Source of the DNA: Halalkalibacter suaedae
GTDB taxonomy: Bacteria; Bacillota; Bacilli; Bacillales; Bacillaceae_D
Length of the DNA stretch: 64,000 nucleotides
Direction of reading: 5' to 3'
Assembly: GCF_017939705.1 (NCBI RefSeq)
Contig: NZ_JAGKSQ010000001.1
Coordinates: 434,001 to 498,000 of the forward strand
Part shown: piece by piece, positions 1 through 64,000 of the stretch
How the letters are laid out: each line of letters starts with the position of its first letter
How positions within the stretch are numbered: position 1 is the first letter of the stretch
Position numbers and translations under genes: made by a program
The notes under the pieces: generated by a model
Told to the model about the DNA's origin: nothing
Database searches by the model: none
The model's input: only the letters and a program-made list of their open reading frames with translations

Positions 1-16
1 AACTAAGACCATATTC

Positions 17-50
17 AAAGCCCGCGATGAGTTACCTCATTGCGGGCTTT
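17..50 (-). terminator. Intrinsic terminator downstream of lipA
   Basis: Inverted repeat with arms AAAGCCCGC(A/G)ATGAG and CTCAT(T/C)GCGGGCTTT and a short loop. It starts six bases beyond the lipA stop codon. The T-run after the stem is short, so termination strength is uncertain. Confidence 0.7.
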
Positions 51-55
51 GATTG

Positions 56-958
56 TTATTGAACTTTTGCTGCTTCGGCACGAACCTGTGCTTCATTAAC
101 CTGCTCGTCAGCATGGTAGGATGAGCGAACCAAAGGACCTGCTTCACAATGGTTAAATCCTTTGCTCAGAGCGATTTCTTTAAATTCAGCAAATTCATCT
201 GGATGATAGTATTTTTGAACCTTCAAATGTTTCTTCGATGGTTGCAAATACTGTCCGATCGTCATGATATCTACACCAACTGCACGAAGATCATCCATCG
301 TTTCGATAATTTCTTCCTTTGTTTCTCCAAGTCCAATCATTAAGCTGGATTTGGTCGGAATATCTGGATGTAGCTCCTTTGCCCGCTTCAAAAACTCAAG
401 AGTACGATCATATGTAGCACGAGCTCGAACTCTAGGAGTCAGACGGCGAACGGTCTCAATATTATGATTCATAATATTCGGTCTAGCTTCCATTAATGTT
501 TTTAGGTTATCAAAGCTACCTAACATATCGGATGGCAAGACCTCAATTGTACAGAACGGATTACGTCTACGTACGGCACGAACCGTTTCAGCATAAACGG
601 CAGATCCACCATCCTTCAGATCATCACGAGCCACTGCGGTAATAACAACATGCTTTAAGCCCATTTGCTCAACCGACTCTGCTACTCGTTCTGGCTCTTG
701 AAGATCAAGCTCATTTGGTAAGCCTGTCTTAACTGCACAAAAACGACAAGCACGTGTACATATATCTCCTAAAATCATAAAGGTTGCCGTTTTTCTTACT
801 GCCCAGCATTCGTGAATATTAGGACAACGTGCTTCTTCACATACAGTGTTAAGCTTTTGTTCACGCATCATTTTCTTTAAGCCTGTATATGATTCATTTG
901 TATTTAATTTAATTTTAAGCCAGTCAGGCTTTCGAAGATGTTCTTCCTTCTTTGCCAT
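56..958 (-). CDS. lipA: Lipoyl synthase
   Basis: Radical-SAM enzyme that inserts two sulfurs into protein-bound octanoyl groups to make lipoyl cofactors, needed by GcvH (also in this window) and 2-oxoacid dehydrogenases. The 300-residue protein shows both LipA cysteine sets: Cys40/45/51 in [12 protein letters not shown] (auxiliary cluster) and Cys67/71/74 in CTRACRFC (radical-SAM cluster). I start at [10 protein letters not shown] because it matches the usual LipA N-terminus and has GGAG a suitable distance upstream; the reading frame stays open further upstream to 1060. Divergent from lytH, as in B. subtilis. Identification is secure. Confidence 0.97.
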
Positions 959-1132
959 ATCTTTCACTCCATCCAAACGTGCATTTTGTCTCATCCTCTT
1001 TACTTTACCATGTTTTGACGAAAATGACCAAGTAATGAGGGTTAATTTCCAATGATTCACACTGATGATTTTCCTTTTTTACACCACACTATATTTTAGA
1101 GAGAAGAGCATCGAAAATGAAAGGAGCTTCAT

Positions 1133-2131
1133 ATGTTATTCCTAAGGTTAACCCTATTATTTGCAATCATTGTAGCTGTTTTGACGCCAATGACCACTCT
1201 TGCGGCAGAACAGGAAGAGCTAACAACTGAGCAAAAATATGAAAAGCGCCTAGAGCTTTATCAAAAAATGGAATCAGTTACTACAATCCCTTGGGCCTAT
1301 TTCGCTGCAGTGGATACGTATGAACGCGGCTTAAGACGTTCACAAAAGGACCTCCCAAAAGAAGAAGGCCTAGTTGCGATCTACTATTCAGAAGACGAAT
1401 GGGCTGGACAACTCAATCCAGATAAAAAAGACACGAACCCCATCTCCATTGAATTTTTTGGAGGCGTTGGTCTTGATGGTGATGGTGATGGATTAGCAGA
1501 CCGAACAAATGATGAAGATATTTTGTACACATTTGCACATTATCTTGAATCGTTTGGATTTACTGAAGAAGATTTCAGAATTGCGTTATGGGAGAAGTAT
1601 CAACGAGTTCAATCAGTAAATATTACGTACGGCCATGCAAAAGTCTATCAGAAGTTTAACACATTAGATTTAGATGACCATGCATTTCCAATGCCACTTC
1701 GCCATAACTTCAGCTACAACAATACATGGGGAGACCGTCGTGGTTGGGGTGGCCGAAGAATTCATGAAGGTACAGATATTTTCGCCAACTACAATGTACC
1801 GATACAAGCAACCGCCTATGGTGTTGTTGAGATAAAAGGATGGAATAGTTATGGAGGTTGGAGGATTGGGATTCGTGACCTCGATAATATTTATCATTAC
1901 TACGCTCACTTAAGTGGATTTGAAAAGGGAATTGAAGAAGGCTCAATTGTCTCTCCTGGAGACGTTATTGGCTATTGCGGAAGCTCGGGATATGGAAAGC
2001 CAGGTACACAAGGAAAATTCCCACCGCATCTTCATTATGGGATGTACCGGGATAACGGTTATACAGAATGGTCCTTTGACCCATATCCATCATTGAAGAA
2101 TTGGGAACGAGAAGCACGTAAGAAAAAATAA
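1133..2131 (+). CDS. lytH: M23-family sporulation peptidase, LytH-like (L-Ala-D-Glu endopeptidase)
   Basis: Secreted LytM/M23 zinc peptidase of 332 residues. An N-terminal hydrophobic signal segment (about residues 3-24, ending in LAAE) is followed by a spore-specific N-domain and a C-terminal M23 domain with the zinc ligands in HEGTD (about residue 213) and HLHYG (about 301). In B. subtilis LytH cleaves cortex peptidoglycan stems in the mother cell; I infer the same role from synteny with lipA and yunB. RBS AAAGGAG lies just upstream of the ATG. Convergent with yunB, with a repeat element between them. Confidence 0.88.
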   Translation: MLFLRLTLLFAIIVAVLTPMTTLAAEQEELTTEQKYEKRLELYQKMESVTTIPWAYFAAVDTYERGLRRSQKDLPKEEGLVAIYYSEDEWAGQLNPDKKDTNPISIEFFGGVGLDGDGDGLADRTNDEDILYTFAHYLESFGFTEEDFRIALWEKYQRVQSVNITYGHAKVYQKFNTLDLDDHAFPMPLRHNFSYNNTWGDRRGWGGRRIHEGTDIFANYNVPIQATAYGVVEIKGWNSYGGWRIGIRDLDNIYHYYAHLSGFEKGIEEGSIVSPGDVIGYCGSSGYGKPGTQGKFPPHLHYGMYRDNGYTEWSFDPYPSLKNWEREARKKK

Positions 2132-2136
2132 GTAGA

Positions 2137-2280
2137 AACAGGCTGGGACAAAAGTGATTTAACTAATAGAAAATCCGAACACTGAGTTGGCGGATGTAAA
2201 CCGCTCCTGAAATATACTACGCTAGGTAATCACTTTGTTCGGTATTTCAGTTAGACACTTTTGTTATGTCCCAGCCTGTT
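2137..2280 (+). repeat. Family A intergenic repeat, copy A1 (core-less form)
   Basis: Near-perfect outer arms AACAGGCTGGGACA and TGTCCCAGCCTGTT enclose 116 bases. It shares with the full copies the left segment AACCGCTCCTGAAATATAC and the right segment TTGTTCGGTATTTCAGTTAG. The GC-rich core of the other copies is missing, and the junction falls at a CGCT. It sits between the convergent lytH and yunB genes and probably also acts as a two-way terminator (inference). Confidence 0.85.
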
Positions 2281-2282
2281 TT

Positions 2283-3032
2283 TTATTCTCCACTACCACT
2301 ATTTGTCGGTGTATCCGATGGAATAATCATGCCACCTTCTGAAAAGACATCAGGTACATCACCTTGAATATTAATGATCCCGATTGGAATTTCTGTCTCT
2401 ACCGAATCTTCATTCGTTGCAAATGGAATAACAATTCTTACATCAACTACAATTTTAAAATTAATTAGCATCGTTGTATTATTTATCCCAGTTTCAATAA
2501 TTTCATAAGAAAGATTCGTTTGAGCATCACCAATGACAGAGAAACGAACTGGAATCTGGGGACCAAGTTGGGCTAACAAGACATTGTTCGTTGCCTGACC
2601 AAGTGGAATTTTATAGACGATTCCACCTTCATTTGTTTCAACAACCTCATCATCTTCCATGTAGGGTGTTCCGTGTTCAATATCGTCTAAGCGATTCTGT
2701 ACCAAATTACCTGCATCAGATACAACCTGATTATAAATTTGTGTATTAAATTGTGTCGTTAACGTATCTCCAACTCTTTCTTGGATAAAGAGCTTCGATT
2801 GATCCAGTTGATCAACAATGCTCGTATCAACGACCTCATTAATCGCTTTTGCTGCAATGACTTTTGTTTCTGTTGTTGCGATATCTATTAAGGTTGGTCT
2901 AATCCCCTTATCAATAATCCAAAAACCTTGGACAGTTAAAGCCACAAATACAATAAATGATAGCAATAATACATAGCGATAAGGCAACGGCCCTTTGCGA
3001 GGACGTGCTTGTATTCTTCTAGGTGCTCTCAT
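2283..3032 (-). CDS. yunB: Sporulation protein YunB
   Basis: Protein of 249 residues with a basic N-terminus (RAPRRIQARPRKG) and one membrane segment at about residues 20-42, followed by an extracytoplasmic domain; this is the YunB architecture. In B. subtilis YunB is made in the mother cell and contributes to normal sporulation; its biochemical role is unknown. I start at MRAPRR because AAAGGGGG lies 8 bases upstream; the longer frame to 3086 lacks a comparable site. Neighbour genes match the B. subtilis lipA-lytH-yunB cluster. Confidence 0.88.
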   Translation of the reverse strand: MRAPRRIQARPRKGPLPYRYVLLLSFIVFVALTVQGFWIIDKGIRPTLIDIATTETKVIAAKAINEVVDTSIVDQLDQSKLFIQERVGDTLTTQFNTQIYNQVVSDAGNLVQNRLDDIEHGTPYMEDDEVVETNEGGIVYKIPLGQATNNVLLAQLGPQIPVRFSVIGDAQTNLSYEIIETGINNTTMLINFKIVVDVRIVIPFATNEDSVETEIPIGIINIQGDVPDVFSEGGMIIPSDTPTNSGSGE

Positions 3033-3099
3033 GCCAATATCCCCCTTTGTGCCATTGTATGCACTAAAGGAGGACAGTTTGACCAAAAATTAAATAAGC

Positions 3100-3585
3100 C
3101 TAGCTTTTCCGATCATACATCCTAAATTCGTGGGGATATTTGTTTTTTTCATCCACCGTACCAGCATCAACAGATGTAAGCATCCATTCACTTTGTTCTA
3201 TGTTAGGAAAATACGTATCGGCCTCAAAGACCGCATCAATATATGTTACATAAAGACGATCAACCTCTTCCCAAAACAAGGAGAAGATTTCTGTTCCACC
3301 GATGACAAATATTTCTTTATTCTCTTCGGCTAACTCAAGAACTTCAGCCTTTGTCGTGACGACTTCACAACCCTCTGCCACGTAGCTATCATCTCTTGTG
3401 ACAATGATGTTTCTTCGGTTTGGCAATGGTCGACCTATCGATTCAAAGGTTTTTCGACCCATCACAATCGTATGGCCTGTTGTCACTCTCTTAAAAAAAG
3501 CTAGATCGGCTGGCAAATGCCAAGGTAATTGATTCTCTTTTCCAATTGCTCTATTTTGGTCCATTGCCACAACAAATGAAATCAT
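3100..3585 (-). CDS. folA: Dihydrofolate reductase
   Basis: Reduces dihydrofolate to tetrahydrofolate with NADPH, regenerating the folate oxidised by thymidylate synthase. The 161 residues are typical length. Visible motifs are the N-terminal strand [15 protein letters not shown], the substrate loop [13 protein letters not shown] (about residues 20-32), the NADPH-binding GRKTFESIG (about 43-51) and VIGGTEIF (about 94-101). The start overlaps the thyA stop in an ATGA, so the two genes are translationally coupled. Confidence 0.97.
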
Positions 3586-4376
3586 ACAGATACCACTCCT
3601 TTAATATGTGGATGTGGATCGTAGCCTACTAGTTCAAAATCATCAATTGTAAAATCAAATATCGATTTCACATCCGGATTTAGCTTCATTGTTGGCAATT
3701 TACGCTCATCTCTTGTCAGTTGCAACTTAACCTGGTCAAGATGATTCAGATATATATGTGCATCTCCTAATGTATGTACAAATTCTCCAGGCTCTAAGTC
3801 TGTTACTTGAGCAATCATCATTGTTAACAAAGCATAGGAAGCAATATTGAATGGTACTCCTAAAAAGATATCTGCACTACGCTGGTATAACTGACACGAA
3901 AGCTTCCCGTCATTCACGTAAAATTGGAATAGACAATGACAAGGAGCGAGAGCCATATCATCGATTTCTGCAACATTCCATGCATTTACAATTAAACGAC
4001 GAGAGTCTGGATTATTTTTTATTTGGTCGATGATCTCACTGATTTGATCAACGGTCTTGCCATTCGCTCCTTCCCATGAGCGCCATTGCTTACCATATAC
4101 AGGACCTAGATCACCATGTTCATCAGCCCACTCATTCCAAATACGGACAGAATTATCTTGTAGATACTTAATATTCGTATCGCCTTTTAAAAACCAAAGC
4201 AATTCATGAATAATTGAACGAAGATGAAGCTTCTTTGTTGTGATGACTGGAAAGCCCTCTTTAAGATCAAACCGCATTTGATAGCCAAATGTACTAATTG
4301 TCCCAGTTCCTGTACGGTCGGTTTTCTCATTGCCATTAGCTAGTACAGCCTTACATAAGTCTAAATACTGTTTCAT
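3582..4376 (-). CDS. thyA: Thymidylate synthase (ThyA fold)
   Basis: Makes dTMP from dUMP with methylene-tetrahydrofolate, producing dihydrofolate for the FolA encoded immediately downstream. The 264-residue form matches the short bacterial enzyme (ThyB of B. subtilis). The catalytic cysteine is in [12 protein letters not shown] (about residue 146) and the dUMP-binding arginines are in [13 protein letters not shown]. The start at MKQYLDLC has AAGGGG upstream; an 18-codon upstream extension is in frame but has no RBS. Overlaps folA by 4 bases. Confidence 0.97.
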
Positions 4377-4389
4377 CTTACATTTCCCC

Positions 4390-5490
4390 TTACAACTCTG
4401 ATTTTGCCAGCATTGTCTCGATCTCGACAATTGTGATATTTAAATGATCCATTAGATCAATATCATATGGATCGACATCAACACCGTTTTCCTTTATCAC
4501 TCGTATAACTGGATGCGTCGATAACTCCTTATTTTGTTTGACAACAATCCCAACACGATCGTCACTTAGAGTTACTGTTAAACCAACCGGATACATAGCA
4601 ATTGTTCGTCTAAACGCCTCTACTAATGACTTATCAAATTGATTTTCAACACCACTGTACAATAATTCTAATGCTTCGTGTGGCAACATTGGTTTTCTAT
4701 ATACACGTGACGATGTCACCGCATCAAACACATCAGCGATCGCAATGATTTTTGCATACTCGTGAATCGAATCTCCTGTTAACCCTTGTGGATAACCTGA
4801 TCCGTCGAGACGTTCATGATGTTGGAATGCACAATGTGCAGCTAACAAAGGAATATTAGGTAATTTCCTTAACACATCGAATCCTGCCTGAGCATGTGCT
4901 TGGACCTCTTTAAACTCGTCTGTCGATAATCGACCAGGCTTTTGCAAAACATCTAGCGGAACAACCATTTTACCTACATCATGTAAAATTGCCCCTAATC
5001 CAATCTCCATCATTTGCTTTTCATTATAGTTTAATTCAATCGCAATTCCCAAGGTATAAACCGTAACATTTAATGAGTGCGTAAAAACATAGTCATCATA
5101 AACAATAACATCTGATAAGACAGATAAAACATGCTTGTTCAATTTCAAATCATCTAAAATAGCATGAACGACTTGACTAAACCCTTTACTAAGATGTTCT
5201 CCGCTGAACGTTTTATTTAATCTCATATCATCAGCAATCGAAGTGAACTCAGATTTTATAGTCTGAATTGCCTTTTGCTTCGTTTCTTCTTTAATCATAT
5301 CTGAGTGCTCTATATCTTTCGTCCGTTCATCTTGAATATATACAATTGGAATCCCTAGTTCATTTAATCGTCCTAGAACTCTTTTCGTTAAAGTAGCCCC
5401 TCGATGCAGAAGAATTTGACCATTATCGTTATATATCGCCTTACCGAGCTTTTCGCCCTCACTAATGGACTTAATCGACACTAACCTCAT
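4390..5490 (-). CDS. HD-GYP domain protein (probable cyclic-di-nucleotide phosphodiesterase)
   Basis: Protein of 366 residues. Residues 1-60 form a short N-terminal domain typical of Firmicute HD-GYP proteins; residues about 120-300 are the HD-GYP domain, with the metal-binding HD pair in ILHDVGK, the following HAQAGF and [12 protein letters not shown], and the late [10 protein letters not shown]. Family members hydrolyse c-di-GMP or related nucleotides. No receiver or membrane domain is seen, so the input signal is unknown. Start chosen at MRLVSIKS with AAGGGAG upstream. It lies 13 bases upstream of thyA in the same direction, so cotranscription is likely. Confidence 0.85.
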
Positions 5491-5631
5491 TATAAACTCC
5501 CTTTTCGACAAAAAAATATGCTATCTCCAATTTTACAACATTCTCCCCCAACCGTCTTCTATTTAAACGAAAAATAAACACCAAAAGGTGAAATAATTAC
5601 CTAATGAGACTTAAAGACGATTATTTCATGA

Positions 5632-5667
5632 AAAGACCCAAAGGTACATTTCCTACCTTTGGGTCTT
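5632..5667 (-). terminator. Intrinsic terminator downstream of yunC
   Basis: Perfect hairpin with arms AAAGACCCAAAGGTA and TACCTTTGGGTCTTT and a 6-base loop, only a few bases past the yunC stop. T-rich sequence on both sides suggests it may work in both directions. Confidence 0.85.
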
Positions 5668-5671
5668 TGTT

Positions 5672-5971
5672 TTACATTTTTAATAAAGCGTCCTTACCTT
5701 TCATTCCTGTTGTAATTCCTAGTTGTTCTGCTTCTAGAGTTACTGATTCAAGAGGTGCCTCTAGTAATTGGTCAATTGTCCTAACACCAACAGCGCGCCC
5801 TGCAATAATTTTACGTTCTTTTAATTTTTCGTTTAGCAGAGCGACATCAAGTGCTCCACACATAATATAGCCATTATCATTCATGACAGCCATGAAATTT
5901 GTTTTAGGAAGCTTTAATGTAACTGCAATAAATGTTTTGTCTTCAATTTGAATTGGACTCATATCTAACAT
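5672..5971 (-). CDS. yunC: YunC, DUF1805 protein
   Basis: Small protein of 99 residues matching the DUF1805/YunC family, whose function is not established. Visible hallmarks are the glycine-rich middle (NGYIMCGALDVALLN) and the stretch IIAGRAVGVRTIDQLL. No signal peptide or membrane segment. I start at MLDMSPIQ, 9 bases after GAGAGGA; an internal Met four codons on is also possible. Next to yunD as in B. subtilis, with its own terminator immediately downstream. Confidence 0.85.
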   Translation of the reverse strand: MLDMSPIQIEDKTFIAVTLKLPKTNFMAVMNDNGYIMCGALDVALLNEKLKERKIIAGRAVGVRTIDQLLEAPLESVTLEAEQLGITTGMKGKDALLKM

Positions 5972-6040
5972 ACAACCACGTCCTCTCACTCATATTTATA
6001 TAGTACGTTATGAATGATCAATCGAAGTTGTGATAGAGGC

Positions 6041-7405
6041 TTATGTCCAAATTTCATTTAGCTTCCATGCCAAAACATCACGTAGCATTTCTGGCATGAA
6101 ATAAACTTTCTCTTCAGCTGCTGTAATGTCTGGAAATAAGAAACCAAATGTATACATATCTAAAGTCGCAAGCGTGTAAATCCGCTCCTCTTCTAATGGG
6201 GCACCCATAATAGAGACAGCTATCACTTCATTGTTTTCATTTAATTGATAGTCGATTCCCGTAAAGATTGTTTTCCCTAGCACCTTCCCCCGAAATCCAA
6301 AACCCTTCAACTCTAACTCAGTTATTTCCTTTGATTGTGCTCGTTGTAGAGTCCGGAGAAGCTCATCACCTTTAAGTCGTACTGTACAGGGGTTAATAGG
6401 ATGAGGACAAACAGTAAGTATATCTTCCTTCGTTAATCTCCCTTGAGGAATCGACCTCAACAGCACTCCTGCATTAATCATTCCGATTTCTTCATTACAC
6501 CAGCTTGTGACTGCATCACATAAGAGTTGAACGATTTCCGTTGTGTGTTGCCAATTAACTTCAAGCTCTTTTGGTAGAGTTGCTATTGTTTCAGATAACA
6601 GAAGCTTCGATCGCTCATATAAATTAATTAAAAGCTGATCAGTCTGTTGATCGGTTTTCCCAAAGTGATTAAGTAATATTGATTTCTTGTCTACGATCTG
6701 TCGCCGATCCAGGTCAAAATCAATCGTTATTCTTCCTAAGAAAGCCCCGTGCTTCCCAGCTTGAGCAATAAGCGTTTCGTTGATGATTAGACCATCGATC
6801 AGAACATGGTGAGTGTGTGCTCCAATAATTACGTCTATCCCTTCAAATGCTTCAGCTAGTTTTTGATCTTTATGTAAACCTAAATGCGACATAAGGATAA
6901 CGATATCTGCTTTGTGTCTCAGAGTAGGGAGATATCGTTCAAGTGTTTCAACAGGATCCTTTATTAACCATCCTAATTGCTCATAAAAACGATAAAAAGG
7001 GGCTGTTAAACCAATAACCGCTATTTTCGCTCCATTCGGCATCTGATGGATTACATAGTCCTTACACCATCTTGGTCGCTCGTTATTTGGTTCACGTAAA
7101 TTAGCAACTAACACCGGAAAGGAAGCATGGTCATAAAGGGAGGAAAGGTCCTCCTTTGCAAACGTAATCCCTTCATTATTTCCAATCGTTACATAATCAA
7201 CATCAGCTGCATTCAAAAGCTCTACATTCCCTTTACCAGATGTCGCCTCCGTTATTGGATGGCTCCTGTCAGCATGATCTCCTAAATCAAGGTAAAGTGT
7301 CGATGCATCACGTTGACTTTTAACATAGGCAACAATCTCTGACCAATGCTCGAAACCACTGTGTATATCATTGGTATGAAAAATGGTAATCCGCTCAGTT
7401 GTCAT
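6041..7405 (-). CDS. yunD: Metallophosphatase / 5'-nucleotidase family protein YunD
   Basis: Protein of 454 residues with the two-domain UshA/5'-nucleotidase plan. The N-terminal calcineurin-like phosphoesterase carries the metal ligands in HTNDIHSG (about residue 11), LDLGDHAD (about 41), IGNNEG (about 77), SHLG and GAHTHH (about 196-200). The C-terminal nucleotidase domain binds substrate. There is no signal peptide, so it is probably cytoplasmic, as YunD is thought to be. Substrate is unproved; homologues hydrolyse nucleotides or nucleotide sugars. RBS GGAGGG precedes the ATG. Confidence 0.88.
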   Translation of the reverse strand: MTTERITIFHTNDIHSGFEHWSEIVAYVKSQRDASTLYLDLGDHADRSHPITEATSGKGNVELLNAADVDYVTIGNNEGITFAKEDLSSLYDHASFPVLVANLREPNNERPRWCKDYVIHQMPNGAKIAVIGLTAPFYRFYEQLGWLIKDPVETLERYLPTLRHKADIVILMSHLGLHKDQKLAEAFEGIDVIIGAHTHHVLIDGLIINETLIAQAGKHGAFLGRITIDFDLDRRQIVDKKSILLNHFGKTDQQTDQLLINLYERSKLLLSETIATLPKELEVNWQHTTEIVQLLCDAVTSWCNEEIGMINAGVLLRSIPQGRLTKEDILTVCPHPINPCTVRLKGDELLRTLQRAQSKEITELELKGFGFRGKVLGKTIFTGIDYQLNENNEVIAVSIMGAPLEEERIYTLATLDMYTFGFLFPDITAAEEKVYFMPEMLRDVLAWKLNEIWT

Positions 7406-7443
7406 AAAACCCTCCTTTTAACCTTATGTCATGAGCAGAATAA

Positions 7444-8280
7444 TCAAGAAAACAAATCTAGTTGTCTAGGAGCAAGCCCCCCATATTCAATCCCAAGTAA
7501 ATCTATGAGCTGGGCAGCATTATCAGCAGCATCCCCACCAGAATTATTATTAAAGATAAGATAAATATCATCTGATTTCAATAATGACAGGTTCTCCATC
7601 CATTGCTCTAACTCCTCTTTATTATAGCGATACAAATAACGCACATCTCTCCAAGAGCCGTTGCCGGGGTCATTCCAGCCATGTACATTACGACCATGAA
7701 ACCGTATTAACGTTTTCTCTTGCGATGTAACCTCAAGAATCGTCGGAATCGATCCTGGTCCTGCTTGAGGCTCATCACAAATGCTATGAATCCAACCTTC
7801 ATTACGCATGAATGCTAACGTTTTCGGCTTGAATTCCGGACGAAACCAGGATTGATGTCTAAATTCTAACGCAACAGGGATATCTTTGAATTGCTCCCTT
7901 AAATAGCGAACCCATTGGACATGCTCTTTCTTGCAATCAAACCAAGGCGGAAACTGACAAAGAACCATTGCTAATTTATTTGCATGAATCAGCGGCTCGA
8001 GCGATCCAATAAAAGCCGTGAACATTTCTTCTTTTGTCTGAAATGGTGCAAACCCTCTCTGGTGCCCAGTCATTCCTTGATAAGCCTTAACAATAAATTG
8101 AAAGTCTTTCGGAGTCTCTTTTGACCACTTCTCCATATTCCTCAATGGTTGAATAGCATAAAAGGATGAATCTAGTTCCACAATAGGAAAATGGCCTGCA
8201 TATGCCTCCAGCTTTGAACGCGTGCCTACAGGATAAAGAGAATCATGATCTCCCCAACCAGCTAAGCCTATGTAAATCAT
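7444..8280 (-). CDS. yunF: DUF72 family protein YunF
   Basis: DUF72 TIM-barrel-like protein of 278 residues, function unknown. Characteristic elements are the N-terminal MIYIGLAGWGDH, the ELDSSFYAI segment, the FQFIVKAYQGMTGH region (family consensus F.F..K....TH), CQFPPWF, and the C-terminal IYLIFNNNSGGDAADNA (family consensus Y.yFNN...g.A..NA). Start has GGGGAG upstream. It precedes yunD with a 38-base gap and the same orientation, so yunF-yunD-yunC probably form one unit. Confidence 0.88.
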   Translation of the reverse strand: MIYIGLAGWGDHDSLYPVGTRSKLEAYAGHFPIVELDSSFYAIQPLRNMEKWSKETPKDFQFIVKAYQGMTGHQRGFAPFQTKEEMFTAFIGSLEPLIHANKLAMVLCQFPPWFDCKKEHVQWVRYLREQFKDIPVALEFRHQSWFRPEFKPKTLAFMRNEGWIHSICDEPQAGPGSIPTILEVTSQEKTLIRFHGRNVHGWNDPGNGSWRDVRYLYRYNKEELEQWMENLSLLKSDDIYLIFNNNSGGDAADNAAQLIDLLGIEYGGLAPRQLDLFS

Positions 8281-8297
8281 CGTCTATCTCCCCTATG

Positions 8298-8363
8298 TAA
8301 AAAAAGTGATCCACAATCCACTCTCTCCACCATTGCTGATGTCGAAAACGAATGTGAATCACC
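8298..8363 (-). terminator. Probable terminator of the suf operon
   Basis: On the minus strand, GTGATTCACA pairs (9 of 10) with TGTGGATCAC across a loop of about 37 bases, followed at once by a run of seven T. It lies between the sufB stop and the yunF RBS. The long loop makes it less certain than the other terminators. Confidence 0.5.
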
Positions 8364-8382
8364 CTCTTTGATCATAAATATA

Positions 8383-9780
8383 TTAACCGATAGAGCCTTC
8401 CATTTCAAAGCTGATCAGACGGTTCATCTCAACAGCATATTCCATCGGAAGTTCTTTCGTAAATGGTTCAATAAAGCCCATAACGATCATTTCTACCGCT
8501 TCTTGCTCAGGAATACCACGGCTCATAAGATAGAACAATTGCTCTTCTGATACTTTTGAAACCGTCGCTTCGTGCTCAAGTGTAATATTGTTATTAAGAA
8601 TTTCATTGTAAGGAATAGTATCAGATGTCGACTGATTATCCATGATTAGAGTATCGCACTCAATCTTCGCTTTTGAGCCTTCTGATTTACGACCGAAGTG
8701 ACAAATACCACGGTACGTTACTTTACCACCATGCTTTGAAATCGACTTAGAAATAATCGTCGATGAACAGTTAGGTGCTAAATGGTGAACTTTCGCCCCA
8801 GCATCTTGGTGCTGCCCTTTACCTGCAATAGCGATAGAAAGGATGGTACCCTTTGCTCCTTCACCACGCATAATAACAGCAGGATATTTCATAGTCAGCT
8901 TAGAACCGATATTACCATCAACCCACTCCATTGTCGCACCAGCATCAGCAACCGCACGCTTAGTTACTAGGTTATAGATGTTTGGAGCCCAGTTTTGAAT
9001 CGTTGTATAGCGGCAATACGCATCTTTTTTAACGATGATTTCAACAACAGCACTATGAAGTGAGTTCGTTGAATACACAGGAGCTGTACATCCTTCAACA
9101 TAGTGAACAGAGCTATCTTCATCAGCAATAATTAATGTACGCTCGAATTGTCCCATGTTTTCAGAGTTAATACGGAAATAAGCTTGTAATGGTGTATCAG
9201 TTTTCACACCTTTTGGTACATAAATAAATGATCCACCAGACCATACAGCAGAATTTAATGCTGCGAATTTATTATCAGAAGGTGGGATAATTGTACCGAA
9301 ATGCTCTCTAAAGATCTCTTCGTGTTCTTTTAGGGCATTATCCGTATCTGTAAACAGAATCCCTTGTTCAGTCAATTCTTCCTTCATACTGTGATAAACA
9401 ACTTCAGATTCATACTGTGCTGAAACCCCTGCTAAATACTTTTGTTCTGCTTCAGGAATACCAAGCTTATCAAACGTATTTTTAATTTCTTCAGGAACCT
9501 CATCCCAAGACTTCTCTGATTTTTCTGATGGCTTTACATAGTAAGTAATGTCATCAAAGTTTAATTCAGCTAAGTCACCACCCCATTGTGGCATTGGCAT
9601 TTTATAAAACATTTCTAACGATTTTAAACGGAAGTCCAACATCCATTGTGGTTCGCTTTTCATACGCGAAATTTCTTCAACGATTTCTTTCGTTAATCCG
9701 CGTTTTGAACGGAAAATTGAAACATCACGGTCAGAGAAACCATATTTATATTCTCCGATATCAGGCATTTTCTTAGCCAT
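8383..9780 (-). CDS. sufB: SUF Fe-S cluster assembly protein SufB
   Basis: Scaffold subunit of the SufBCD complex, where new iron-sulfur clusters are built from persulfide sulfur delivered by SufS/SufU. The 465 residues are full length and begin with the usual [15 protein letters not shown]. The C-terminal beta-helix core is recognisable by [19 protein letters not shown] and the [21 protein letters not shown] tail shared with SufD. Last gene of sufCDSUB and preceded by AAGGAGG. Family assignment is secure. Confidence 0.97.
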
Positions 9781-9805
9781 TTGAAACCCTCCTTAGGTTT
9801 TGAAA

Positions 9806-12769
<2,964 letters not shown>

Positions 12770-12813
12770 ACATTTACCCACCCTTTGCTTTAAATTCTGC
12801 TTATTCTAGTATA

Positions 12814-13599
12814 TTAAGCTTCTTGATTTACAGTCTCGTCTTCAATGCCAAGCTCTGCTTTAATCCAGTCATATCCTTCTGCTTCTAACTTCGTAGCTAG
12901 TTCAGCACCACCGGATTTAACAATTCGGCCTTGCATCATAACGTGTACCTTATCAGGTGTAATGTAGTTAAGTAGACGTTGATAGTGAGTAATGATTAAG
13001 CAACCAAATTCAGAACTACGCATTGCATTCACACCTTGAGAAACGACTTTAAGTGCGTCAATATCTAAACCTGAGTCAATTTCATCAAGAATCGCAATTT
13101 TAGGCTCAAGCATAAGAAGCTGCAGAATTTCATTACGCTTCTTTTCCCCACCAGAGAAACCTTCATTTAAATAACGTTGAGAGAATGATTCGTCCATTTC
13201 AAGTAGAGCCATTTTCTCATCTAACTTACGAATGAATTTCATAAGTGAGATCTCGTCACCTTCTTCACGCTTTGCATTGATTGCAGAACGTAAGAAATCT
13301 GCGTTTGTAATCCCACTGATTTCACTTGGATATTGCATAGCTAGGAAAAGACCTGCTTGGGCACGCTCGTCCACTTCCATTTCAAGTACATCTTCTCCCA
13401 TTAATAGAACCGAACCACTTGTAATTTCATACTTAGGATGTCCCATGATAGCTGAAGCAAGTGTAGATTTCCCTGTTCCGTTTGGTCCCATAATTGCATG
13501 AATTTCTCCGCCGTTTATTTCAAGGCTGAAATCTTTTAAAATCTCTTTCCCTTCAATTTCAACATGTAGATTCTCGATCTTCAAAAATGGTACTGACAT
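12814..13599 (-). CDS. sufC: SUF ATPase SufC
   Basis: ABC-type ATPase of the SufBCD scaffold; its ATP cycle is thought to remodel SufB-SufD for cluster assembly. The 261 residues show Walker [10 protein letters not shown] (about residue 38), signature FSGGEKKR (about 149), Walker [12 protein letters not shown] (about 172) and the switch histidine in ITHYQR. No membrane partner is encoded, as expected for SufC. RBS GGAGG. First gene of sufCDSUB. Confidence 0.97.
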
Positions 13600-13686
13600 A
13601 ATCCATGACCTCCAATGTATTTCGCTTTTTATTAGGTAAAAAACGTTTTTTCATAATTTATTGATTCTCAATTTATTATCATTATA

Positions 13687-13715
13687 ATCTTATAACAAAT
13701 CTAGTATAAGTTCAA
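13687..13715 (-). promoter_or_regulatory. Candidate sigma-A promoter for the suf operon
   Basis: TTGAAC and TAAGAT separated by 17 bases, about 90 bases upstream of sufC on the minus strand. The -10 match is only moderate. AT-rich imperfect palindromic sequence lies just downstream (13663-13690) and looks loosely like a Fur-type site. Confidence 0.35.
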
Positions 13716-13786
13716 GGTGAGTGAACTACAATTACACTATGCCCTAAGCCAAATTAATTCATTCTCAATTACCCGAACAAAAAATA

Positions 13787-13812
13787 GAGTAGCACCAGCA
13801 TAGGTACTACTC
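13787..13812 (-). terminator. Intrinsic terminator downstream of yurZ
   Basis: Hairpin with arms GAGTAGTACC and GGTGCTACTC and a 6-base loop on the minus strand, followed by TATTTTTTG. It separates yurZ from the suf promoter region. Confidence 0.85.
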
Positions 13813-13878
13813 CTTCTTATCATATCATATATATAAGATTCTAGCGAAATCACATGATTTCTCATTTTATACGATCAT

Positions 13879-14262
13879 TTATTGAAGCTGATTATCTTGG
13901 CTTTGACTCAGCTCGGAAATTGCCTCTTGAACTAATGTAACAGCCTGACTCATCGCAGCACCGCCACCAAATGCCGCAGTCACTCCAACGATTTCAAGAA
14001 TCTCATCCTCAGAACATCCTTCATCCAAACATCCCTTTGTATGATAGATGATACAATATTCATCTTGAGAGAAAATACTGATTCCTAAAGCAACCATCTG
14101 CTTTTCTTTTTTCGTCAGCTTTCCTTCTTCAAAACATGCCTCAGTAAACGCGTTATACTTTTTCGCTATTGAAGGCATCTTTTTTGTAAATGTACCAATT
14201 CCTTCTTTGTATTCTTGTAAAGCCATTTCAATTGGGCTTGATTGCTGTTGCTGCTGATCCAT
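13879..14262 (-). CDS. yurZ: Carboxymuconolactone decarboxylase / AhpD-like protein YurZ
   Basis: Small CMD-family protein of 127 residues. The AhpD-type C-x3-H active-site pattern is seen in EYCIIYHTKGC (about residues 57-67). The family includes gamma-carboxymuconolactone decarboxylase and alkylhydroperoxidase-like enzymes; YurZ itself has no proven substrate. Position beside the suf operon is conserved with B. subtilis, where a redox or Fe-S protective role has been suspected but not shown. RBS GGAGG; own terminator downstream. Confidence 0.88.
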   Translation of the reverse strand: MDQQQQQSSPIEMALQEYKEGIGTFTKKMPSIAKKYNAFTEACFEEGKLTKKEKQMVALGISIFSQDEYCIIYHTKGCLDEGCSEDEILEIVGVTAAFGGGAAMSQAVTLVQEAISELSQSQDNQLQ

Positions 14263-14362
14263 TTAAAGACCTCCTCATGTTCAATTATTAACAACGCTAG
14301 TATTTGTAACTAAAAATCAATTTATTCACGCAGAAAAAGCCCATCTCTCCAAATGGAGAAAT

Positions 14363-14597
14363 AGGCTGGGACAAAAGTGATTTAACTAATAGCAAATCCG
14401 AATAAAAATAGTTGGCTGACATAAACCGCTCCTGAAATATACTACGCTTTCCGCGGGAAGCCGGTGAGCCGCATCACGCTTCGCCTGTGGGGTCTCACCT
14501 TTGGCTTTTTTTCCCGCAGGAGTCTACGTATATTTCATCCGCTACTTGATTGCTTTGTTCGTTATTTCAGTTAGACACTTTAGTTATGTCCCAGCCT
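14363..14597 (+). repeat. Family A intergenic repeat, copy A2
   Basis: Full-length copy (235 bases) with outer arms AGGCTGGGACAAAAGTG and ...TTATGTCCCAGCCT. The core runs from CGCTTTCCGCGGGAAGCC through GGTGAG...GGGGTCTCACC to CCCGCAGGAGTCTACG, and it is flanked by CGCT at 14445-14448 and 14540-14543. It lies between yurZ and metQ and only 95 bases from repeat B1. No gene is seen in the 640-base gap from 14262 to 14902. Confidence 0.9.
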
Positions 14598-14692
14598 CAT
14601 TTCTACGCTATTTCGTCTGTTTTCTGTTGGCGACACTTGGAGAATGTGTATCGTATTTGAGGAGAAGCAAATTTCCTTTTTCCACTATACAA

Positions 14693-14809
14693 AGCGGACG
14701 GGATGGGTAGGCCGACTCCTGCAGGAAATAAGGGCAAAATGGAAATCCACCGGCGAGCCGGTTAGTTCCATGCCCTCCTGCGGAAAGCGTGCCCCCCATC
14801 CCGGTAGCG
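14693..14809 (+). repeat. Family B intergenic repeat, copy B1
   Basis: Starts AGCGGACGGGATGGG and ends CCCATCCCGGTAGCG. It is a nested palindrome with inner arms CCACCGGC and GCCGGTTAG, middle arms around GGGC and GCCC, and motifs CTCCTGCAGGA and CTCCTGCGGAAAGCG. The short open frames over it are by-products of its composition. Confidence 0.9.
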
Positions 14810-14845
14810 AAGGGCGAAGAACACCCCGTAACTCCTAATGAAAAA

Positions 14846-14887
14846 ACCTGTCGACTTTCTCGCTTTTACGAGACTTTATCGACAGGC
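14846..14887 (-). terminator. Intrinsic terminator downstream of metQ
   Basis: Long hairpin with arms related to CCTGTCGA-TTTCTCG and CGAGA-TTTATCGACAGG, followed on the minus strand by TTTTTTC. It ends the metNPQ transcript 15 bases past the metQ stop. Confidence 0.9.
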
Positions 14888-14901
14888 TTCTGATCGTTTG
14901 T

Positions 14902-15753
14902 TTAGTTATTTACTGGAATTACTGCACCGTTATACGTTTCATCAATAAATTGTTTAATTTCATCAGATTGTAACACTTCAAGTAATTTAGTTAACTCTGG
15001 ACGCTCAGCATCTTCCGAACGAACAACGATTAAGTTAGGCTGAAGAACATCTTCGCCTTCAAATGCAATGCCGTATTTCTCAATATCTACTCCACCTTCA
15101 AGTGCGTAGTTTAGATTAATAACAACAGCATCTCCTTCACCATTCTCAAAAGATGGAGCTAACATTTTAGCTTCTACTAACGTTTCACCGAATTGAAGGT
15201 TCTTAGGATTTGAAACAATATTTTCAATTGTCGCAAGCTCTCCTTCTGCCACATCTAATTCAATCAAGCCAGCACGTTCAAAAATAGGAAGAATACGACC
15301 ATGGTCACTAATAGAATCACTCATAATAATATTCGCACCTTCAGGAAGCTCTTCTAGACTTGAATATTCTTTTGAATAGACACCGATTGGCTCGTAGTGT
15401 ACTTCACCAATACTAACAAAGTCAAAATCATCATTTTCGTCTAATTGCATAGCTAAGTATCCAGGTGTTTGGAAGTAATTCGCATCAATGTCTCCATCGC
15501 GTAAAGTTGTGTTTGGTAGAATATAATCTTGGAATGTGACAATTTCAAGATCAATTCCTTCTTCAGCAAGAATCGGTTGTGCCGCTTCAAGAATTTCTGT
15601 ATGCGGTACTGCTGAGGCTCCAACTGTAATCGTCGTTGTTTCCTCTTCCTCTACTGATCCTGTTCCTGACTCTGTTTCTTCCTCTGCTGTTCCACACGCT
15701 ACTAATGATAATGCTAATGCTGCAGTACCTAATACTGTTACAAATTTCTTCAT
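14902..15753 (-). CDS. metQ: Methionine ABC transporter substrate-binding lipoprotein
   Basis: Extracytoplasmic NlpA/MetQ-family lipoprotein that captures methionine for MetNP. The signal peptide ends in a lipobox (ALSLVACG, Cys at about residue 20), followed by an acidic linker and a periplasmic-binding fold of about 240 residues with QDYILPN and DANYFQTPGYL typical of MetQ. I start at MKKFVTVLG, 8 bases after GGGGG; ATG codons one or two triplets upstream and a GTG are less well spaced. Third gene of an S-box-controlled operon. Confidence 0.94.
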   Translation of the reverse strand: MKKFVTVLGTAALALSLVACGTAEEETESGTGSVEEEETTTITVGASAVPHTEILEAAQPILAEEGIDLEIVTFQDYILPNTTLRDGDIDANYFQTPGYLAMQLDENDDFDFVSIGEVHYEPIGVYSKEYSSLEELPEGANIIMSDSISDHGRILPIFERAGLIELDVAEGELATIENIVSNPKNLQFGETLVEAKMLAPSFENGEGDAVVINLNYALEGGVDIEKYGIAFEGEDVLQPNLIVVRSEDAERPELTKLLEVLQSDEIKQFIDETYNGAVIPVNN

Positions 15754-15770
15754 TTTCATTTCCCCCACTC

Positions 15771-16439
15771 TTATCTTTTATCTGTTTTATGTGAAAAGTA
15801 ATCACCCAACCATTGCACAATAAATACAATGATTAGAATAACTACTGTTGCCACCAATGTAATTAAACTATTGTTTCTTTGCCACCCTTCTAGATAGGCA
15901 AAGTGCCCTAATCCCCCCGCACCGATAGCCCCAGCCATTGCTGTGTAGCTAATTAAGGCAATCGATGTAACGGTAATTCCAGAAATAAGAGCTGGTAAGG
16001 ATTCAGGGATTAATACTTTACGAATAATATCCCAATCGTTCGCTCCCATGGCCTGTGATGCTTCAATCACACCTTTATCAATTTCTCTTAGAGCAATCTC
16101 AACCATTCTAGCGTAGAAAGGAGCCGTACCAATAATTAATGCTGGCAAAGCGGCATCTGCACCTAGCATTGTTCCTACTAACACTTTTGTGAACGGAATA
16201 AGTAAAATAATTAAGATAATGAAAGGAATTGACCTAAATACATTCACAATCGTACTGAAGATGAAATTAACTACTCTATTCTCCCATAGGCTTCCTTCAC
16301 TAGTTAAATAGAGAACCAAGCCAAGAATAATACCAATAATGAATGTAGCAACAACCGAGATTGAAGTCATATAGATCGTCTCAACAGTTGCTTCCCAGAG
16401 CTTATCTACTTTTACTTCTGACAGAAATTGCTCAATCAT
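15771..16439 (-). CDS. metP: Methionine ABC transporter permease
   Basis: MetI/MetP-family membrane subunit of about 222 residues with five predicted membrane segments. The coupling motif that docks on MetN is visible as EASQAMGANDWDIIRKVLIPESLP (about residues 130-153, given here only to locate it; key residues E-A-x3-G). ATG start has a perfect GGAGGTGA 7 bases upstream and lies inside the end of metN (8-base overlap), so translation is coupled. Confidence 0.95.
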   Translation of the reverse strand: MIEQFLSEVKVDKLWEATVETIYMTSISVVATFIIGIILGLVLYLTSEGSLWENRVVNFIFSTIVNVFRSIPFIILIILLIPFTKVLVGTMLGADAALPALIIGTAPFYARMVEIALREIDKGVIEASQAMGANDWDIIRKVLIPESLPALISGITVTSIALISYTAMAGAIGAGGLGHFAYLEGWQRNNSLITLVATVVILIIVFIVQWLGDYFSHKTDKR

Positions 16440-17457
16440 GGGCAATCACCTCCACTTCAACTCTCTTACTCTTAATGAAGGATATCGCCTTATCGATCTC
16501 ATCATTTTCTCCATTTAGTGCAATGAATAATGTTCCATACGAACCTTCATGGATTTTGGTGATTTTACCTTGAACGATATTCACTTCTATCTCAAAGGTT
16601 CGTATTAATTGAGTAATTAATGGGCGCTCAGCCTCTTCACCGACAAAGGTCAGTTGAAGAATGCGTCCATTAGGATGTTCAGCAAGCATTTGCGAGAATG
16701 CTTCTGTTGTTTCCTCTGGTTCTGTAATTTGCTTAACAAACTCTTTTGTCATTTGTTGTTTAGGATTTCTAAACACCTCTAACACGGGACCTTGTTCAAC
16801 AATTCTTCCTGCTTCCATCACGGCAACCTGATGACAGATTTTACGAATGACATGCATTTCATGTGTGATTAAAATAATTGTCAGCCCTAGCTTCTCATTA
16901 ATGTCTACAAGCAAATCAAGGATCGAATCCGTTGTTTTCGGATCAAGAGCTGAGGTCGCTTCATCACATAGAAGAACTTTCGGATTATTCGCTAATGCTC
17001 TCGCAATACCAACTCGTTGCTTTTGACCACCACTTAATTGAGATGGATAGCTATCTCCTCTTCCTTCTAAACCAACCAGCTTAATTAATTCCTCAACCCT
17101 TTGCTTTCTTTCTGCATTTGCCACACCAGCAATTTCCAAGGGGAAAGAGATATTTTCACGAACTGTACGTGACCAAAGAAGATTAAAATGCTGAAAGATC
17201 ATTCCAATTTCTTGACGAGCTTTCCGCAATGATTTGCTTTTGAGTGAAGATAACACTTGATTATCAACAATCACGCTACCTTCTGTTGGACGTTCAAGCA
17301 AATTAAGCATTCGTATTAATGTACTCTTACCTGCACCACTATATCCAATCACACCGAAGATCTCGCCCTCTTCGATTTTTAAATCAACACGGTCAACAGC
17401 CGTAACAAGACCATCCTTCGTTTTAAATACCTTTCGGATGTCTTTTAGAGATATCAT
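16432..17457 (-). CDS. metN: Methionine ABC transporter ATP-binding protein
   Basis: Energises methionine import. The 341 residues match B. subtilis MetN. Walker A GYSGAGKST (about residue 38), signature LSGGQKQR (about 139), Walker B VLLCDEATSALD (about 160) and a C-terminal NIL domain (about 260-341), which senses methionine in homologues. I start at MISLKDIRKVFKT; an ATG two codons upstream is also possible. Preceded by an S-box leader, so expression should fall when SAM is abundant. Confidence 0.95.
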   Translation of the reverse strand: MISLKDIRKVFKTKDGLVTAVDRVDLKIEEGEIFGVIGYSGAGKSTLIRMLNLLERPTEGSVIVDNQVLSSLKSKSLRKARQEIGMIFQHFNLLWSRTVRENISFPLEIAGVANAERKQRVEELIKLVGLEGRGDSYPSQLSGGQKQRVGIARALANNPKVLLCDEATSALDPKTTDSILDLLVDINEKLGLTIILITHEMHVIRKICHQVAVMEAGRIVEQGPVLEVFRNPKQQMTKEFVKQITEPEETTEAFSQMLAEHPNGRILQLTFVGEEAERPLITQLIRTFEIEVNIVQGKITKIHEGSYGTLFIALNGENDEIDKAISFIKSKRVEVEVIAHD

Positions 17458-17552
17458 TGCCATCACCCACTTTCCCAATAAAAGAACTCAGCTTTAGTTC
17501 GGTATCAATCTAACAGGCTTGCATAGACCATGTCAACAGGTACCGAATGATT

Positions 17553-17593
17553 AGAAAAAACCTCTCTATCCAATGATGAACAGAAAGGTTTCA
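17553..17593 (-). terminator. S-box terminator hairpin
   Basis: AAACCTTTCT pairs with AGAGAGGTTT, followed by T-run TTTTTC, directly 3' of the S-box aptamer on the minus strand. This is the expected position for the SAM-dependent terminator of the metNPQ leader. Confidence 0.85.
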
Positions 17594-17605
17594 AAAATGC
17601 CTCTC

Positions 17606-17722
17606 TCTCATCTCTCAAAGCAATGCTGCTTTGCAGGATTTAGCACCTTGTTAAATGATTTATAATCATTTACCGGTTGCCGGGCATCGTCGGGCCAGTC
17701 CCTCCGCCTCTCTGGATAAGAA
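17606..17722 (-). promoter_or_regulatory. SAM-I (S-box) riboswitch aptamer for metNPQ
   Basis: Minus-strand leader with the conserved S-box landmarks: CTTATCCAGAGAGGCGGAGG, GGACTGGCCC, GATGCCCGGCAACC, AAGGTGCTAAATCC and GAGAGATGAG. P1 pairs CTTATC with GATGAG. When SAM binds, the downstream terminator forms and metNPQ is off. Known S-box logic; read directly from sequence here. Confidence 0.95.
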
Positions 17723-17757
17723 TTACATTATACTGTTAGGTTTTTTTACATGAGAGA

Positions 17758-17787
17758 ATAATAGCATACTAGAAAAAAAGATGTCAA
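17758..17787 (-). promoter_or_regulatory. Sigma-A promoter of the S-box/metNPQ transcript
   Basis: Perfect -35 TTGACA and -10 TATTAT separated by 18 bases, located about 35 bases upstream of the S-box and just after the MFS gene stop codon. Confidence 0.75.
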
Positions 17788-17793
17788 ACAAAA

Positions 17794-19062
17794 TTAAGCG
17801 GCACTTTTTTCCTTTTGCTTATCGATCTTTCTAAATACAAGTAAAAAATAAGTTGAGCCGAGTAAATACAGGACAGCAGTAATCGTAAACACATACGCAT
17901 AACCATAATAAGCACCATAGACCATAACAATCGACGTAGAAACAGGACCCATTAATGCCCAGCCTAGCTGAAAGACTGACTGACCAACGGAATTCGCTAA
18001 TCCTTTCATAGAATCATCGACCGTTCTCATAATTAACGCCATTTGGATCGGGTTACCTGCATTCATTAAAGCTTGTCGGAATAAGAAGCCAAGAACTGCT
18101 AACCAAAGCGTTTCAGTATAAGCTGTAATGAGTAAAAATGGTAATGATGCCATTTGTAGCATGACGACTGCCTTCACTTCGCCAAAGCGTTTGACGACAG
18201 ATGGACCGATCATAAAAGCAACTGCTGTCATCGCTTGCCCAAGTGAAAGAATGATGCCAACAAGTGAGTTACTAATTTCGAAACGATCACTGAAGTATAA
18301 ATTCAAATATGGAATAACAAGCCCTGAACCAAACCCAATTAAAAGGTTAGCCACAGCGAACAAACCAATCCATTTTAGGCTGGAGCGATAGTCTGTGAAT
18401 ACTTTTCTAAAGGAAAGCTTTTCCGTTCGTTTGACCTTTTTTTTCCTTTTCTCTTCTTTAATAAAAAACATTGGAACTAATGCGATAAAGAACATGAATG
18501 CTCCAATAAGCAATGTAAATCTAACACTTTCAAGCATCGACATATTAAAGAATGCGTGTAATGTATCAGATAATGTTCCTCCAAGGGCATTCCCTAAAAC
18601 ATTGGCAACCATTATGATCGCAAAGTTGAAGCTAAACAAATGAACACGTTCCCGTTCAGTAGAATTCTCCGCTAAAAGAGGAATTGAGGAAACTTGAATA
18701 CAGGCCATAAACAAACCAGTCATAAACGCCGTTGTCAAAAGACTGCTTTCATCTATTAGTATCGCACGTAATAATAAGCTTGCTGCAGTAAAAATAGCCC
18801 CAATAATAATGATTCGTTTACGTCCAACTTTATCACTCATTAGACCCGCAGGCAGCAGTGCAATTGCACTTGCTGTCGCTTGCATCGCAATTACTCGCCC
18901 ATTCACTTGATCATCGAAACCAAGTTCACGTATATAATAATTATAAATAACCATGAAAATCCCCATACCAATATTGGATAGGACGGACGACAATAAAAAC
19001 AATCTGACATTTTGATTGTAGCTTTTCAGTTGTTTACCCCAATCCCCAACAAACCGACCCAT
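17794..19062 (-). CDS. MFS transporter
   Basis: Major facilitator protein of 422 residues with about 12 hydrophobic segments and the MFS loop 2-3 motif in GLMSDKVGRKRIIIIG (about residues 80-95). A basic cytoplasmic loop (KEEKRKKKVKRTEK, about 205-218) splits the two halves. The family handles many solutes and I cannot name the substrate; drug or metabolite export is plausible. Transcribed separately from metN, whose promoter starts just after it. An inverted repeat (19087-19115) lies upstream. Confidence 0.85.
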   Translation of the reverse strand: MGRFVGDWGKQLKSYNQNVRLFLLSSVLSNIGMGIFMVIYNYYIRELGFDDQVNGRVIAMQATASAIALLPAGLMSDKVGRKRIIIIGAIFTAASLLLRAILIDESSLLTTAFMTGLFMACIQVSSIPLLAENSTERERVHLFSFNFAIIMVANVLGNALGGTLSDTLHAFFNMSMLESVRFTLLIGAFMFFIALVPMFFIKEEKRKKKVKRTEKLSFRKVFTDYRSSLKWIGLFAVANLLIGFGSGLVIPYLNLYFSDRFEISNSLVGIILSLGQAMTAVAFMIGPSVVKRFGEVKAVVMLQMASLPFLLITAYTETLWLAVLGFLFRQALMNAGNPIQMALIMRTVDDSMKGLANSVGQSVFQLGWALMGPVSTSIVMVYGAYYGYAYVFTITAVLYLLGSTYFLLVFRKIDKQKEKSAA

Positions 19063-19086
19063 ATGTCACACCTAGCCTTCACTTTT

Positions 19087-19115
19087 ATTTCGCCACTCTA
19101 AATAATAGGCGAAAT
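19087..19115. promoter_or_regulatory. Inverted repeat upstream of the MFS gene (possible operator)
   Basis: Arms ATTTCGCC and GGCGAAAT, perfect, separated by 13 bases, 25 bases upstream of the MFS start codon. The position suits an operator or leader hairpin. Function not known. Confidence 0.4.
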
Positions 19116-19127
19116 TACATGAAAAGA

Positions 19128-19163
19128 AAAGTCCTTTATCAATTATTTTTGACAAAGGACTTT
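19128..19163 (-). terminator. Intrinsic terminator downstream of yusG
   Basis: Arms AAAGTCCTTTGTC and GA(T)AAAGGACTTT around a T-rich loop, with T-rich tails on both strands. It lies 9 bases after the yusG stop. Confidence 0.85.
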
Positions 19164-19172
19164 CCTTTTTTT

Positions 19173-19409
19173 TTAACACCAGCCTTCTTCACAGCTGTCT
19201 ACATATGATTTAACTTGATTAGGGTCTTCTTGTTGAAAACGAAAGATTTTGTCTTGATCAAATTCAAACCCTTCAGCCATTTCATGCTGAAGACCTTGAT
19301 TTGTTTCAATTACTTTACCAACCTTAGCATCTCCCATATAAAGGGATAACGCTCCATCCTCATATCTACCCTTTACCTGACTCGTTACATCGACACGTAC
19401 GAAATCCAT
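19173..19409 (-). CDS. yusG: YusG, DUF2553 protein
   Basis: Small acidic protein of 78 residues of the YusG/DUF2553 type; function unknown. Two cysteines near the C-terminus (SCEEGWC). The start MDFVRVDV is fixed by GGAGG 8 bases upstream; the open frame runs on upstream to 19502 into repeat A3 but without an RBS. In B. subtilis yusG is next to gcvH and yusI, as here, though repeat A3 separates it from gcvH. Confidence 0.85.
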   Translation of the reverse strand: MDFVRVDVTSQVKGRYEDGALSLYMGDAKVGKVIETNQGLQHEMAEGFEFDQDKIFRFQQEDPNQVKSYVDSCEEGWC

Positions 19410-19489
19410 CGCTTTAACCTCCTTACAGAAGTTAATTTTAGTATGCCACTGCCTTGACGAAACAAACATGAGAAAATTAGTCAAAAAAA

Positions 19490-19730
19490 GAGGCCAGAAC
19501 AAAAGTGTCTAAACTAACTTTAAAACCGAACAACGGTAGTCGGCGGTTGTAAACCGCTCCTGAAATATACTTCGCTTTCCGCGGGAAGCCGGTGAGCCTC
19601 CTCGTGCCTCGGCACTGCGGGGTCTCACCTTTGGCTTTATCATCCCGCAGGAGTCTACGTATATTTCATCCGCTACGTGATTGCTTTGTTCGGTATTTCA
19701 GTTAGCCACTTTAGTTACGACCTAGCCTCT
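19490..19730 (+). repeat. Family A intergenic repeat, copy A3
   Basis: Full copy of 241 bases. Outer arms are diverged but still pair (AGAGGCCAGAAC and CGACCTAGCCTCT, allowing mismatches). The core begins CGCTTTCCGCGGGAAGCC, contains GGTGAG...GGGGTCTCACC and ends CCCGCAGGAGTCTACG. It lies between gcvH and yusG within one transcriptional direction. Confidence 0.9.
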
Positions 19731-19739
19731 CTTACAAAG

Positions 19740-20126
19740 TTAATCTTGTTTAATCATTTCGCCGTATTTTTCAGCGTCCATTAATTGATTCAATTGATCC
19801 TTATCTGTTGGTTCGATGACAACCATCCAAGCTTTTTCATATGGAGATTCATTAACAAACTCTGGCGAATCGTCTAACGTTTCATTTACTTCAACAACTT
19901 TACCGCTAATTGGGGCATATAGCTCAGAAACCGTCTTAACTGATTCAACACTTCCGAAAGGCTCGTTCGCTTCAATCTCATCTCCAACCTCAGGAAGCTC
20001 AACAAAAACGATGTCTCCCAACTCCGATTGTGCAAAGTATGTAATTCCAATACGAACCTTATCTCCCTCAACCTTTACCCACTCATGTTCTTCTGAATAC
20101 TTTAAATCCGTTGGTAACTGACTCAT
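19740..20126 (-). CDS. gcvH: Glycine cleavage system H protein
   Basis: Lipoyl-carrying protein of 128 residues. The lipoylated lysine is Lys64 in the standard context [14 protein letters not shown]. Besides shuttling the aminomethyl group in glycine cleavage, GcvH of B. subtilis is an intermediate carrier in lipoyl transfer to other enzymes; lipA at the start of this window makes the cofactor. gcvP and gcvT are not in the window. RBS GGAGGG; followed by repeat A3. Confidence 0.97.
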
Positions 20127-20196
20127 TCGAAAATCCCTCCATTTTATCTACTTACTCAGACTCATTATACCTACTATAAGGACAAAACAAAACGTA

Positions 20197-20553
20197 TTAT
20201 TTCCAATTTTGCTCAAATTGGTCTTCTTTAAAACCAAGCGTTACGTTCTTACCGTCTGTTGTAAGAGGGCGCTTGATCAGCATGCCATCTGATGCTAACA
20301 AGGCAAGGGCTTCATCTTCAGAAATAGAAGGCAAACGATCCTTTAATCCAAGTTCTCTATATTTTTGGCCACTCGTATTAAAAAATTTCTTTAGCTCGAG
20401 CCCACTCGTGTCGAGAAATGCCTTCAGCTGTTCCTTTGTCGGTGGATTTTCGACAATATGTATATCATTTACCTCGATCCCTTTCTCATCAAACCATTTT
20501 TTCGCTTTCCGACATGTTCCACATTTAGGATACTGATAAAAAGTAATAGCCAT
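20197..20553 (-). CDS. yusI: ArsC/Spx-family thioredoxin-fold protein YusI
   Basis: Protein of 118 residues of the ArsC/Spx/MgsR family. The redox CxxC is CGTC at about residues 11-14 in YPKCGTCRKAKKW, followed by VENPPTKEQL and the family motif LIKRPLTTDG near the C-terminus. True arsenate reductases of this fold use one Cys; this CxxC is the Spx-like type, but without a known RNA polymerase contact. Function of YusI is not established. Upstream of gcvH, as in B. subtilis. Confidence 0.87.
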   Translation of the reverse strand: MAITFYQYPKCGTCRKAKKWFDEKGIEVNDIHIVENPPTKEQLKAFLDTSGLELKKFFNTSGQKYRELGLKDRLPSISEDEALALLASDGMLIKRPLTTDGKNVTLGFKEDQFEQNWK

Positions 20554-20596
20554 GATTCATTTCTCCTTCCGTTTTCTTCTCATATTATCTCTTAAT

Positions 20597-20626
20597 AAGT
20601 GCCTAATCACAAATGATTAGGCACTT
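20597..20626. promoter_or_regulatory. Perfect 13-bp-arm palindrome between yusI and coat genes
   Basis: AAGTGCCTAATCA, 4-base loop CAAA, then TGATTAGGCACTT. It lies upstream of both divergent genes, so it is not downstream of a known gene as an ordinary terminator would be. Could be an operator or the terminator of an unseen transcript. Confidence 0.5.
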
Positions 20627-20757
20627 CCCATATATAGGTACTTTCTCCTTGTTATGTTGAGAATAGGAACCGTTTTCTCCCCCCACACTAGAACTGTATC
20701 CGAATGAAGGGATACGTTGCACATTACCTATGTGTAGCATCCAAAGGAGGGTATACT

Positions 20758-21039
20758 ATGCAACAGCAGACAAACATTAGCCAGAATCAGCAAAGCCAAC
20801 AAACAATCATGTCTCAGCCGCCATCACTTATTACTACGAAAGACCAGCTTTATCTGTCAGATATGCTTTCTTGGAATCTTCTTGCAATGAAAAAAGCACA
20901 TTTCTTTGCACAACAATGTCAGGACCAAGAAATAAAACAAACCCTTGAGAATGCCGGTATGATGCACCAACGTCATTATCAAACGATTTTGAGTCATCTA
21001 AACACAACAAACCCACAGCCATCGATTCCGGTCCAATAA
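20758..21039 (+). CDS. CotF-like spore coat protein (short member)
   Basis: Protein of 93 residues with a Gln/Asn-rich N-terminus (MQQQTNISQNQQSQQ) followed by a helical segment LYLSDMLSWNLLAMKKAHFFAQQ and LENAGMMHQRHYQTILSHL, which resembles ferritin-like CotF/YusN-type coat proteins. Start set by AAAGGAGG before the ATG; an in-frame ATG 18 codons upstream lacks this. Pairs with a second CotF-like gene 22 bases downstream. Probably made in the mother cell late in sporulation (inference). Confidence 0.75.
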   Translation: MQQQTNISQNQQSQQTIMSQPPSLITTKDQLYLSDMLSWNLLAMKKAHFFAQQCQDQEIKQTLENAGMMHQRHYQTILSHLNTTNPQPSIPVQ

Positions 21040-21061
21040 ATTTTTCTTAGGGGGATTAAAA

Positions 21062-21382
21062 ATGAGCAAAAAAATTCAGAATCCAGAAATGCCAGTGCCA
21101 AAAACACCACAAATGTCTGAACGTGATTTCTTAAATGACCAATTAACGACGGAAAAGTATATGACAAATAGTTATAGTGTTGGGCTAAATGAACTTAGTA
21201 ACAACCAACTTTATCTCGACATTTCGAGTATCTTTAATGAAACTCAGAACTGTCAACGAGAAGTATACAATGTCATGTTCCGTAAAGGCTTTTACTCTTT
21301 AGAGGCTGCTGATCAACAGAAGCTCAGCCAAACGTATCAACAATTCTCAGGTTATACCTCACAATTCCCATATCAGCAATAA
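21062..21382 (+). CDS. CotF-family spore coat protein
   Basis: Protein of 106 residues with the CotF-family sequence SERDFLNDQLTTEKYMTNSYSVGLNEL and later FNETQNCQREVYNVMFRKGFYSLE (given for position, about residues 19-42 and 59-82), which marks small coat proteins such as CotF and YraF-type. Ends in a Gln/Tyr-rich tail. RBS GGGGG. Forms a two-gene unit with the preceding coat gene and is closed by a terminator. Confidence 0.83.
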   Translation: MSKKIQNPEMPVPKTPQMSERDFLNDQLTTEKYMTNSYSVGLNELSNNQLYLDISSIFNETQNCQREVYNVMFRKGFYSLEAADQQKLSQTYQQFSGYTSQFPYQQ

Positions 21383-21389
21383 AAAAAGA

Positions 21390-21426
21390 AGGGTGCACCA
21401 AGGGTTTTTCACCTTTGGTACACCCT
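21390..21426. terminator. Bidirectional terminator between coat genes and chemoreceptor
   Basis: Arms AGGGTGCACCAAGG and CTTTGGTACACCCT with one mismatch and a T-rich loop; A-run on the left and T-rich sequence on the right. It serves the convergent coat genes and the chemoreceptor gene. Confidence 0.8.
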
Positions 21427-21443
21427 ATTTTAGTTGGTTCTCC

Positions 21444-22970
21444 CTAGTCCTGCTCCTTCATTCTAGAAGTTAGCTGATTGAGCTCTTCTCCGAGATCAGC
21501 AAGTGAGCTTGAAATACTCTGTAGTACTTCTACAGAAGCCAGCTGTTGCTGTGAAGCACTAGCAATATCTTCACTACTCGCTTGAGATTTCTTTGTGATT
21601 TTTGTCATATCACTAACGGAGCTGCCAACTGATTGAGAATGGCTGACCACTTCCTGAGCGGTTGCAAGCATTTCTGAAAGTTGTGTTTCAACCCCTTTTG
21701 TCGCAGAAACAATTTGATCAAACATTGTTTTAGCAGAAGCAATCGCCTCACGACCTGAAAAGACCTCTTTTTCATTAGAAGAGACAAGCTCTACTGCCTT
21801 AGACGTTTCTTTTTGGATATCTTGGATAATTGCGTTAATTTCTTTCGTTGATGTTTCCGTCTGAGCAGACAATTTCCGGACCTCATCTGCCACAACAGCA
21901 AAACCTCTCCCGTGTTCACCAGCTCTTGCTGCTTCAATCGACGCATTCAAGGCAAGCAAATTCGTCTGATTTGAAATCTCAGTAATCGCTGTTACAATTT
22001 GACCAATTTTAATCGAGCGATCTTCGAGTTGATCAATGACATTGGCCATTTCCTTAAAGGCCTGAAAGATGGAAGTCATTTGAACTGTCGCCTTTCCAAT
22101 TACATCTTGGCCATCAATCGCCCCTGAAACGGTATCAATCGATGATTGACTTACTGATTTCGTTCGATGAACAATCTCATTAATACCTTCACTCATCGTA
22201 AATATTAATTTCTCACTTTGCTCTGCATGTTTCAACTGAACCTCAGCACCTGAAGCTAATTCAGTAATAGCACCTGCAATATCTTGACTAGCTTTAGTTG
22301 ACTCTTGAGAGCCTTCTTTTAGTTGACGGACAGATTCAAGAACTAGTTCAGCCGTTCTCGTTAACTGCTCGACAACCTCATTTGCTTTTTGTCGCTGCTC
22401 TTCTTTCTGTTGCTCAAGCTGGATTGTACTACGATTTTTAAAATGGATTAGCAGTACACCTGCACCACTCATCAAAATTAAATACACAGCATGAATCATT
22501 AGCAAGGAAAAATAATAATCATCGGTTCCACATAAGAGACGCGGAAAGAAAAAGTAGCCTCCAAAATGCTGAACAGCAAAAATGATTGCACTAATCAAGA
22601 CAAGTTTGATCGAGTTAAAAAACGTGATAAAGGCAATAACCATAAAGATTGAAAAATGATATTCAACTAGACCGTCGCCACCCGCAATCGTGGAGATGCT
22701 AGCAAATGTTAATGTTAATGTTAAAAATAATGGTAATCGCTTACTAGATTTGTCTCGGTAATAGAGAACAGCACTAATCGCTAAGAATAACAAAGGTAGG
22801 ATAAAAAAAAGATTTTGGAGCATTTGTAATGGTGCTGTGATCTCTGTAATTCCTCTTAAAAGAAGATAGGTATCTAAAAAGCCAAAAACTCGGTGAAGCA
22901 AGTGTACTAATATAGAAATACCAACGACGATGATCGAAATTAAGAAAATGATTTGATTTCTCTGAGACAT
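21444..22970 (-). CDS. Methyl-accepting chemotaxis protein with multi-span membrane N-terminus
   Basis: Chemoreceptor of about 508 residues. Unlike classical receptors with one external domain, residues 1-185 hold about six membrane segments. A coiled coil and the MCP signalling domain follow, with the invariant hairpin [25 protein letters not shown] (about residues 340-364) that binds CheA/CheW. The ligand is unknown; the membrane sensor could read membrane or small hydrophobic signals. Start at MSQRNQII with GGGGAG upstream. Probable Spo0A boxes lie about 90-115 bases upstream of the start codon. Confidence 0.9.
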
Positions 22971-23051
22971 AACGAACTCCCCTTTACATTGATTCATTAG
23001 TACACCATTTCTATCTGCAAATGTTTTACTGATGTTATTAAAATTTTAATC

Positions 23052-23092
23052 TATAATTCGACAATATTCTACACATTTTTTGTCGAATTATA
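23052..23092 (-). promoter_or_regulatory. Inverted pair of probable Spo0A (0A) boxes
   Basis: Perfect inverted repeat: TATAATTCGACA, 17 bases, TGTCGAATTATA. Each arm contains TGTCGAA, the core of the 0A box (TTTGTCGAA is exact on the plus strand). It lies upstream of the chemoreceptor gene. Confidence 0.55.
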
Positions 23093-23153
23093 TTTTTTTA
23101 TTTCATAGAGCTGTATACAATTTACTTATGCCCTTATTACTAACTAATGGAAA

Positions 23154-23176
23154 AGACCACCGAAAAACGGTGGTCT
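23154..23176. other. Hairpin, copy 1 of a duplicated stem
   Basis: AGACCACCG, loop AAAAA, CGGTGGTCT. Near-identical stem recurs at 23575-23598. Not adjacent to a gene end. Apart from this, repeat B2 and the 0A boxes, nothing else is recognisable in 22970-23625. Confidence 0.6.
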
Positions 23177-23368
23177 GAGACTGTAGACAAAAACCTAGAA
23201 CCAACTATATATGAGATTAGTTACAATCTCTTGAATGGTTGGATGCACACTGTGATTGCCAAAATCATATCGGTAATTTTCTACTTTCATTAGATAATAG
23301 GGGACTACACCTGTTAGAAGGAATGTGTTGAAAAGGAAGGACGATCCCATTCATTATACCTCTAACGC

Positions 23369-23484
23369 AGCGGACGGGATGGTGGGCCGACTCCTGTAGG
23401 AAATAAGGGCAAAATGGAAATCCACCGGCGAAGCCGGTTAGTTCCATGCCCTCCTACGGAAAGCGTGCCCCCATCCCGGTAGCG
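23369..23484 (+). repeat. Family B intergenic repeat, copy B2
   Basis: Same architecture as B1: AGCGGACGGGATGG start, CTCCTGTAGGA, GGGCAAAATGGAAATCCACC, inner CCGGCGAAGCCGG, CTCCTACGGAAAGCG and CCCATCCCGGTAGCG end. Compensating differences between the CTCCTGTAGG and CCTACGG motifs keep pairing possible. Confidence 0.9.
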
Positions 23485-23574
23485 GAGTCGAAGCGTCTTA
23501 TTATAGCCTATAGCCCTTCTTACTAATAAAAAAAGCTTACTAATTCCTCTCAAAAGATCTTTGTCAACAAGCTA

Positions 23575-23598
23575 AGACCACCGAACAAACGGTGGTCT
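23575..23598 (-). other. Hairpin, copy 2 of a duplicated stem, downstream of ohr
   Basis: AGACCACCG, loop AACAAA, CGGTGGTCT. It lies 27 bases after the ohr stop and may terminate that transcript, although no T-run follows on the minus strand. Confidence 0.5.
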
Positions 23599-23624
23599 AC
23601 AAAACTATCGGTATTTTTTATTCC

Positions 23625-24050
23625 CTATTCAACAACTTCAACCGTCACTTCAATATTTCCTCTAGTCGCTTTTGAATATGGGCAAAATTCATGAGCCTTA
23701 TGGGCCAACTCTTCTAGCTGAGATTTCTCAACACCAGAGGCCTTCACCTCAAGGGTAACAGCCAATTTAAAACCATCGTCTGTCTCATCCTTAAGTAAGC
23801 TGACATTGGCAGTAACCTCAGACTCTAACTCAACACCAGCATTTTTCGCCATAAGGTTAAGGGCACCATCAAAGCAAGCCGAGTAACCTGCGGCAAACAG
23901 TTGCTCTGGGTTCGTTGCATCCGGAATTTGCTTTGCTCTTGGTGTTCCTGGCATGGCAACATCTAAGTTGATTGTCCCGTCTGATGATTGAACCTTTCCT
24001 TCTCTTCCTCCGACTGCACTAACTGATGCTGTAAATAATGGTTTTGTCAT
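23625..24050 (-). CDS. ohr: Organic hydroperoxide resistance protein (Ohr/OsmC family)
   Basis: Thiol peroxidase of 141 residues that reduces organic hydroperoxides. Catalytic cysteines are in AAGYSACFDGAL (about residue 54) and HEFCPYSKATRGN (about 120), with the Arg of the active site in the N-terminal part. The second Met (MTKPLFTA) is used as start because GGAG directly abuts the first ATG but is 9 bases from this one. No OhrR regulator gene is adjacent. Confidence 0.93.
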   Translation of the reverse strand: MTKPLFTASVSAVGGREGKVQSSDGTINLDVAMPGTPRAKQIPDATNPEQLFAAGYSACFDGALNLMAKNAGVELESEVTANVSLLKDETDDGFKLAVTLEVKASGVEKSQLEELAHKAHEFCPYSKATRGNIEVTVEVVE

Positions 24051-24228
24051 ATCATTCATCTCCTTTTATTTGTTATAGGTTTATGTAAATCTCTTTCGAT
24101 GTTATCCTATTCGCTACGTTTTACATCATTCCCTTATTACACAAACTAAAACATAAACGGACCAAAATCCTTGAAAGAACGCTCTACCTTTGTTAATAGT
24201 AGTATGATGGAGAAAAGGAGGAAATAAA

Positions 24229-24630
24229 ATGGAACAAAGACTAGAAATTAAAACAAACGCCCGCGACCAAATGATTGAAATCACATCAGATATTAACAAG
24301 TGGATTCAATCGATTGGCATGAACAGCGGTATCGTCATTGTCTCATCACTTCATACAACAGCAGGGATTACAATCAACGAAAACGCTGATCCAGATGTAA
24401 AAACAGACATGCTTCGACGCTTAGATGAAGTGTACCCTTGGGAGCATCCAAAAGATTTACATATGGAAGGAAACACAGCCTCACATTTGAAAACAAGTAC
24501 CGTCGGCCATGCTCAGACACTAATTGTCTCGAATGGCAAACTCATTCTTGGTACATGGCAAGGTGTCTATTTCTGCGAGTTTGACGGACCACGAAATCGC
24601 TCGTGTGTTCTAAAGGCAATCTTTGATTAA
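24229..24630 (+). CDS. YjbQ/UPF0047 family protein
   Basis: Compact single-domain protein of 133 residues of the YjbQ (secondary thiamine-phosphate synthase-like) family. Family signatures visible are [16 protein letters not shown] (about residues 44-59), the histidine-containing [13 protein letters not shown] and [16 protein letters not shown] (about 106-121). Some members complement thiE mutants weakly, but the native role is unclear. RBS GGAGG. Confidence 0.88.
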
Positions 24631-24646
24631 TCTTTACAATAAACAG

Positions 24647-24668
24647 AGGCTTGGACATAACTAAAGTG
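24647..24668 (-). repeat. Family A solo outer arm (A6 remnant)
   Basis: AGGCTTGGACATAACTAAAGTG matches, with one difference, the reverse complement of the right arm of family A copies. No core or second arm follows. Other content of the gap 24630-25092: two hairpins and repeat B3; no gene. Confidence 0.65.
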
Positions 24669-24700
24669 ATTGACTGAATTTTCCAAACAAAACCTCTTTT

Positions 24701-24728
24701 AGTGGTCTCATGCAAATGTGAGGCCACT
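24701..24728. other. Hairpin sharing GAGGCCACTGA with the eno 3' region
   Basis: AGTGGTCTCA and TGAGGCCACT form a stem with one G-T pair and an 8-base loop. The flank TGAGGCCACTGA recurs at 49671-49681 behind eno. Confidence 0.5.
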
Positions 24729-24765
24729 GATAATCGTAATTTTTGATTAGTTGCAGGTGAAAAAT

Positions 24766-24818
24766 AGGAGTACAGGAAAAGATAATCCATAGCATGGGTC
24801 ATCTTTCCCTGTACTCCT
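24766..24818 (+). terminator. Long hairpin, probable terminator for the YjbQ gene
   Basis: Arms AGGAGTACAGG-AAAGAT and ATCTTT-CCTGTACTCCT around a loop of about 17 bases, followed by TTTTGATTTTTTC. The distance of about 135 bases from the yjbQ stop is long. Confidence 0.6.
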
Positions 24819-24919
24819 TTTGATTTTTTCTCTTTTATGTTTTTCATAGCCAAAATTATACAGTATTCTCTTGATGTTCACTGTGAAGAGCAGAAAAATT
24901 CTATCCTTCCTTTCATCTA

Positions 24920-25036
24920 AGCGGACGGGATGGGAGGGCCGACTCCTGCAGGATTAAAGGGCAGGTTGAAATCCACCGGCCTAGCCGGTTAGTTCAGCGC
25001 CCACCTGCGGAAAGCGCGCCCCCCATCCCGGTAGCG
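24920..25036 (+). repeat. Family B intergenic repeat, copy B3
   Basis: AGCGGACGGGATGGG start, CTCCTGCAGGA, GGGCAGGTTGAAATCCACC, inner CCGGCCTAGCCGG, CACCTGCGGAAAGCG and CCCATCCCGGTAGCG end. Located just downstream of hxlR. Confidence 0.9.
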
Positions 25037-25091
25037 GAATCGAAGCGACTTTTATGGCTACTCTCTTTCTATCTCTAGTCAAGAGTGTTAT

Positions 25092-25457
25092 TTATGTACC
25101 CTCAAGAATCTGGACTGATTTCTCGATCCCCTGTGTCTTAATATAATCCTTGCCCCAATTGTACATCGAATCAAGAATCGGCATCAATGTCTGTCCTTGC
25201 TCTGTTAGGGAATATTCCACCTTAGGGGGAACTACCGGATACACTTCCCTGTGAACGATAGCATCTTCTTCCAATTCCCTCAATTGATTAACAAGCATTC
25301 GCTGAGTTATACCCGGAATGAGTGTTTTAAGTTCCCCAAAACGTTTTGTTCCTTCTTTCCCCAAATGCCATAAGATGATCATTTTCCACTTCCCACCAAT
25401 GACTGTGAGTGTTAGTTCCTTTTCGCAATTAAAAATCCGTTCTTCCATACGTGACAT
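25092..25457 (-). CDS. hxlR: HxlR-family transcriptional regulator
   Basis: Winged-helix protein of 121 residues. The HxlR domain is clear: [22 protein letters not shown] at the N-terminus (located about residues 10-31), then [20 protein letters not shown] and the wing [15 protein letters not shown]. HxlR activates hxlAB in response to formaldehyde in B. subtilis. Divergent from hxlAB with 139 bases between the start codons, the same arrangement as in B. subtilis, which supports this gene name. Confidence 0.88.
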
Positions 25458-25596
25458 AGCTAACCCCTCCTAGCCCTTATTATAACTGACAGTATACTTT
25501 TAGGCACTATGTAAAGTTTAAGTGCGTACTATTCATCGAGTAAATTTAACTATACACTTCTTAATGAAACATAATAAAAACGTAGGAGTGATTTTA

Positions 25597-26229
25597 ATGG
25601 AATTACAATTAGCATTAGATCTAGTGGATATCCCTGGTGCAATCGAAGTCATTAAAGAGGTTGAGGAGCATATTGATATCGTTGAAATCGGTACTCCTGT
25701 TGTTATTAATGAAGGGTTACGTGCAGTAAAAGAAGTTAAGTCAGCTTTCCCTAATTTAACTGTCTTAGCTGATTTAAAAATTATGGATGCGGCAGGGTAC
25801 GAAGTAATGAAGGCATCAGAGGCCGGTGCAGACATCATTACCATTCTCGGTGCTGCTGAGGACGAATCAATTAAAGGTGCAATTGAAGAGGCAAAGAAAC
25901 AAAACAAAAAAATCCTTGTTGATATGATCGCTGTAAAGGATTTAGTTAAGCGGGCAGAAGAGCTCGATAAGCTTGGAGCAGATTATATTTGTGTACATAC
26001 AGGCTACGACCTTCAAGCTGTTGGACAAAATTCATTTGCTGATTTAGCAGCAATTAAGAGTGTCGTAAAAAATGCAAAGACAGCTATCGCTGGTGGAATT
26101 AAATTAGATACAATCGCAGAAGCCATTCAAGCGAAGCCAGATTTAATTATTGTAGGTGGCGGAATTGCTGGTCAAGATGACAAGAAAGCCGCTGCAGCGA
26201 AAATGAAAGAATTAATGGCACAAGGCTAA
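25597..26229 (+). CDS. hxlA: 3-hexulose-6-phosphate synthase
   Basis: First step of the ribulose-monophosphate pathway: condenses formaldehyde with ribulose 5-phosphate. The 210-residue TIM barrel shows ALDLVDIPGAIEV at the N-terminus, VEIGTPVV, ADLKIMDAAGYE (about residues 61-72), and IVGGGIAG near the phosphate site. Start MELQLALD is supported by GGAG; an upstream in-frame ATG lies in the regulatory region. Followed after 4 bases by hxlB. Function here is most likely formaldehyde detoxification. Confidence 0.95.
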   Translation: MELQLALDLVDIPGAIEVIKEVEEHIDIVEIGTPVVINEGLRAVKEVKSAFPNLTVLADLKIMDAAGYEVMKASEAGADIITILGAAEDESIKGAIEEAKKQNKKILVDMIAVKDLVKRAEELDKLGADYICVHTGYDLQAVGQNSFADLAAIKSVVKNAKTAIAGGIKLDTIAEAIQAKPDLIIVGGGIAGQDDKKAAAAKMKELMAQG

Positions 26230-26233
26230 ACCA

Positions 26234-26791
26234 ATGGAGCCAACTCAATATCTAGCTAAAATTCTTGAAGAATTACAAGTCGCTGTGACCACTATTTCAG
26301 ACCAGAATGCCCACAAGCTAGTTGAACGAATTGCAGCAGCTAACAAGGTATTTGTTAGTGGTGCCGGAAGATCTGGCTTAATGGGTAAGGCATTTGCGAT
26401 GCGGATGATGCATATGGGAGTCGACGCATATGTTGTCGGAGAGACTGTTACCGCCAACCTAGAAAAAGGTGATTTATTAATTATCGGTTCTGGTTCTGGT
26501 GAAACAAAGAGCTTAATCCCGATTGTTGAAAAAGCAAAGAGCTTAGGTGGAGATGTTGCTGTCGTTACACTGTCATCAGAGTCAACGCTCGCCAAGCTAG
26601 CTGATCTTACAATCATCTTGCCTGGTTCTCCAAAGGATCATTCTGGAAACAGCAGTATAACCATTCAACCAATGGGTTCTTTATTCGAACAAACATTGCT
26701 GCTTTTTTATGATTCGCTTATTTTAAGCTATATGGAAAATAAGCAGCTTGATTCACAAACAATGTACGGAAAGCATGCGAATTTAGAATAA
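26234..26791 (+). CDS. hxlB: 6-phospho-3-hexuloisomerase
   Basis: SIS-domain isomerase of 185 residues converting hexulose 6-phosphate to fructose 6-phosphate, the second RuMP step. The SIS phosphosugar site is seen in VFVSGAGRSGLMGKAFAMR (about residues 36-54) and IIGSGSGETKSL (about 80-91). The RBS is poor and the start is 4 bases after the hxlA stop, so translation probably depends on reinitiation. Ends at a shared terminator. Confidence 0.95.
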   Translation: MEPTQYLAKILEELQVAVTTISDQNAHKLVERIAAANKVFVSGAGRSGLMGKAFAMRMMHMGVDAYVVGETVTANLEKGDLLIIGSGSGETKSLIPIVEKAKSLGGDVAVVTLSSESTLAKLADLTIILPGSPKDHSGNSSITIQPMGSLFEQTLLLFYDSLILSYMENKQLDSQTMYGKHANLE

Positions 26792-26799
26792 TAAAAAAA

Positions 26800-26832
26800 G
26801 TGACTCAAGGCCATTCTTCGACCTTGAGTCAC
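26800..26832. terminator. Bidirectional terminator between hxlB and the DUF624 gene
   Basis: Arms GTGACTCAAGG and CCTTGAGTCAC, perfect, 11-base loop, A-run on the left and TTTTCCTTTT on the right. It closes the hxlAB unit and the convergent sugar operon. Confidence 0.9.
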
Positions 26833-26841
26833 CTTTTCCTT

Positions 26842-27447
26842 TTATATCTCTTCCTCTGTCTTATTCCAAAGTTGTTGATTTAAACCACTGATAATCGTGT
26901 AGCTAAAAAACGCAGCAACACTTCCAACAATCCACAATAAATAAGGAACAAAATAACAAATAATCAAAAGACTCGCTAGTAGTAAAACGACAGAGATCGT
27001 CGTACCTAATTTACCAATAGTAAATAGAAAGGCATTTTTGACAATTGATTTTTTTGAAAGCCTGAAGTTCACCGTAATCGGAAAAAGATATACCGTCATT
27101 CCAATAAAGAAGAAAGTGCCGAAAAATAACAATCCTACTACGAAGCCATTTTGGATATATGTTGTCGTAAATAAGACAAAAAAATCTATAATTAATAAGG
27201 TACCTAGTCCTAGCCAGATAATTCCAACCCAGAAATAATCAGCGAAATTCTTTTTGAAACTAGAAATAAACAGCTTTCCAATTTCATAATCAATGCCAGT
27301 AGTCTTCCACTCTCTTACTACATGAAATAACGCTAGTGTTGAAGGATAAATCGTAATGATCGGCAAACAAAACAAAATCCAGAGCAAGTTAAGAAAGAGA
27401 AAAGCTGTAAAAACCTCTAACGTTCTTTGTAGTTTATTTGCTATCAT
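26842..27447 (-). CDS. DUF624 (YesL-type) membrane protein
   Basis: Integral membrane protein of 201 residues with about five hydrophobic helices (about 14-38, 75-95, 105-127, 143-165 and 170-190). The N-terminal LNLLWILFCLPIITIYPS is characteristic of DUF624/YesL proteins, which occur in carbohydrate-uptake operons; their role is unknown, perhaps in transporter assembly. Last gene of the beta-glucoside operon, 35 bases after the GH1 gene, RBS GGGGAG. Confidence 0.83.
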   Translation of the reverse strand: MIANKLQRTLEVFTAFLFLNLLWILFCLPIITIYPSTLALFHVVREWKTTGIDYEIGKLFISSFKKNFADYFWVGIIWLGLGTLLIIDFFVLFTTTYIQNGFVVGLLFFGTFFFIGMTVYLFPITVNFRLSKKSIVKNAFLFTIGKLGTTISVVLLLASLLIICYFVPYLLWIVGSVAAFFSYTIISGLNQQLWNKTEEEI

Positions 27448-27482
27448 CCTTTTCTCCCCTAACTTGTAGTCTGTTTATAAAA

Positions 27483-28832
27483 TCATTCGCCTAAATTAAA
27501 CCAGCCATTTTGAATCGCTTGCTTATACCAATAGAAGCTCTCTTTTTTCGTACGTTCAAGTGTTCTGTAGTTAACATGAACAATCCCAAATCGCATATTA
27601 TATCCTTCCGCCCACTCAAAGTTATCAAGCAAAGACCACGTTAAATAGCCTTTAATATTCACACCTGAGTTCATTGCACGATTCAATGCTGTTAAATGCT
27701 GTTTCAAATAATCAATTCTACCTTGATCATGAACACGTCCATCTACAGGTTCATCGTTATAGCACGAACCATTTTCCGTGATATAGATCGGCACCTGCCC
27801 GTACTGCTCAGTAATATAGCATAGTACCTTGTAAAATCCTTCAGGATAGACATTCCAGCCGATATCTGTCTTTTCATACCCTTGATCAACACGCTCGTGG
27901 TCAAATAAGCCTTCGTTCTCCTTATAGCGACTAACACTACCTGTATAATAGTTAATTCCTAGAAAATCAATTGGTTGGCTAATGATCTCCATATCACCGT
28001 CAAGGATAGGAACGGTCACTCCTTTTTCTTTAAACCAATCTACCATAAATTGCGGATATGTCCCTTTAAATACAGGCTCAAAGAACCACTCAATGAAGAA
28101 GGCATTTGCTCTCGCACATGCATCAATATCTTCCTGTTCATTACTAAATGGCTCGTTCCACTCAACATTTGGAGCATAGCCAATCTCACCAGTTGTTCCT
28201 AAATCTCTGAACTTCTTAACCGTTTTCCCGTGTGCAACATGAAGATGGTGGGCCACATTTGTCGCTAACTGTAAATCGGTATACCCCGGTGCATGTGCTC
28301 CAATATAATTCGATAAGTAAGAGACACACCATGGCTCATTAAATGTCAGCCATTTCGTAATCTTTCCATCAAATTCATTGAACATTGTTTCAGCATAGCG
28401 AACAAATGCATCAATCGTAGCCCGGTTATCCCAACCACCTTGATCTTGAAGAGCTTGTGGGAGATCCCAGTGATACAGCGTACATAACGGCTCAATTCCT
28501 GCTTCATTCAGCTTGTCAACCAAAGCATGGTAATAAGCCAACCCTTCTGAATTAACTTCGCCTGTTCCATTCGGAAAAATCCGAGGCCACGCCACAGAAA
28601 AACGGTACGCTGTAATACCAAGATCCTTCATAATCTCAATATCCTCTTCATATCGATGATAGCTATCACATGCAACATCACCATTATCTCCATTGTAGAC
28701 CTTACCAGGAGTTTTAGAGAAGGTATCCCAAATCGATACACCTCTTCCACCTTCGTTCGCTGCACCTTCTATTTGATAGGAAGCGGTAGCCGCCCCCCAG
28801 ATCATCTCTTTAGGAAACTGAATAATTGTCAT
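27483..28832 (-). CDS. Family GH1 beta-glucosidase
   Basis: Glycoside hydrolase family 1 enzyme of 449 residues. Acid/base glutamate in LTFNEPWC (about residue 166) and nucleophile in PIYITENGS (about 354), with the N-terminal signature FIWGAATASYQIEGA-like sequence near residue 10. No signal peptide, so it acts inside the cell on imported glycosides. Because import is by ABC rather than PTS, a non-phosphorylated beta-glucoside such as cellobiose is the likely substrate (inference). Start MTIIQFPKE with GGAGG 8 bases upstream. Confidence 0.93.
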   Translation of the reverse strand: MTIIQFPKEMIWGAATASYQIEGAANEGGRGVSIWDTFSKTPGKVYNGDNGDVACDSYHRYEEDIEIMKDLGITAYRFSVAWPRIFPNGTGEVNSEGLAYYHALVDKLNEAGIEPLCTLYHWDLPQALQDQGGWDNRATIDAFVRYAETMFNEFDGKITKWLTFNEPWCVSYLSNYIGAHAPGYTDLQLATNVAHHLHVAHGKTVKKFRDLGTTGEIGYAPNVEWNEPFSNEQEDIDACARANAFFIEWFFEPVFKGTYPQFMVDWFKEKGVTVPILDGDMEIISQPIDFLGINYYTGSVSRYKENEGLFDHERVDQGYEKTDIGWNVYPEGFYKVLCYITEQYGQVPIYITENGSCYNDEPVDGRVHDQGRIDYLKQHLTALNRAMNSGVNIKGYLTWSLLDNFEWAEGYNMRFGIVHVNYRTLERTKKESFYWYKQAIQNGWFNLGE

Positions 28833-28861
28833 TCCTTTAACCTCCGTAACATTAAGTATCT

Positions 28862-29875
28862 TTATTTGCTGCCACAAGATTCCCTTATGATTAATTCAGA
28901 ATCAATAAATACAGGCTCTATTCGTTGTTTTCCATTGATTACATCATTTAACATATATGCTGCTAATTTACCAAGTCGATCTTTATCCTGCTTCACTGTA
29001 GTTAATGAAGGATTACTGTAGCGACACGCATCAATATCGTCGACTCCAATCATTCGAATATCATGAGGAACGTTAAGACCACTCTCTTTAATAGCTCTAA
29101 TTGCACCAAACGCCATTAAATCAGATGCAGCAAAGACCGCTTTTGGGTATGGCTCTTTCTGAAGCAGAACTTTCATCGCCTTATAGCCACTTTCTTCGAA
29201 GAAGTCACCATGTTGGATCCATTCTTCATTAATCGCGAGTCCTAGCTGCTTCATTACATTTCTAAAGCCTTTTTCTCGAAATTCAGCAATAGTAGAGTCA
29301 ACCTTGCCACCAATAAAGCCAATTTCTCTAACATTGTGTAAATACAGGTGCTGAACAACTTTTCTTGATAAATTAACATTGTCTGTCATGACAAAGCTAG
29401 CTTTGGGGCCATTTAATTCCAAGTCAATTCCGATGCAGGGAACCCCTTCCTCAACAAGCTCATAAATGGCATCCTCAATTTCTTCACCACCAATAATCAA
29501 ACATCCATCAACATGAAAATGTCTGCATCTCGCTAAGTAGCTTCCGTTATCTTTATAAAACTGTTCATTTGAAAACATAATGATGTCATAACCTAACAGC
29601 CCAATCGCCTTTTTGAAAGAAGTGACAACCTCGTTAAAAAAAGGATGAGTGAAATCAACATTTACCTTCCCAGCATAAATCAATCCAATTAAGTTTGATC
29701 TTTTCGTAGCCAGTGATTTCGCAGAAAAAGTTGGTTGGTAGCCTGTTTCATTAATGACATCCATTACCTTTTTCTTTGTCTTTTCACTGATTCCGTTGTA
29801 GTTGTTCATGATCTTGGATACAGTTCCAGGCGATACACCTGCCATTTTCGCGATGTCTTTTATAGTTAAGTTCAT
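28862..29875 (-). CDS. LacI-family transcriptional regulator
   Basis: Regulator of 337 residues. The N-terminal LacI helix-turn-helix is TIKDIAKMAGVSPGTVSKIMNN (about residues 4-25) with hinge YQPTFSAKSLATKRS, followed by a type-1 periplasmic-binding-like sensor domain. It lies between the permease and GH1 genes and most likely represses this operon through the two GAAA(C/T)CGGTTTC operators upstream of the binding-protein gene. Inducer is unknown, probably a beta-glucoside. Confidence 0.9.
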   Translation of the reverse strand: MNLTIKDIAKMAGVSPGTVSKIMNNYNGISEKTKKKVMDVINETGYQPTFSAKSLATKRSNLIGLIYAGKVNVDFTHPFFNEVVTSFKKAIGLLGYDIIMFSNEQFYKDNGSYLARCRHFHVDGCLIIGGEEIEDAIYELVEEGVPCIGIDLELNGPKASFVMTDNVNLSRKVVQHLYLHNVREIGFIGGKVDSTIAEFREKGFRNVMKQLGLAINEEWIQHGDFFEESGYKAMKVLLQKEPYPKAVFAASDLMAFGAIRAIKESGLNVPHDIRMIGVDDIDACRYSNPSLTTVKQDKDRLGKLAAYMLNDVINGKQRIEPVFIDSELIIRESCGSK

Positions 29876-29968
29876 TGTATTCCCTTCTACTTGCCTTCTT
29901 TATAAATTTGATAGATATACTGTTAGATTACTCATCATTTTGAAACGAATCAAATAATTCTTCTTTTC

Positions 29969-30811
29969 TTACTTTACAGCCCCGTCTGTAATACTCGAGA
30001 TAAAGAAACGATTAAAGAATAAGAAGATAATAATAAGCGGTACTGTCGCCCAGAAGACTCCCGACATAATCATTCCAAAATCAATATTGAATGTGTTACT
30101 TAGATTAGCAAGAGCAACCTGAATCGTATAGGCTTCTGGGTCTCTTAATATTGTGAACTGCCATAGGAATTCGCCCCATACAGCCGTAAAGACAATAATG
30201 CCAAGTGTTGCAAAGGCTGGCAAAACAATCGGCAACACGATACTACGATAAATTCGAAAGTTTGAGCATCCATCTAATTTTGAAGCCTCAATTAATTCAT
30301 CGGGCACCGATCCACTAATATACTGTCTCATCAAGAAAATACCTAGCGGGTTTAGGAAGAACAAAATCATAACCCCTTGTAGCGTATCAAGTAATCCCGC
30401 CTTCGAGATTAAATAGTATTGGGGTATTAACCCTAGTTGTGGTGGGATGACCATTGTTAATAAAATAGCGACAAAGAATGCATTCTTGCCTGGGAAGTTG
30501 AATTTAGCAAAAGCAAATCCAGCTAGTGAACTAATCATTAATACAACGATCGTCACTACTGTACAAAGGATAATGGTATTCCACATCGCTTGAAAAAAAT
30601 CAATCGTCCCCAACACTTTTTCGAAGTTTTCAACAACCATATTCCCTGGTGTGATCGTCGGTGGGATTGAATTATATGCAGCACTTGGACGAGTCGCCAT
30701 GACAAACATCCAATAGAACGGAAATAACGAGAGCAATGAAGCTAATGAAAGAAAGCCATATACGAAGATTCTGCCTAATGAAAACTTTTTTGTACCAGCC
30801 ATCTCACTCAT
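29969..30811 (-). CDS. Carbohydrate ABC transporter permease (MalG type)
   Basis: Inner membrane subunit of 280 residues with six membrane segments. The MalG-type EAA loop EASKLDGCSNFRIYRSIVLP (about residues 185-204) contacts the ATPase. Start ATG has AAAGGAG 7 bases upstream and overlaps the stop of the preceding permease (ATGA). No ATPase gene is in this operon, so a shared MsmX-like ATPase encoded elsewhere is expected, as is usual for such Bacillus systems. Confidence 0.93.
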   Translation of the reverse strand: MSEMAGTKKFSLGRIFVYGFLSLASLLSLFPFYWMFVMATRPSAAYNSIPPTITPGNMVVENFEKVLGTIDFFQAMWNTIILCTVVTIVVLMISSLAGFAFAKFNFPGKNAFFVAILLTMVIPPQLGLIPQYYLISKAGLLDTLQGVMILFFLNPLGIFLMRQYISGSVPDELIEASKLDGCSNFRIYRSIVLPIVLPAFATLGIIVFTAVWGEFLWQFTILRDPEAYTIQVALANLSNTFNIDFGMIMSGVFWATVPLIIIFLFFNRFFISSITDGAVK

Positions 30812-31755
30812 CGGTTGACTCCTTTCTTCTTTCTGCCCAATCCACCTGAAGTTACTAACGTATTAATAGCAGAAAAAACAACAATAATAAGTAATAAGAT
30901 AATCGCCGTCGCGGAAGCAGTACCAAACGACTGTAATTTAAATGCATCACGGTATAAATACATAACAACTGTCATTGCTTCATCTCTAGTAAATGCTGAA
31001 GCTCCTAAGAAAACCGTTGGCTCAGCAAATAGCTGTAATGCCCCAACTGTTGAGAAGAAAACAGTAAGAACGATGAATGGCTTTAAAAGCGGCATTGTAA
31101 TATAGAGAAGCTGTTGTATCTTATTCGCACCATCAATGGTTGCGGCTTCATATAGATCATTCGAAATGCTCTGAAGACCTGCTAAATAGATGATTGTATT
31201 GTAGCCGACCCATCTCCAAAAAACCATGATAGAGATTGCTATCTTCGTTCCCCATTCAGACGCCGCCCACTTAATTGGGTCAAGTCCAAATAGACTCAAC
31301 ACATAGTTAGCTAATGAAGATTCATGATTACTGAATAGCACACTGAAAATAAGTGCAACTGCAACCATCGAGGTAATGTAAGGCATAAATATAGCCACTC
31401 TGAAGAAATTTCTGAAACGAAGAAACGATAGATTTAACAAGAACGCCAATATAATCCCGACTACTAGCTGTGGTGCCGTCCCCATTAACCCGATGATAAT
31501 GGTGTTATATACAGCTTTCCAAAAAAGCGGATCTAGTAGAACAACTTTAAAGTTATCCAATCCTACAAATACCATTGGACTTAATCCATTCCATTTTTGA
31601 AAGGCAAGAAACATGCTAAACAATGCTGGATAAAGTCCAATAACAGCAAATATAATGAAGAAAGGTGCAATATAGAGATAGCCTGAGATAAGATCTTTTT
31701 TCTGTTCTGATACAAACCTTTTCTTCTTAGCTACTTTTTCATTTGCAGAAACCAT
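30808..31755 (-). CDS. Carbohydrate ABC transporter permease (MalF type)
   Basis: Membrane subunit of about 315 residues with six membrane segments and a cytoplasmic basic N-terminus (KVAKKKRFVSEQKK). The EAA loop is EAATIDGANKIQQLLYITMP (about residues 215-234). ATG start chosen 5 bases after GGGGAG; a GTG two codons earlier is the alternative. Separated from the binding-protein gene by a hairpin and repeat A4. Confidence 0.92.
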   Translation of the reverse strand: MVSANEKVAKKKRFVSEQKKDLISGYLYIAPFFIIFAVIGLYPALFSMFLAFQKWNGLSPMVFVGLDNFKVVLLDPLFWKAVYNTIIIGLMGTAPQLVVGIILAFLLNLSFLRFRNFFRVAIFMPYITSMVAVALIFSVLFSNHESSLANYVLSLFGLDPIKWAASEWGTKIAISIMVFWRWVGYNTIIYLAGLQSISNDLYEAATIDGANKIQQLLYITMPLLKPFIVLTVFFSTVGALQLFAEPTVFLGASAFTRDEAMTVVMYLYRDAFKLQSFGTASATAIILLLIIVVFSAINTLVTSGGLGRKKKGVNR

Positions 31756-31795
31756 TTTCACTCCCCGTTCCTAATTGAGACTTTAATAGAAGAGA

Positions 31796-31823
31796 CTCAA
31801 AAGGTAAAATTATACCTTTTGAG
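31796..31823 (-). other. Hairpin upstream of the MalF-type permease gene
   Basis: CTCAAAAGGTA and TACCTTTTGAG, perfect 11-bp stem with a 6-base loop, inside the operon 40 bases before the permease start. It has no T-run. It may stabilise the binding-protein mRNA or attenuate downstream expression. Confidence 0.6.
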
Positions 31824-31854
31824 CTTCTTCCGAAAGTAAGAGCTAATTTCTATC

Positions 31855-32078
31855 GAGGTCTGACAAAGGCTCAAACTAAATTAAAAAGCGATAGTGTTGA
31901 AATACCGCTCCTGAAATATACTTCGCTTTCCGCGGGAAGCCGGTGAGCCTCCTCGCGCTTCGCACTTGCGGGGTCTCACCTTTGGCTTTACATCCCGCAG
32001 GAGTCTACGTATATTTCATCCGCTAAATTATTTATTTATTCGGAATTTCAGTTAATAATTTCGTTAAGCCCCGACCTC
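31855..32078 (+). repeat. Family A intergenic repeat, copy A4
   Basis: Full copy of 224 bases with diverged outer arms (GAGGTCTGAC and CCCCGACCTC). The inner part is well conserved: CCTGAAATATAC, CGCTTTCCGCGGGAAGCC, GGTGAG...GGGGTCTCACC, CCCGCAGGAGTCTACG, GTATATTTCATCCGCT. It lies inside the sugar operon, between the binding-protein and permease genes. Confidence 0.9.
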
Positions 32079-32116
32079 TTAGATCAGATCTTATACAACC
32101 TTCTTGGTTTCTTATA

Positions 32117-33424
32117 TTAACGACTAATTAAATCTTGTGCTCTCTTCACAGCTGCATCCCATTCTTCTTCTGGATCAGCACCATCTTGAACATTATGCAA
32201 CGCATTTATGACTTCTTGATGAACCGGGAAGTATTTTTCACCTTTATAAACCGCACCTTCAATATCTTGTGCTGCCTTAGCGAAAACTTCTGAAGTGATT
32301 TGGCCACCAAAGAATTCATCCTCAGTCGCTGCGAACTCTTCCATCTCATAGACTGCTGTCGCAGATGGGAATAATCCATGGCTTTGGAACGATTTCAATT
32401 GATTTTCTGGTGATACAAGCCACTCAACAAAATCATATGCCTCTTGAGCATGTTCAGTATCTCCTGGAACAGCAATGTAAGAACCACCCCAGTTTGCAGC
32501 AAATTCAGTAGGAAGAGCAGCAACACGGAATTTACCTACCGCATCCGTTGCATTTCCTTCCATCCATCCTTTTAACCAGCCGGCACCAAGCTCAGCTGCG
32601 AAATCACCTTCATTTACAGCACTTGCCCACTCAGGTGTCCACATTTCATAATTTCCTACTAATCCTGCTTCATTTAACTCAACTGCATAATCATAAGCGA
32701 CCTTAACTTGATTGCCTTCTTCTTCAATTAATAATTCACCTTCAGGATTTAGATATGTTTCTACTGCTGGGTCAAGAAGAGCTCTGTAAGCCATTTCCAT
32801 ACTATCAACAAAAGGCTTACCCGTATTTTCTTTCACTTGTAACCCGGCTTTTTTAAACTCTTCTGGTGAGTTGATTAACGCCTCAACTTCTGCAGGGTCT
32901 GTTGGTAATCCAGCTTCTTCAAAAACATCGGTACGATAATATAATGCTTTTGGACCAATATCAGTTGGAAGAGCAAATAGGAATTCTCCAGAAGCGTCTT
33001 CTCCAGCATTCCACTTCCAATCTAAGTACTCATCTTGTACATCTGCAGCTCCATAATCATATAAATTCTCAAAACGATCTTGAGCTACTTTAAAGCGGTC
33101 AAATTGATCAACTTCCAACATGGCGATATCAGGAGCTCCACTTCCTGCAGATAATGCAGTAAATAAAGCATCATGGTGTTCAGCCGTTTCAGCAGTTCTA
33201 AATTTAATTTTCACATTAGGATTTTGCTTTTGATATTCTTCAACAAGTGCATCATAACCAGTGGCACCGAACGCCCAAAACGTTAGTTCAACTTCCTCTT
33301 CGCCACCCGCATTACCGTCTTCTGTATTTGTATCACCTTCATCTTCTGAACTACTACATGCAACTAAAGAGATTGCTAGAATGAATAGGAATCCAATCGA
33401 TAACCAATTTTTCAAGTTTTTCAT
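32117..33424 (-). CDS. Sugar ABC transporter substrate-binding lipoprotein
   Basis: Family 1 solute-binding lipoprotein of 435 residues. Signal peptide with lipobox ISLVACSS (Cys at about residue 23), then an acidic linker and the bilobed binding fold with VELTFWAFGATGYDALVEEY-type N-terminus and EAYDFVEWLVSPENQ near the C-terminus. Delivers sugar to the two permeases downstream. First gene of the operon; promoter, cre and two LacI operators lie upstream. Confidence 0.93.
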   Translation of the reverse strand: MKNLKNWLSIGFLFILAISLVACSSSEDEGDTNTEDGNAGGEEEVELTFWAFGATGYDALVEEYQKQNPNVKIKFRTAETAEHHDALFTALSAGSGAPDIAMLEVDQFDRFKVAQDRFENLYDYGAADVQDEYLDWKWNAGEDASGEFLFALPTDIGPKALYYRTDVFEEAGLPTDPAEVEALINSPEEFKKAGLQVKENTGKPFVDSMEMAYRALLDPAVETYLNPEGELLIEEEGNQVKVAYDYAVELNEAGLVGNYEMWTPEWASAVNEGDFAAELGAGWLKGWMEGNATDAVGKFRVAALPTEFAANWGGSYIAVPGDTEHAQEAYDFVEWLVSPENQLKSFQSHGLFPSATAVYEMEEFAATEDEFFGGQITSEVFAKAAQDIEGAVYKGEKYFPVHQEVINALHNVQDGADPEEEWDAAVKRAQDLISR

Positions 33425-33522
33425 TTTTACTTTTCCCCCTCTAATTTTTCATTCTTAAAATGATCTTACTGCAACACCTTGCAAAGCTTGAGTAAGATTC
33501 ACCCCCAAAAAAGTTGTTTTAG

Positions 33523-33534
33523 GAAACCGGTTTC
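33523..33534. promoter_or_regulatory. LacI-family operator, downstream site
   Basis: Perfect palindrome GAAACCGGTTTC about 100 bases upstream of the binding-protein start, roughly +44 from the predicted transcription start. Typical central CG of LacI-family sites. Confidence 0.7.
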
Positions 33535-33558
33535 TAAACTATCTAAAAAAAATCACTC

Positions 33559-33572
33559 AGTAACCGCTTTCA
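33559..33572 (-). promoter_or_regulatory. CcpA cre site
   Basis: Minus strand TGAAAGCGGTTACT agrees with the cre consensus except at the last base. It starts at the predicted +1, where cre sites repress transcription. Glucose repression of the sugar operon is expected. Confidence 0.75.
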
Positions 33573-33578
33573 TTTATG

Positions 33579-33607
33579 ATTGTATATCTACTATTTCCAT
33601 AAATCAA
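33579..33607 (-). promoter_or_regulatory. Sigma-A promoter of the beta-glucoside operon
   Basis: TTGATT, 17-base spacer, TACAAT on the minus strand, with cre immediately downstream and LacI operators on both sides. Confidence 0.75.
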
Positions 33608-33635
33608 CTACTTTTTTCCTTTTTTTATCAAAATT

Positions 33636-33651
33636 AAGAAATCGGTTTCTT
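33636..33651. promoter_or_regulatory. LacI-family operator, upstream site
   Basis: AAGAAATCGGTTTCTT, a near-perfect palindrome with the same core as the downstream operator, at about -72. Centre-to-centre spacing of the two sites is 115 bp, near 11 helical turns. Confidence 0.65.
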
Positions 33652-33721
33652 TGGCTTGTCCACATCTTAGGTAAAAATACCCGAACTAGCATAACATTAT
33701 TGAGTGGTCCGATTTAGAAAA

Positions 33722-33751
33722 AGCCGACACGTAACAATTGTACGTTCGGCT
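33722..33751 (-). terminator. Intrinsic terminator downstream of the ABC permease gene
   Basis: AGCCGAACGTA, loop CAATTG-containing, then TACGTGTCGGCT with mismatches, followed on the minus strand by TTTTTC. It lies 15 bases after the permease stop. Confidence 0.8.
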
Positions 33752-33765
33752 CACTCTAGTACCAT

Positions 33766-35013
33766 CTACATCTCTCTTCTTAAGGCAGATAAGACGTTGA
33801 TTTTCGTAGCGTTTCTCGCTGGTCTAAGTCCAGACAGCATTGCTACACTGATACTAATAATAGATGCAGTAGCTAATAGTTCAAGTGGGATCGACGAAAA
33901 CGTAATGTCCATAAATTCTTCTGTTTCTGTTACTTTGGCTAAAATCAATGGGATAAGTTCATTTGCAGCAAAGCTAATAAGATACGAAATAGCAACACCA
34001 AGGATTACCCCAATAATGCCAATTGCAGCACTTTCCATTAGAAATAATCTACGGATAATAGCTGGATTCGCTCCTATTGCTTTCATAATGCCAATTTCTT
34101 GCGTCCGTTCAGTAACAGCCATCGTCATTGTATTAAAGATACCAATTGATGCAATCATAACCGCAACCGTCCCAACAATCACAAGACCGACTTTTAACGC
34201 AGTAAAAAATAATTTCATTCCATCTACTCGCTCACTAATTGAATCAACCCAGTATCCCTGAGTCTTCAACTCATTTGTTAACCCTTCGACATCCTGAACA
34301 TCTGTCGCATATATACTAATATTACTACTCTGTATTTCTTCACCTTCAAAAGTTAGAATCTCACTTTTCCGTTCGTACATATCTGACACAAAAATAGTAG
34401 AATCCTGCAACCAATCCTGTGCTGGTTCTTTACCTATACCAACGATGACAAATGTATCTTCAAAGCCTTCCTCTTCTTCACTTATCTCTAGTTGAATATT
34501 TTGGCCAAGTAAGCTTCCTTCATATTCAGTAGCCTCTTCACTATTTTGCTTTAGTAGCATTTCCTTTGTATGAAATCCTACAATAATTTCGTTCGATTTA
34601 TTAGGAAAACGACCTTGGTCTAGCTGATAGTTTGCTTTTTGCTCTTGCTCAAAATCCGTTACTACTACATTACCCTCGCCAGCATATTCATCTAATGTAG
34701 CTGTTAATATATATGGAGAATGAGTACGCGTAACTACAGCCTCAACGCCGTCTAATTCCTTTAGCTTCTCGATGTCACTTGCTTCAATCTCTTTACTTTC
34801 GCCTTCGACCTCTCGACCCCAAATTGATATTTCATTTATAATTTGATTTTTTGTCATTTGCTCTGTAATCGATCCTTGTAATCCAAAGCCTACTGAGGCA
34901 AGCACAATCAAAAATGCACAGCCCATTGTTGTGGCCAAAATTGTCATCGCCACACGTAATCGATTTTTCTTCATGTTTCGCTTAATATAGGCAAGTTGAT
35001 CCTTAAATTGCAT
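33766..35013 (-). CDS. ABC transporter permease, FtsX/MacB type
   Basis: Protein of 415 residues with the MacB/FtsX plan: one membrane segment at about 20-43, a large extracytoplasmic domain (about 45-270), then three segments (about 275-300, 325-350, 370-395). These proteins act as mechanotransmitters or export lipopeptides and lipoproteins in partnership with an ATPase such as the one encoded just upstream. Substrate is unknown. Its start overlaps the ATPase stop by about 11 bases. Confidence 0.87.
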   Translation of the reverse strand: MQFKDQLAYIKRNMKKNRLRVAMTILATTMGCAFLIVLASVGFGLQGSITEQMTKNQIINEISIWGREVEGESKEIEASDIEKLKELDGVEAVVTRTHSPYILTATLDEYAGEGNVVVTDFEQEQKANYQLDQGRFPNKSNEIIVGFHTKEMLLKQNSEEATEYEGSLLGQNIQLEISEEEEGFEDTFVIVGIGKEPAQDWLQDSTIFVSDMYERKSEILTFEGEEIQSSNISIYATDVQDVEGLTNELKTQGYWVDSISERVDGMKLFFTALKVGLVIVGTVAVMIASIGIFNTMTMAVTERTQEIGIMKAIGANPAIIRRLFLMESAAIGIIGVILGVAISYLISFAANELIPLILAKVTETEEFMDITFSSIPLELLATASIISISVAMLSGLRPARNATKINVLSALRREM

Positions 35014-35701
35014 GACGATTCCCCCCTGTAATTAATTCTCCATCTTCAAGTACCAACGTCCGGTCGGCAATCATCGCCACCTCTTCATCATGTGTAATCA
35101 TTAAAAAAGTCATATTACGCTCTTTGTTCAACTTTTTTAACAATGCCAAGACCTCACGTTCCGTTGCTGTATCCAAGCTCCCCGTTGGTTCATCTGCTAG
35201 AACAAAGCGAGGATTTGTGATGATCGCTCTAGCAATACCTACTCGTTGTTGTTGTCCACCCGATAACTCATTTGGGTAGTGGTTTCGATGATTTTCAAGA
35301 CCAACCTCTGTAAGCAAAGCATCCACTTTCTCTTTTCGCTCCTTCTTTTTTACACCCTTAAGAATTAATGGCATTTCAATATTTTCAAAAACAGTTGCAC
35401 TCGTTATCAATTGGAAGTTTTGAAAGACAAAGCCAATATGATCTAGACGAAAGGCTGCCCATTCCTTTTCTGAAAGCTGCGTCACATCTTTATTTCCATA
35501 AAGAATACTCCCTTCCGATGCATGAATAAATCCTGCAAGTAAACTCAACAATGTCGATTTTCCTGAGCCACTCCGACCAACAATTGAAACCATTTCCCCT
35601 TCATGAACAACAAAGGAATTATTATTCAAAACGGGTATTTCCTGCTCACTGCTTCCCTTCCCAATTTGATAAGAGAAACTAATATTATCAACTTTTATCA
35701 T
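35003..35701 (-). CDS. ABC transporter ATP-binding protein, LolD/MacB type
   Basis: ATPase of 232 residues: Walker A GRSGSGKST (about residue 42), Q-loop FVFQNFQL, signature LSGGQQQR (about 143), Walker B FVLADEPTGSLD (about 164) and MITHDEE switch. The QR-rich signature and length are typical of MacB/YtrE-type exporters. Start MIKVDNISF is supported by GGGGAG; an in-frame extension upstream is not. Forms a two-gene operon with the permease. A TACAGT-N4-ACTGTA palindrome overlaps its promoter. Confidence 0.9.
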   Translation of the reverse strand: MIKVDNISFSYQIGKGSSEQEIPVLNNNSFVVHEGEMVSIVGRSGSGKSTLLSLLAGFIHASEGSILYGNKDVTQLSEKEWAAFRLDHIGFVFQNFQLITSATVFENIEMPLILKGVKKKERKEKVDALLTEVGLENHRNHYPNELSGGQQQRVGIARAIITNPRFVLADEPTGSLDTATEREVLALLKKLNKERNMTFLMITHDEEVAMIADRTLVLEDGELITGGNRHAI

Positions 35702-35745
35702 AGAGAACTCCCCTTGTACTGTCATTGCCGTACTAGTTTAATTAA

Positions 35746-35784
35746 TACAGTTAATACTGTAATCTTTTTTACAAAAAAAGTCAA
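35746..35784 (-). promoter_or_regulatory. Promoter and palindromic operator of the ABC pair
   Basis: On the minus strand TTGACT, 17 bases, TACAGT. The -10 is one arm of the palindrome TACAGT-ATTA-ACTGTA (35746-35761). This suggests a repressor site, but no regulator gene is in the operon. Confidence 0.5.
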
Positions 35785-35818
35785 CATCCTTTCGAAATAA
35801 CCTTTTAAATAAAAAAAA

Positions 35819-35851
35819 GCCACCAAAAGCAGAATTTTGCTTTATAGCGGC
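35819..35851 (-). terminator. Intrinsic terminator downstream of the RND gene
   Basis: GCCGC-ATAAAGCA pairs with TGCTTTTGGTGGC with small irregularities, followed by TTTTTTTTA on the minus strand, 13 bases past the RND stop. Confidence 0.8.
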
Positions 35852-35863
35852 CTATCAACCTAA

Positions 35864-38800
35864 TTATTTATTTTTTGTCACGACTAAATACAGAGCTGGA
35901 ACGATAATCAGCGTCAATAACGTTGAAAATAAGATTCCAGAAATAATTGTTACGGCAAGCGGAGTAAATAACGCATCTCCAGAAACAGCAATAGGTATTA
36001 ATGCAACGATTGAGGTAACAGCCGTTAGTATAATCGGACGAATACGGGCTTGCCCAGCCTCCATAACAGCGGTTAATTGATCAATGCCCTCCTGTTTTCG
36101 TTGCTCGATAAATTCAATCAAGACAATAGAATTACGCACAACAATACCAGTTAACGAGACCATTCCCATTACCGCTAGAAAGCTAATCGGGGTTTGTGTA
36201 ACAAATAGTCCCAAAATCGCACCAGCAATCGCTAAGTAAACAGCAACTAAAACAAGAAATGGCATTGTCAGCGAATTAAACTGAAAAGCAATCAGTAAAT
36301 ATACGAGGAAAATAACAATTGTAAATAAGACGGTAATCTCTGCAAAGAAACTATTCTGATTATCATTTTCCCCACCTAACGTCATCGTGTAACGATCATC
36401 TTCAAGTGATTGACGTTCTTCTTCTACAATCTCTGTAACCTCTTCCTCAAGATTTTCAATTTCTCCCGGGAAGGCTCGTAAAACAATTGCTCTTTCGCCA
36501 TCAATATGTGCAATACGCTGTAATGTTTCACTATCCTCTGAAGTTAAAAATTCTGTTAGTGACACTGGCTCAGGTCCCTGCTCACCACTTTTCATTAGCT
36601 GTAATTGACCAAGATCCACATCCTCTTGCTGCATTCTGTCAATATAGACCTTCATATCATACTGATGTAGCCCATCTTCAAAAGAACCTAAAGGTATCCC
36701 ATCTGTGGCAAGACGAATTCGTTGACTAACCTGATCTAATGTCACATTCGCATCAGCTAGTCGCTCACGATTCGGAACGTAGAGTATTGTCGGTTCTGGT
36801 TTCCCAATATTATCGACAACGAGCTCTGTACCTAGCCCCTCTATTTGTTGCTTAATTCGATCCCGTAAACTGATAAGCTCTACCATTTCAGGACCCTTGA
36901 TTGTAACTGTCACAGGAGCACCTGTTGGAGGGCCTTGTTCAATTGTCTCTAGAAAAACAATGGCCTGTGGAAACTGGTCGCGTAGCGTTTCTGTCCATTC
37001 ACTAATGAGTCCTTGAGCAGTTTGATTTTCACGATCAACTCTTGCAACAATTTGACCTGTATAATCTCCACTTTGGTCAAGTGAACTATTAAATAGCTGA
37101 GGAAGCCCAGTTCCTGCAAAAATACTTGTTTCATAGACACCTGGATCCTCCTGAATGAGATTTGCCATATCTTCAAGTGTGTCATATGTGTCCTCAAGTG
37201 TTGTACCGATTGGTAATGTCACATCAATTGTTACTTCTTCACGATCAGCTGATGGAAAGAATTCAAAAGGCGTCAAAGCAATTAGCCCAAAGATTGCTGT
37301 CGTACACAATAAACCGATAATCGAGATGACCCCTGGTCGTCTTCCAACAACAGAAAGCACCTTATTCGCATAAAAGTCTGCTAAACGATCAAACGGCTTT
37401 CCGAGTAAGCCATTTTGACTCTTCTTTGTACCCTTCTGTTTTTTATAAAACAGAAACCTCATCATCGGAACGAACAGAAGAGCGACAATCGTTGAAGCTA
37501 AGATTGTTGTAATTAATACAGTTGGTAGTGCTCTGATAAAAGCCCCATTTCCTCCACTTAAAAAGACGAGTGGAAGGAAAGTAAAGACAATCGCAAGCGT
37601 AGACGTCACGATCGATGTCCATATTTCTTTCACTCCGTTAATCGTTCCATTTAATGCTTGATCACCTAATTGATATCTTCTTTGAATATTATCATTTACG
37701 ACAATAGAGTCATCGACCAATATTCCAAGTGCAATAATTAAACCAATAATAGAAATTTGATTTAAATCAACGTCAGCAAAAGGTAATGGAATTAACCCAA
37801 ACAGGACAGACAGTGGTACAGCTAAAGCGACAACAATTGCACCAGATATAGTCAGTCCAAGAGAAGTAATAACAATAACGGCAACGACCGCAATTGCCAG
37901 TGAAACAAACAATCCTTCGAAAATATCCTTCACCATATTTGCTTGTGAATAATAGTCAACCAGTTCTACTTCCACTGGCAATGAAGATGATAGCTCTTCT
38001 ATTTTGTCTTTTACTCGTTGATCCACAGCCGGGATATCTTCACCCTGCATAACAAAAGCGGTAAATGAGATTGATGGTTTTCCATCATATGTAACGATAT
38101 CCTCTTGTTTTTTCGACTCCATTTCAATTGATCCAACATCTCGTAGATAGACAGGATTTCCGTCATTGTCTTGACCTACTAAAACTTCACCAAGTGCCTC
38201 TACCTTTCTTTCTTGTTCAATTCTCAATTGAAAGATCGTTCCATCCACCTCTTGCTTTCCTAGAGGTGTTGGCTCGAGTTCATCTTCGATTGCTGTAAGG
38301 ATATCCGGTAGTATAAGACCCTTTTCCGCTAGAAGCTCTGATTCGATCGCAAGTGTGATTTGCTCATCAGTCACTCCTTTGACAACAACATTTGCCACTC
38401 CTTGAAGACCTTCAACCTCGTCTTTCCAGCGTTGCATTTCGCGGTATAATGGCATTAGTGTTTCCGAATCATCTGCTGTTAGATGATAAGATACGAGTGG
38501 TGTATTATTCTCAATTTCTCTCACATTAGGTGTTTGAACACCATCAGGAAAACGACGTGCAACCTCCGCCACAGCTTGACGAACATTTGAGATCACTTCT
38601 GCTTTGTCTTTTTCCTCGGCAACCGTTACGATAATGGATGTAAAGCCTGCAGAAGACGATGACGTAAATTCTTCAATTCCGTCAATCGATTGTAATTGAG
38701 CCTCGATCGGATTTGTGACCGTCCTCTCAACTGTTTCAACCGAAGCTCCTGGGTATACAGTCGTAATTGAACCGATATTAAGTGCCGTTTCAGGTAACTC

Positions 38801-38899
38801 CCTTTGCGGTAGTGCAGTGAACGTATACACACCGACAATGACTAATAACAGAAACAAAACCATAAATATTTTCGAACGATGTAATAGCCAACTAAGCAT
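35864..38899 (-). CDS. RND-family efflux transporter permease (AcrB/SwrC type)
   Basis: Proton-driven exporter of about 1011 residues with the two-fold AcrB layout: a membrane helix at 10-28, a large extracellular loop, a six-helix bundle (about 330-510), a second loop and a final bundle (about 835-1005). Charged residues needed for proton relay lie in LIIALGILVDDSIVVNDN (about 385-400). It resembles B. subtilis SwrC (YerP), which exports surfactin. No membrane-fusion or outer-membrane partner is adjacent, as expected in Gram-positives. Start MLSWLLHRS after GGAGGAG. Confidence 0.93.
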   Translation of the reverse strand: MLSWLLHRSKIFMVLFLLLVIVGVYTFTALPQRELPETALNIGSITTVYPGASVETVERTVTNPIEAQLQSIDGIEEFTSSSSAGFTSIIVTVAEEKDKAEVISNVRQAVAEVARRFPDGVQTPNVREIENNTPLVSYHLTADDSETLMPLYREMQRWKDEVEGLQGVANVVVKGVTDEQITLAIESELLAEKGLILPDILTAIEDELEPTPLGKQEVDGTIFQLRIEQERKVEALGEVLVGQDNDGNPVYLRDVGSIEMESKKQEDIVTYDGKPSISFTAFVMQGEDIPAVDQRVKDKIEELSSSLPVEVELVDYYSQANMVKDIFEGLFVSLAIAVVAVIVITSLGLTISGAIVVALAVPLSVLFGLIPLPFADVDLNQISIIGLIIALGILVDDSIVVNDNIQRRYQLGDQALNGTINGVKEIWTSIVTSTLAIVFTFLPLVFLSGGNGAFIRALPTVLITTILASTIVALLFVPMMRFLFYKKQKGTKKSQNGLLGKPFDRLADFYANKVLSVVGRRPGVISIIGLLCTTAIFGLIALTPFEFFPSADREEVTIDVTLPIGTTLEDTYDTLEDMANLIQEDPGVYETSIFAGTGLPQLFNSSLDQSGDYTGQIVARVDRENQTAQGLISEWTETLRDQFPQAIVFLETIEQGPPTGAPVTVTIKGPEMVELISLRDRIKQQIEGLGTELVVDNIGKPEPTILYVPNRERLADANVTLDQVSQRIRLATDGIPLGSFEDGLHQYDMKVYIDRMQQEDVDLGQLQLMKSGEQGPEPVSLTEFLTSEDSETLQRIAHIDGERAIVLRAFPGEIENLEEEVTEIVEEERQSLEDDRYTMTLGGENDNQNSFFAEITVLFTIVIFLVYLLIAFQFNSLTMPFLVLVAVYLAIAGAILGLFVTQTPISFLAVMGMVSLTGIVVRNSIVLIEFIEQRKQEGIDQLTAVMEAGQARIRPIILTAVTSIVALIPIAVSGDALFTPLAVTIISGILFSTLLTLIIVPALYLVVTKNK

Positions 38900-38933
38900 G
38901 GTTTCTCCTCCAATTCGATTATGTTTTAAAGTT

Positions 38934-38972
38934 AAAATAATCGCCTTTGAACTACAGGTCAATTTTTGACCT
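38934..38972 (-). promoter_or_regulatory. RND promoter overlapped by TetR-type operator
   Basis: Palindrome AGGTCAA-TTT-TTGACCT at 38956-38972 is perfect. On the minus strand TTGACC within it forms a -35, 17 bases from TATTTT. The divergent TetR gene makes this the likely repressor site. Confidence 0.6.
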
Positions 38973-39041
38973 CAAAGTCATTTTTACAGTGAATTAACCA
39001 ATAAGTCAACTAATTTGAATAATAATATATGAGGTGAAGCA

Positions 39042-39917
39042 ATGAACAAGCGCCAAGCAATCCTTGAAAAGGCCGTTGAACTCTTCGGATCAAAAGGCTA
39101 TCAACAGACATCCATTAAAGAAATCGCTGATCAACTCCAGATTTCAAAAGGATCGGTCTACTCCTATTTCGAATCAAAAGAGGATTTAATCATTTCTATT
39201 TACGAACATTATCAGCAGCTCACATTTGAACGAGCGTTTATCGTCTCTTTAGATTCGACTCTCCCTATTGAGGAACGGATCGTGAAACAATTCAAAGTCC
39301 AATTCGAGGGCATTAGTGAATATAAATCCTATATGATGATGCATATGCGTGGAGAAGGAGCCAGCAGCAGCGATAAATTAAAAGGTCTTGAACATCGAAT
39401 GAGAGGGCGCTTTTTCACATGGCTTGCACAAAGCATTACCGATCTTTTCGGCGTGGAAATCCTACCATATAAATGGGATCTCTGCTGGATGATTCAATCG
39501 ATCTACACGGCATACATGAGATTATTCGCTTCCGAGCAGGCACCGTTAAAACCAGAGCAATTAGCCCAGCATCTCGTCACACAAATGAAGCAGCTTGGTG
39601 AGAGCTATCTTAAGGGTGAAAGTCTCCCACTCTTAACAGAGGAGCATATGGCACCCTTTGCCGTTAAGATGGACGAGGATGGGGCATTCGTACCTTTTAA
39701 ACAAAGAGAAGAGGCTTGGAAGAAACTCTATAAAACAATTGATACATTTAAGGGCGAGGAAAAAAGAAAATATCAAGAATGTGCAAATCGAATTTCCGAA
39801 GAAGCGGGAAAAGAACGTCCTGAATGGTTAGTGATAAAGGGACTCTGTTTAGTCATGAAAGAGGAACCGTCCTTGGCAGACCCCGTTACTGAATTAGAAA
39901 GCTTGCTTTTTGAATAG
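39042..39917 (+). CDS. TetR/AcrR-family regulator
   Basis: Protein of 291 residues, longer than the usual 190-220. The N-terminal TetR helix-turn-helix is clear: AVELFGSKGYQQTSIKEIADQL followed by SKGSVYSYFESKEDLI (about residues 9-50). The rest is a long ligand/dimer domain. Its size and position next to an SwrC-like pump match YerO of B. subtilis, suggesting it represses the divergent RND gene. RBS GAGGTGA. Confidence 0.9.
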   Translation: MNKRQAILEKAVELFGSKGYQQTSIKEIADQLQISKGSVYSYFESKEDLIISIYEHYQQLTFERAFIVSLDSTLPIEERIVKQFKVQFEGISEYKSYMMMHMRGEGASSSDKLKGLEHRMRGRFFTWLAQSITDLFGVEILPYKWDLCWMIQSIYTAYMRLFASEQAPLKPEQLAQHLVTQMKQLGESYLKGESLPLLTEEHMAPFAVKMDEDGAFVPFKQREEAWKKLYKTIDTFKGEEKRKYQECANRISEEAGKERPEWLVIKGLCLVMKEEPSLADPVTELESLLFE

Positions 39918-40002
39918 AATTTGGCTCTAATTAGCTGTCTCAGTGAGGCAGCAGCTATGGAGGTAGACAAAAGAAAGTAGATTTCCATTTCATCTCTAAC
40001 TC

Positions 40003-40120
40003 AGCGGACGGGATGGGTGGGCCGACTCCTGCAGGATGGAAAGGGCAGGTTGAAATCCACCGGCACAGCCGGTTAGTTCAACGCCCTCCTGCGGAAAGCG
40101 TGCCCCCCATCCCGGTAGCG
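40003..40120 (+). repeat. Family B intergenic repeat, copy B4
   Basis: AGCGGACGGGATGGG start, CTCCTGCAGGA, GGGCAGGTTGAAATCCACC, inner CCGGCACAGCCGG, GTTCAACGCCC, CTCCTGCGGAAAGCG, CCCATCCCGGTAGCG end. It fills most of the 370-base gap between the TetR gene and the GS-HQR gene; nothing else is recognised there. Confidence 0.9.
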
Positions 40121-40290
40121 AATTCGAAGCGTATAATCCTGGCCAATTCACACTATGAACGTTTTCTTTGGGGTAGCTTTCAACACTCTCTCCCATATCT
40201 CTTGACTAGACAAGAAAATTCAGACTACAATACGGTAACTAGTTACTTCGATAATTAACTATTAAATACCGAATCAAGAGAGGTGCTCCT

Positions 40291-41343
40291 ATGACTAAGG
40301 ATAATGAAGAAAACAGCTGCCAAATCACACCAAATACTTCCGAAAGTATTGACTCTCAAAGTCCAAACATGACAAAAGAGTTCAAAACAGACGGTTCGTT
40401 CAATCGACAACAAAACAGATTTACGGTTCCATTTGGAGATCATTCAGATGAATTACCCATTGAAGCAGGGCGTTATCGTCTCATTTGGTGCCAAGCCTGC
40501 CCTTGGGCTCATCGTAGCGTTATTGTGCGAAACATCCTAGGCCTTGATAAAGTGATTAGTCTAGGCATGGTTAGCCCCATTCGCCCCACTCTCCCACATG
40601 TTGATTGGGAATTTTCTTTAGATGAGGGTGGCGTTGATCCTGTTCTCGGAATAAAATATGTAAGTGAAGTGTATAAAAAAGCTGATCCAAGCTATGAGGG
40701 TCGGCCAACTGTGCCAGTTATGGTTGACTTAAAAAACAACCAAGCCGTTAATAATGACTACTTCAAACTAACAAATTATTTTGAAACAGTTTGGGCACCG
40801 TTCCACAAAGAAAATGCACCTGATCTCTATCCTAAAACCTTACGTGATGAAATTGATTCGTTAAATGATCTGATCTTTCACGACATTAATAATGGTGTCT
40901 ATAAATGTGGCTTTGCCCGCTCACAAGAAGCATACGAGGAAGCCTATGATAGATTATTTGCACGCTTAGACGAATTGGAGCAACGACTTACAACAAATCG
41001 TTTCTTATTCGGTGATTTCATAACTGATTCGGATGTACGCCTATATGCAACATTAATTCGCTTCGATGCTGCTTACTTTACTGCCTTTAACACAAATCGT
41101 AATCTCATTCGTGAATTCCCGCATCTCTGGGGTTATCTTCGTGACTTATATCAAACACCAGGCTTTGGAGATACAACCGACCTTGAAGCAATCAAGCTGC
41201 ATTATCATGTTTCTATTACGATATTCCAAAATAAAGGTGACACTAAAATCCTTCCAAAAGGACCAGATGTGAGTATCTTTCACTCTGAGCATAATCGTCA
41301 TTTACTGAGTAAGTCTAAAAATAAATTTCTAATAAACGAATAG
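40291..41343 (+). CDS. Glutathionyl-hydroquinone reductase-like protein (ECM4/YqjG family)
   Basis: Xi-class glutathione transferase homologue of 350 residues. The catalytic CPWAHR (Cys at about residue 70) lies in the GST N-domain; the C-terminal helical domain carries FLFGDFITDSDVRLYATLIRFDA-type sequence (about 236-258). Family members reduce glutathionyl-quinones. Bacillaceae generally use bacillithiol, so the thiol partner here is open. A 26-residue acidic N-terminal extension precedes the conserved part. Followed by a GNAT gene after 11 bases. Confidence 0.88.
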   Translation: MTKDNEENSCQITPNTSESIDSQSPNMTKEFKTDGSFNRQQNRFTVPFGDHSDELPIEAGRYRLIWCQACPWAHRSVIVRNILGLDKVISLGMVSPIRPTLPHVDWEFSLDEGGVDPVLGIKYVSEVYKKADPSYEGRPTVPVMVDLKNNQAVNNDYFKLTNYFETVWAPFHKENAPDLYPKTLRDEIDSLNDLIFHDINNGVYKCGFARSQEAYEEAYDRLFARLDELEQRLTTNRFLFGDFITDSDVRLYATLIRFDAAYFTAFNTNRNLIREFPHLWGYLRDLYQTPGFGDTTDLEAIKLHYHVSITIFQNKGDTKILPKGPDVSIFHSEHNRHLLSKSKNKFLINE

Positions 41344-41354
41344 TAGGTGTAGAA

Positions 41355-41855
41355 ATGAATATCCGTGATGCAAAGAGAAGTGAAATAGATGAGATTCGAA
41401 ACCAGAGAATTACTTCTTATAGTGAACATGCTCAGTCAGTTTCAGAAGAACACTGGAATGCCTTAAAAAAGGCTATTTCCTCAGAAGCAGACATTGCACC
41501 TGACGTGGAATTAATTGTAGCGGAAGAAGATGGTGTCCTGTTAGGGAGTGTTGCCTTATTTCCTCCAAAAATGGATGCCTATGAAGGATTAGTTGCTGAA
41601 CTGGACTATTCAGAAATACGGATGTTAGCTGTCTCTAGAGACGCTCGTGGAAAAGGTGTGGCTACTGCCTTGATTACCGAATGCATTAAACGAACGAAGG
41701 AAAAAGGCTACACCGCGATCGGTTTACATACAGCTGACTTCATGAAAAGTGCAATCAATCTATACACTCGACTTGGTTTCGAGCGATTACCTGACTATGA
41801 TTTTGAACCAGCTAATGATGGCGTTATTGTGAAAGCATTTCGGCTTTCGATTTAA
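41355..41855 (+). CDS. GNAT-family N-acetyltransferase
   Basis: Acetyltransferase of 166 residues. The acetyl-CoA site is seen in IRMLAVSRDARGKGVATALI (about residues 87-106, motif V-x-RGKGVA), followed by the GFERLPDYDF C-terminal strand. Acceptor substrate cannot be told. Start is 11 bases after the GS-HQR stop with a modest AGGTG site, so the two genes are probably cotranscribed. Confidence 0.88.
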   Translation: MNIRDAKRSEIDEIRNQRITSYSEHAQSVSEEHWNALKKAISSEADIAPDVELIVAEEDGVLLGSVALFPPKMDAYEGLVAELDYSEIRMLAVSRDARGKGVATALITECIKRTKEKGYTAIGLHTADFMKSAINLYTRLGFERLPDYDFEPANDGVIVKAFRLSI

Positions 41856-41878
41856 GATAAAGAAGAAGTCAGCAAATT

Positions 41879-42115
41879 GAGGCTGCGACAAAAGTGATTT
41901 AACTAATAGAAAATCCGACAATGGTGGTTAGCGGACGTAAACCGCTCCTGAAATATACTTCGCTTTCCGCGGGAAGCCGTTGAGCCCTCCTCGGCTATGC
42001 CTGCGGGGTCTCAACTTTGGCTTTACATCCCGCAGGAGTCTACGTATATTTCATCCGCTACATTATTGGATTGTTTGGTATTTCAGTTAAACACTTTAGT
42101 TATATCCCAGCCTCA
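41879..42115 (+). repeat. Family A intergenic repeat, copy A5
   Basis: Full copy of 237 bases with outer arms GAGGCTGCGACAAAAGTG and TTATATCCCAGCCTC. The core differs in both hairpin arms at once: GTTGAGCC...GGGGTCTCAAC instead of GGTGAGCC...GGGGTCTCACC, a compensatory change that keeps base pairing. Confidence 0.9.
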
Positions 42116-42141
42116 GTACATAGAGTTTTTAGAACACTATG

Positions 42142-42321
42142 CGGACATTTGATCCCTTAAATTCAATTAATCTTCCCTTTTTGTCACCATTAGGGACATA
42201 TGATCCGTTATTTCATATAAAACTAAGAATAATGACAATATTTACACTCAATAAAGGATCAAATGTCCGTTATTACACGATTTTTCGTTTTTTCCATTGT
42301 TTAACGGAATCAATGTCCGTA
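42142..42321. repeat. Cluster of short CGGACAT-TGATCCG palindromic units
   Basis: Four related units: CGGACATTTGATCCCTTAA (42142), GGGACATATGATCCGTTATT (42193), inverted GGATCAAATGTCCGTTATT (42256) and TAACGGAATCAATGTCCGTAA (42302). Units 1 and 3 form a perfect 14-bp inverted repeat. The block fills the gap between repeat A5 and the DUF2935 gene. Confidence 0.75.
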
Positions 42322-42378
42322 AGTAACCTACAGGATCTATATTCATAGTTATTCTCTCACATCTCTTTAGTTTGATCC

Positions 42379-43170
42379 TTACTCAAGCCTAGGCTTAGTC
42401 GGATCACAGTTCGGTTCCTCGAGTTCACTTGACTCCGCTAGTTTTATTAAATAATAGCACTCCTCTCTCATCATATGATCTGCCATTAAAGGAGCAAATG
42501 TACCCAACGCTTGCTGGCTTAGTTCTAACTCTTCAATTTCATCTAAAAAACCCGTAAAGAGCTTCATCTCTAATGAGACATCCTTATTAAATCGTTCTAG
42601 TGCTGGAAATGAAGACAGATTCGTTCTTAAAAACCCCGTTAATTCAACAGCCTTCAAATAAAAATGCTCAAAGTCCTTCGTGAATTCATCACTTTTCTCT
42701 TTGATTTTCTTTTCAATTCGATCCATATTATCAGAAATGGCTCCAGCATGCCCTGCAGCATCTAAAAGCCACAATAGATGGTGATGTAATTCATGTGAAA
42801 TTGGCGGGATTTCTCCTTTCTTCAAATAGCCCAAAATCCGGACATACTCCTCTAGTTCATTAACCATATGATTAATGAATGTTGGTCCTAATCCAAGCTT
42901 AATTTTACCAACTAAATGTCTTTCAATTAAGTGTAATTTAAAATCCCGAAGTCTGTTCACTTCTACTTCTGCCTCATTACTTAGCGACATTAAGTCATCC
43001 GTCTCAACTCTTTTTAGAAGTTGATCAAACGTTTGAATGAAATAGCTAGCAACCTCAATCTCCTGCTCTTCTGCTGGTGCCAGTGCATCACGGATAAAAC
43101 GGACATGATCACCTAATATTTGTAGCCAAAACCCATGTTCAAATGCTGCTGTTTGCTGATAGGTTGTCAC
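42379..43170 (-). CDS. DUF2935 family protein
   Basis: Soluble, helix-rich protein of 263 residues containing two DUF2935 repeats: FWLQILGDHVRFIRDAL near residue 15 and a second related helical half with ELHHHLLWLLDAAGHAG (about 130-146) and PLMADHMMREECYYLIKL near the C-terminus. Repeated His/Glu in these helices suggests metal binding, ferritin-like (inference). The start is GTG with GGGGAG upstream. Function is not known. Single gene. Confidence 0.82.
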   Translation of the reverse strand: MTTYQQTAAFEHGFWLQILGDHVRFIRDALAPAEEQEIEVASYFIQTFDQLLKRVETDDLMSLSNEAEVEVNRLRDFKLHLIERHLVGKIKLGLGPTFINHMVNELEEYVRILGYLKKGEIPPISHELHHHLLWLLDAAGHAGAISDNMDRIEKKIKEKSDEFTKDFEHFYLKAVELTGFLRTNLSSFPALERFNKDVSLEMKLFTGFLDEIEELELSQQALGTFAPLMADHMMREECYYLIKLAESSELEEPNCDPTKPRLE

Positions 43171-43260
43171 TCGTATCTCCCCTTTTCATTAACCTCATAA
43201 GAAGAATATAACGATTTCATTCATTTATTCCTTTTTAAGGGAGAAACTTTATATATAAAA

Positions 43261-43291
43261 GAACCGCATGACCTATGCGGTCATGCGGTTC
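43261..43291 (-). terminator. Intrinsic terminator of ssrA
   Basis: AACCGCATGACC and GGTCATGCGGTT, perfect 12-bp stem with a 5-base loop, followed on the minus strand by CTTTTATATA. It starts about 10 bases past the tmRNA CCA end. Confidence 0.9.
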
Positions 43292-43300
43292 ACGGTATAT

Positions 43301-43660
43301 TGGTGGAGACGGAGGGAGTCGAACCCTCGTCCAAGAATAACGACACTTACGCTTCTACGAGCATAGTTACTGTATTAGCATTTCGCCAACAATTCAGCCC
43401 AGTAACAGGCTTCCTTTTGGCTAGTCTGATTGATCTCTTCCTTCACCCTCAGACGGAGGGTAACCGGCGTAGCCCACTTAGAGTGAGTCCCAGGTCCTAC
43501 CACATGGGCGATGGAGGTTGGAACCGCAAAGCAGTATTAAGCTGCTAGTGCGAAGTTATTGTTTTCTTTGCCAGTTAATGGCTTTGGCGTTTTAACGAGG
43601 CCGACCCCCTCGACTCGCAACGTAAGCACGACCTATCCCTGTCGAATCCAGAACGTCCCC
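43301..43660 (-). ncRNA. ssrA: Transfer-messenger RNA (tmRNA)
   Basis: Rescues stalled ribosomes with SmpB, whose gene lies just upstream. The 5' end GGGGACGTTCTGGATTCGAC and 3' end GGGTTCGACTCCCTCCGTCTCCACCA (located at 43301-43326) form the tRNA-like domain, CCA being encoded. The tag reading frame (43537-43572) gives GKENNNFALAA then TAA, so with the charged alanine the tag is A-GKENNNFALAA, ending in the LAA degron read by ClpXP. Length 360 nt is normal. Confidence 0.97.
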
Positions 43661-43741
43661 AATATAGAAGCTCGTCACAAACTTTTCATTCATGAACCGA
43701 GTTGATTAATCGTTTGATTAATTTCTTTAGCCTTGCTGAAG

Positions 43742-43799
43742 CCCAGAACTTATTATCGCTCTGGACTTCCTATTATAGCATAGCTGTTCATTGTTGCAA
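43742..43799 (-). promoter_or_regulatory. ssrA promoter and leader hairpin
   Basis: TTGCAA, 16 bases, TATAAT on the minus strand (43772-43799), immediately after the smpB stop. The leader contains a hairpin with arms AG-CCAGA and TCTGG-CT (43742-43765). The leader of about 100 nt must be removed to make the mature 5' end. Confidence 0.65.
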
Positions 43800-43809
43800 C
43801 TGGTAATTT

Positions 43810-44283
43810 TTATCCATTCATTCGATCCTTTAATGCACGCTGTACTTCACGATTAGCATCCTTACGCTTTAATGTTTCGCGTTTATCAAAACTCTTTTTA
43901 CCTTTTGCCACACCAATCAAAACTTTTGCAAACCCATTTTTAATATATACTTTAAGAGGAACAATCGAGTACCCCTTTTGTTGAGTTTGCCCGATTAGCT
44001 GATTAATCTGCTTTTTGTGTAAAAGTAATTTTCGAGCTCGAACCGGATCATGGTTATAGCGATTCCCTTGCTCATATTCACTAATATGAGCATTGTGTAA
44101 ATACGCTTCACCATTTGAGATACGGGCAAATGAGTCTTTAAGATTCATTCGACCAGCCCTCATTGATTTAATTTCTGTTCCTTTTAGAACAAGGCCCGCC
44201 TCAAACGTTTCTTCAATAAAATAATCATGCCCAGCTCGTTTATTTTGTGCAACAAGATTACGATCCTTATCCTTTACTGCCAT
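43810..44283 (-). CDS. smpB: SsrA-binding protein SmpB
   Basis: Binds tmRNA and brings it to stalled ribosomes. The 157 residues are typical. Conserved features are [20 protein letters not shown] at the N-terminus, [18 protein letters not shown] (about residues 35-52), and the basic C-terminal tail [15 protein letters not shown], which enters the mRNA channel. Downstream of rnr, upstream of ssrA: the rescue genes are clustered, as in B. subtilis. Confidence 0.97.
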
Positions 44284-44355
44284 ATGCCAACACCCTTTTA
44301 CGTCACGTCATATGTTCATGATATCAAAACGTAAAGATCGGCGTCAATTTCAGAG

Positions 44356-44392
44356 TCACTAAAAAAAGTGTGTTCTTCACTTTCTTTAGTGA
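44356..44392 (-). terminator. Hairpin downstream of rnr/upstream of smpB
   Basis: TCACTAAAGAAAGTG pairs with CACTTTTTTTAGTGA around a short loop. On the minus strand the stem contains a T-run, so it may weaken read-through from rnr into smpB. Confidence 0.55.
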
Positions 44393-44413
44393 TCTCTATG
44401 CAATGAGCGAAAC

Positions 44414-44468
44414 CGTTGCCTTCTCTTAAGCTTGTTATGAGCGGGTTTCTCATAGCAAGCGTGCAACG
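44414..44468 (-). other. Nested stem-loop in the rnr-smpB gap
   Basis: Outer CGTTGC/GCAACG (44414-44419 and 44463-44468) encloses an inner 12-bp hairpin GCTTG-TATGAG/CTCATA-CAAGC (44430-44460). It is not followed by a T-run. Possibly an RNA processing or stability element. Confidence 0.5.
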
Positions 44469-44535
44469 TGTAGAGCCATTGAAACTTCATCGAATCTGCT
44501 AAAGGGTTTATTTACTGGCTCAACTTTACCCAAAC

Positions 44536-46890
44536 TTATTTCCGACGCTTTTTCCCTTTTTTACGCTTAACACCAGGTGCATTTTCGAAAAATTTCTTTT
44601 TCTTACGTCCTTGTCCTTGGCCTGATGCTGTTTTCTCTCCAGCTTTTTCAGCCGGCTTTCCATTCCCACCACGAGCTCCAGCTCCAACACGACCGCGGCC
44701 TTCACGTTTTCCACCAACAATGACTTTCGGTCTGTCTCTCGGTTCACGACGCTCTCTCGGCTTCATTCCAACAACCTCAAAATCAATTGAAGCCTCATCG
44801 ACATTGACGTTCGCTACCTTAATTTCAATCTCATCACCAATTCTGAACGTTTGTCCCGTGCGTTCACCAATCATCGCATAATGCTTATCATCAAAGCGAT
44901 AATAGTCATCAGTTAAGTAGCTGACATGGACAAGACCTTCAATTGTATTCTCAAGTTCAACAAATAGACCAAAGTTCGTTACACTGCTAATCATTCCTGT
45001 AAAGGTCTCACCAATCTTATCTTCCATATACTGAGCCTTTTTCACGCTGTCTGTGTCACGCTCTGCTTCAACAGCACGACGCTCCATTTCAGATGAGTGA
45101 CGAGTTAAGTCAGGTAGCATCTCTCGCATCCGCTCTTGTGTTGCTTCATCAATATTACCCTTGATTATATACTCCCGAATCAATCTGTGGACGAGTAAAT
45201 CAGGATAACGACGGATTGGTGACGTGAAGTGAGTATAGAACTCCGTTGATAACCCAAAGTGACCTAGGCTGTTCACATCATACTTCGCTTGCTTCATAGA
45301 ACGAAGCATAACTTTACTAATAACTGTTTCCTCCGGTTCGCCTTTCACTTCTTCTAGAAGCATTTGCAGTGCACGTGGGTGAACCGTATTGGCATTTCCT
45401 CGAACAACATAACCAAAGTTTGTAATAAATTCTAAGAACTTCGTTAGCTTCTCTGCATCTGGGTCTTCATGAATACGGTAGACGAACGGAAACTTTAACC
45501 AGTGGAAATGCTCCGCAACGGTTTCATTTGCTGCTAACATAAATTCCTCGATTAACTTCTCGGCAACTGAACGTGTTCGCAGAACGACATCTGTCGCAGT
45601 TCCCTCTTCATCTACTAGCACTTTCGCTTCTTTGAAATCAAAGTCAATCGCACCACGATCAAAACGCTTTTTACGTAGTACTGCCGCAAGCTCCTCCATT
45701 AATTCAAAAAATGGTACAAGTGCTTGATAATGACTTCGTGTTTCTTCGTCTTTATCAACCAAGATTTTATTTACGTCAGCATAGGTCATTCTTTCCGTTG
45801 TTTTAATCACACTAGGGAAGATTTCATGCTTGACGACTTTCCCGTTATGATCAATTTCCATCTCACATGAGAGTGTCAAGCGGTCAACCTTTGGATTCAA
45901 ACTACAAATTCCATTTGAAAGTCGATGTGGAATCATCGGGATTACTCGGTCAACGAGATAGACACTCGTAGCTCGATCCGCCGCCTCTTTGTCAATTGGT
46001 GAACCTTCTGTAACATAATTCGTTACATCAGCAATATGGACCCCTAAAACATAGTGACCATTTTCTAAACGTTTCACATGAACAGCATCATCTAAATCCT
46101 TTGCATCTGCTCCGTCAATTGTCACGATTGTTTCATCTCTTAGGTCTCGTCGACCTTTCATATCTTCAGGGTCAATCTGATCAGGTACACCGTTTGCTTG
46201 TGCTAGTACCTCATCAGGGAACTCAATGGGGATACCATGCTTATAAATGATCGAAATAATATCCATACCAGGATCATTTTTGTGCCCTAGCACTTTCACA
46301 ACAAGACCCTCAGCACTCATACGTCCTTCTGGATACTTGGTGATCTTGACGACAACCTTATGCCCATCAATTGCACCTTTCTTATGTTCCTTAGGGATAA
46401 AAATATCATTCGCAATTCTTTTATCATCTGCAATTACAAATCCGTATGAGGTTTGGTCCGAATACGTTCCAACAATTTCAGTTGTCCCGCGTTCAAGAAT
46501 TCTAATAATTTGTCCCTCAGGTCTAGACCCAGAGGATTTTTGGTTTAAGCGGACAAGAACCGTATCACCATTCATTGCACTCGCCATATCAGCGTGAGAA
46601 ACATAGACATCGTCGATGCCTTCCTCTTCAGGAATAATGAAGGCGAACCCTTTCGCATGCCCTTGGACACGTCCACGAACAAGGTTCATTTTTTCTGGAA
46701 CTCCAAAGCGGTCTGTCCGCGTTCGAACAATAAGCCCACGATCCTCCATCGCATTTAATGATTTGACTAGTTCTTTAAATTCATCACTGCCATCGACATG
46801 AAATGCTTCTTCAATTTCAGCCATGGATAGTGGCTTTTCTGCTTCACGAAAAAAACTGGTTAACTTTTGAATCTGTTGTTCATTCATCAT
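44536..46890 (-). CDS. rnr: Ribonuclease R
   Basis: Processive 3'-5' exoribonuclease of 784 residues, the partner of tmRNA in decay of faulty mRNA. Order: N-terminal helix-turn-helix (1-65), cold-shock domains (about 70-220), RNB domain with the metal-binding aspartates in [14 protein letters not shown] (about 268-281), S1 domain (about 625-705) and a Lys/Arg-rich tail ending RKKGKKRRK. Two successive ATG codons follow AAAAGGAG; either may be used. Upstream of smpB. Confidence 0.97.
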
Positions 46891-46909
46891 GAAAACTCCT
46901 TTTCACTTC

Positions 46910-47656
46910 CTACTCGCTCCAATCAAGACTCTCTAAAAACTGGAAGACGTCTTCATGAAGCTGTTCCTTCTCTTTATCTAACGTTATCACATGGCCAGAT
47001 TCTTCATACCACTTAAGCGATTTATCCTCTGACTCGATTTCATCTAAGATCGTCGTTGCACTACTTGTATCAATCATTTCATCATTACGAGACTGAACGA
47101 CAAAGGTTGGAGCATATATATGATCCAAATGACCATGGATCTCGTTCATTAACTCTCGAAGAGCATACAATGTATTCACTGATTTCTTTTTGAACACATT
47201 CATCTCTTCTTCAATTTGTTCAGGCCCTTTTTTTAAATGCTTTTTATATTGTTCGGCGTAGTGAAGAACTCCTTGATAAATGGATTCTTCGGTTTTGGGT
47301 TGCATTGGTGCACACATTGGTATGATACCCTTTATCGGCATAGTATATCCTAGCTTGAGGCTGTACAATCCCCCGAGTGATAACCCTGCAACAGCAATTT
47401 CATCATGACCTTCCTCTTTTAGGAAATGGTACCCTCCAAGAACGTCCTGCCACCAATCGTCAGGACCAGCCTCTACTAATTTTTCTGGCGGTACACCATG
47501 CCCTTTATATAACGGAGCATGACACGAATAGCCGTGCTTCTGTAGCGATCGACCGAGCATACGGACATCTGCAGTCGTTCCAGTGAATCCATGTAATAAC
47601 AATACGGCACGTTTCCCTCCTTTAAATGTAAAAGGCTTAGGTGCCACTGCTTTCAT
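46910..47656 (-). CDS. est: Carboxylesterase, Est30/YvaK type
   Basis: Alpha/beta hydrolase of 248 residues. Nucleophile elbow GLSLGG (Ser about residue 93), oxyanion HGFTGT near the N-terminus (about 23), catalytic Asp in [11 protein letters not shown] and His in EESGHVI. Matches thermostable Est30-type esterases acting on short-chain esters; natural substrate unknown. Start chosen as the third of three consecutive ATGs, from spacing to GAGAGG. Overlaps the preceding hydrolase gene. Position before rnr is conserved. Confidence 0.9.
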
Positions 47657-48353
47657 CATCATCTTCCTCTCTGTCTAGAAAACCTTCAATTCTGTTAATA
47701 AGTATTTCTTTTTCAAATCCATGACAAATTAAGTGCTTTGACTGTGGCAAGAAGATAATATTCTTCGTTTTAGAACAGATTGTCTTATAAAGAAAAAGTG
47801 CACTTTTCGGTGGGACTATGCCATCTTTTTCCCCTTGTACAATTAATGTCGGGACAGTTACTCCCGAAACAAACGGTTTAATTTTCTTGACCGCTTGCAT
47901 AAATTGAAATACAGCAGACATTGGCGTTTCAATGATTTTCTTACGATAATGCTGATAATGTTCATCATTTACCAATTCCCCACGAAGGCGAAGTCTAACC
48001 ACATCTTTTAATTCCTGCAAAAGCTGCTGCGGATTTACATAATAGGCCGCGGCACTTAACAGGACAAGCTTTTCGACCTGATACTTTGCTGCTATATAAC
48101 AGGCCAACATACCTCCCATCGAAAAACCAATTACATATACCTTCTCACAGCGTCTTAGTAATTCCTTCACTGCTAGTTCTGCCTTAAGTACCCAGTCAGC
48201 ATAGGTGACATCTTTAAGATTCCCCTGAGGTCCATGGCCAGGTAAGGTAGGGGTATAGACCAGCCATTTTTTATGCTTTAGAAAATAGGTTGCGACAGGT
48301 TCAACCTCCCACGGCTCCCCTGTGAAGCCATGTAAACAAAGACAACCAATCAT
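47637..48353 (-). CDS. Alpha/beta hydrolase
   Basis: Hydrolase of 238 residues, related to but distinct from the next gene: oxyanion [13 protein letters not shown] (about residues 6-18), nucleophile elbow IGFSMGGM (Ser about 85), Asp in [10 protein letters not shown] and His in SKHLICH. A monoacylglycerol-lipase-like esterase is likely; substrate unknown. Start MIGCLCLHG chosen after AAGGTGATG. Ends about 20 bases inside the est gene, so the two are coupled. Confidence 0.87.
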
Positions 48354-48394
48354 TTCATCACCTTTTTCATTTAACAACTATGTAATATAACAAA

Positions 48395-48420
48395 AAGCAG
48401 TAGGCATAAACCTACTGCTT
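48395..48420 (-). terminator. Intrinsic terminator of secG
   Basis: AAGCAGTAGG and CCTACTGCTT, perfect 10-bp stem with a 6-base loop, then TTTGTTATA on the minus strand; 5 bases after the secG stop. Confidence 0.85.
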
Positions 48421-48425
48421 CCTAA

Positions 48426-48656
48426 TTATAACAAATATGAAACGGTTACGGTAAGGACAAAGAACAATACAGCTAGGACAATTGTCGCCTTATTTAAAAC
48501 AGCATCAATTCCACGAGCTTTTTGTTTCCCGATTAACTGTTCAGCACCACCTGAGATTGCTCCAGAAAGCCCTGCACTCTTACCTGATTGAAGAACAACA
48601 CTTGTAATTAAAGCGATTGAAACAATAATAAGTAAAATCATTGCAAACATTTGCAA
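48426..48656 (-). CDS. secG: Preprotein translocase subunit SecG
   Basis: Small subunit of the SecYEG channel, 76 residues with two membrane helices (about 3-22 and 54-75) and the central motif [23 protein letters not shown] (about 22-44, key SGKxxGLSGAI). The short loop [15 protein letters not shown] links to the second helix. Preceded by an aggaggtgta-like RBS and followed by its own terminator. Position upstream of the hydrolase/est/rnr block matches Bacillus. Confidence 0.95.
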
Positions 48657-48784
48657 AATCTACACCTCCAAGTACCATATATGCACTACTTATAATGTAC
48701 CACAAACAAAATAAGAATCTCAACAAAAAAAAGTCATTGCCTGTCCATCTGAGTTAAAATCTTCAATTTTCTCTCTATTTTGAA

Positions 48785-48812
48785 AGCTACCTCTCACTTA
48801 GTGAGGGTAGCT
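48785..48812 (-). terminator. Intrinsic terminator of the cyclase gene
   Basis: AGCTACC and GGTAGCT arms with inner CTCACT/AGTGAG, directly abutting the stop codon on the minus strand. Confidence 0.7.
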
Positions 48813-48813
48813 C

Positions 48814-49497
48814 CTAGTCCATTACTACTGCAACGGCCCGAATCGGTGAACCTGTACCCCCACGTATTTTTAATGGAAGCCCAATATACAAGAATCGCTG
48901 ATTAATAACTTTATCTAAATTACAGAGATTTTCTGTATTTGTTATTTGATACTCACGACAGACAAGATGACCAGAATATTTTTGATCGTCTGGGTGATCA
49001 ATTGAAGGGGTATCAATCCCGATATTCTTCACCTCTTGTTCTGCTAGCCATTTAGCGGCTTGATAGCTTAGTCCTGTATGCTTCGTTAACCACTCATTTG
49101 TTCCAAACGTTCTCTCATAATGCCCTGTATGAATCAGTACGATTTCCCCTGGTTCAATCACCTGCTCTGATTTAAGCAATGCATCCTTAAGCTGTGCTTT
49201 TGTAATTTGCGAATCTGGTGAGACATGAGATAAGTCTAAACAAATCGCCGGACCAAAGAACCACTCTAGTGGCATCTTATCAATTGTGTCTCCATCTGGA
49301 TCATATTCATAAATGGCATCACTATGTGTTGGCCCGTGTTCATTAAATATCAGATTATTATTGGCAAAGGCAAAGCCCATCTTCTGTTTCGAAACCTCAT
49401 GTGTGACATTTGGGAAAATTAAGGTCTGCTGTTGAAGTGGTAATACGGGCATGCCCTGATAAATTTCTTGAGATAAATCAATGATTCGTTGACTCAT
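48814..49497 (-). CDS. Cyclase family protein (KynB-like)
   Basis: Metal-dependent hydrolase-type protein of 227 residues of the cyclase/arylformamidase family. The metal-binding HxxxHxD pattern is EHGPTHSDAIYE (about residues 52-63) and a conserved late segment is GIDTPSIDHPDD (about 166-177). KynB removes formyl groups from N-formylkynurenine, but no other kynurenine gene is here, so the substrate is open. I use the second of two ATGs after GGGAGG. Single gene between secG and eno. Confidence 0.86.
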   Translation of the reverse strand: MSQRIIDLSQEIYQGMPVLPLQQQTLIFPNVTHEVSKQKMGFAFANNNLIFNEHGPTHSDAIYEYDPDGDTIDKMPLEWFFGPAICLDLSHVSPDSQITKAQLKDALLKSEQVIEPGEIVLIHTGHYERTFGTNEWLTKHTGLSYQAAKWLAEQEVKNIGIDTPSIDHPDDQKYSGHLVCREYQITNTENLCNLDKVINQRFLYIGLPLKIRGGTGSPIRAVAVVMD

Positions 49498-49633
49498 CAT
49501 GCCCCTCCCTAATCGTTGAAAATATGTATATAGTATAAAATAACAGAGATTAGGGTTTCTAACTTCATTTTTGTTCGATTATCTAACGTAAGTAATCGTA
49601 AGTTTGTCCGAAAAGTAGACATTCAACAAAGAA

Positions 49634-49668
49634 AATACCCCAAAGGTAGAATCCACCTCTGGGGTATT
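49634..49668 (-). terminator. Intrinsic terminator of the glycolytic operon
   Basis: AATACCCC-AGAGGT pairs with ACCTTTGGGGTATT around a short loop, followed by TTCTTTG on the minus strand. Confidence 0.85.
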
Positions 49669-49672
49669 GATG

Positions 49673-49708
49673 AGGCCACTGAAAAAGGTGAACCTTTTTC
49701 AGCGGCCT
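49673..49708 (-). other. Second hairpin behind eno
   Basis: AGGCC-CTGAAAAAGGT and ACCTTTTTCAG-GGCCT form a 15-bp stem immediately before the terminator, so eno ends in two tandem stems. It may protect the 3' end of the mRNA. Confidence 0.7.
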
Positions 49709-49720
49709 TGTATTACTCAA

Positions 49721-51019
<1,299 letters not shown>

Positions 51020-51099
51020 TCACTCCTTAATTAGTTTATTGAATGAATTCAATTTAGTTTGTCTAATTCCTACTAAAGCATGCTAATTTTACAAAAGCT

Positions 51100-53402
<2,303 letters not shown>

Positions 53403-53411
53403 TTATGGGAA

Positions 53412-54593
53412 TTACTTATCAGTTAACGCGTCTACACCTGGAAGTACTTTACCTTCCATGAACTCTAGCGACGCACCGCCACCTGTAGAGATATGACTCA
53501 TTTGATCAGCCATTCCAAACTTTTCAACCGCAGCAGCAGAATCTCCACCACCAATGACAGAGTAAGCATCGCTATCTGCTAAAGCTTGACCGACACCTTT
53601 TGTCCCTTTTGAAAAAGCTTCTAATTCAAATACACCCATAGGTCCGTTCCAAATAACTAATTTAGAATTTTTAACTACTTCACTGTATGTAGCAAGTGTT
53701 TTAGGCCCAATATCAAGTGCTTCCCAATCAGATGGAATTGAATCGATTGGCACAACTTTGATATTTGCATCATTAGAGAAGTCATCAGCAATTGTTACAT
53801 CTTGCGGAAGATAGAGGTTAACACCATTCTTCTTCGCTTTTTCCATAAATGATTTTGCTAATTCAATTTTATCTTCTTCTAAAAGCGACAAGCCAATTTC
53901 ATGACCTAATGCTTTAACAAATGTATAAGCAAGTCCGCCACCGATAATCAAGTTATCTACTTTATCAAGTAAATTGTCGATAACACCAATCTTATCCTTA
54001 ACCTTTGCTCCACCAATAATCGCTGTAAAAGGACGCTCAGGATTTGATAATGCTTTACCTAATACTTCAAGCTCCTTCTCCATTAAAAGACCAGCTGCTG
54101 AAGATAGGTGGTGTGCAATTCCTTCTGTTGATGCATGAGCACGGTGAGCTGCACCAAACGCATCATTTACATAAACATCAGCAAGTGCTGCAAATGCTTT
54201 TGCAAGTTCCGCATCATTTTTCTCTTCACCCGCATAAAAGCGAACATTTTCTAGTAAAAGAACATCACCATCAGTTAGAGCGTTAGCCGCTTCTTCTGCT
54301 ACTGGTCCATGTGCTTCGTCTACTTTCTTCACGTCTTTTCCTAGAAGTGCACTTAGACGTGCTGCAACTGGAGTTAAACGTAGCTCCTCAACCACTTCAC
54401 CTTTTGGACGACCAAGATGTGAAGCTAAAATAACTCGAGCACCTTGCTCAACAAGAAGTTGAATTGTTGGGATAGCTGCACGAATACGAGTTTCATCTGT
54501 TACTTCGCCGTCCTTCATAGGTACATTAAAGTCAACACGACAAAACACTTTCTTTCCTTTTAGGTCAAGATCACGGATTGATTGTTTGTTCAT
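53412..54593 (-). CDS. pgk: Phosphoglycerate kinase
   Basis: Makes ATP from 1,3-bisphosphoglycerate. Monomeric two-domain kinase of 393 residues: [13 protein letters not shown] (about 17-29), SHLGRPKG (about 57), [13 protein letters not shown] (about 147) in the N-domain and [13 protein letters not shown] plus [13 protein letters not shown] near the C-terminus for nucleotide binding. RBS AGGGGG. Between gapA and tpiA. Confidence 0.98.
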
Positions 54594-54687
54594 TTTAGTA
54601 GACCCCCTCTAGTATGATTGATTAATCTTAACAAGCGGAAAAGAGGAGGAGAATATACCTTCTGCCTCCTCTACCAACTTCTACCTA

Positions 54688-55716
<1,029 letters not shown>

Positions 55717-55755
55717 CTAATTAGATTTATCAAAAAGGGTTATTAGCCCTTTTAT

Positions 55756-56781
55756 CTACGGTAAATGTAACAATGATTCAGCAGCTGCTTCATCAGTAAT
55801 CAGTACATCACTAGGGCGATATTTCATATATGAAGCAATCGCTTCCGCCTTTGAATCTCCGCCAGCAATGGATATTACATACTTATCATCATTCTCTAAG
55901 TCATCTAGCTGAAGACCAATTGTCCGCTGCTTATGAATAGGTTTCCCGCTTCGGTCAAAATAAAAACCAAACGATTCTCCTACAGCTTCTTCTCGGTCAA
56001 GCTTATCAACAAAAGAAAACTGAGAATCACGACGAAGTGCCATTGTTCTAGCATCACCAATTCCGTGAATAACTGTTGAAGCAGATTTAATCAGCTTTAG
56101 GATATCCTGTACTGATGGTTCTAATACAAGAGATGTGTAAGCTTCCTCACTGATTTGCTCAGGCACATGTAGAAGCCTGTACTGTGCTCCAGCTCGAGTC
56201 GCTAACTGAGCACTTATGGTGTTCGCCTGGTTTTCTACTTGTTCTCCAAGCCCACCCCTTGCTGGAACAAACATCACATCGCGAAGCTTCGGATCTGGCA
56301 TCATCATCTCAGCAACAGCTGCAACGGTTGTACCACCCATAACTGCAACGACATCTTTATTTCCTAGACGTGATTTTAAAAGACTTACACAAGACCGTCC
56401 CATCTCTCTTTTAACCCATTCATCCTTATCACTGTTTCCAGCAACAACAATGACTTGTTTTACTCCGAGTTGGGCTTCAAGACTTGTCTCAAGCTCCCTT
56501 AATCCAAGGAGCTCCTTCATCACATCTTCAAGGGTTAAGAATAACGTTTCCCCTTCGGCAGTTACACTCATCCCTGCCGTGGCAAAATGAACAAGTCCCT
56601 GTTCTTTAAGAAACGTAACCTCTCCTCGCAAAACCCTTTCGGAAATTTGCAAGTTCTGGGCCAGACTTCTTCTGCCAATCGGCTGCATTAATTTTATGTA
56701 TCGTAGGATTCTGTAACGCTTGATCATGACATCAAGCAAATCGGGCAATAACTTTTTTTGCATGTCTAATAATCGTTTCAT
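55756..56781 (-). CDS. cggR: Central glycolytic genes regulator CggR
   Basis: SorC/DeoR-type repressor of 341 residues. N-terminal helix-turn-helix in IGRRSLAQNLQISERVLRGEV (about residues 30-50) and a C-terminal sugar-phosphate-binding domain with GGTTVAAVAEMM and GIGDARTMALRR. In B. subtilis fructose 1,6-bisphosphate relieves repression. I start at MKRLLDMQKKLLPDLL, as in B. subtilis, 9 bases after GAGGGG; the frame extends upstream through the operator, which cannot be coding if this is right. Confidence 0.95.
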   Translation of the reverse strand: MKRLLDMQKKLLPDLLDVMIKRYRILRYIKLMQPIGRRSLAQNLQISERVLRGEVTFLKEQGLVHFATAGMSVTAEGETLFLTLEDVMKELLGLRELETSLEAQLGVKQVIVVAGNSDKDEWVKREMGRSCVSLLKSRLGNKDVVAVMGGTTVAAVAEMMMPDPKLRDVMFVPARGGLGEQVENQANTISAQLATRAGAQYRLLHVPEQISEEAYTSLVLEPSVQDILKLIKSASTVIHGIGDARTMALRRDSQFSFVDKLDREEAVGESFGFYFDRSGKPIHKQRTIGLQLDDLENDDKYVISIAGGDSKAEAIASYMKYRPSDVLITDEAAAESLLHLP

Positions 56782-56807
56782 CGAGTCTAACCCCTCGCTT
56801 GTAAGTG

Positions 56808-56843
56808 GACTCTTTTTGTCCCGCATAGACGTTTCGTGTCCCG
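56808..56843 (-). promoter_or_regulatory. CggR operator
   Basis: Minus strand CGGGAC-N6-CGTC-N4-CGGGAC-N6-AGTC, the same spacing as the B. subtilis operator CGGGAC-N6-TGTC-N4-CGGGAC-N6-TGTC. It lies about 33-68 bases downstream of the predicted start, where bound CggR would block elongation. Confidence 0.9.
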
Positions 56844-56882
56844 ATACTCCCAAAAAAAAGACGTAATCCTTTTTACTCTTAT

Positions 56883-56911
56883 ATAGTATCAAGAATCACT
56901 CTTTTTCACAA
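56883..56911 (-). promoter_or_regulatory. Sigma-A promoter of the cggR-eno operon
   Basis: TTGTGA, 17 bases, TACTAT on the minus strand, directly after the glutaredoxin-like gene stop and upstream of the CggR operator. Confidence 0.7.
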
Positions 56912-56912
56912 G

Positions 56913-57164
56913 TTAAAATTCTCCAATTTTCGCTTGAAGGTAGCTTTTAACTTTATTTTCAGATATTTGACCAAAGTCAATTTCAACTCCATCACTTACG
57001 ACAACAGGGATCATAATCTGATATTTTTCGAGTAATTCATCATCCTGATATATATCTACAACCTTAATCTTAAACGTAAATTCAGATTGTAGAGTGCTAA
57101 TTTTGGCAATGGCCTTATCACAAAGTGGGCAATCAAGCTTTGAGTAAACGGTGATCACTTGCAT
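56913..57164 (-). CDS. Glutaredoxin-like family protein
   Basis: Thioredoxin-fold protein of 83 residues with CPLC at about residues 12-15 in YSKLDCPLCDKA, cis-proline in MIPVVVSDG (about 53), and no extra domains. It belongs to the DUF836/glutaredoxin-like group; the reductant and target are unknown. Stand-alone gene upstream of the glycolytic operon; RBS GGAGG. Confidence 0.88.
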   Translation of the reverse strand: MQVITVYSKLDCPLCDKAIAKISTLQSEFTFKIKVVDIYQDDELLEKYQIMIPVVVSDGVEIDFGQISENKVKSYLQAKIGEF

Positions 57165-57235
57165 TTGTTATCCTCCTCTTTTGCTTCTACTTTAGTTGTA
57201 CCAAATGTAGCTATCCTTCACAAGTTTGAGCGAAA

Positions 57236-57277
57236 AAGGGGCCCCAACAGGTTGACACACCTTTGGAAACACCCCTT
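57236..57277 (-). terminator. Terminator of the gntR-ABC operon
   Basis: Outer AAGGGG/CCCCTT and inner CCAA-AGGT/ACCT-TTGG arms form a long hairpin followed by TTTCG on the minus strand, just past the last gene. Confidence 0.8.
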
Positions 57278-57281
57278 ATCA

Positions 57282-57977
57282 TTAAAATTCTTCCTCGTCC
57301 TCGATATCAATATAAACATTTGGATGGGACGACACCTCAACACCCTCTGGTATTTCCAAGTATAAAATCGTTTCTCCATACCAAACAGAGGATCCCATAC
57401 GATCATGATCGATCTGTTTTTCTGTAAATTGAGTAATCGTGAATTCTTTTTGTTCCTCTGCAAAGGTAAGCTCATATTCCTTTGGAGGAACTAATAGCAA
57501 CTCATTTCCGGTTTGTTGTATCTCAATTGGTTTAATATGTTCTGAAACATCTATACCGTTTATGATGTGATCTGTTGCATAAAAGGCTCCACGTAGCTGC
57601 CCCGGCTTTTGTATTCGTTTGACTATAATAGAAGGTCCATAATAGTCATCATCAACAGTAAAGTGAATGCGATCACCAATTGGTATGCTCCATTCCTTAA
57701 GCTTGTAATCTTCTAACTCATCAAACCGACTTTCTTCTAACAAATTGTACAAATCAATTTGTTGTTCTGGCTCTTCTTCAACCATTTCAAACCTCACTTC
57801 AGAAGTTGGAGTGTAGGCGTAAATAGCAACAGAAACTAGTAGCAGAACAACATATATAAATACGAGCGGCCTTAGCATATTTTGACCGAAAAAGATTCCA
57901 ATCCCTCCGAATGGTTTTGAGACACTTAGAAAAATAACAAGCATTGTGATAAGCAAGACGATTAATAAGAGAAACAT
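57282..57977 (-). CDS. Membrane-anchored protein of unknown function
   Basis: I do not recognise a family. The 231 residues start with two membrane helices (about 2-20 and 33-54), followed by a strongly acidic soluble domain of about 175 residues, probably outside the membrane. The C-terminus is IDIEDEEEF. Its start overlaps the stop of the permease gene by one base (TAATG) with GGGGG upstream, so it is translated with the ABC genes. It may be an accessory or sensor part of that transporter. Confidence 0.7.
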   Translation of the reverse strand: MFLLLIVLLITMLVIFLSVSKPFGGIGIFFGQNMLRPLVFIYVVLLLVSVAIYAYTPTSEVRFEMVEEEPEQQIDLYNLLEESRFDELEDYKLKEWSIPIGDRIHFTVDDDYYGPSIIVKRIQKPGQLRGAFYATDHIINGIDVSEHIKPIEIQQTGNELLLVPPKEYELTFAEEQKEFTITQFTEKQIDHDRMGSSVWYGETILYLEIPEGVEVSSHPNVYIDIEDEEEF

Positions 57978-58726
57978 TACCTAACCCCCAATCGATTTGA
58001 CCCTACGATTGATAGCGAAAATAGAATAAGTGAGATGATAATAATTTTAACTGCAAAAAGAGAAAAGGATGACTCAGTAAAAAGATGTTTATTCAGTACG
58101 GAAAGAATGAAAGGGAGCTCATTTTGACCAGCTCCAATATATAAGCTTCCGAAACCAGCTGCCGGAATAACAAGAACAAGTATCTTATGAAACTGAGCAA
58201 GCATCCCTACGAAATAGCCTACAGCACAAACTAGCAATACATATAAAATCGTGGCTCCAATCCCAACGAAAACCTCAACTGGTGCATCCAGGAGTGAAAT
58301 GGTTTTCAGTGACTCAAACCCTCTAAAATAATAGAGAATAGATTTCAAAGCAAATCCTGAAAGCATAGACGTCAGTCCACCAAATACACTAATTGTCACG
58401 AGAAACGCAATATTGGCTAAATGGCTACTTAAACGATTCGCAATAAACGTAAAATCATCGTAACGATAACCTCTTGTCGTAATGAGGACTGACGTGATAA
58501 ATCCCCATAACAATGTGAAAGCGATCATCATATCGGCAGAGAAATATCGGATTGTCATAGAAATTTGATCAGAACCTGTTCCGTACATTGACGAACCATT
58601 TGATGCAAAAACCATGGCAATAACTTGTAACAACATTAATGTTCCAAATACACCAAAATAAGATTTCAGCTTAAACAAATATTGTTTTTTTGCAACCTCT
58701 TGTAAGCTAATTCTCTTTAAAGACAT
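57977..58726 (-). CDS. ABC-2-like membrane permease
   Basis: Hydrophobic protein of about 249 residues with six membrane segments (about 25-45, 70-90, 103-125, 150-178, 185-205, 220-245). It follows an ABC ATPase gene with a 20-base overlap, so it is the likely membrane partner. Sequence resembles the permeases of YtrA-regulated ABC systems; substrate unknown. Start MSLKRISLQ is 8 bases after GGAGG; a TTG two codons upstream is also in frame. Confidence 0.78.
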   Translation of the reverse strand: MSLKRISLQEVAKKQYLFKLKSYFGVFGTLMLLQVIAMVFASNGSSMYGTGSDQISMTIRYFSADMMIAFTLLWGFITSVLITTRGYRYDDFTFIANRLSSHLANIAFLVTISVFGGLTSMLSGFALKSILYYFRGFESLKTISLLDAPVEVFVGIGATILYVLLVCAVGYFVGMLAQFHKILVLVIPAAGFGSLYIGAGQNELPFILSVLNKHLFTESSFSLFAVKIIIISLILFSLSIVGSNRLGVR

Positions 58727-59609
58727 CGTCAATTCCTCCTTTCGTTTTACTTGTCAGATAAACACACAAGTCACTTGATCGAACAGCCGACAGTTCTAAT
58801 CCTGAAGCTTTGATCTCATTTTTCTCACTTTCATAGAAGTCATCTTCTACAACGACGTACGTGCTATCAACACCGACTGTTTTTGAGTAATAAACATCTC
58901 TATCCTTTGTCCACTGATCAACAAGGTGTTTGGGTCCAGTCATCCCGATTGCCATACTTTTGAGTGTTGATAATGACGTGTGTAAGCAAACTGTTCCTTC
59001 CTTTATTAAAAGAACGTCCTCAAGGATGTCTTCAATCTCATCCATATGATGACTTGATAACAGAATCGTTCGCGGATGTGCTAAATAATCCTTTAACAAA
59101 GCTCGATAAAAATCAGCTCGTACGGCCGTATCCATCCCTGTTGTCGGCTCATCAAATATTGTCAATGGACAACGAGCGGCTAACCCAATAATCATATTGA
59201 ACGTACTTTTCTTTCCTTTTGACAAACGGTTGTGACGTTGACCGGCGTTAAATGAAAAGTAATCAAACAAACGAAGAGCCAGCTCATGATCCCAGTTAGG
59301 ATAGAAGCTCTTTGCCACTTGTAAAACCTCCCGTAAATCAAGCGTTGTTGGTATACCCATTTGATCATCTACGAGAATTGTATTTGCTGAGACAAGTAAG
59401 CTATTAAACGGATTTTCAGAGAACACTTGTATTTCTCCGCTCGTTGAGTGTGTAAAACCAGCAATTAACTTCAATAACGTTGTTTTTCCAGCACCGTTTC
59501 TACCAATCACACCCGTTATAATATTTTCTTCTATTGTAAACGTAACATCTTGTAGTGCCTTCATATTTCCAAAGGACTTTGAGACCTCCTTACAACGAAC
59601 GACACTCAT
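58707..59609 (-). CDS. ABC transporter ATP-binding protein
   Basis: ATPase of 300 residues: Walker A GRNGAGKTT (about 36), LSKGKKST in place of the usual LSGGQ signature (about 129), Walker B LTIFDEPTTGMD (about 151), SSHHMDEI switch, then a 90-residue C-terminal extension. The K-containing signature (SKGKK) is a known variant in this subgroup. Likely exporter partner of the adjacent permease. Overlaps gntR by 4 bases. Confidence 0.9.
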   Translation of the reverse strand: MSVVRCKEVSKSFGNMKALQDVTFTIEENIITGVIGRNGAGKTTLLKLIAGFTHSTSGEIQVFSENPFNSLLVSANTILVDDQMGIPTTLDLREVLQVAKSFYPNWDHELALRLFDYFSFNAGQRHNRLSKGKKSTFNMIIGLAARCPLTIFDEPTTGMDTAVRADFYRALLKDYLAHPRTILLSSHHMDEIEDILEDVLLIKEGTVCLHTSLSTLKSMAIGMTGPKHLVDQWTKDRDVYYSKTVGVDSTYVVVEDDFYESEKNEIKASGLELSAVRSSDLCVYLTSKTKGGIDDVFKEN

Positions 59610-59989
59610 CCTTCTTCCCCCTCCTTTTGATTCGCCTCTTTAATCATTTCTAGTAGTTCCGTTTCATCTACATTCAATTGCCTAGCCTCTTTTACTAAAT
59701 CAGCTACTAACTGTTGCAATACTCCATTTTTCCGTTTTTGTAAAATGATTTCTTTTGCGTGTTCAGAAACAAACATACCGAGTCCTCGCTTTTTAAATAA
59801 AATGTCGTCGTCTACTAATAAATTTAAGCCCTTCGCTGCCGTTGCAGGATTAATCGTAAACATGTCTGCAAGCTGATATTGTGAATAAACCTTTTCGTCT
59901 ACATGGAGATTTCCTCGCAGGATTTCCGATTCAAGCCAATCGGATATTTGAACATAAATCGGCTTGTTTCCATCATGATCAAGTATCAA
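59606..59989 (-). CDS. GntR-family (YtrA-type) regulator
   Basis: Short regulator of 127 residues: winged helix at 1-70 (PIYVQISDWLESEILRGNL and YSQYQLADMFTINPATAAKGL) and a brief C-terminal helix typical of the YtrA subfamily, which controls ABC operons. I start at TTG (codon giving MILDHDGNKP), 9 bases after AAAGGAG. The ATG at 60019 lies inside the operator palindrome and lacks an RBS. First gene of the operon; autorepression is expected. Confidence 0.9.
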   Translation of the reverse strand: MILDHDGNKPIYVQISDWLESEILRGNLHVDEKVYSQYQLADMFTINPATAAKGLNLLVDDDILFKKRGLGMFVSEHAKEIILQKRKNGVLQQLVADLVKEARQLNVDETELLEMIKEANQKEGEEG

Positions 59990-60010
59990 GCACTTCAACT
60001 CCTTTCTAGC

Positions 60011-60038
60011 ATACTGCATTACTGTTGTAATGCAGTAT
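60011..60038. promoter_or_regulatory. Perfect palindromic operator of the gntR-ABC operon
   Basis: ATACTGCATTAC, 4-base spacer, GTAATGCAGTAT. It overlaps the -10 and transcription start of the gntR promoter, as expected for YtrA-type autorepression. Confidence 0.75.
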
Positions 60039-60062
60039 ATGATAAATTGTAAATAAATTCAA
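60034..60062 (-). promoter_or_regulatory. Sigma-A promoter of the gntR-ABC operon
   Basis: TTGAAT, 17 bases, TATACT on the minus strand; its -10 lies within the operator. Confidence 0.7.
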
Positions 60063-60211
60063 GTGAATTCACCTAATAAATAGAAATAAACCTAGTCTTC
60101 CTCTTTCTAGAGATACTAGGGTAGTTTAACTGTTTAGAAAATCGGTTATCATGAAAGCAGGGTTTAAAACTATAGATAGGGAATAGTATAGTATAAGAAG
60201 AAGTGTTATTA

Positions 60212-60228
60212 TTTGACCTTCTTTGACC
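60212..60228 (+). promoter_or_regulatory. CtsR operator
   Basis: TTTGACC-TTC-TTTGACC; the reverse complement GGTCAAA-GAA-GGTCAAA fits the CtsR heptad repeat (A/G)GTCAAA-NAN-(A/G)GTCAAA exactly. It overlaps the clpP promoter. Confidence 0.92.
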
Positions 60229-60241
60229 TATTAAGTATGAT
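60213..60241 (+). promoter_or_regulatory. clpP sigma-A promoter
   Basis: TTGACC, 17 bases, TATGAT. The -35 is part of the CtsR box, so CtsR binding excludes polymerase. Confidence 0.8.
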
Positions 60242-60281
60242 GTATACATAATCAGAAAGAAATATGAAGGAGGATTTACTA

Positions 60282-60866
60282 ATGAATTTAATCCCTACAG
60301 TTATCGAACAAACAAATCGAGGTGAACGTGCTTACGATATTTACTCGCGTTTGTTAAAGGATCGTATTATTATGCTTGGAAGTGCTATTGATGATAATGT
60401 AGCAAACTCCATTGTTGCTCAGCTTCTTTTCCTACAAGCAGAAGATCCAGAGAAGGATATTTCAATTTATATCAACAGTCCAGGTGGGTCGATCACAGCT
60501 GGTATGGCTATTTATGACACAATGCAATACATCAAGCCAAAGGTATCGACAATTTGTATCGGTATGGCTGCATCAATGGGTGCATTCTTACTTGCAGCTG
60601 GTGAGAAAGGAAAGCGATTCGCTTTACCTAACAGTGAAGTGATGATTCACCAACCACTTGGCGGAACACAAGGTCAAGCGTCAGACATCCAAATCCATGC
60701 AAAACGTATTATCGAAATGCGTGAGACTTTAAACAAGATTCTTTCAGAGCGCACTGGTCAACCGATCGAAGTGATTGAGCGTGATACGGATCGTGATAAT
60801 TTCATGGTGGCTTCAAGAGCACAAGAGTATGGATTAATTGACAAGGTTATTCCTGCTTCAAAGTAA
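60282..60866 (+). CDS. clpP: ATP-dependent Clp protease proteolytic subunit
   Basis: Serine protease subunit of 194 residues that works with ClpX/ClpC/ClpE; it also degrades proteins carrying the tmRNA tag encoded in this window. Catalytic Ser in [11 protein letters not shown] (about 97) and His in [10 protein letters not shown] (about 122), Asp near 171. Start [10 protein letters not shown] is standard and has GGAGG; an in-frame ATG six codons upstream is not used. Heat and stress control by CtsR is indicated by the operator. Confidence 0.97.
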
Positions 60867-60900
60867 TTACTAATTGAAGTTAGTTTACATGTTAGACAGA

Positions 60901-60928
60901 ACGCCTTTGAGAAATTTCTCAAAGGCGT
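60901..60928 (+). terminator. Intrinsic terminator of clpP
   Basis: ACGCCTTTGAGAAA and TTTCTCAAAGGCGT, perfect palindromic stem, then TTTTGC on the plus strand. Confidence 0.92.
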
Positions 60929-60969
60929 TTTTGCTTAATTTAATTGTAGTTGGTGACACCGAACAATTC

Positions 60970-61010
60970 GAGACTCCTGCGAGAAGTGGCGTGACAAAGT
61001 GAGACAGACG
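60970..61010 (-). repeat. Possible decayed family A/B core fragment
   Basis: AGACTCCTGCGAGAAG followed by AAAGTGAGAC resembles the reversed end of the family A core (AGACTCCTGCGGGA ... AAGGTGAGAC). It is too short for certainty. Confidence 0.35.
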
Positions 61011-61060
61011 ATAGGTTATTGGCATTTAAAGAGAGTGGCCATAATATGTCGCTTCGCACA

Positions 61061-61177
61061 CGCTACCGGGATGGGGGGCACGCTTTCCGCAGGAGGGCGT
61101 TGAACTAACCGGCTGTGCCGGTGGATTTCAACCTGCCCTTTTTTCCTGCAGGAGTCGATCCGCCCATCCCGTCCGCT
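61061..61177 (-). repeat. Family B intergenic repeat, copy B5 (inverted)
   Basis: Reverse orientation to B1-B4: plus strand begins CGCTACCGGGATGGG, contains ACGCTTTCCGCAGGAG, inner CCGGCTGTGCCGG, CTGCAGGAGTC and ends CCCATCCCGTCCGCT. The rest of the 800-base gap 60866-61661 shows no gene, only terminators and a possible decayed fragment. Confidence 0.9.
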
Positions 61178-61608
61178 TTGATGACAGGAGAGATGGAATT
61201 TTTTTCTCTTAACAGTGAATATCAAGAGAATATTAAAACTTTTTGGGTGAGTATTTAAGTATAACGGATCTTTTCGGCATACAAGTTCAGAGTGCCACTA
61301 CAATTTTCATAGTTAACTTCAAACAAATCATAACTCTAAAAAACGAAAACGAGAATAAAATAAATAAGGAGACAGTCTAGGTTATCCAAATATGGGCCAC
61401 CTTTTCCTGTTCTCTATTTTCTTCTCCAACAACAACTCAAAATGATCTTTATCAGTATCTTTTTTTCCGAGATGGCTCACGGTTCTCCCGAGGGAAAGTA
61501 GCAAGGTGAAGCGGAAATCAACTTGTCCCTATACCTAACCTACCTTTTTTATCTAACTTTTAACTTTTCCACAATTTTAAATTAGAGTCTAAGTCAAACT
61601 AACAAAAA

Positions 61609-61646
61609 ACACCCCCCACCTTTTTTCGTTAAAGGTAAGCGGTGTC
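61609..61646 (-). terminator. Terminator of the rapZ-glmR-whiA-crh operon
   Basis: ACACCGCTTACCTTT pairs with AAAGGTGGGGGGTGT with internal irregularities, followed by TTTTTTG on the minus strand, 15 bases past the crh stop. Confidence 0.8.
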
Positions 61647-61660
61647 TTAGTTTTCTTTAC

Positions 61661-61915
61661 TTATTCTTGTTCAATGAATGCACATAGAACCTCTAAAGCT
61701 TCATCTTCATCTCGTCCTTCAGTAATGAGCGTTAACTCTGTTCCATTACTAATAGCTAAACTCATTAGACCCATGATACTCTTCGCATTCACCTTTTTTG
61801 TATCTTTTACAATAAAGACATCAGATGAAAAACGGTTAGCCTCTTGTACAAATAAAGCTGCCGGTCTAGCTTGCAATCCGGTTTTTCTGTTTACTGTAAT
61901 CTTTTTTTCAGCCAT
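61661..61915 (-). CDS. crh: HPr-like protein Crh
   Basis: Catabolite-repression HPr homologue of 84 residues. With start at MAEKKITV, residue 15 is Gln (TGLQARPAA) where HPr has the PTS-active His, and residue 46 is the regulatory Ser (NAKSIMGLMSL). So it cannot carry PTS phosphate but can act as Ser-46-phosphorylated co-repressor with CcpA. The cre site in the beta-glucoside operon is a possible target. Preceded by GGGAG; a GTG one codon earlier is an alternative start. Confidence 0.97.
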   Translation of the reverse strand: MAEKKITVNRKTGLQARPAALFVQEANRFSSDVFIVKDTKKVNAKSIMGLMSLAISNGTELTLITEGRDEDEALEVLCAFIEQE

Positions 61916-61945
61916 CACTACAACTCTCCCTTCAAAACGATCGTA

Positions 61946-62902
61946 TTATTTTGATGCATCAAACGCTTCCCCATTTCGTAATTTGTTCGCGATTTCATCA
62001 ATTTTTCGTAATCGGTGGTTAACCCCTGATTTACTTACTTTACCACTCTCAACCATCTCACCGAGCTCCTTTAATGTTACATCTTGGTGAAGAACACGTA
62101 GTTCAGCAATTTCCCGTAACTTAGGGGGTAATTCTGCAAGTCCTAACTCACGTTCAACAAATCGAATATTCTCCACTTGACGAAGAGCAGCTCCCACCGT
62201 TTTGTTTAAATTGGCTGTTTCGCAATTCACGAGGCGATTAACCGAATTTCTCATATCCTTCATTATTCGCACATCTTCAAAATACAGGAGTGCTTGATGT
62301 GCCCCAATGATATTCAGAAACTCAGTAATTTTTTCGCTCTCTTTCATATACGTAATGAACCCCTTTTTTCGTTCCAATGTTTTTGCATTTAATTGATATT
62401 CGTTCATCAATTCACATAAGGAGTCATTATGCTCTTCATAAAGAGAAAAAATCTCTAAGTGATAAGAGGACGTTTCCGGATGATTAACTGAGCCCCCAGC
62501 TAGAAAGGCTCCACGCAAATAAGCTCGTTTGCAGCAAGACTCTTCGGTTAGATCCTTTGAAATAGTTCGTATAAAAACAAAGCCCTCCGCCAAGATCCCT
62601 AATTCTTCCAATAGATTCTTAGCCTCATGCTGCATTCTAACAAGATACACATTGTTTTTCTTGAGTCTCATTTTCTTTCGAACAAGTAGCTCAACAAACA
62701 TTGACGGATATACTCTCTTAATTAACGTGTAGATCCTTCTTGCGATCGCAGCATTTTCCGTTGTCACATCCAAACTTATTTTCATTTGACTAAAGGACAG
62801 AGAGCCGTTCATCCGAATGAGTGCAGCTAATTCCGCTTTGGCACAGCAGTCATCTTGTTCAAGTTGTGTTAATTCCTTCTTGGTTGTGGCTGCAAAGGAC
62901 AA
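61946..62902 (-). CDS. whiA: WhiA family DNA-binding protein
   Basis: Protein of 318 residues: an N-terminal LAGLIDADG-homing-endonuclease-like fold without catalytic residues (about 1-200) and a C-terminal helix-turn-helix (about 225-310, with [17 protein letters not shown] and [13 protein letters not shown]). In B. subtilis WhiA influences cell division and chromosome segregation. I use TTG giving [11 protein letters not shown], as homologues begin MSFA and GGGAG is 8 bases upstream; the GTG three codons earlier abuts the RBS. Confidence 0.94.
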
Positions 62903-62925
62903 AGCCCTCACTCCCTTCAGCTCTT

Positions 62926-63882
62926 TTACTTCTTATTAGACTTCATCCGCAATAGGGCCTCTGATACTTTCAAGGCATCATGCCTTAGCTTTTGTTGCCG
63001 CTCCAATACGAAATGCCCTTGGGTAATAGAGATTCCAATTTCCCTTATACGATCCTCATCGACCTTAACCGGAACAGCTCCTTCTTCCTCGTAAAGCTCT
63101 CTTACCTCGGAAGATACAGGTGATCCATGGACAAGAATTTCATTAACTAGTCCGTCCCCGCAATGATCGACAATGGCTTGAATATGGTCAGCAGCAGTAA
63201 ATCCATCGGTCTCCCCATTTTGAGTCATTACGTTACAAATATACACTTTTCTGGCGTTAGATTTCTTGATCGCATGTTGGATTCCTGGTACCAATAAATT
63301 AGGAATCACACTCGTATAAAGACTTCCTGGACCGAGCACGATCAAATCTGCTTCTTCAATTGCACTGACACTCTCAGGAAGTGGGTTCACATCATTCGGA
63401 GTTAAAAAGACTTTGCTGATTTTCTTTTGTTCTAAAGGAATTAAGGATTCCCCTGTAACAATAGTTCCATCTGTCATTTCAGCATTTAAAACAATACTCC
63501 GATTTGCAGCTGGATATACATTTCCACGGACATTAAGAACTTTACTTATTTCCGTGATACCACGAGCAAAGTCCCCTGTAATTGAAGTCATTCCAGCAAG
63601 TAGTAAATTGCCAAGCGAATGACCTGATAATCCATTCCCATTAGCAAATCGGTGCTGAAAAAGTTCTTCTACAAGCGGTTCTACTTCAGAAAGAGCAATG
63701 AGAACGTTCCGAATATCCCCAGGCGGAGGAATATTGAGTTCTTTTCGCAGACGACCTGAGCTCCCACCGTCATCTGCCACTGTAACAATGGCAGTAATAG
63801 AAACAGGGAATGTCTTTAATCCTCTTAGCAGGACGGATAGTCCAGTTCCCCCACCTATTACAACCACATTTTGTTTCTTCAC
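62926..63882 (-). CDS. glmR: Gluconeogenesis factor GlmR (YvcK)
   Basis: Protein of 318 residues of the CofD/YvcK Rossmann family. N-terminal nucleotide-binding [14 protein letters not shown] (about residues 10-23), [13 protein letters not shown] (about 35-47) and [13 protein letters not shown]. It binds UDP-GlcNAc and regulates GlmS activity and growth on gluconeogenic carbon in B. subtilis. Start is GTG, overlapping the rapZ stop by 4 bases (GTGA). Between rapZ and whiA. Confidence 0.95.
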
Positions 63883-64000
63883 TTAGCCATTCCCTTTGCC
63901 TTTTCAATATCTCGATGACTGACATGAAGAACATAATCATCAGCAAATGTTTTCCCGAAATACTCTGCTAATGTCACCGACCGGTGTTTACCGCCTGTAC
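63879..64000 (-). CDS. rapZ: RNase adapter / nucleotide-binding protein RapZ (YvcJ), C-terminal part
   Basis: Only the last 39 codons are in the window; the gene continues past the right edge. The visible [15 protein letters not shown] and final [14 protein letters not shown] match the RapZ/YvcJ C-terminus, whose family motif is IGCTGG(K/Q)HRSV. The product binds ATP/GTP; in enterobacteria RapZ controls GlmZ RNA decay, while YvcJ in Bacillus affects competence gene expression. Overlaps glmR by 4 bases. Confidence 0.9.

Follow-up and report, generated by a model that had tools for sequence, protein, structure and literature searches.

Two dissimilar repeats of Halalkalibacter suaedae as probable subfamilies of one nested palindromic repeat across Bacillales

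The window analyzed here, a 64,000-nucleotide stretch of the Halalkalibacter suaedae genome (NZ_JAGKSQ010000001.1, positions 434,001 to 498,000), contains two families of repeat, A and B, that look unrelated in their interiors and carry the same short motifs in the same order. This raises the question of whether A and B are one kind of element, and of what may have recognized and spread it. A sequence-only reading had taken an identical 11-base left motif (ACGCTTTCCGC) and 9-base right motif (GCAGGAGTC) as the ends of both elements, and had suggested that both are substrates of one recombinase or are folded and recognized by one factor. The copies and motif sites in the window are as follows.

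14359..14599, + strand: A14, family A, core 14419-14546; repeats D2/D3; covariance model E 7.8e-19; outer GGCTGGGACA/TGTCCCAGCC arms
19487..19730, + strand: A19, family A, core 19547-19677; repeat comparison; covariance model E 9.5e-24
31838..32080, + strand: A31, family A, core 31898-32027; repeat comparison; covariance model E 1.1e-23
41875..42115, + strand: A41, family A, core 41935-42062; repeat comparison; covariance model E 6.7e-21
2136..2281, + strand: coreless A; repeat I6; outer arms and left P1 arm
14662..14817, - strand: B14, family B, core 14690-14817; covariance model E 2.3e-11
23344..23511, - strand: B23, family B, core 23366-23492; covariance model E 3.3e-11
24894..25049, - strand: B24, family B, core 24917-25044; repeats I1, I9; covariance model E 7.9e-12
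39980..40147, - strand: B40, family B, core 40000-40128; covariance model E 3.3e-11
61048..61203, + strand: B61, family B, core 61053-61180; repeat I1; covariance model E 1.2e-12
61080..61090, + strand: box 2 (ACGCTTTCCGC) of B61, exact copy
14444-14454 (+), 14780-14790 (-), 40091-40101 (-): further exact copies of ACGCTTTCCGC
61148..61156, + strand: box 4 (GCAGGAGTC) of B61
14516, 14714, 19647, 24941, 31997, 40024, 42032: starts of the other box 4 (GCAGGAGTC) copies
60972-60980, - strand: stray GCAGGAGTC outside elements

The shared motifs are far more frequent than chance would give. At no more than one mismatch, nine ACGCTTTCCGC sites occur in the window, all nine within elements (shuffles: mean 0.54, maximum 3); of nine GCAGGAGTC sites, eight lie within elements and one is stray (shuffles: mean 0.22, maximum 2). 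Genome-wide, CGCTTTCCGC is found 191 times as compared with 3 for the same string backwards, GCAGGAGTC 215 times versus 11, and the ordered motif pair 148 times versus 0 for the backwards pattern. The motifs are thus not a chance feature of this genome, and their order and spacing are consistent among the A cores and B cores of the window. Their identity is looser than the sequence-only reading had it, since the left 11-mer is exact in only four of the nine window copies because its first base varies; the constant part is CGCTTTCCGC, present in eight of nine, and B23 carries the variant boxes CGCTTTCCGT and ACAGGAGTC. Nor do the motifs mark where the elements end, and so they fail a test that the sequence-only reading had set: they sit as boxes inside a long nested palindrome, conserved sequence extends outside them (A, ~240 bp; B, ~175 bp), and the window copies as displayed continue up to TCCGCT.

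A covariance model, R1, derived from 72 loci of other named genomes, recovers nine of nine window copies and nothing further at E ≤ 1, with E-values of 8e-19 to 9e-24 for A and 1e-12 to 3e-11 for B. The alignment holds 72 of 114 loci, hand-picked on length and likeness, one of them (L123) with a beta-type interior. The named loci, mostly Bacillales by name with one Pisciglobus (L072), were retrieved with the box motifs, among the matches listed, and may include the window's own genus; the invariance of the end motifs in these loci is therefore built in. Each copy is predicted to form nested stems P0, P1, P2, P3 and an apical stem, split by short unpaired boxes of near-fixed sequence, namely CCGCT(CC), (A/T)CGCT, an apical box pair, AGGAGTC and TCCGCT; the apical box pair has at least two main versions. 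With boxes and arm pairing constrained, the stem sequences drift, and A and B therefore look unrelated: their interiors differ in sequence, as had been noted, but not in architecture, which they share. Repeats unlike in sequence thus join as one family once structure is compared, and we conclude that A and B are probably subfamilies of a single palindromic repeat, non-coding, non-autonomous and present in high copy number, that occurs across Bacillales. That they are instead two unrelated repeats, with motifs alike by chance or base composition, is next to impossible in view of the shuffle and backwards-string controls and the match of R1 to all nine copies.

Stems P1 to P3 covary. In 114 loci the P1 arms pair with their own partners at -13.7 kcal/mol, as compared with -7.1 kcal/mol when arms are swapped; at least seven of nine Watson-Crick pairs are formed in 66 versus 7 of 122 (own versus swapped), and RNAalifold identifies double changes at 11 of 20 pairs. 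For P0, a fixed-offset pairing test gave no signal (-6.2 versus -5.8 kcal/mol). The double changes represent fewer events than cells, since copies share ancestry. We also counted mismatch types in the stems of the own genome, in a fixed register that covers only the P1, P2 and P3 pairs placeable by the patterns: B has 1137 Watson-Crick pairs, 2 A.C and 0 G.T, and A has 2012 Watson-Crick pairs, 7 G.T, 9 A.C and 22 other. The named loci have 30 G.T versus 41 A.C (p 0.24) and the relatives 6 of each. In the best-offset register, P1 of the own genome has 23 G.T versus 5 A.C, where 22 of the 23 G.T stem from one variable B base facing a G run (T 22, G 15, A 9, C 3; n=49), and a single apical pair reads T.G in 58 of 72 loci. 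The tRNA positive control for this rule yielded 3 G.T and 1 A.C in just 8 acceptor stems, too few to calibrate it. Since the stems vary yet stay complementary, with no general G.T excess over A.C, pairing in this large natural covariation set seems to be kept at the DNA level or on both strands. The covarying stems, the near-fixed boxes and the single covariance model lend indirect support to the earlier suggestion that A and B are folded and read by one putative factor.

Own-genome stretches were chosen around CGCTTTCCGC (159 of 191 sites included), and copies without CGCTTTCCGC were sampled at about one-third of the genome. Anchored on the apical box, the alpha copies contain exact CGCTTTCC in 76 of 76 and exact AGGAGTC in 64 of 76, whereas both occur together at 3 of 3000 random places. 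In 9 of 65 beta copies box 2 is replaced while AGGAGTC is intact; box 2 is thus not a strict requirement. The make-up is modular: apical modules come in alternative versions, and chimeras occur as well as coreless forms. The search for more interior types with fixed boxes, as the sequence-only reading had recommended, found several in many genomes, the outcome which that reading had named as favorable to its model. In family A, the outer GGCTGGGACA/TGTCCCAGCC arms act as terminal inverted repeats of a short (~240 bp), non-coding element with many copies, in the manner of a MITE. Both outer ends are recognizable, by the pattern used, in 11 of 80 A copies, and no target-site duplication was found at the ends of these 11.

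The ordered pattern is present in 255 of 397 genomes of the order (backwards control, 0 in 397). Relatives differ in copy number, a single genus covering the range from 0 to 148. One element (L043), neither A nor B, served as query in the searches of plasmids and phages.

Direct repeats, TCCGCT(CC), flank the core on both sides and led us to predict a coreless form; 35 of 397 genomes proved to carry it, as a hairpin, at 65 places in all (~0.1 expected; 0 with the backwards control). In the window, the coreless A copy at 2136..2281 lacks the core exactly between two CGCT copies. The four coreless A copies differ from the GTTGATT type in that the CGCT they use belongs to box 2 rather than to box 1. 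At a single orthologous site the copy is coreless in a congener (G351), full in three genomes (G418, G411 and G409) and partly deleted in one (G330), G418 having GCAGCGAGA in place of TTCCGCTCC as its right box; the history is most simply read as precise loss of the core between the flanking boxes in G351. Support for the clade containing G351 is modest (87/96), and one genome within that clade is element-free. The est-secG site showed no crisp outer boundaries. In the reverse history, the core would be a discrete mobile unit that inserts into a small hairpin already in place, landing in its loop and creating an 8-bp duplication (TCCGCTCC), which fits the TCCGCTCC direct repeats around the core, the single-copy empty hairpins in those 35 genomes and the full-copy outer flanks of about 6 of 10 retrieved empty hairpins (by eye). 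We consider it very improbable, however, given that the tree favors loss at the one orthologous site, that P1 and the outer sequences differ from genome to genome in the way expected of a single element, and that about one-third of this genome, when examined, showed no empty site of A or B at the junction of box 1 and box 5; among the matches listed, such sites were also absent from 119 named loci. Coreless forms make the loss step measurable in a laboratory strain.

Gene context was evaluated for 124 of 129 elements (both neighbors required) using simple ORF calls, with 10 of 129 elements overlapping a call. Elements lie in convergent gaps in 59 of 124 cases, compared with 113 of 577 gaps overall (p 7e-10), and avoid divergent gaps (3 of 124 versus 128 of 577). 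Co-directional gaps show no orientation bias (27 versus 35). Sense copies lie at a median of 66-80 nt past the stop codon. Where the gap is convergent, the 5' side is the nearer one for 24 of 25 B copies and for 24 of 34 A copies. The A outer arms have T-/A-rich flanks at 15 of 29 right ends and 31 of 51 left ends, where 13% of random 9-mers are equally T-rich, and a sense terminator-like hairpin, by a rough rule, lies no more than 500 nt behind 11 of 48 B copies. By eye, several hairpins behind B are of the CTTTGAGA/TCTCAAAG kind. Close pairs are unlike and facing in 10 of 10 cases in a strict scan, as when B14 faces A14 (A+ B-), and unlike in 25 of 30 in a relaxed scan (permutation p 5e-5), 24 of these 25 facing. 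Five tandem AA pairs of the relaxed scan may be single copies detected twice, and a lone A-type outer arm lies at 24643-24678, ~215 bp 3' of B24.

Two further explanations were considered. The elements could be functional structured RNAs, for example bidirectional terminators or 3'-UTR hairpins, selected in each gene's transcript. Their preference for convergent gaps, the distance of sense copies from stop codons, the nearer 5' side and the T-/A-rich flanks of many A outer arms agree with this, as does the apical T.G pair, and selection on both strands would clear G.T as well as A.C. It is nonetheless doubtful in light of the lack of a general G.T excess, the unbiased orientation in co-directional gaps and the spread of copy number inside one genus, and no Rfam family matches the elements at gathering score: a scan of the window returned only tmRNA and a SAM riboswitch, and two element-bearing loci and a coreless one (L232, L264, L271) gave 25.9 bits at best versus the 50 needed. 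Alternatively, A and B might be REP/BIME-like repeats moved by a RAYT-kind Y1 (HUH) transposase that reads hairpin and bulge, the TnpA-REP/Y1 enzyme that the sequence-only reading had in mind. A check for a genome-encoded RAYT did find one RAYT-like Y1 protein, outside the window, of 271 aa with a C-terminal HTH-like stretch (HTH_23 just under the curated cut-off). RAYT-like relatives are present in 172 of 255 genomes with elements versus 54 of 142 without (odds ratio 3.4, p 1.7e-8), and in all 15 richest of the 397; this association across the 397 genomes may be phylogenetic. No within-genus association was detected, however (p 0.37), and although 73 of 97 genomes with at least 20 copies have a RAYT-like protein, 24 do not, and 20 of these 24, two of them single-contig (G352 and G371), are without a Y1_Tnp (PF01797) match. 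Moreover, no CGCTTTCCGC lies in the 3333 bp around the genome's only Y1 gene, which encodes the RAYT-like protein. A transposase lost after spread would escape this presence test. A Y1/RAYT transposase is not required, and movement by one is improbable, which poses a concrete search problem: a protein that spreads a hairpin without any Y1 transposase. We infer mobility from copy number and presence/absence, because no mobilizer was found and the A ends show no target-site duplication.

The best reading is that of a non-autonomous BOX/MITE-like repeat recognized via its unpaired boxes, and the evidence suggests selfish DNA recognized by shape. A single strand would fold during replication or transfer, and a putative host or transposon protein, for which Y1 is not required, would read the boxes in the folded DNA and spread copies. 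Slippage across the hairpin, from one direct repeat to the other, may account for core loss. Copies would persist where harm is least, behind stop codons, at times with terminator-like outer arms, and facing pairs would be mixed, A with B, since a long and unstable inverted repeat would result from two like copies. A bolder version of this proposal, tentative and on the unlikely side, is that the elements are order-wide DNA 'aptamers' in which only the unpaired boxes of the folded strand are recognized, with stems free to change if pairing is kept; that a putative non-Y1 protein copies them and can remove the core at TCCGCTCC; and that A and B are separate parasite 'species', placed tail to tail since like pairs are unstable.

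Comparable repeats are known. In the cited passages, the S. pneumoniae genome carries 125 BOX, 110 RUP and 30 SPRITE short interspersed hairpin repeats, which are enriched in the gaps of convergent gene pairs and characterized as non-autonomous parasites, BOX being modular and SPRITE terminator-like (PMC3049150). The A/B repeat is likewise modular and, like BOX, prefers convergent gaps. BOX and RUP are described there with terminal inverted repeats and target duplications (PMC3049150), whereas no duplication is seen at the A ends; unlike BOX, RUP and SPRITE, the A/B repeat spans an order, with variable stems and near-constant boxes. REP/BIME are high-copy extragenic palindromes, presumed mobile, for which the cited part reports no obvious correlation between transposase gene and repeat family (PMC3733652). 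REPs are 20-40 bp with GTAG or CGTC tags (PMC3733652), as opposed to ~150-240 bp and no Y1 requirement for the A/B repeat. In titles and opening abstract lines we found no work naming the A/B repeat, which does not prove absence; papers matching the motif strings were judged by title to be unrelated to it.

Further Bacillales repeats regarded as lineage-specific may turn out to be the A/B element. Bacillus halodurans is a member of the same order as the window genome. In the Bacillus cereus group, bcr1-bcr18 are mobile-like repeats of 100-400 bp, with up to 130 integral copies of bcr1 (PMC6542083). Set against the A/B repeat by description, bcr elements differ in that a TTTAT motif is linked with their mobility, and in that the first of them is reportedly confined to the B. 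cereus group (PMC6542083). Bhal-1 of B. halodurans is a 74-bp structured repeat with 36 copies, in whose description, as far as the cited part goes, boxes, subfamilies and core loss do not figure (PMC2267715). Its 74 bp come near the 77-87 nt that the A/B boxes usually span, and the A/B repeat may overlap Bhal-1.

Families A and B share an 11-base left motif, ACGCTTTCCGC, and a 9-base right motif, GCAGGAGTC, in the same order, as the sequence-only reading had proposed; both lie far above shuffled and backwards-read controls, but the exact 11-mer occurs in only 4/9 window copies, its constant portion being CGCTTTCCGC (8/9). In the window, ACGCTTTCCGC has nine matches with at most one mismatch (shuffle mean 0.54) and GCAGGAGTC has nine (shuffle mean 0.22), and the nine elements (four A, five B) contain 9/9 left motifs and 8/9 GCAGGAGTC sites. 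The 4.32-Mb genome holds 191 copies of the 10-mer CGCTTTCCGC, 215 of GCAGGAGTC and 148 of the ordered pair, against 3, 11 and 0 for the strings read backwards. The same reading had taken the motifs for element ends; conserved sequence continues well outside them, over about -85 to +76 in 80 A copies and -45 to +55 in 48 B copies (motif-anchored alignments). The motifs are internal boxes of the elements, not ends.

Each element is a nested palindrome of stems P0–P3 and an apical stem, separated by short unpaired boxes, with the core between the outer boxes. Read as sequence, the left half runs CCGCT – P1 – [A/T]CGCT – P2 – P3 – apical module, and the right half P3' – P2' with a bulged A – TC – P1' – TCCGCT. 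The P1 arms are TGAAATATAC/GTATATTTCA in A and CGGGATGGG/CCCATCCCG in B, the apical modules AGCCTCCTC/GGGGTCT and AACTAAC/GTGGATTT, respectively, and A has outer arms GGCTGGGACA/TGTCCCAGCC; RNAalifold lengthens P2 to TTCCGCGGG/CCCGC-A-GGAG, and relatives carry further versions of the apical module. In 7/76 A-type (alpha) copies the left half of A is fused to another repeat that replaces the right half:

L193, L198, L205 (two), L217, L219, L226: A chimeras with the same GAGGCCACTGAAAAAG-like repeat

By eye, lone outer arms of A lie 3' of B at 24640-24900 of the window together with another hairpin repeat (AAGGAGACAGG.../...CCTGT.CTCC), and the tails of several B copies hold similar material, as if these were remnants of larger composites.

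Box conservation was assessed in own-genome copies anchored on the apical box. All 76 A-type copies have exact CGCTTTCC and 64/76 exact AGGAGTC; both boxes are present in 50/65 B-type matches and at 3/3000 random places. A B subfamily, 9/65 beta matches in stretches centred on CGCTTTCCGC sites, so that copies without CGCTTTCCGC are under-sampled, has a different box 2 with AGGAGTC intact:

L166, L170, L200, L203, L206, L207, L213, L222, L228: B copies with GCACCCGCC-like box 2, not CGCTTTCCGC

A B copy of Halalkalibacter wakoensis (L136) has a similarly replaced box 2.

The box order stays constant, with quite different stems, in at least 119 stretches from named genomes, whose names place nearly all of them in Bacillales. 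P1 is paired: across 114 named-genome loci, own arms average -13.7 kcal/mol versus -7.1 with swapped partners, and at least 7/9 Watson-Crick pairs form in 66/122 own versus 7/122 swapped arms. For P0, a fixed-offset test on named-genome loci gave no pairing signal. RNA kept on one strand should generally favour G·U. No such general preference was found in the stems, but the positive control, 8 tRNAs, is too small to calibrate the comparison, and RNA folding on both strands would show DNA-like G·T/A·C behaviour. In the own genome, a fixed register gives 1137 Watson-Crick cells in B stems, with no G·T and 2 A·C, and 2012 Watson-Crick, 9 A·C, 7 G·T and 22 other in A stems, counts that are not independent events because the copies have common ancestry. 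Named loci give 15 G·T and 27 A·C in P1 and 15 and 14 in P3 (together 30 versus 41, p 0.24), and relatives 6 of each. The best-offset register of own-genome P1 runs contrary (G·T 23 versus A·C 5); 22 of these 23 come from one B base facing a G run, and since this base varies (T 22, G 15, A 9, C 3), we take the mismatch to be unconstrained. At one apical position, 58/72 aligned loci have a T·G pair.

A covariance model built from 72 loci chosen by hand out of the 114 recovers all nine window copies (A, E 7.8e-19 to 9.5e-24; B, 1.2e-12 to 3.3e-11) and no other match up to E 1; A and B are one family. The motif pair is present in 23/30 genomes of the relatives set, own genome counted, at 0 to 82 copies in 12 congeners, and in 255/397 genomes of the order (backwards control 0 in 397/397). 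For one Neobacillus element, 16 plasmid records carry relatives and, at the same search sensitivity, phage records carry none. Pisciglobus halotolerans (L072, NZ_FOQE01000037.1), of a genus we take to lie outside Bacillales, carries an element of this family.

Rfam assigns no family to the A/B elements; its matches in the window are:

17605-17722 (-): SAM riboswitch
43301-43660 (-): tmRNA

BOX/RUP/SPRITE (PMC3049150) and bcr1 (PMC6542083) are closest in kind, REP/BIME elements with RAYT transposases (PMC3733652) were also compared, and Bhal-1 (PMC2267715), compared by its description, may be the same family. In the literature covered, the motif strings matched no relevant paper; the family resembles known kinds of repeat and may bear a name elsewhere.

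The two outer boxes form direct repeats (in the GTTGATT type, TCCGCTCC), from which a coreless hairpin was predicted. This hairpin, TTGATTTCCRCTNCAATCAA, occurs at 65 places in 35/397 genomes (backwards control 0 in 397/397), and by eye about 6/10 fetched copies share the outer flanks of full elements. Four A copies of the own genome, one of them at 2136-2281 of the window, are coreless and have a common junction at a different CGCT.

At an orthologous site in another genus, flanked by what we take to be esterase-like and secG-like genes of an operon, genome G351 has a single box, G418 (right box GCAGCGAGA), G411 and G409 a full core, and G330 an internal deletion. Two of the full cores are interrupted by an extra insertion bordered by a short direct repeat ending CTTTCC, and a second, facing element, reduced in G351 and G411, lies at the same site:

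L272 ~2778-2903 (G411) and L273 ~2777-2902 (G409): 126-bp insertion within the core
L271 ~1004-1116 and L273 ~3125-3237: second element, facing, with another P1, GGTGAGGGGAACTGC/GCAGTTCCCCTCACC

In a left-flank tree of 25 loci, 19 lack the element by pattern, at least one of which (G421) has a decayed relative; the five-row G351 clade (support 87/96) holds one element-free genome besides the three full copies. The left-half core sequence of G330 matches the full copies, and the simplest history, though unproven, is therefore one insertion followed by precise core loss in G351.

The look-up for a REP-associated tyrosine transposase (RAYT; TnpA-REP/Y1) suggested by the sequence-only reading found one RAYT-like Y1_Tnp protein in the own genome, of 271 aa with a C-terminal HTH-like stretch:

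L259:1093-1908 (G000:C11:821330) (-): RAYT-like Y1 gene, Y1_Tnp match

Relatives of this protein occur in 226/397 genomes of the order, 172/255 with elements versus 54/142 without, and no within-genus association was detected (p 0.37). Of the genomes that hold 20 or more copies, 24 have no RAYT-like protein; 4 of these 24 have a Y1_Tnp match and 20 none. A high copy number thus does not require a Y1 enzyme, unless the enzyme has since been lost.

In a strict scan, 10/10 close pairs join an A to a B in facing orientation. A relaxed scan, which covered 107 A and 68 B elements, gave 30 close pairs, 16 A+B-, 8 B+A-, five tandem AA and one A+B+, with no facing AA or BB among them; label permutation for unlike pairing gave p 5e-5. 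The pattern would follow if long like inverted repeats are unstable. Of 129 elements, 124 had callable neighbours; 59 of these lie in convergent and 3 in divergent gaps, versus 113 and 128 of 577 background gaps of at least 100 bp. In convergent gaps the 5' side of the element is closer to the gene in 24/25 B and 24/34 A, and co-directional gaps hold 27 sense and 35 antisense elements.
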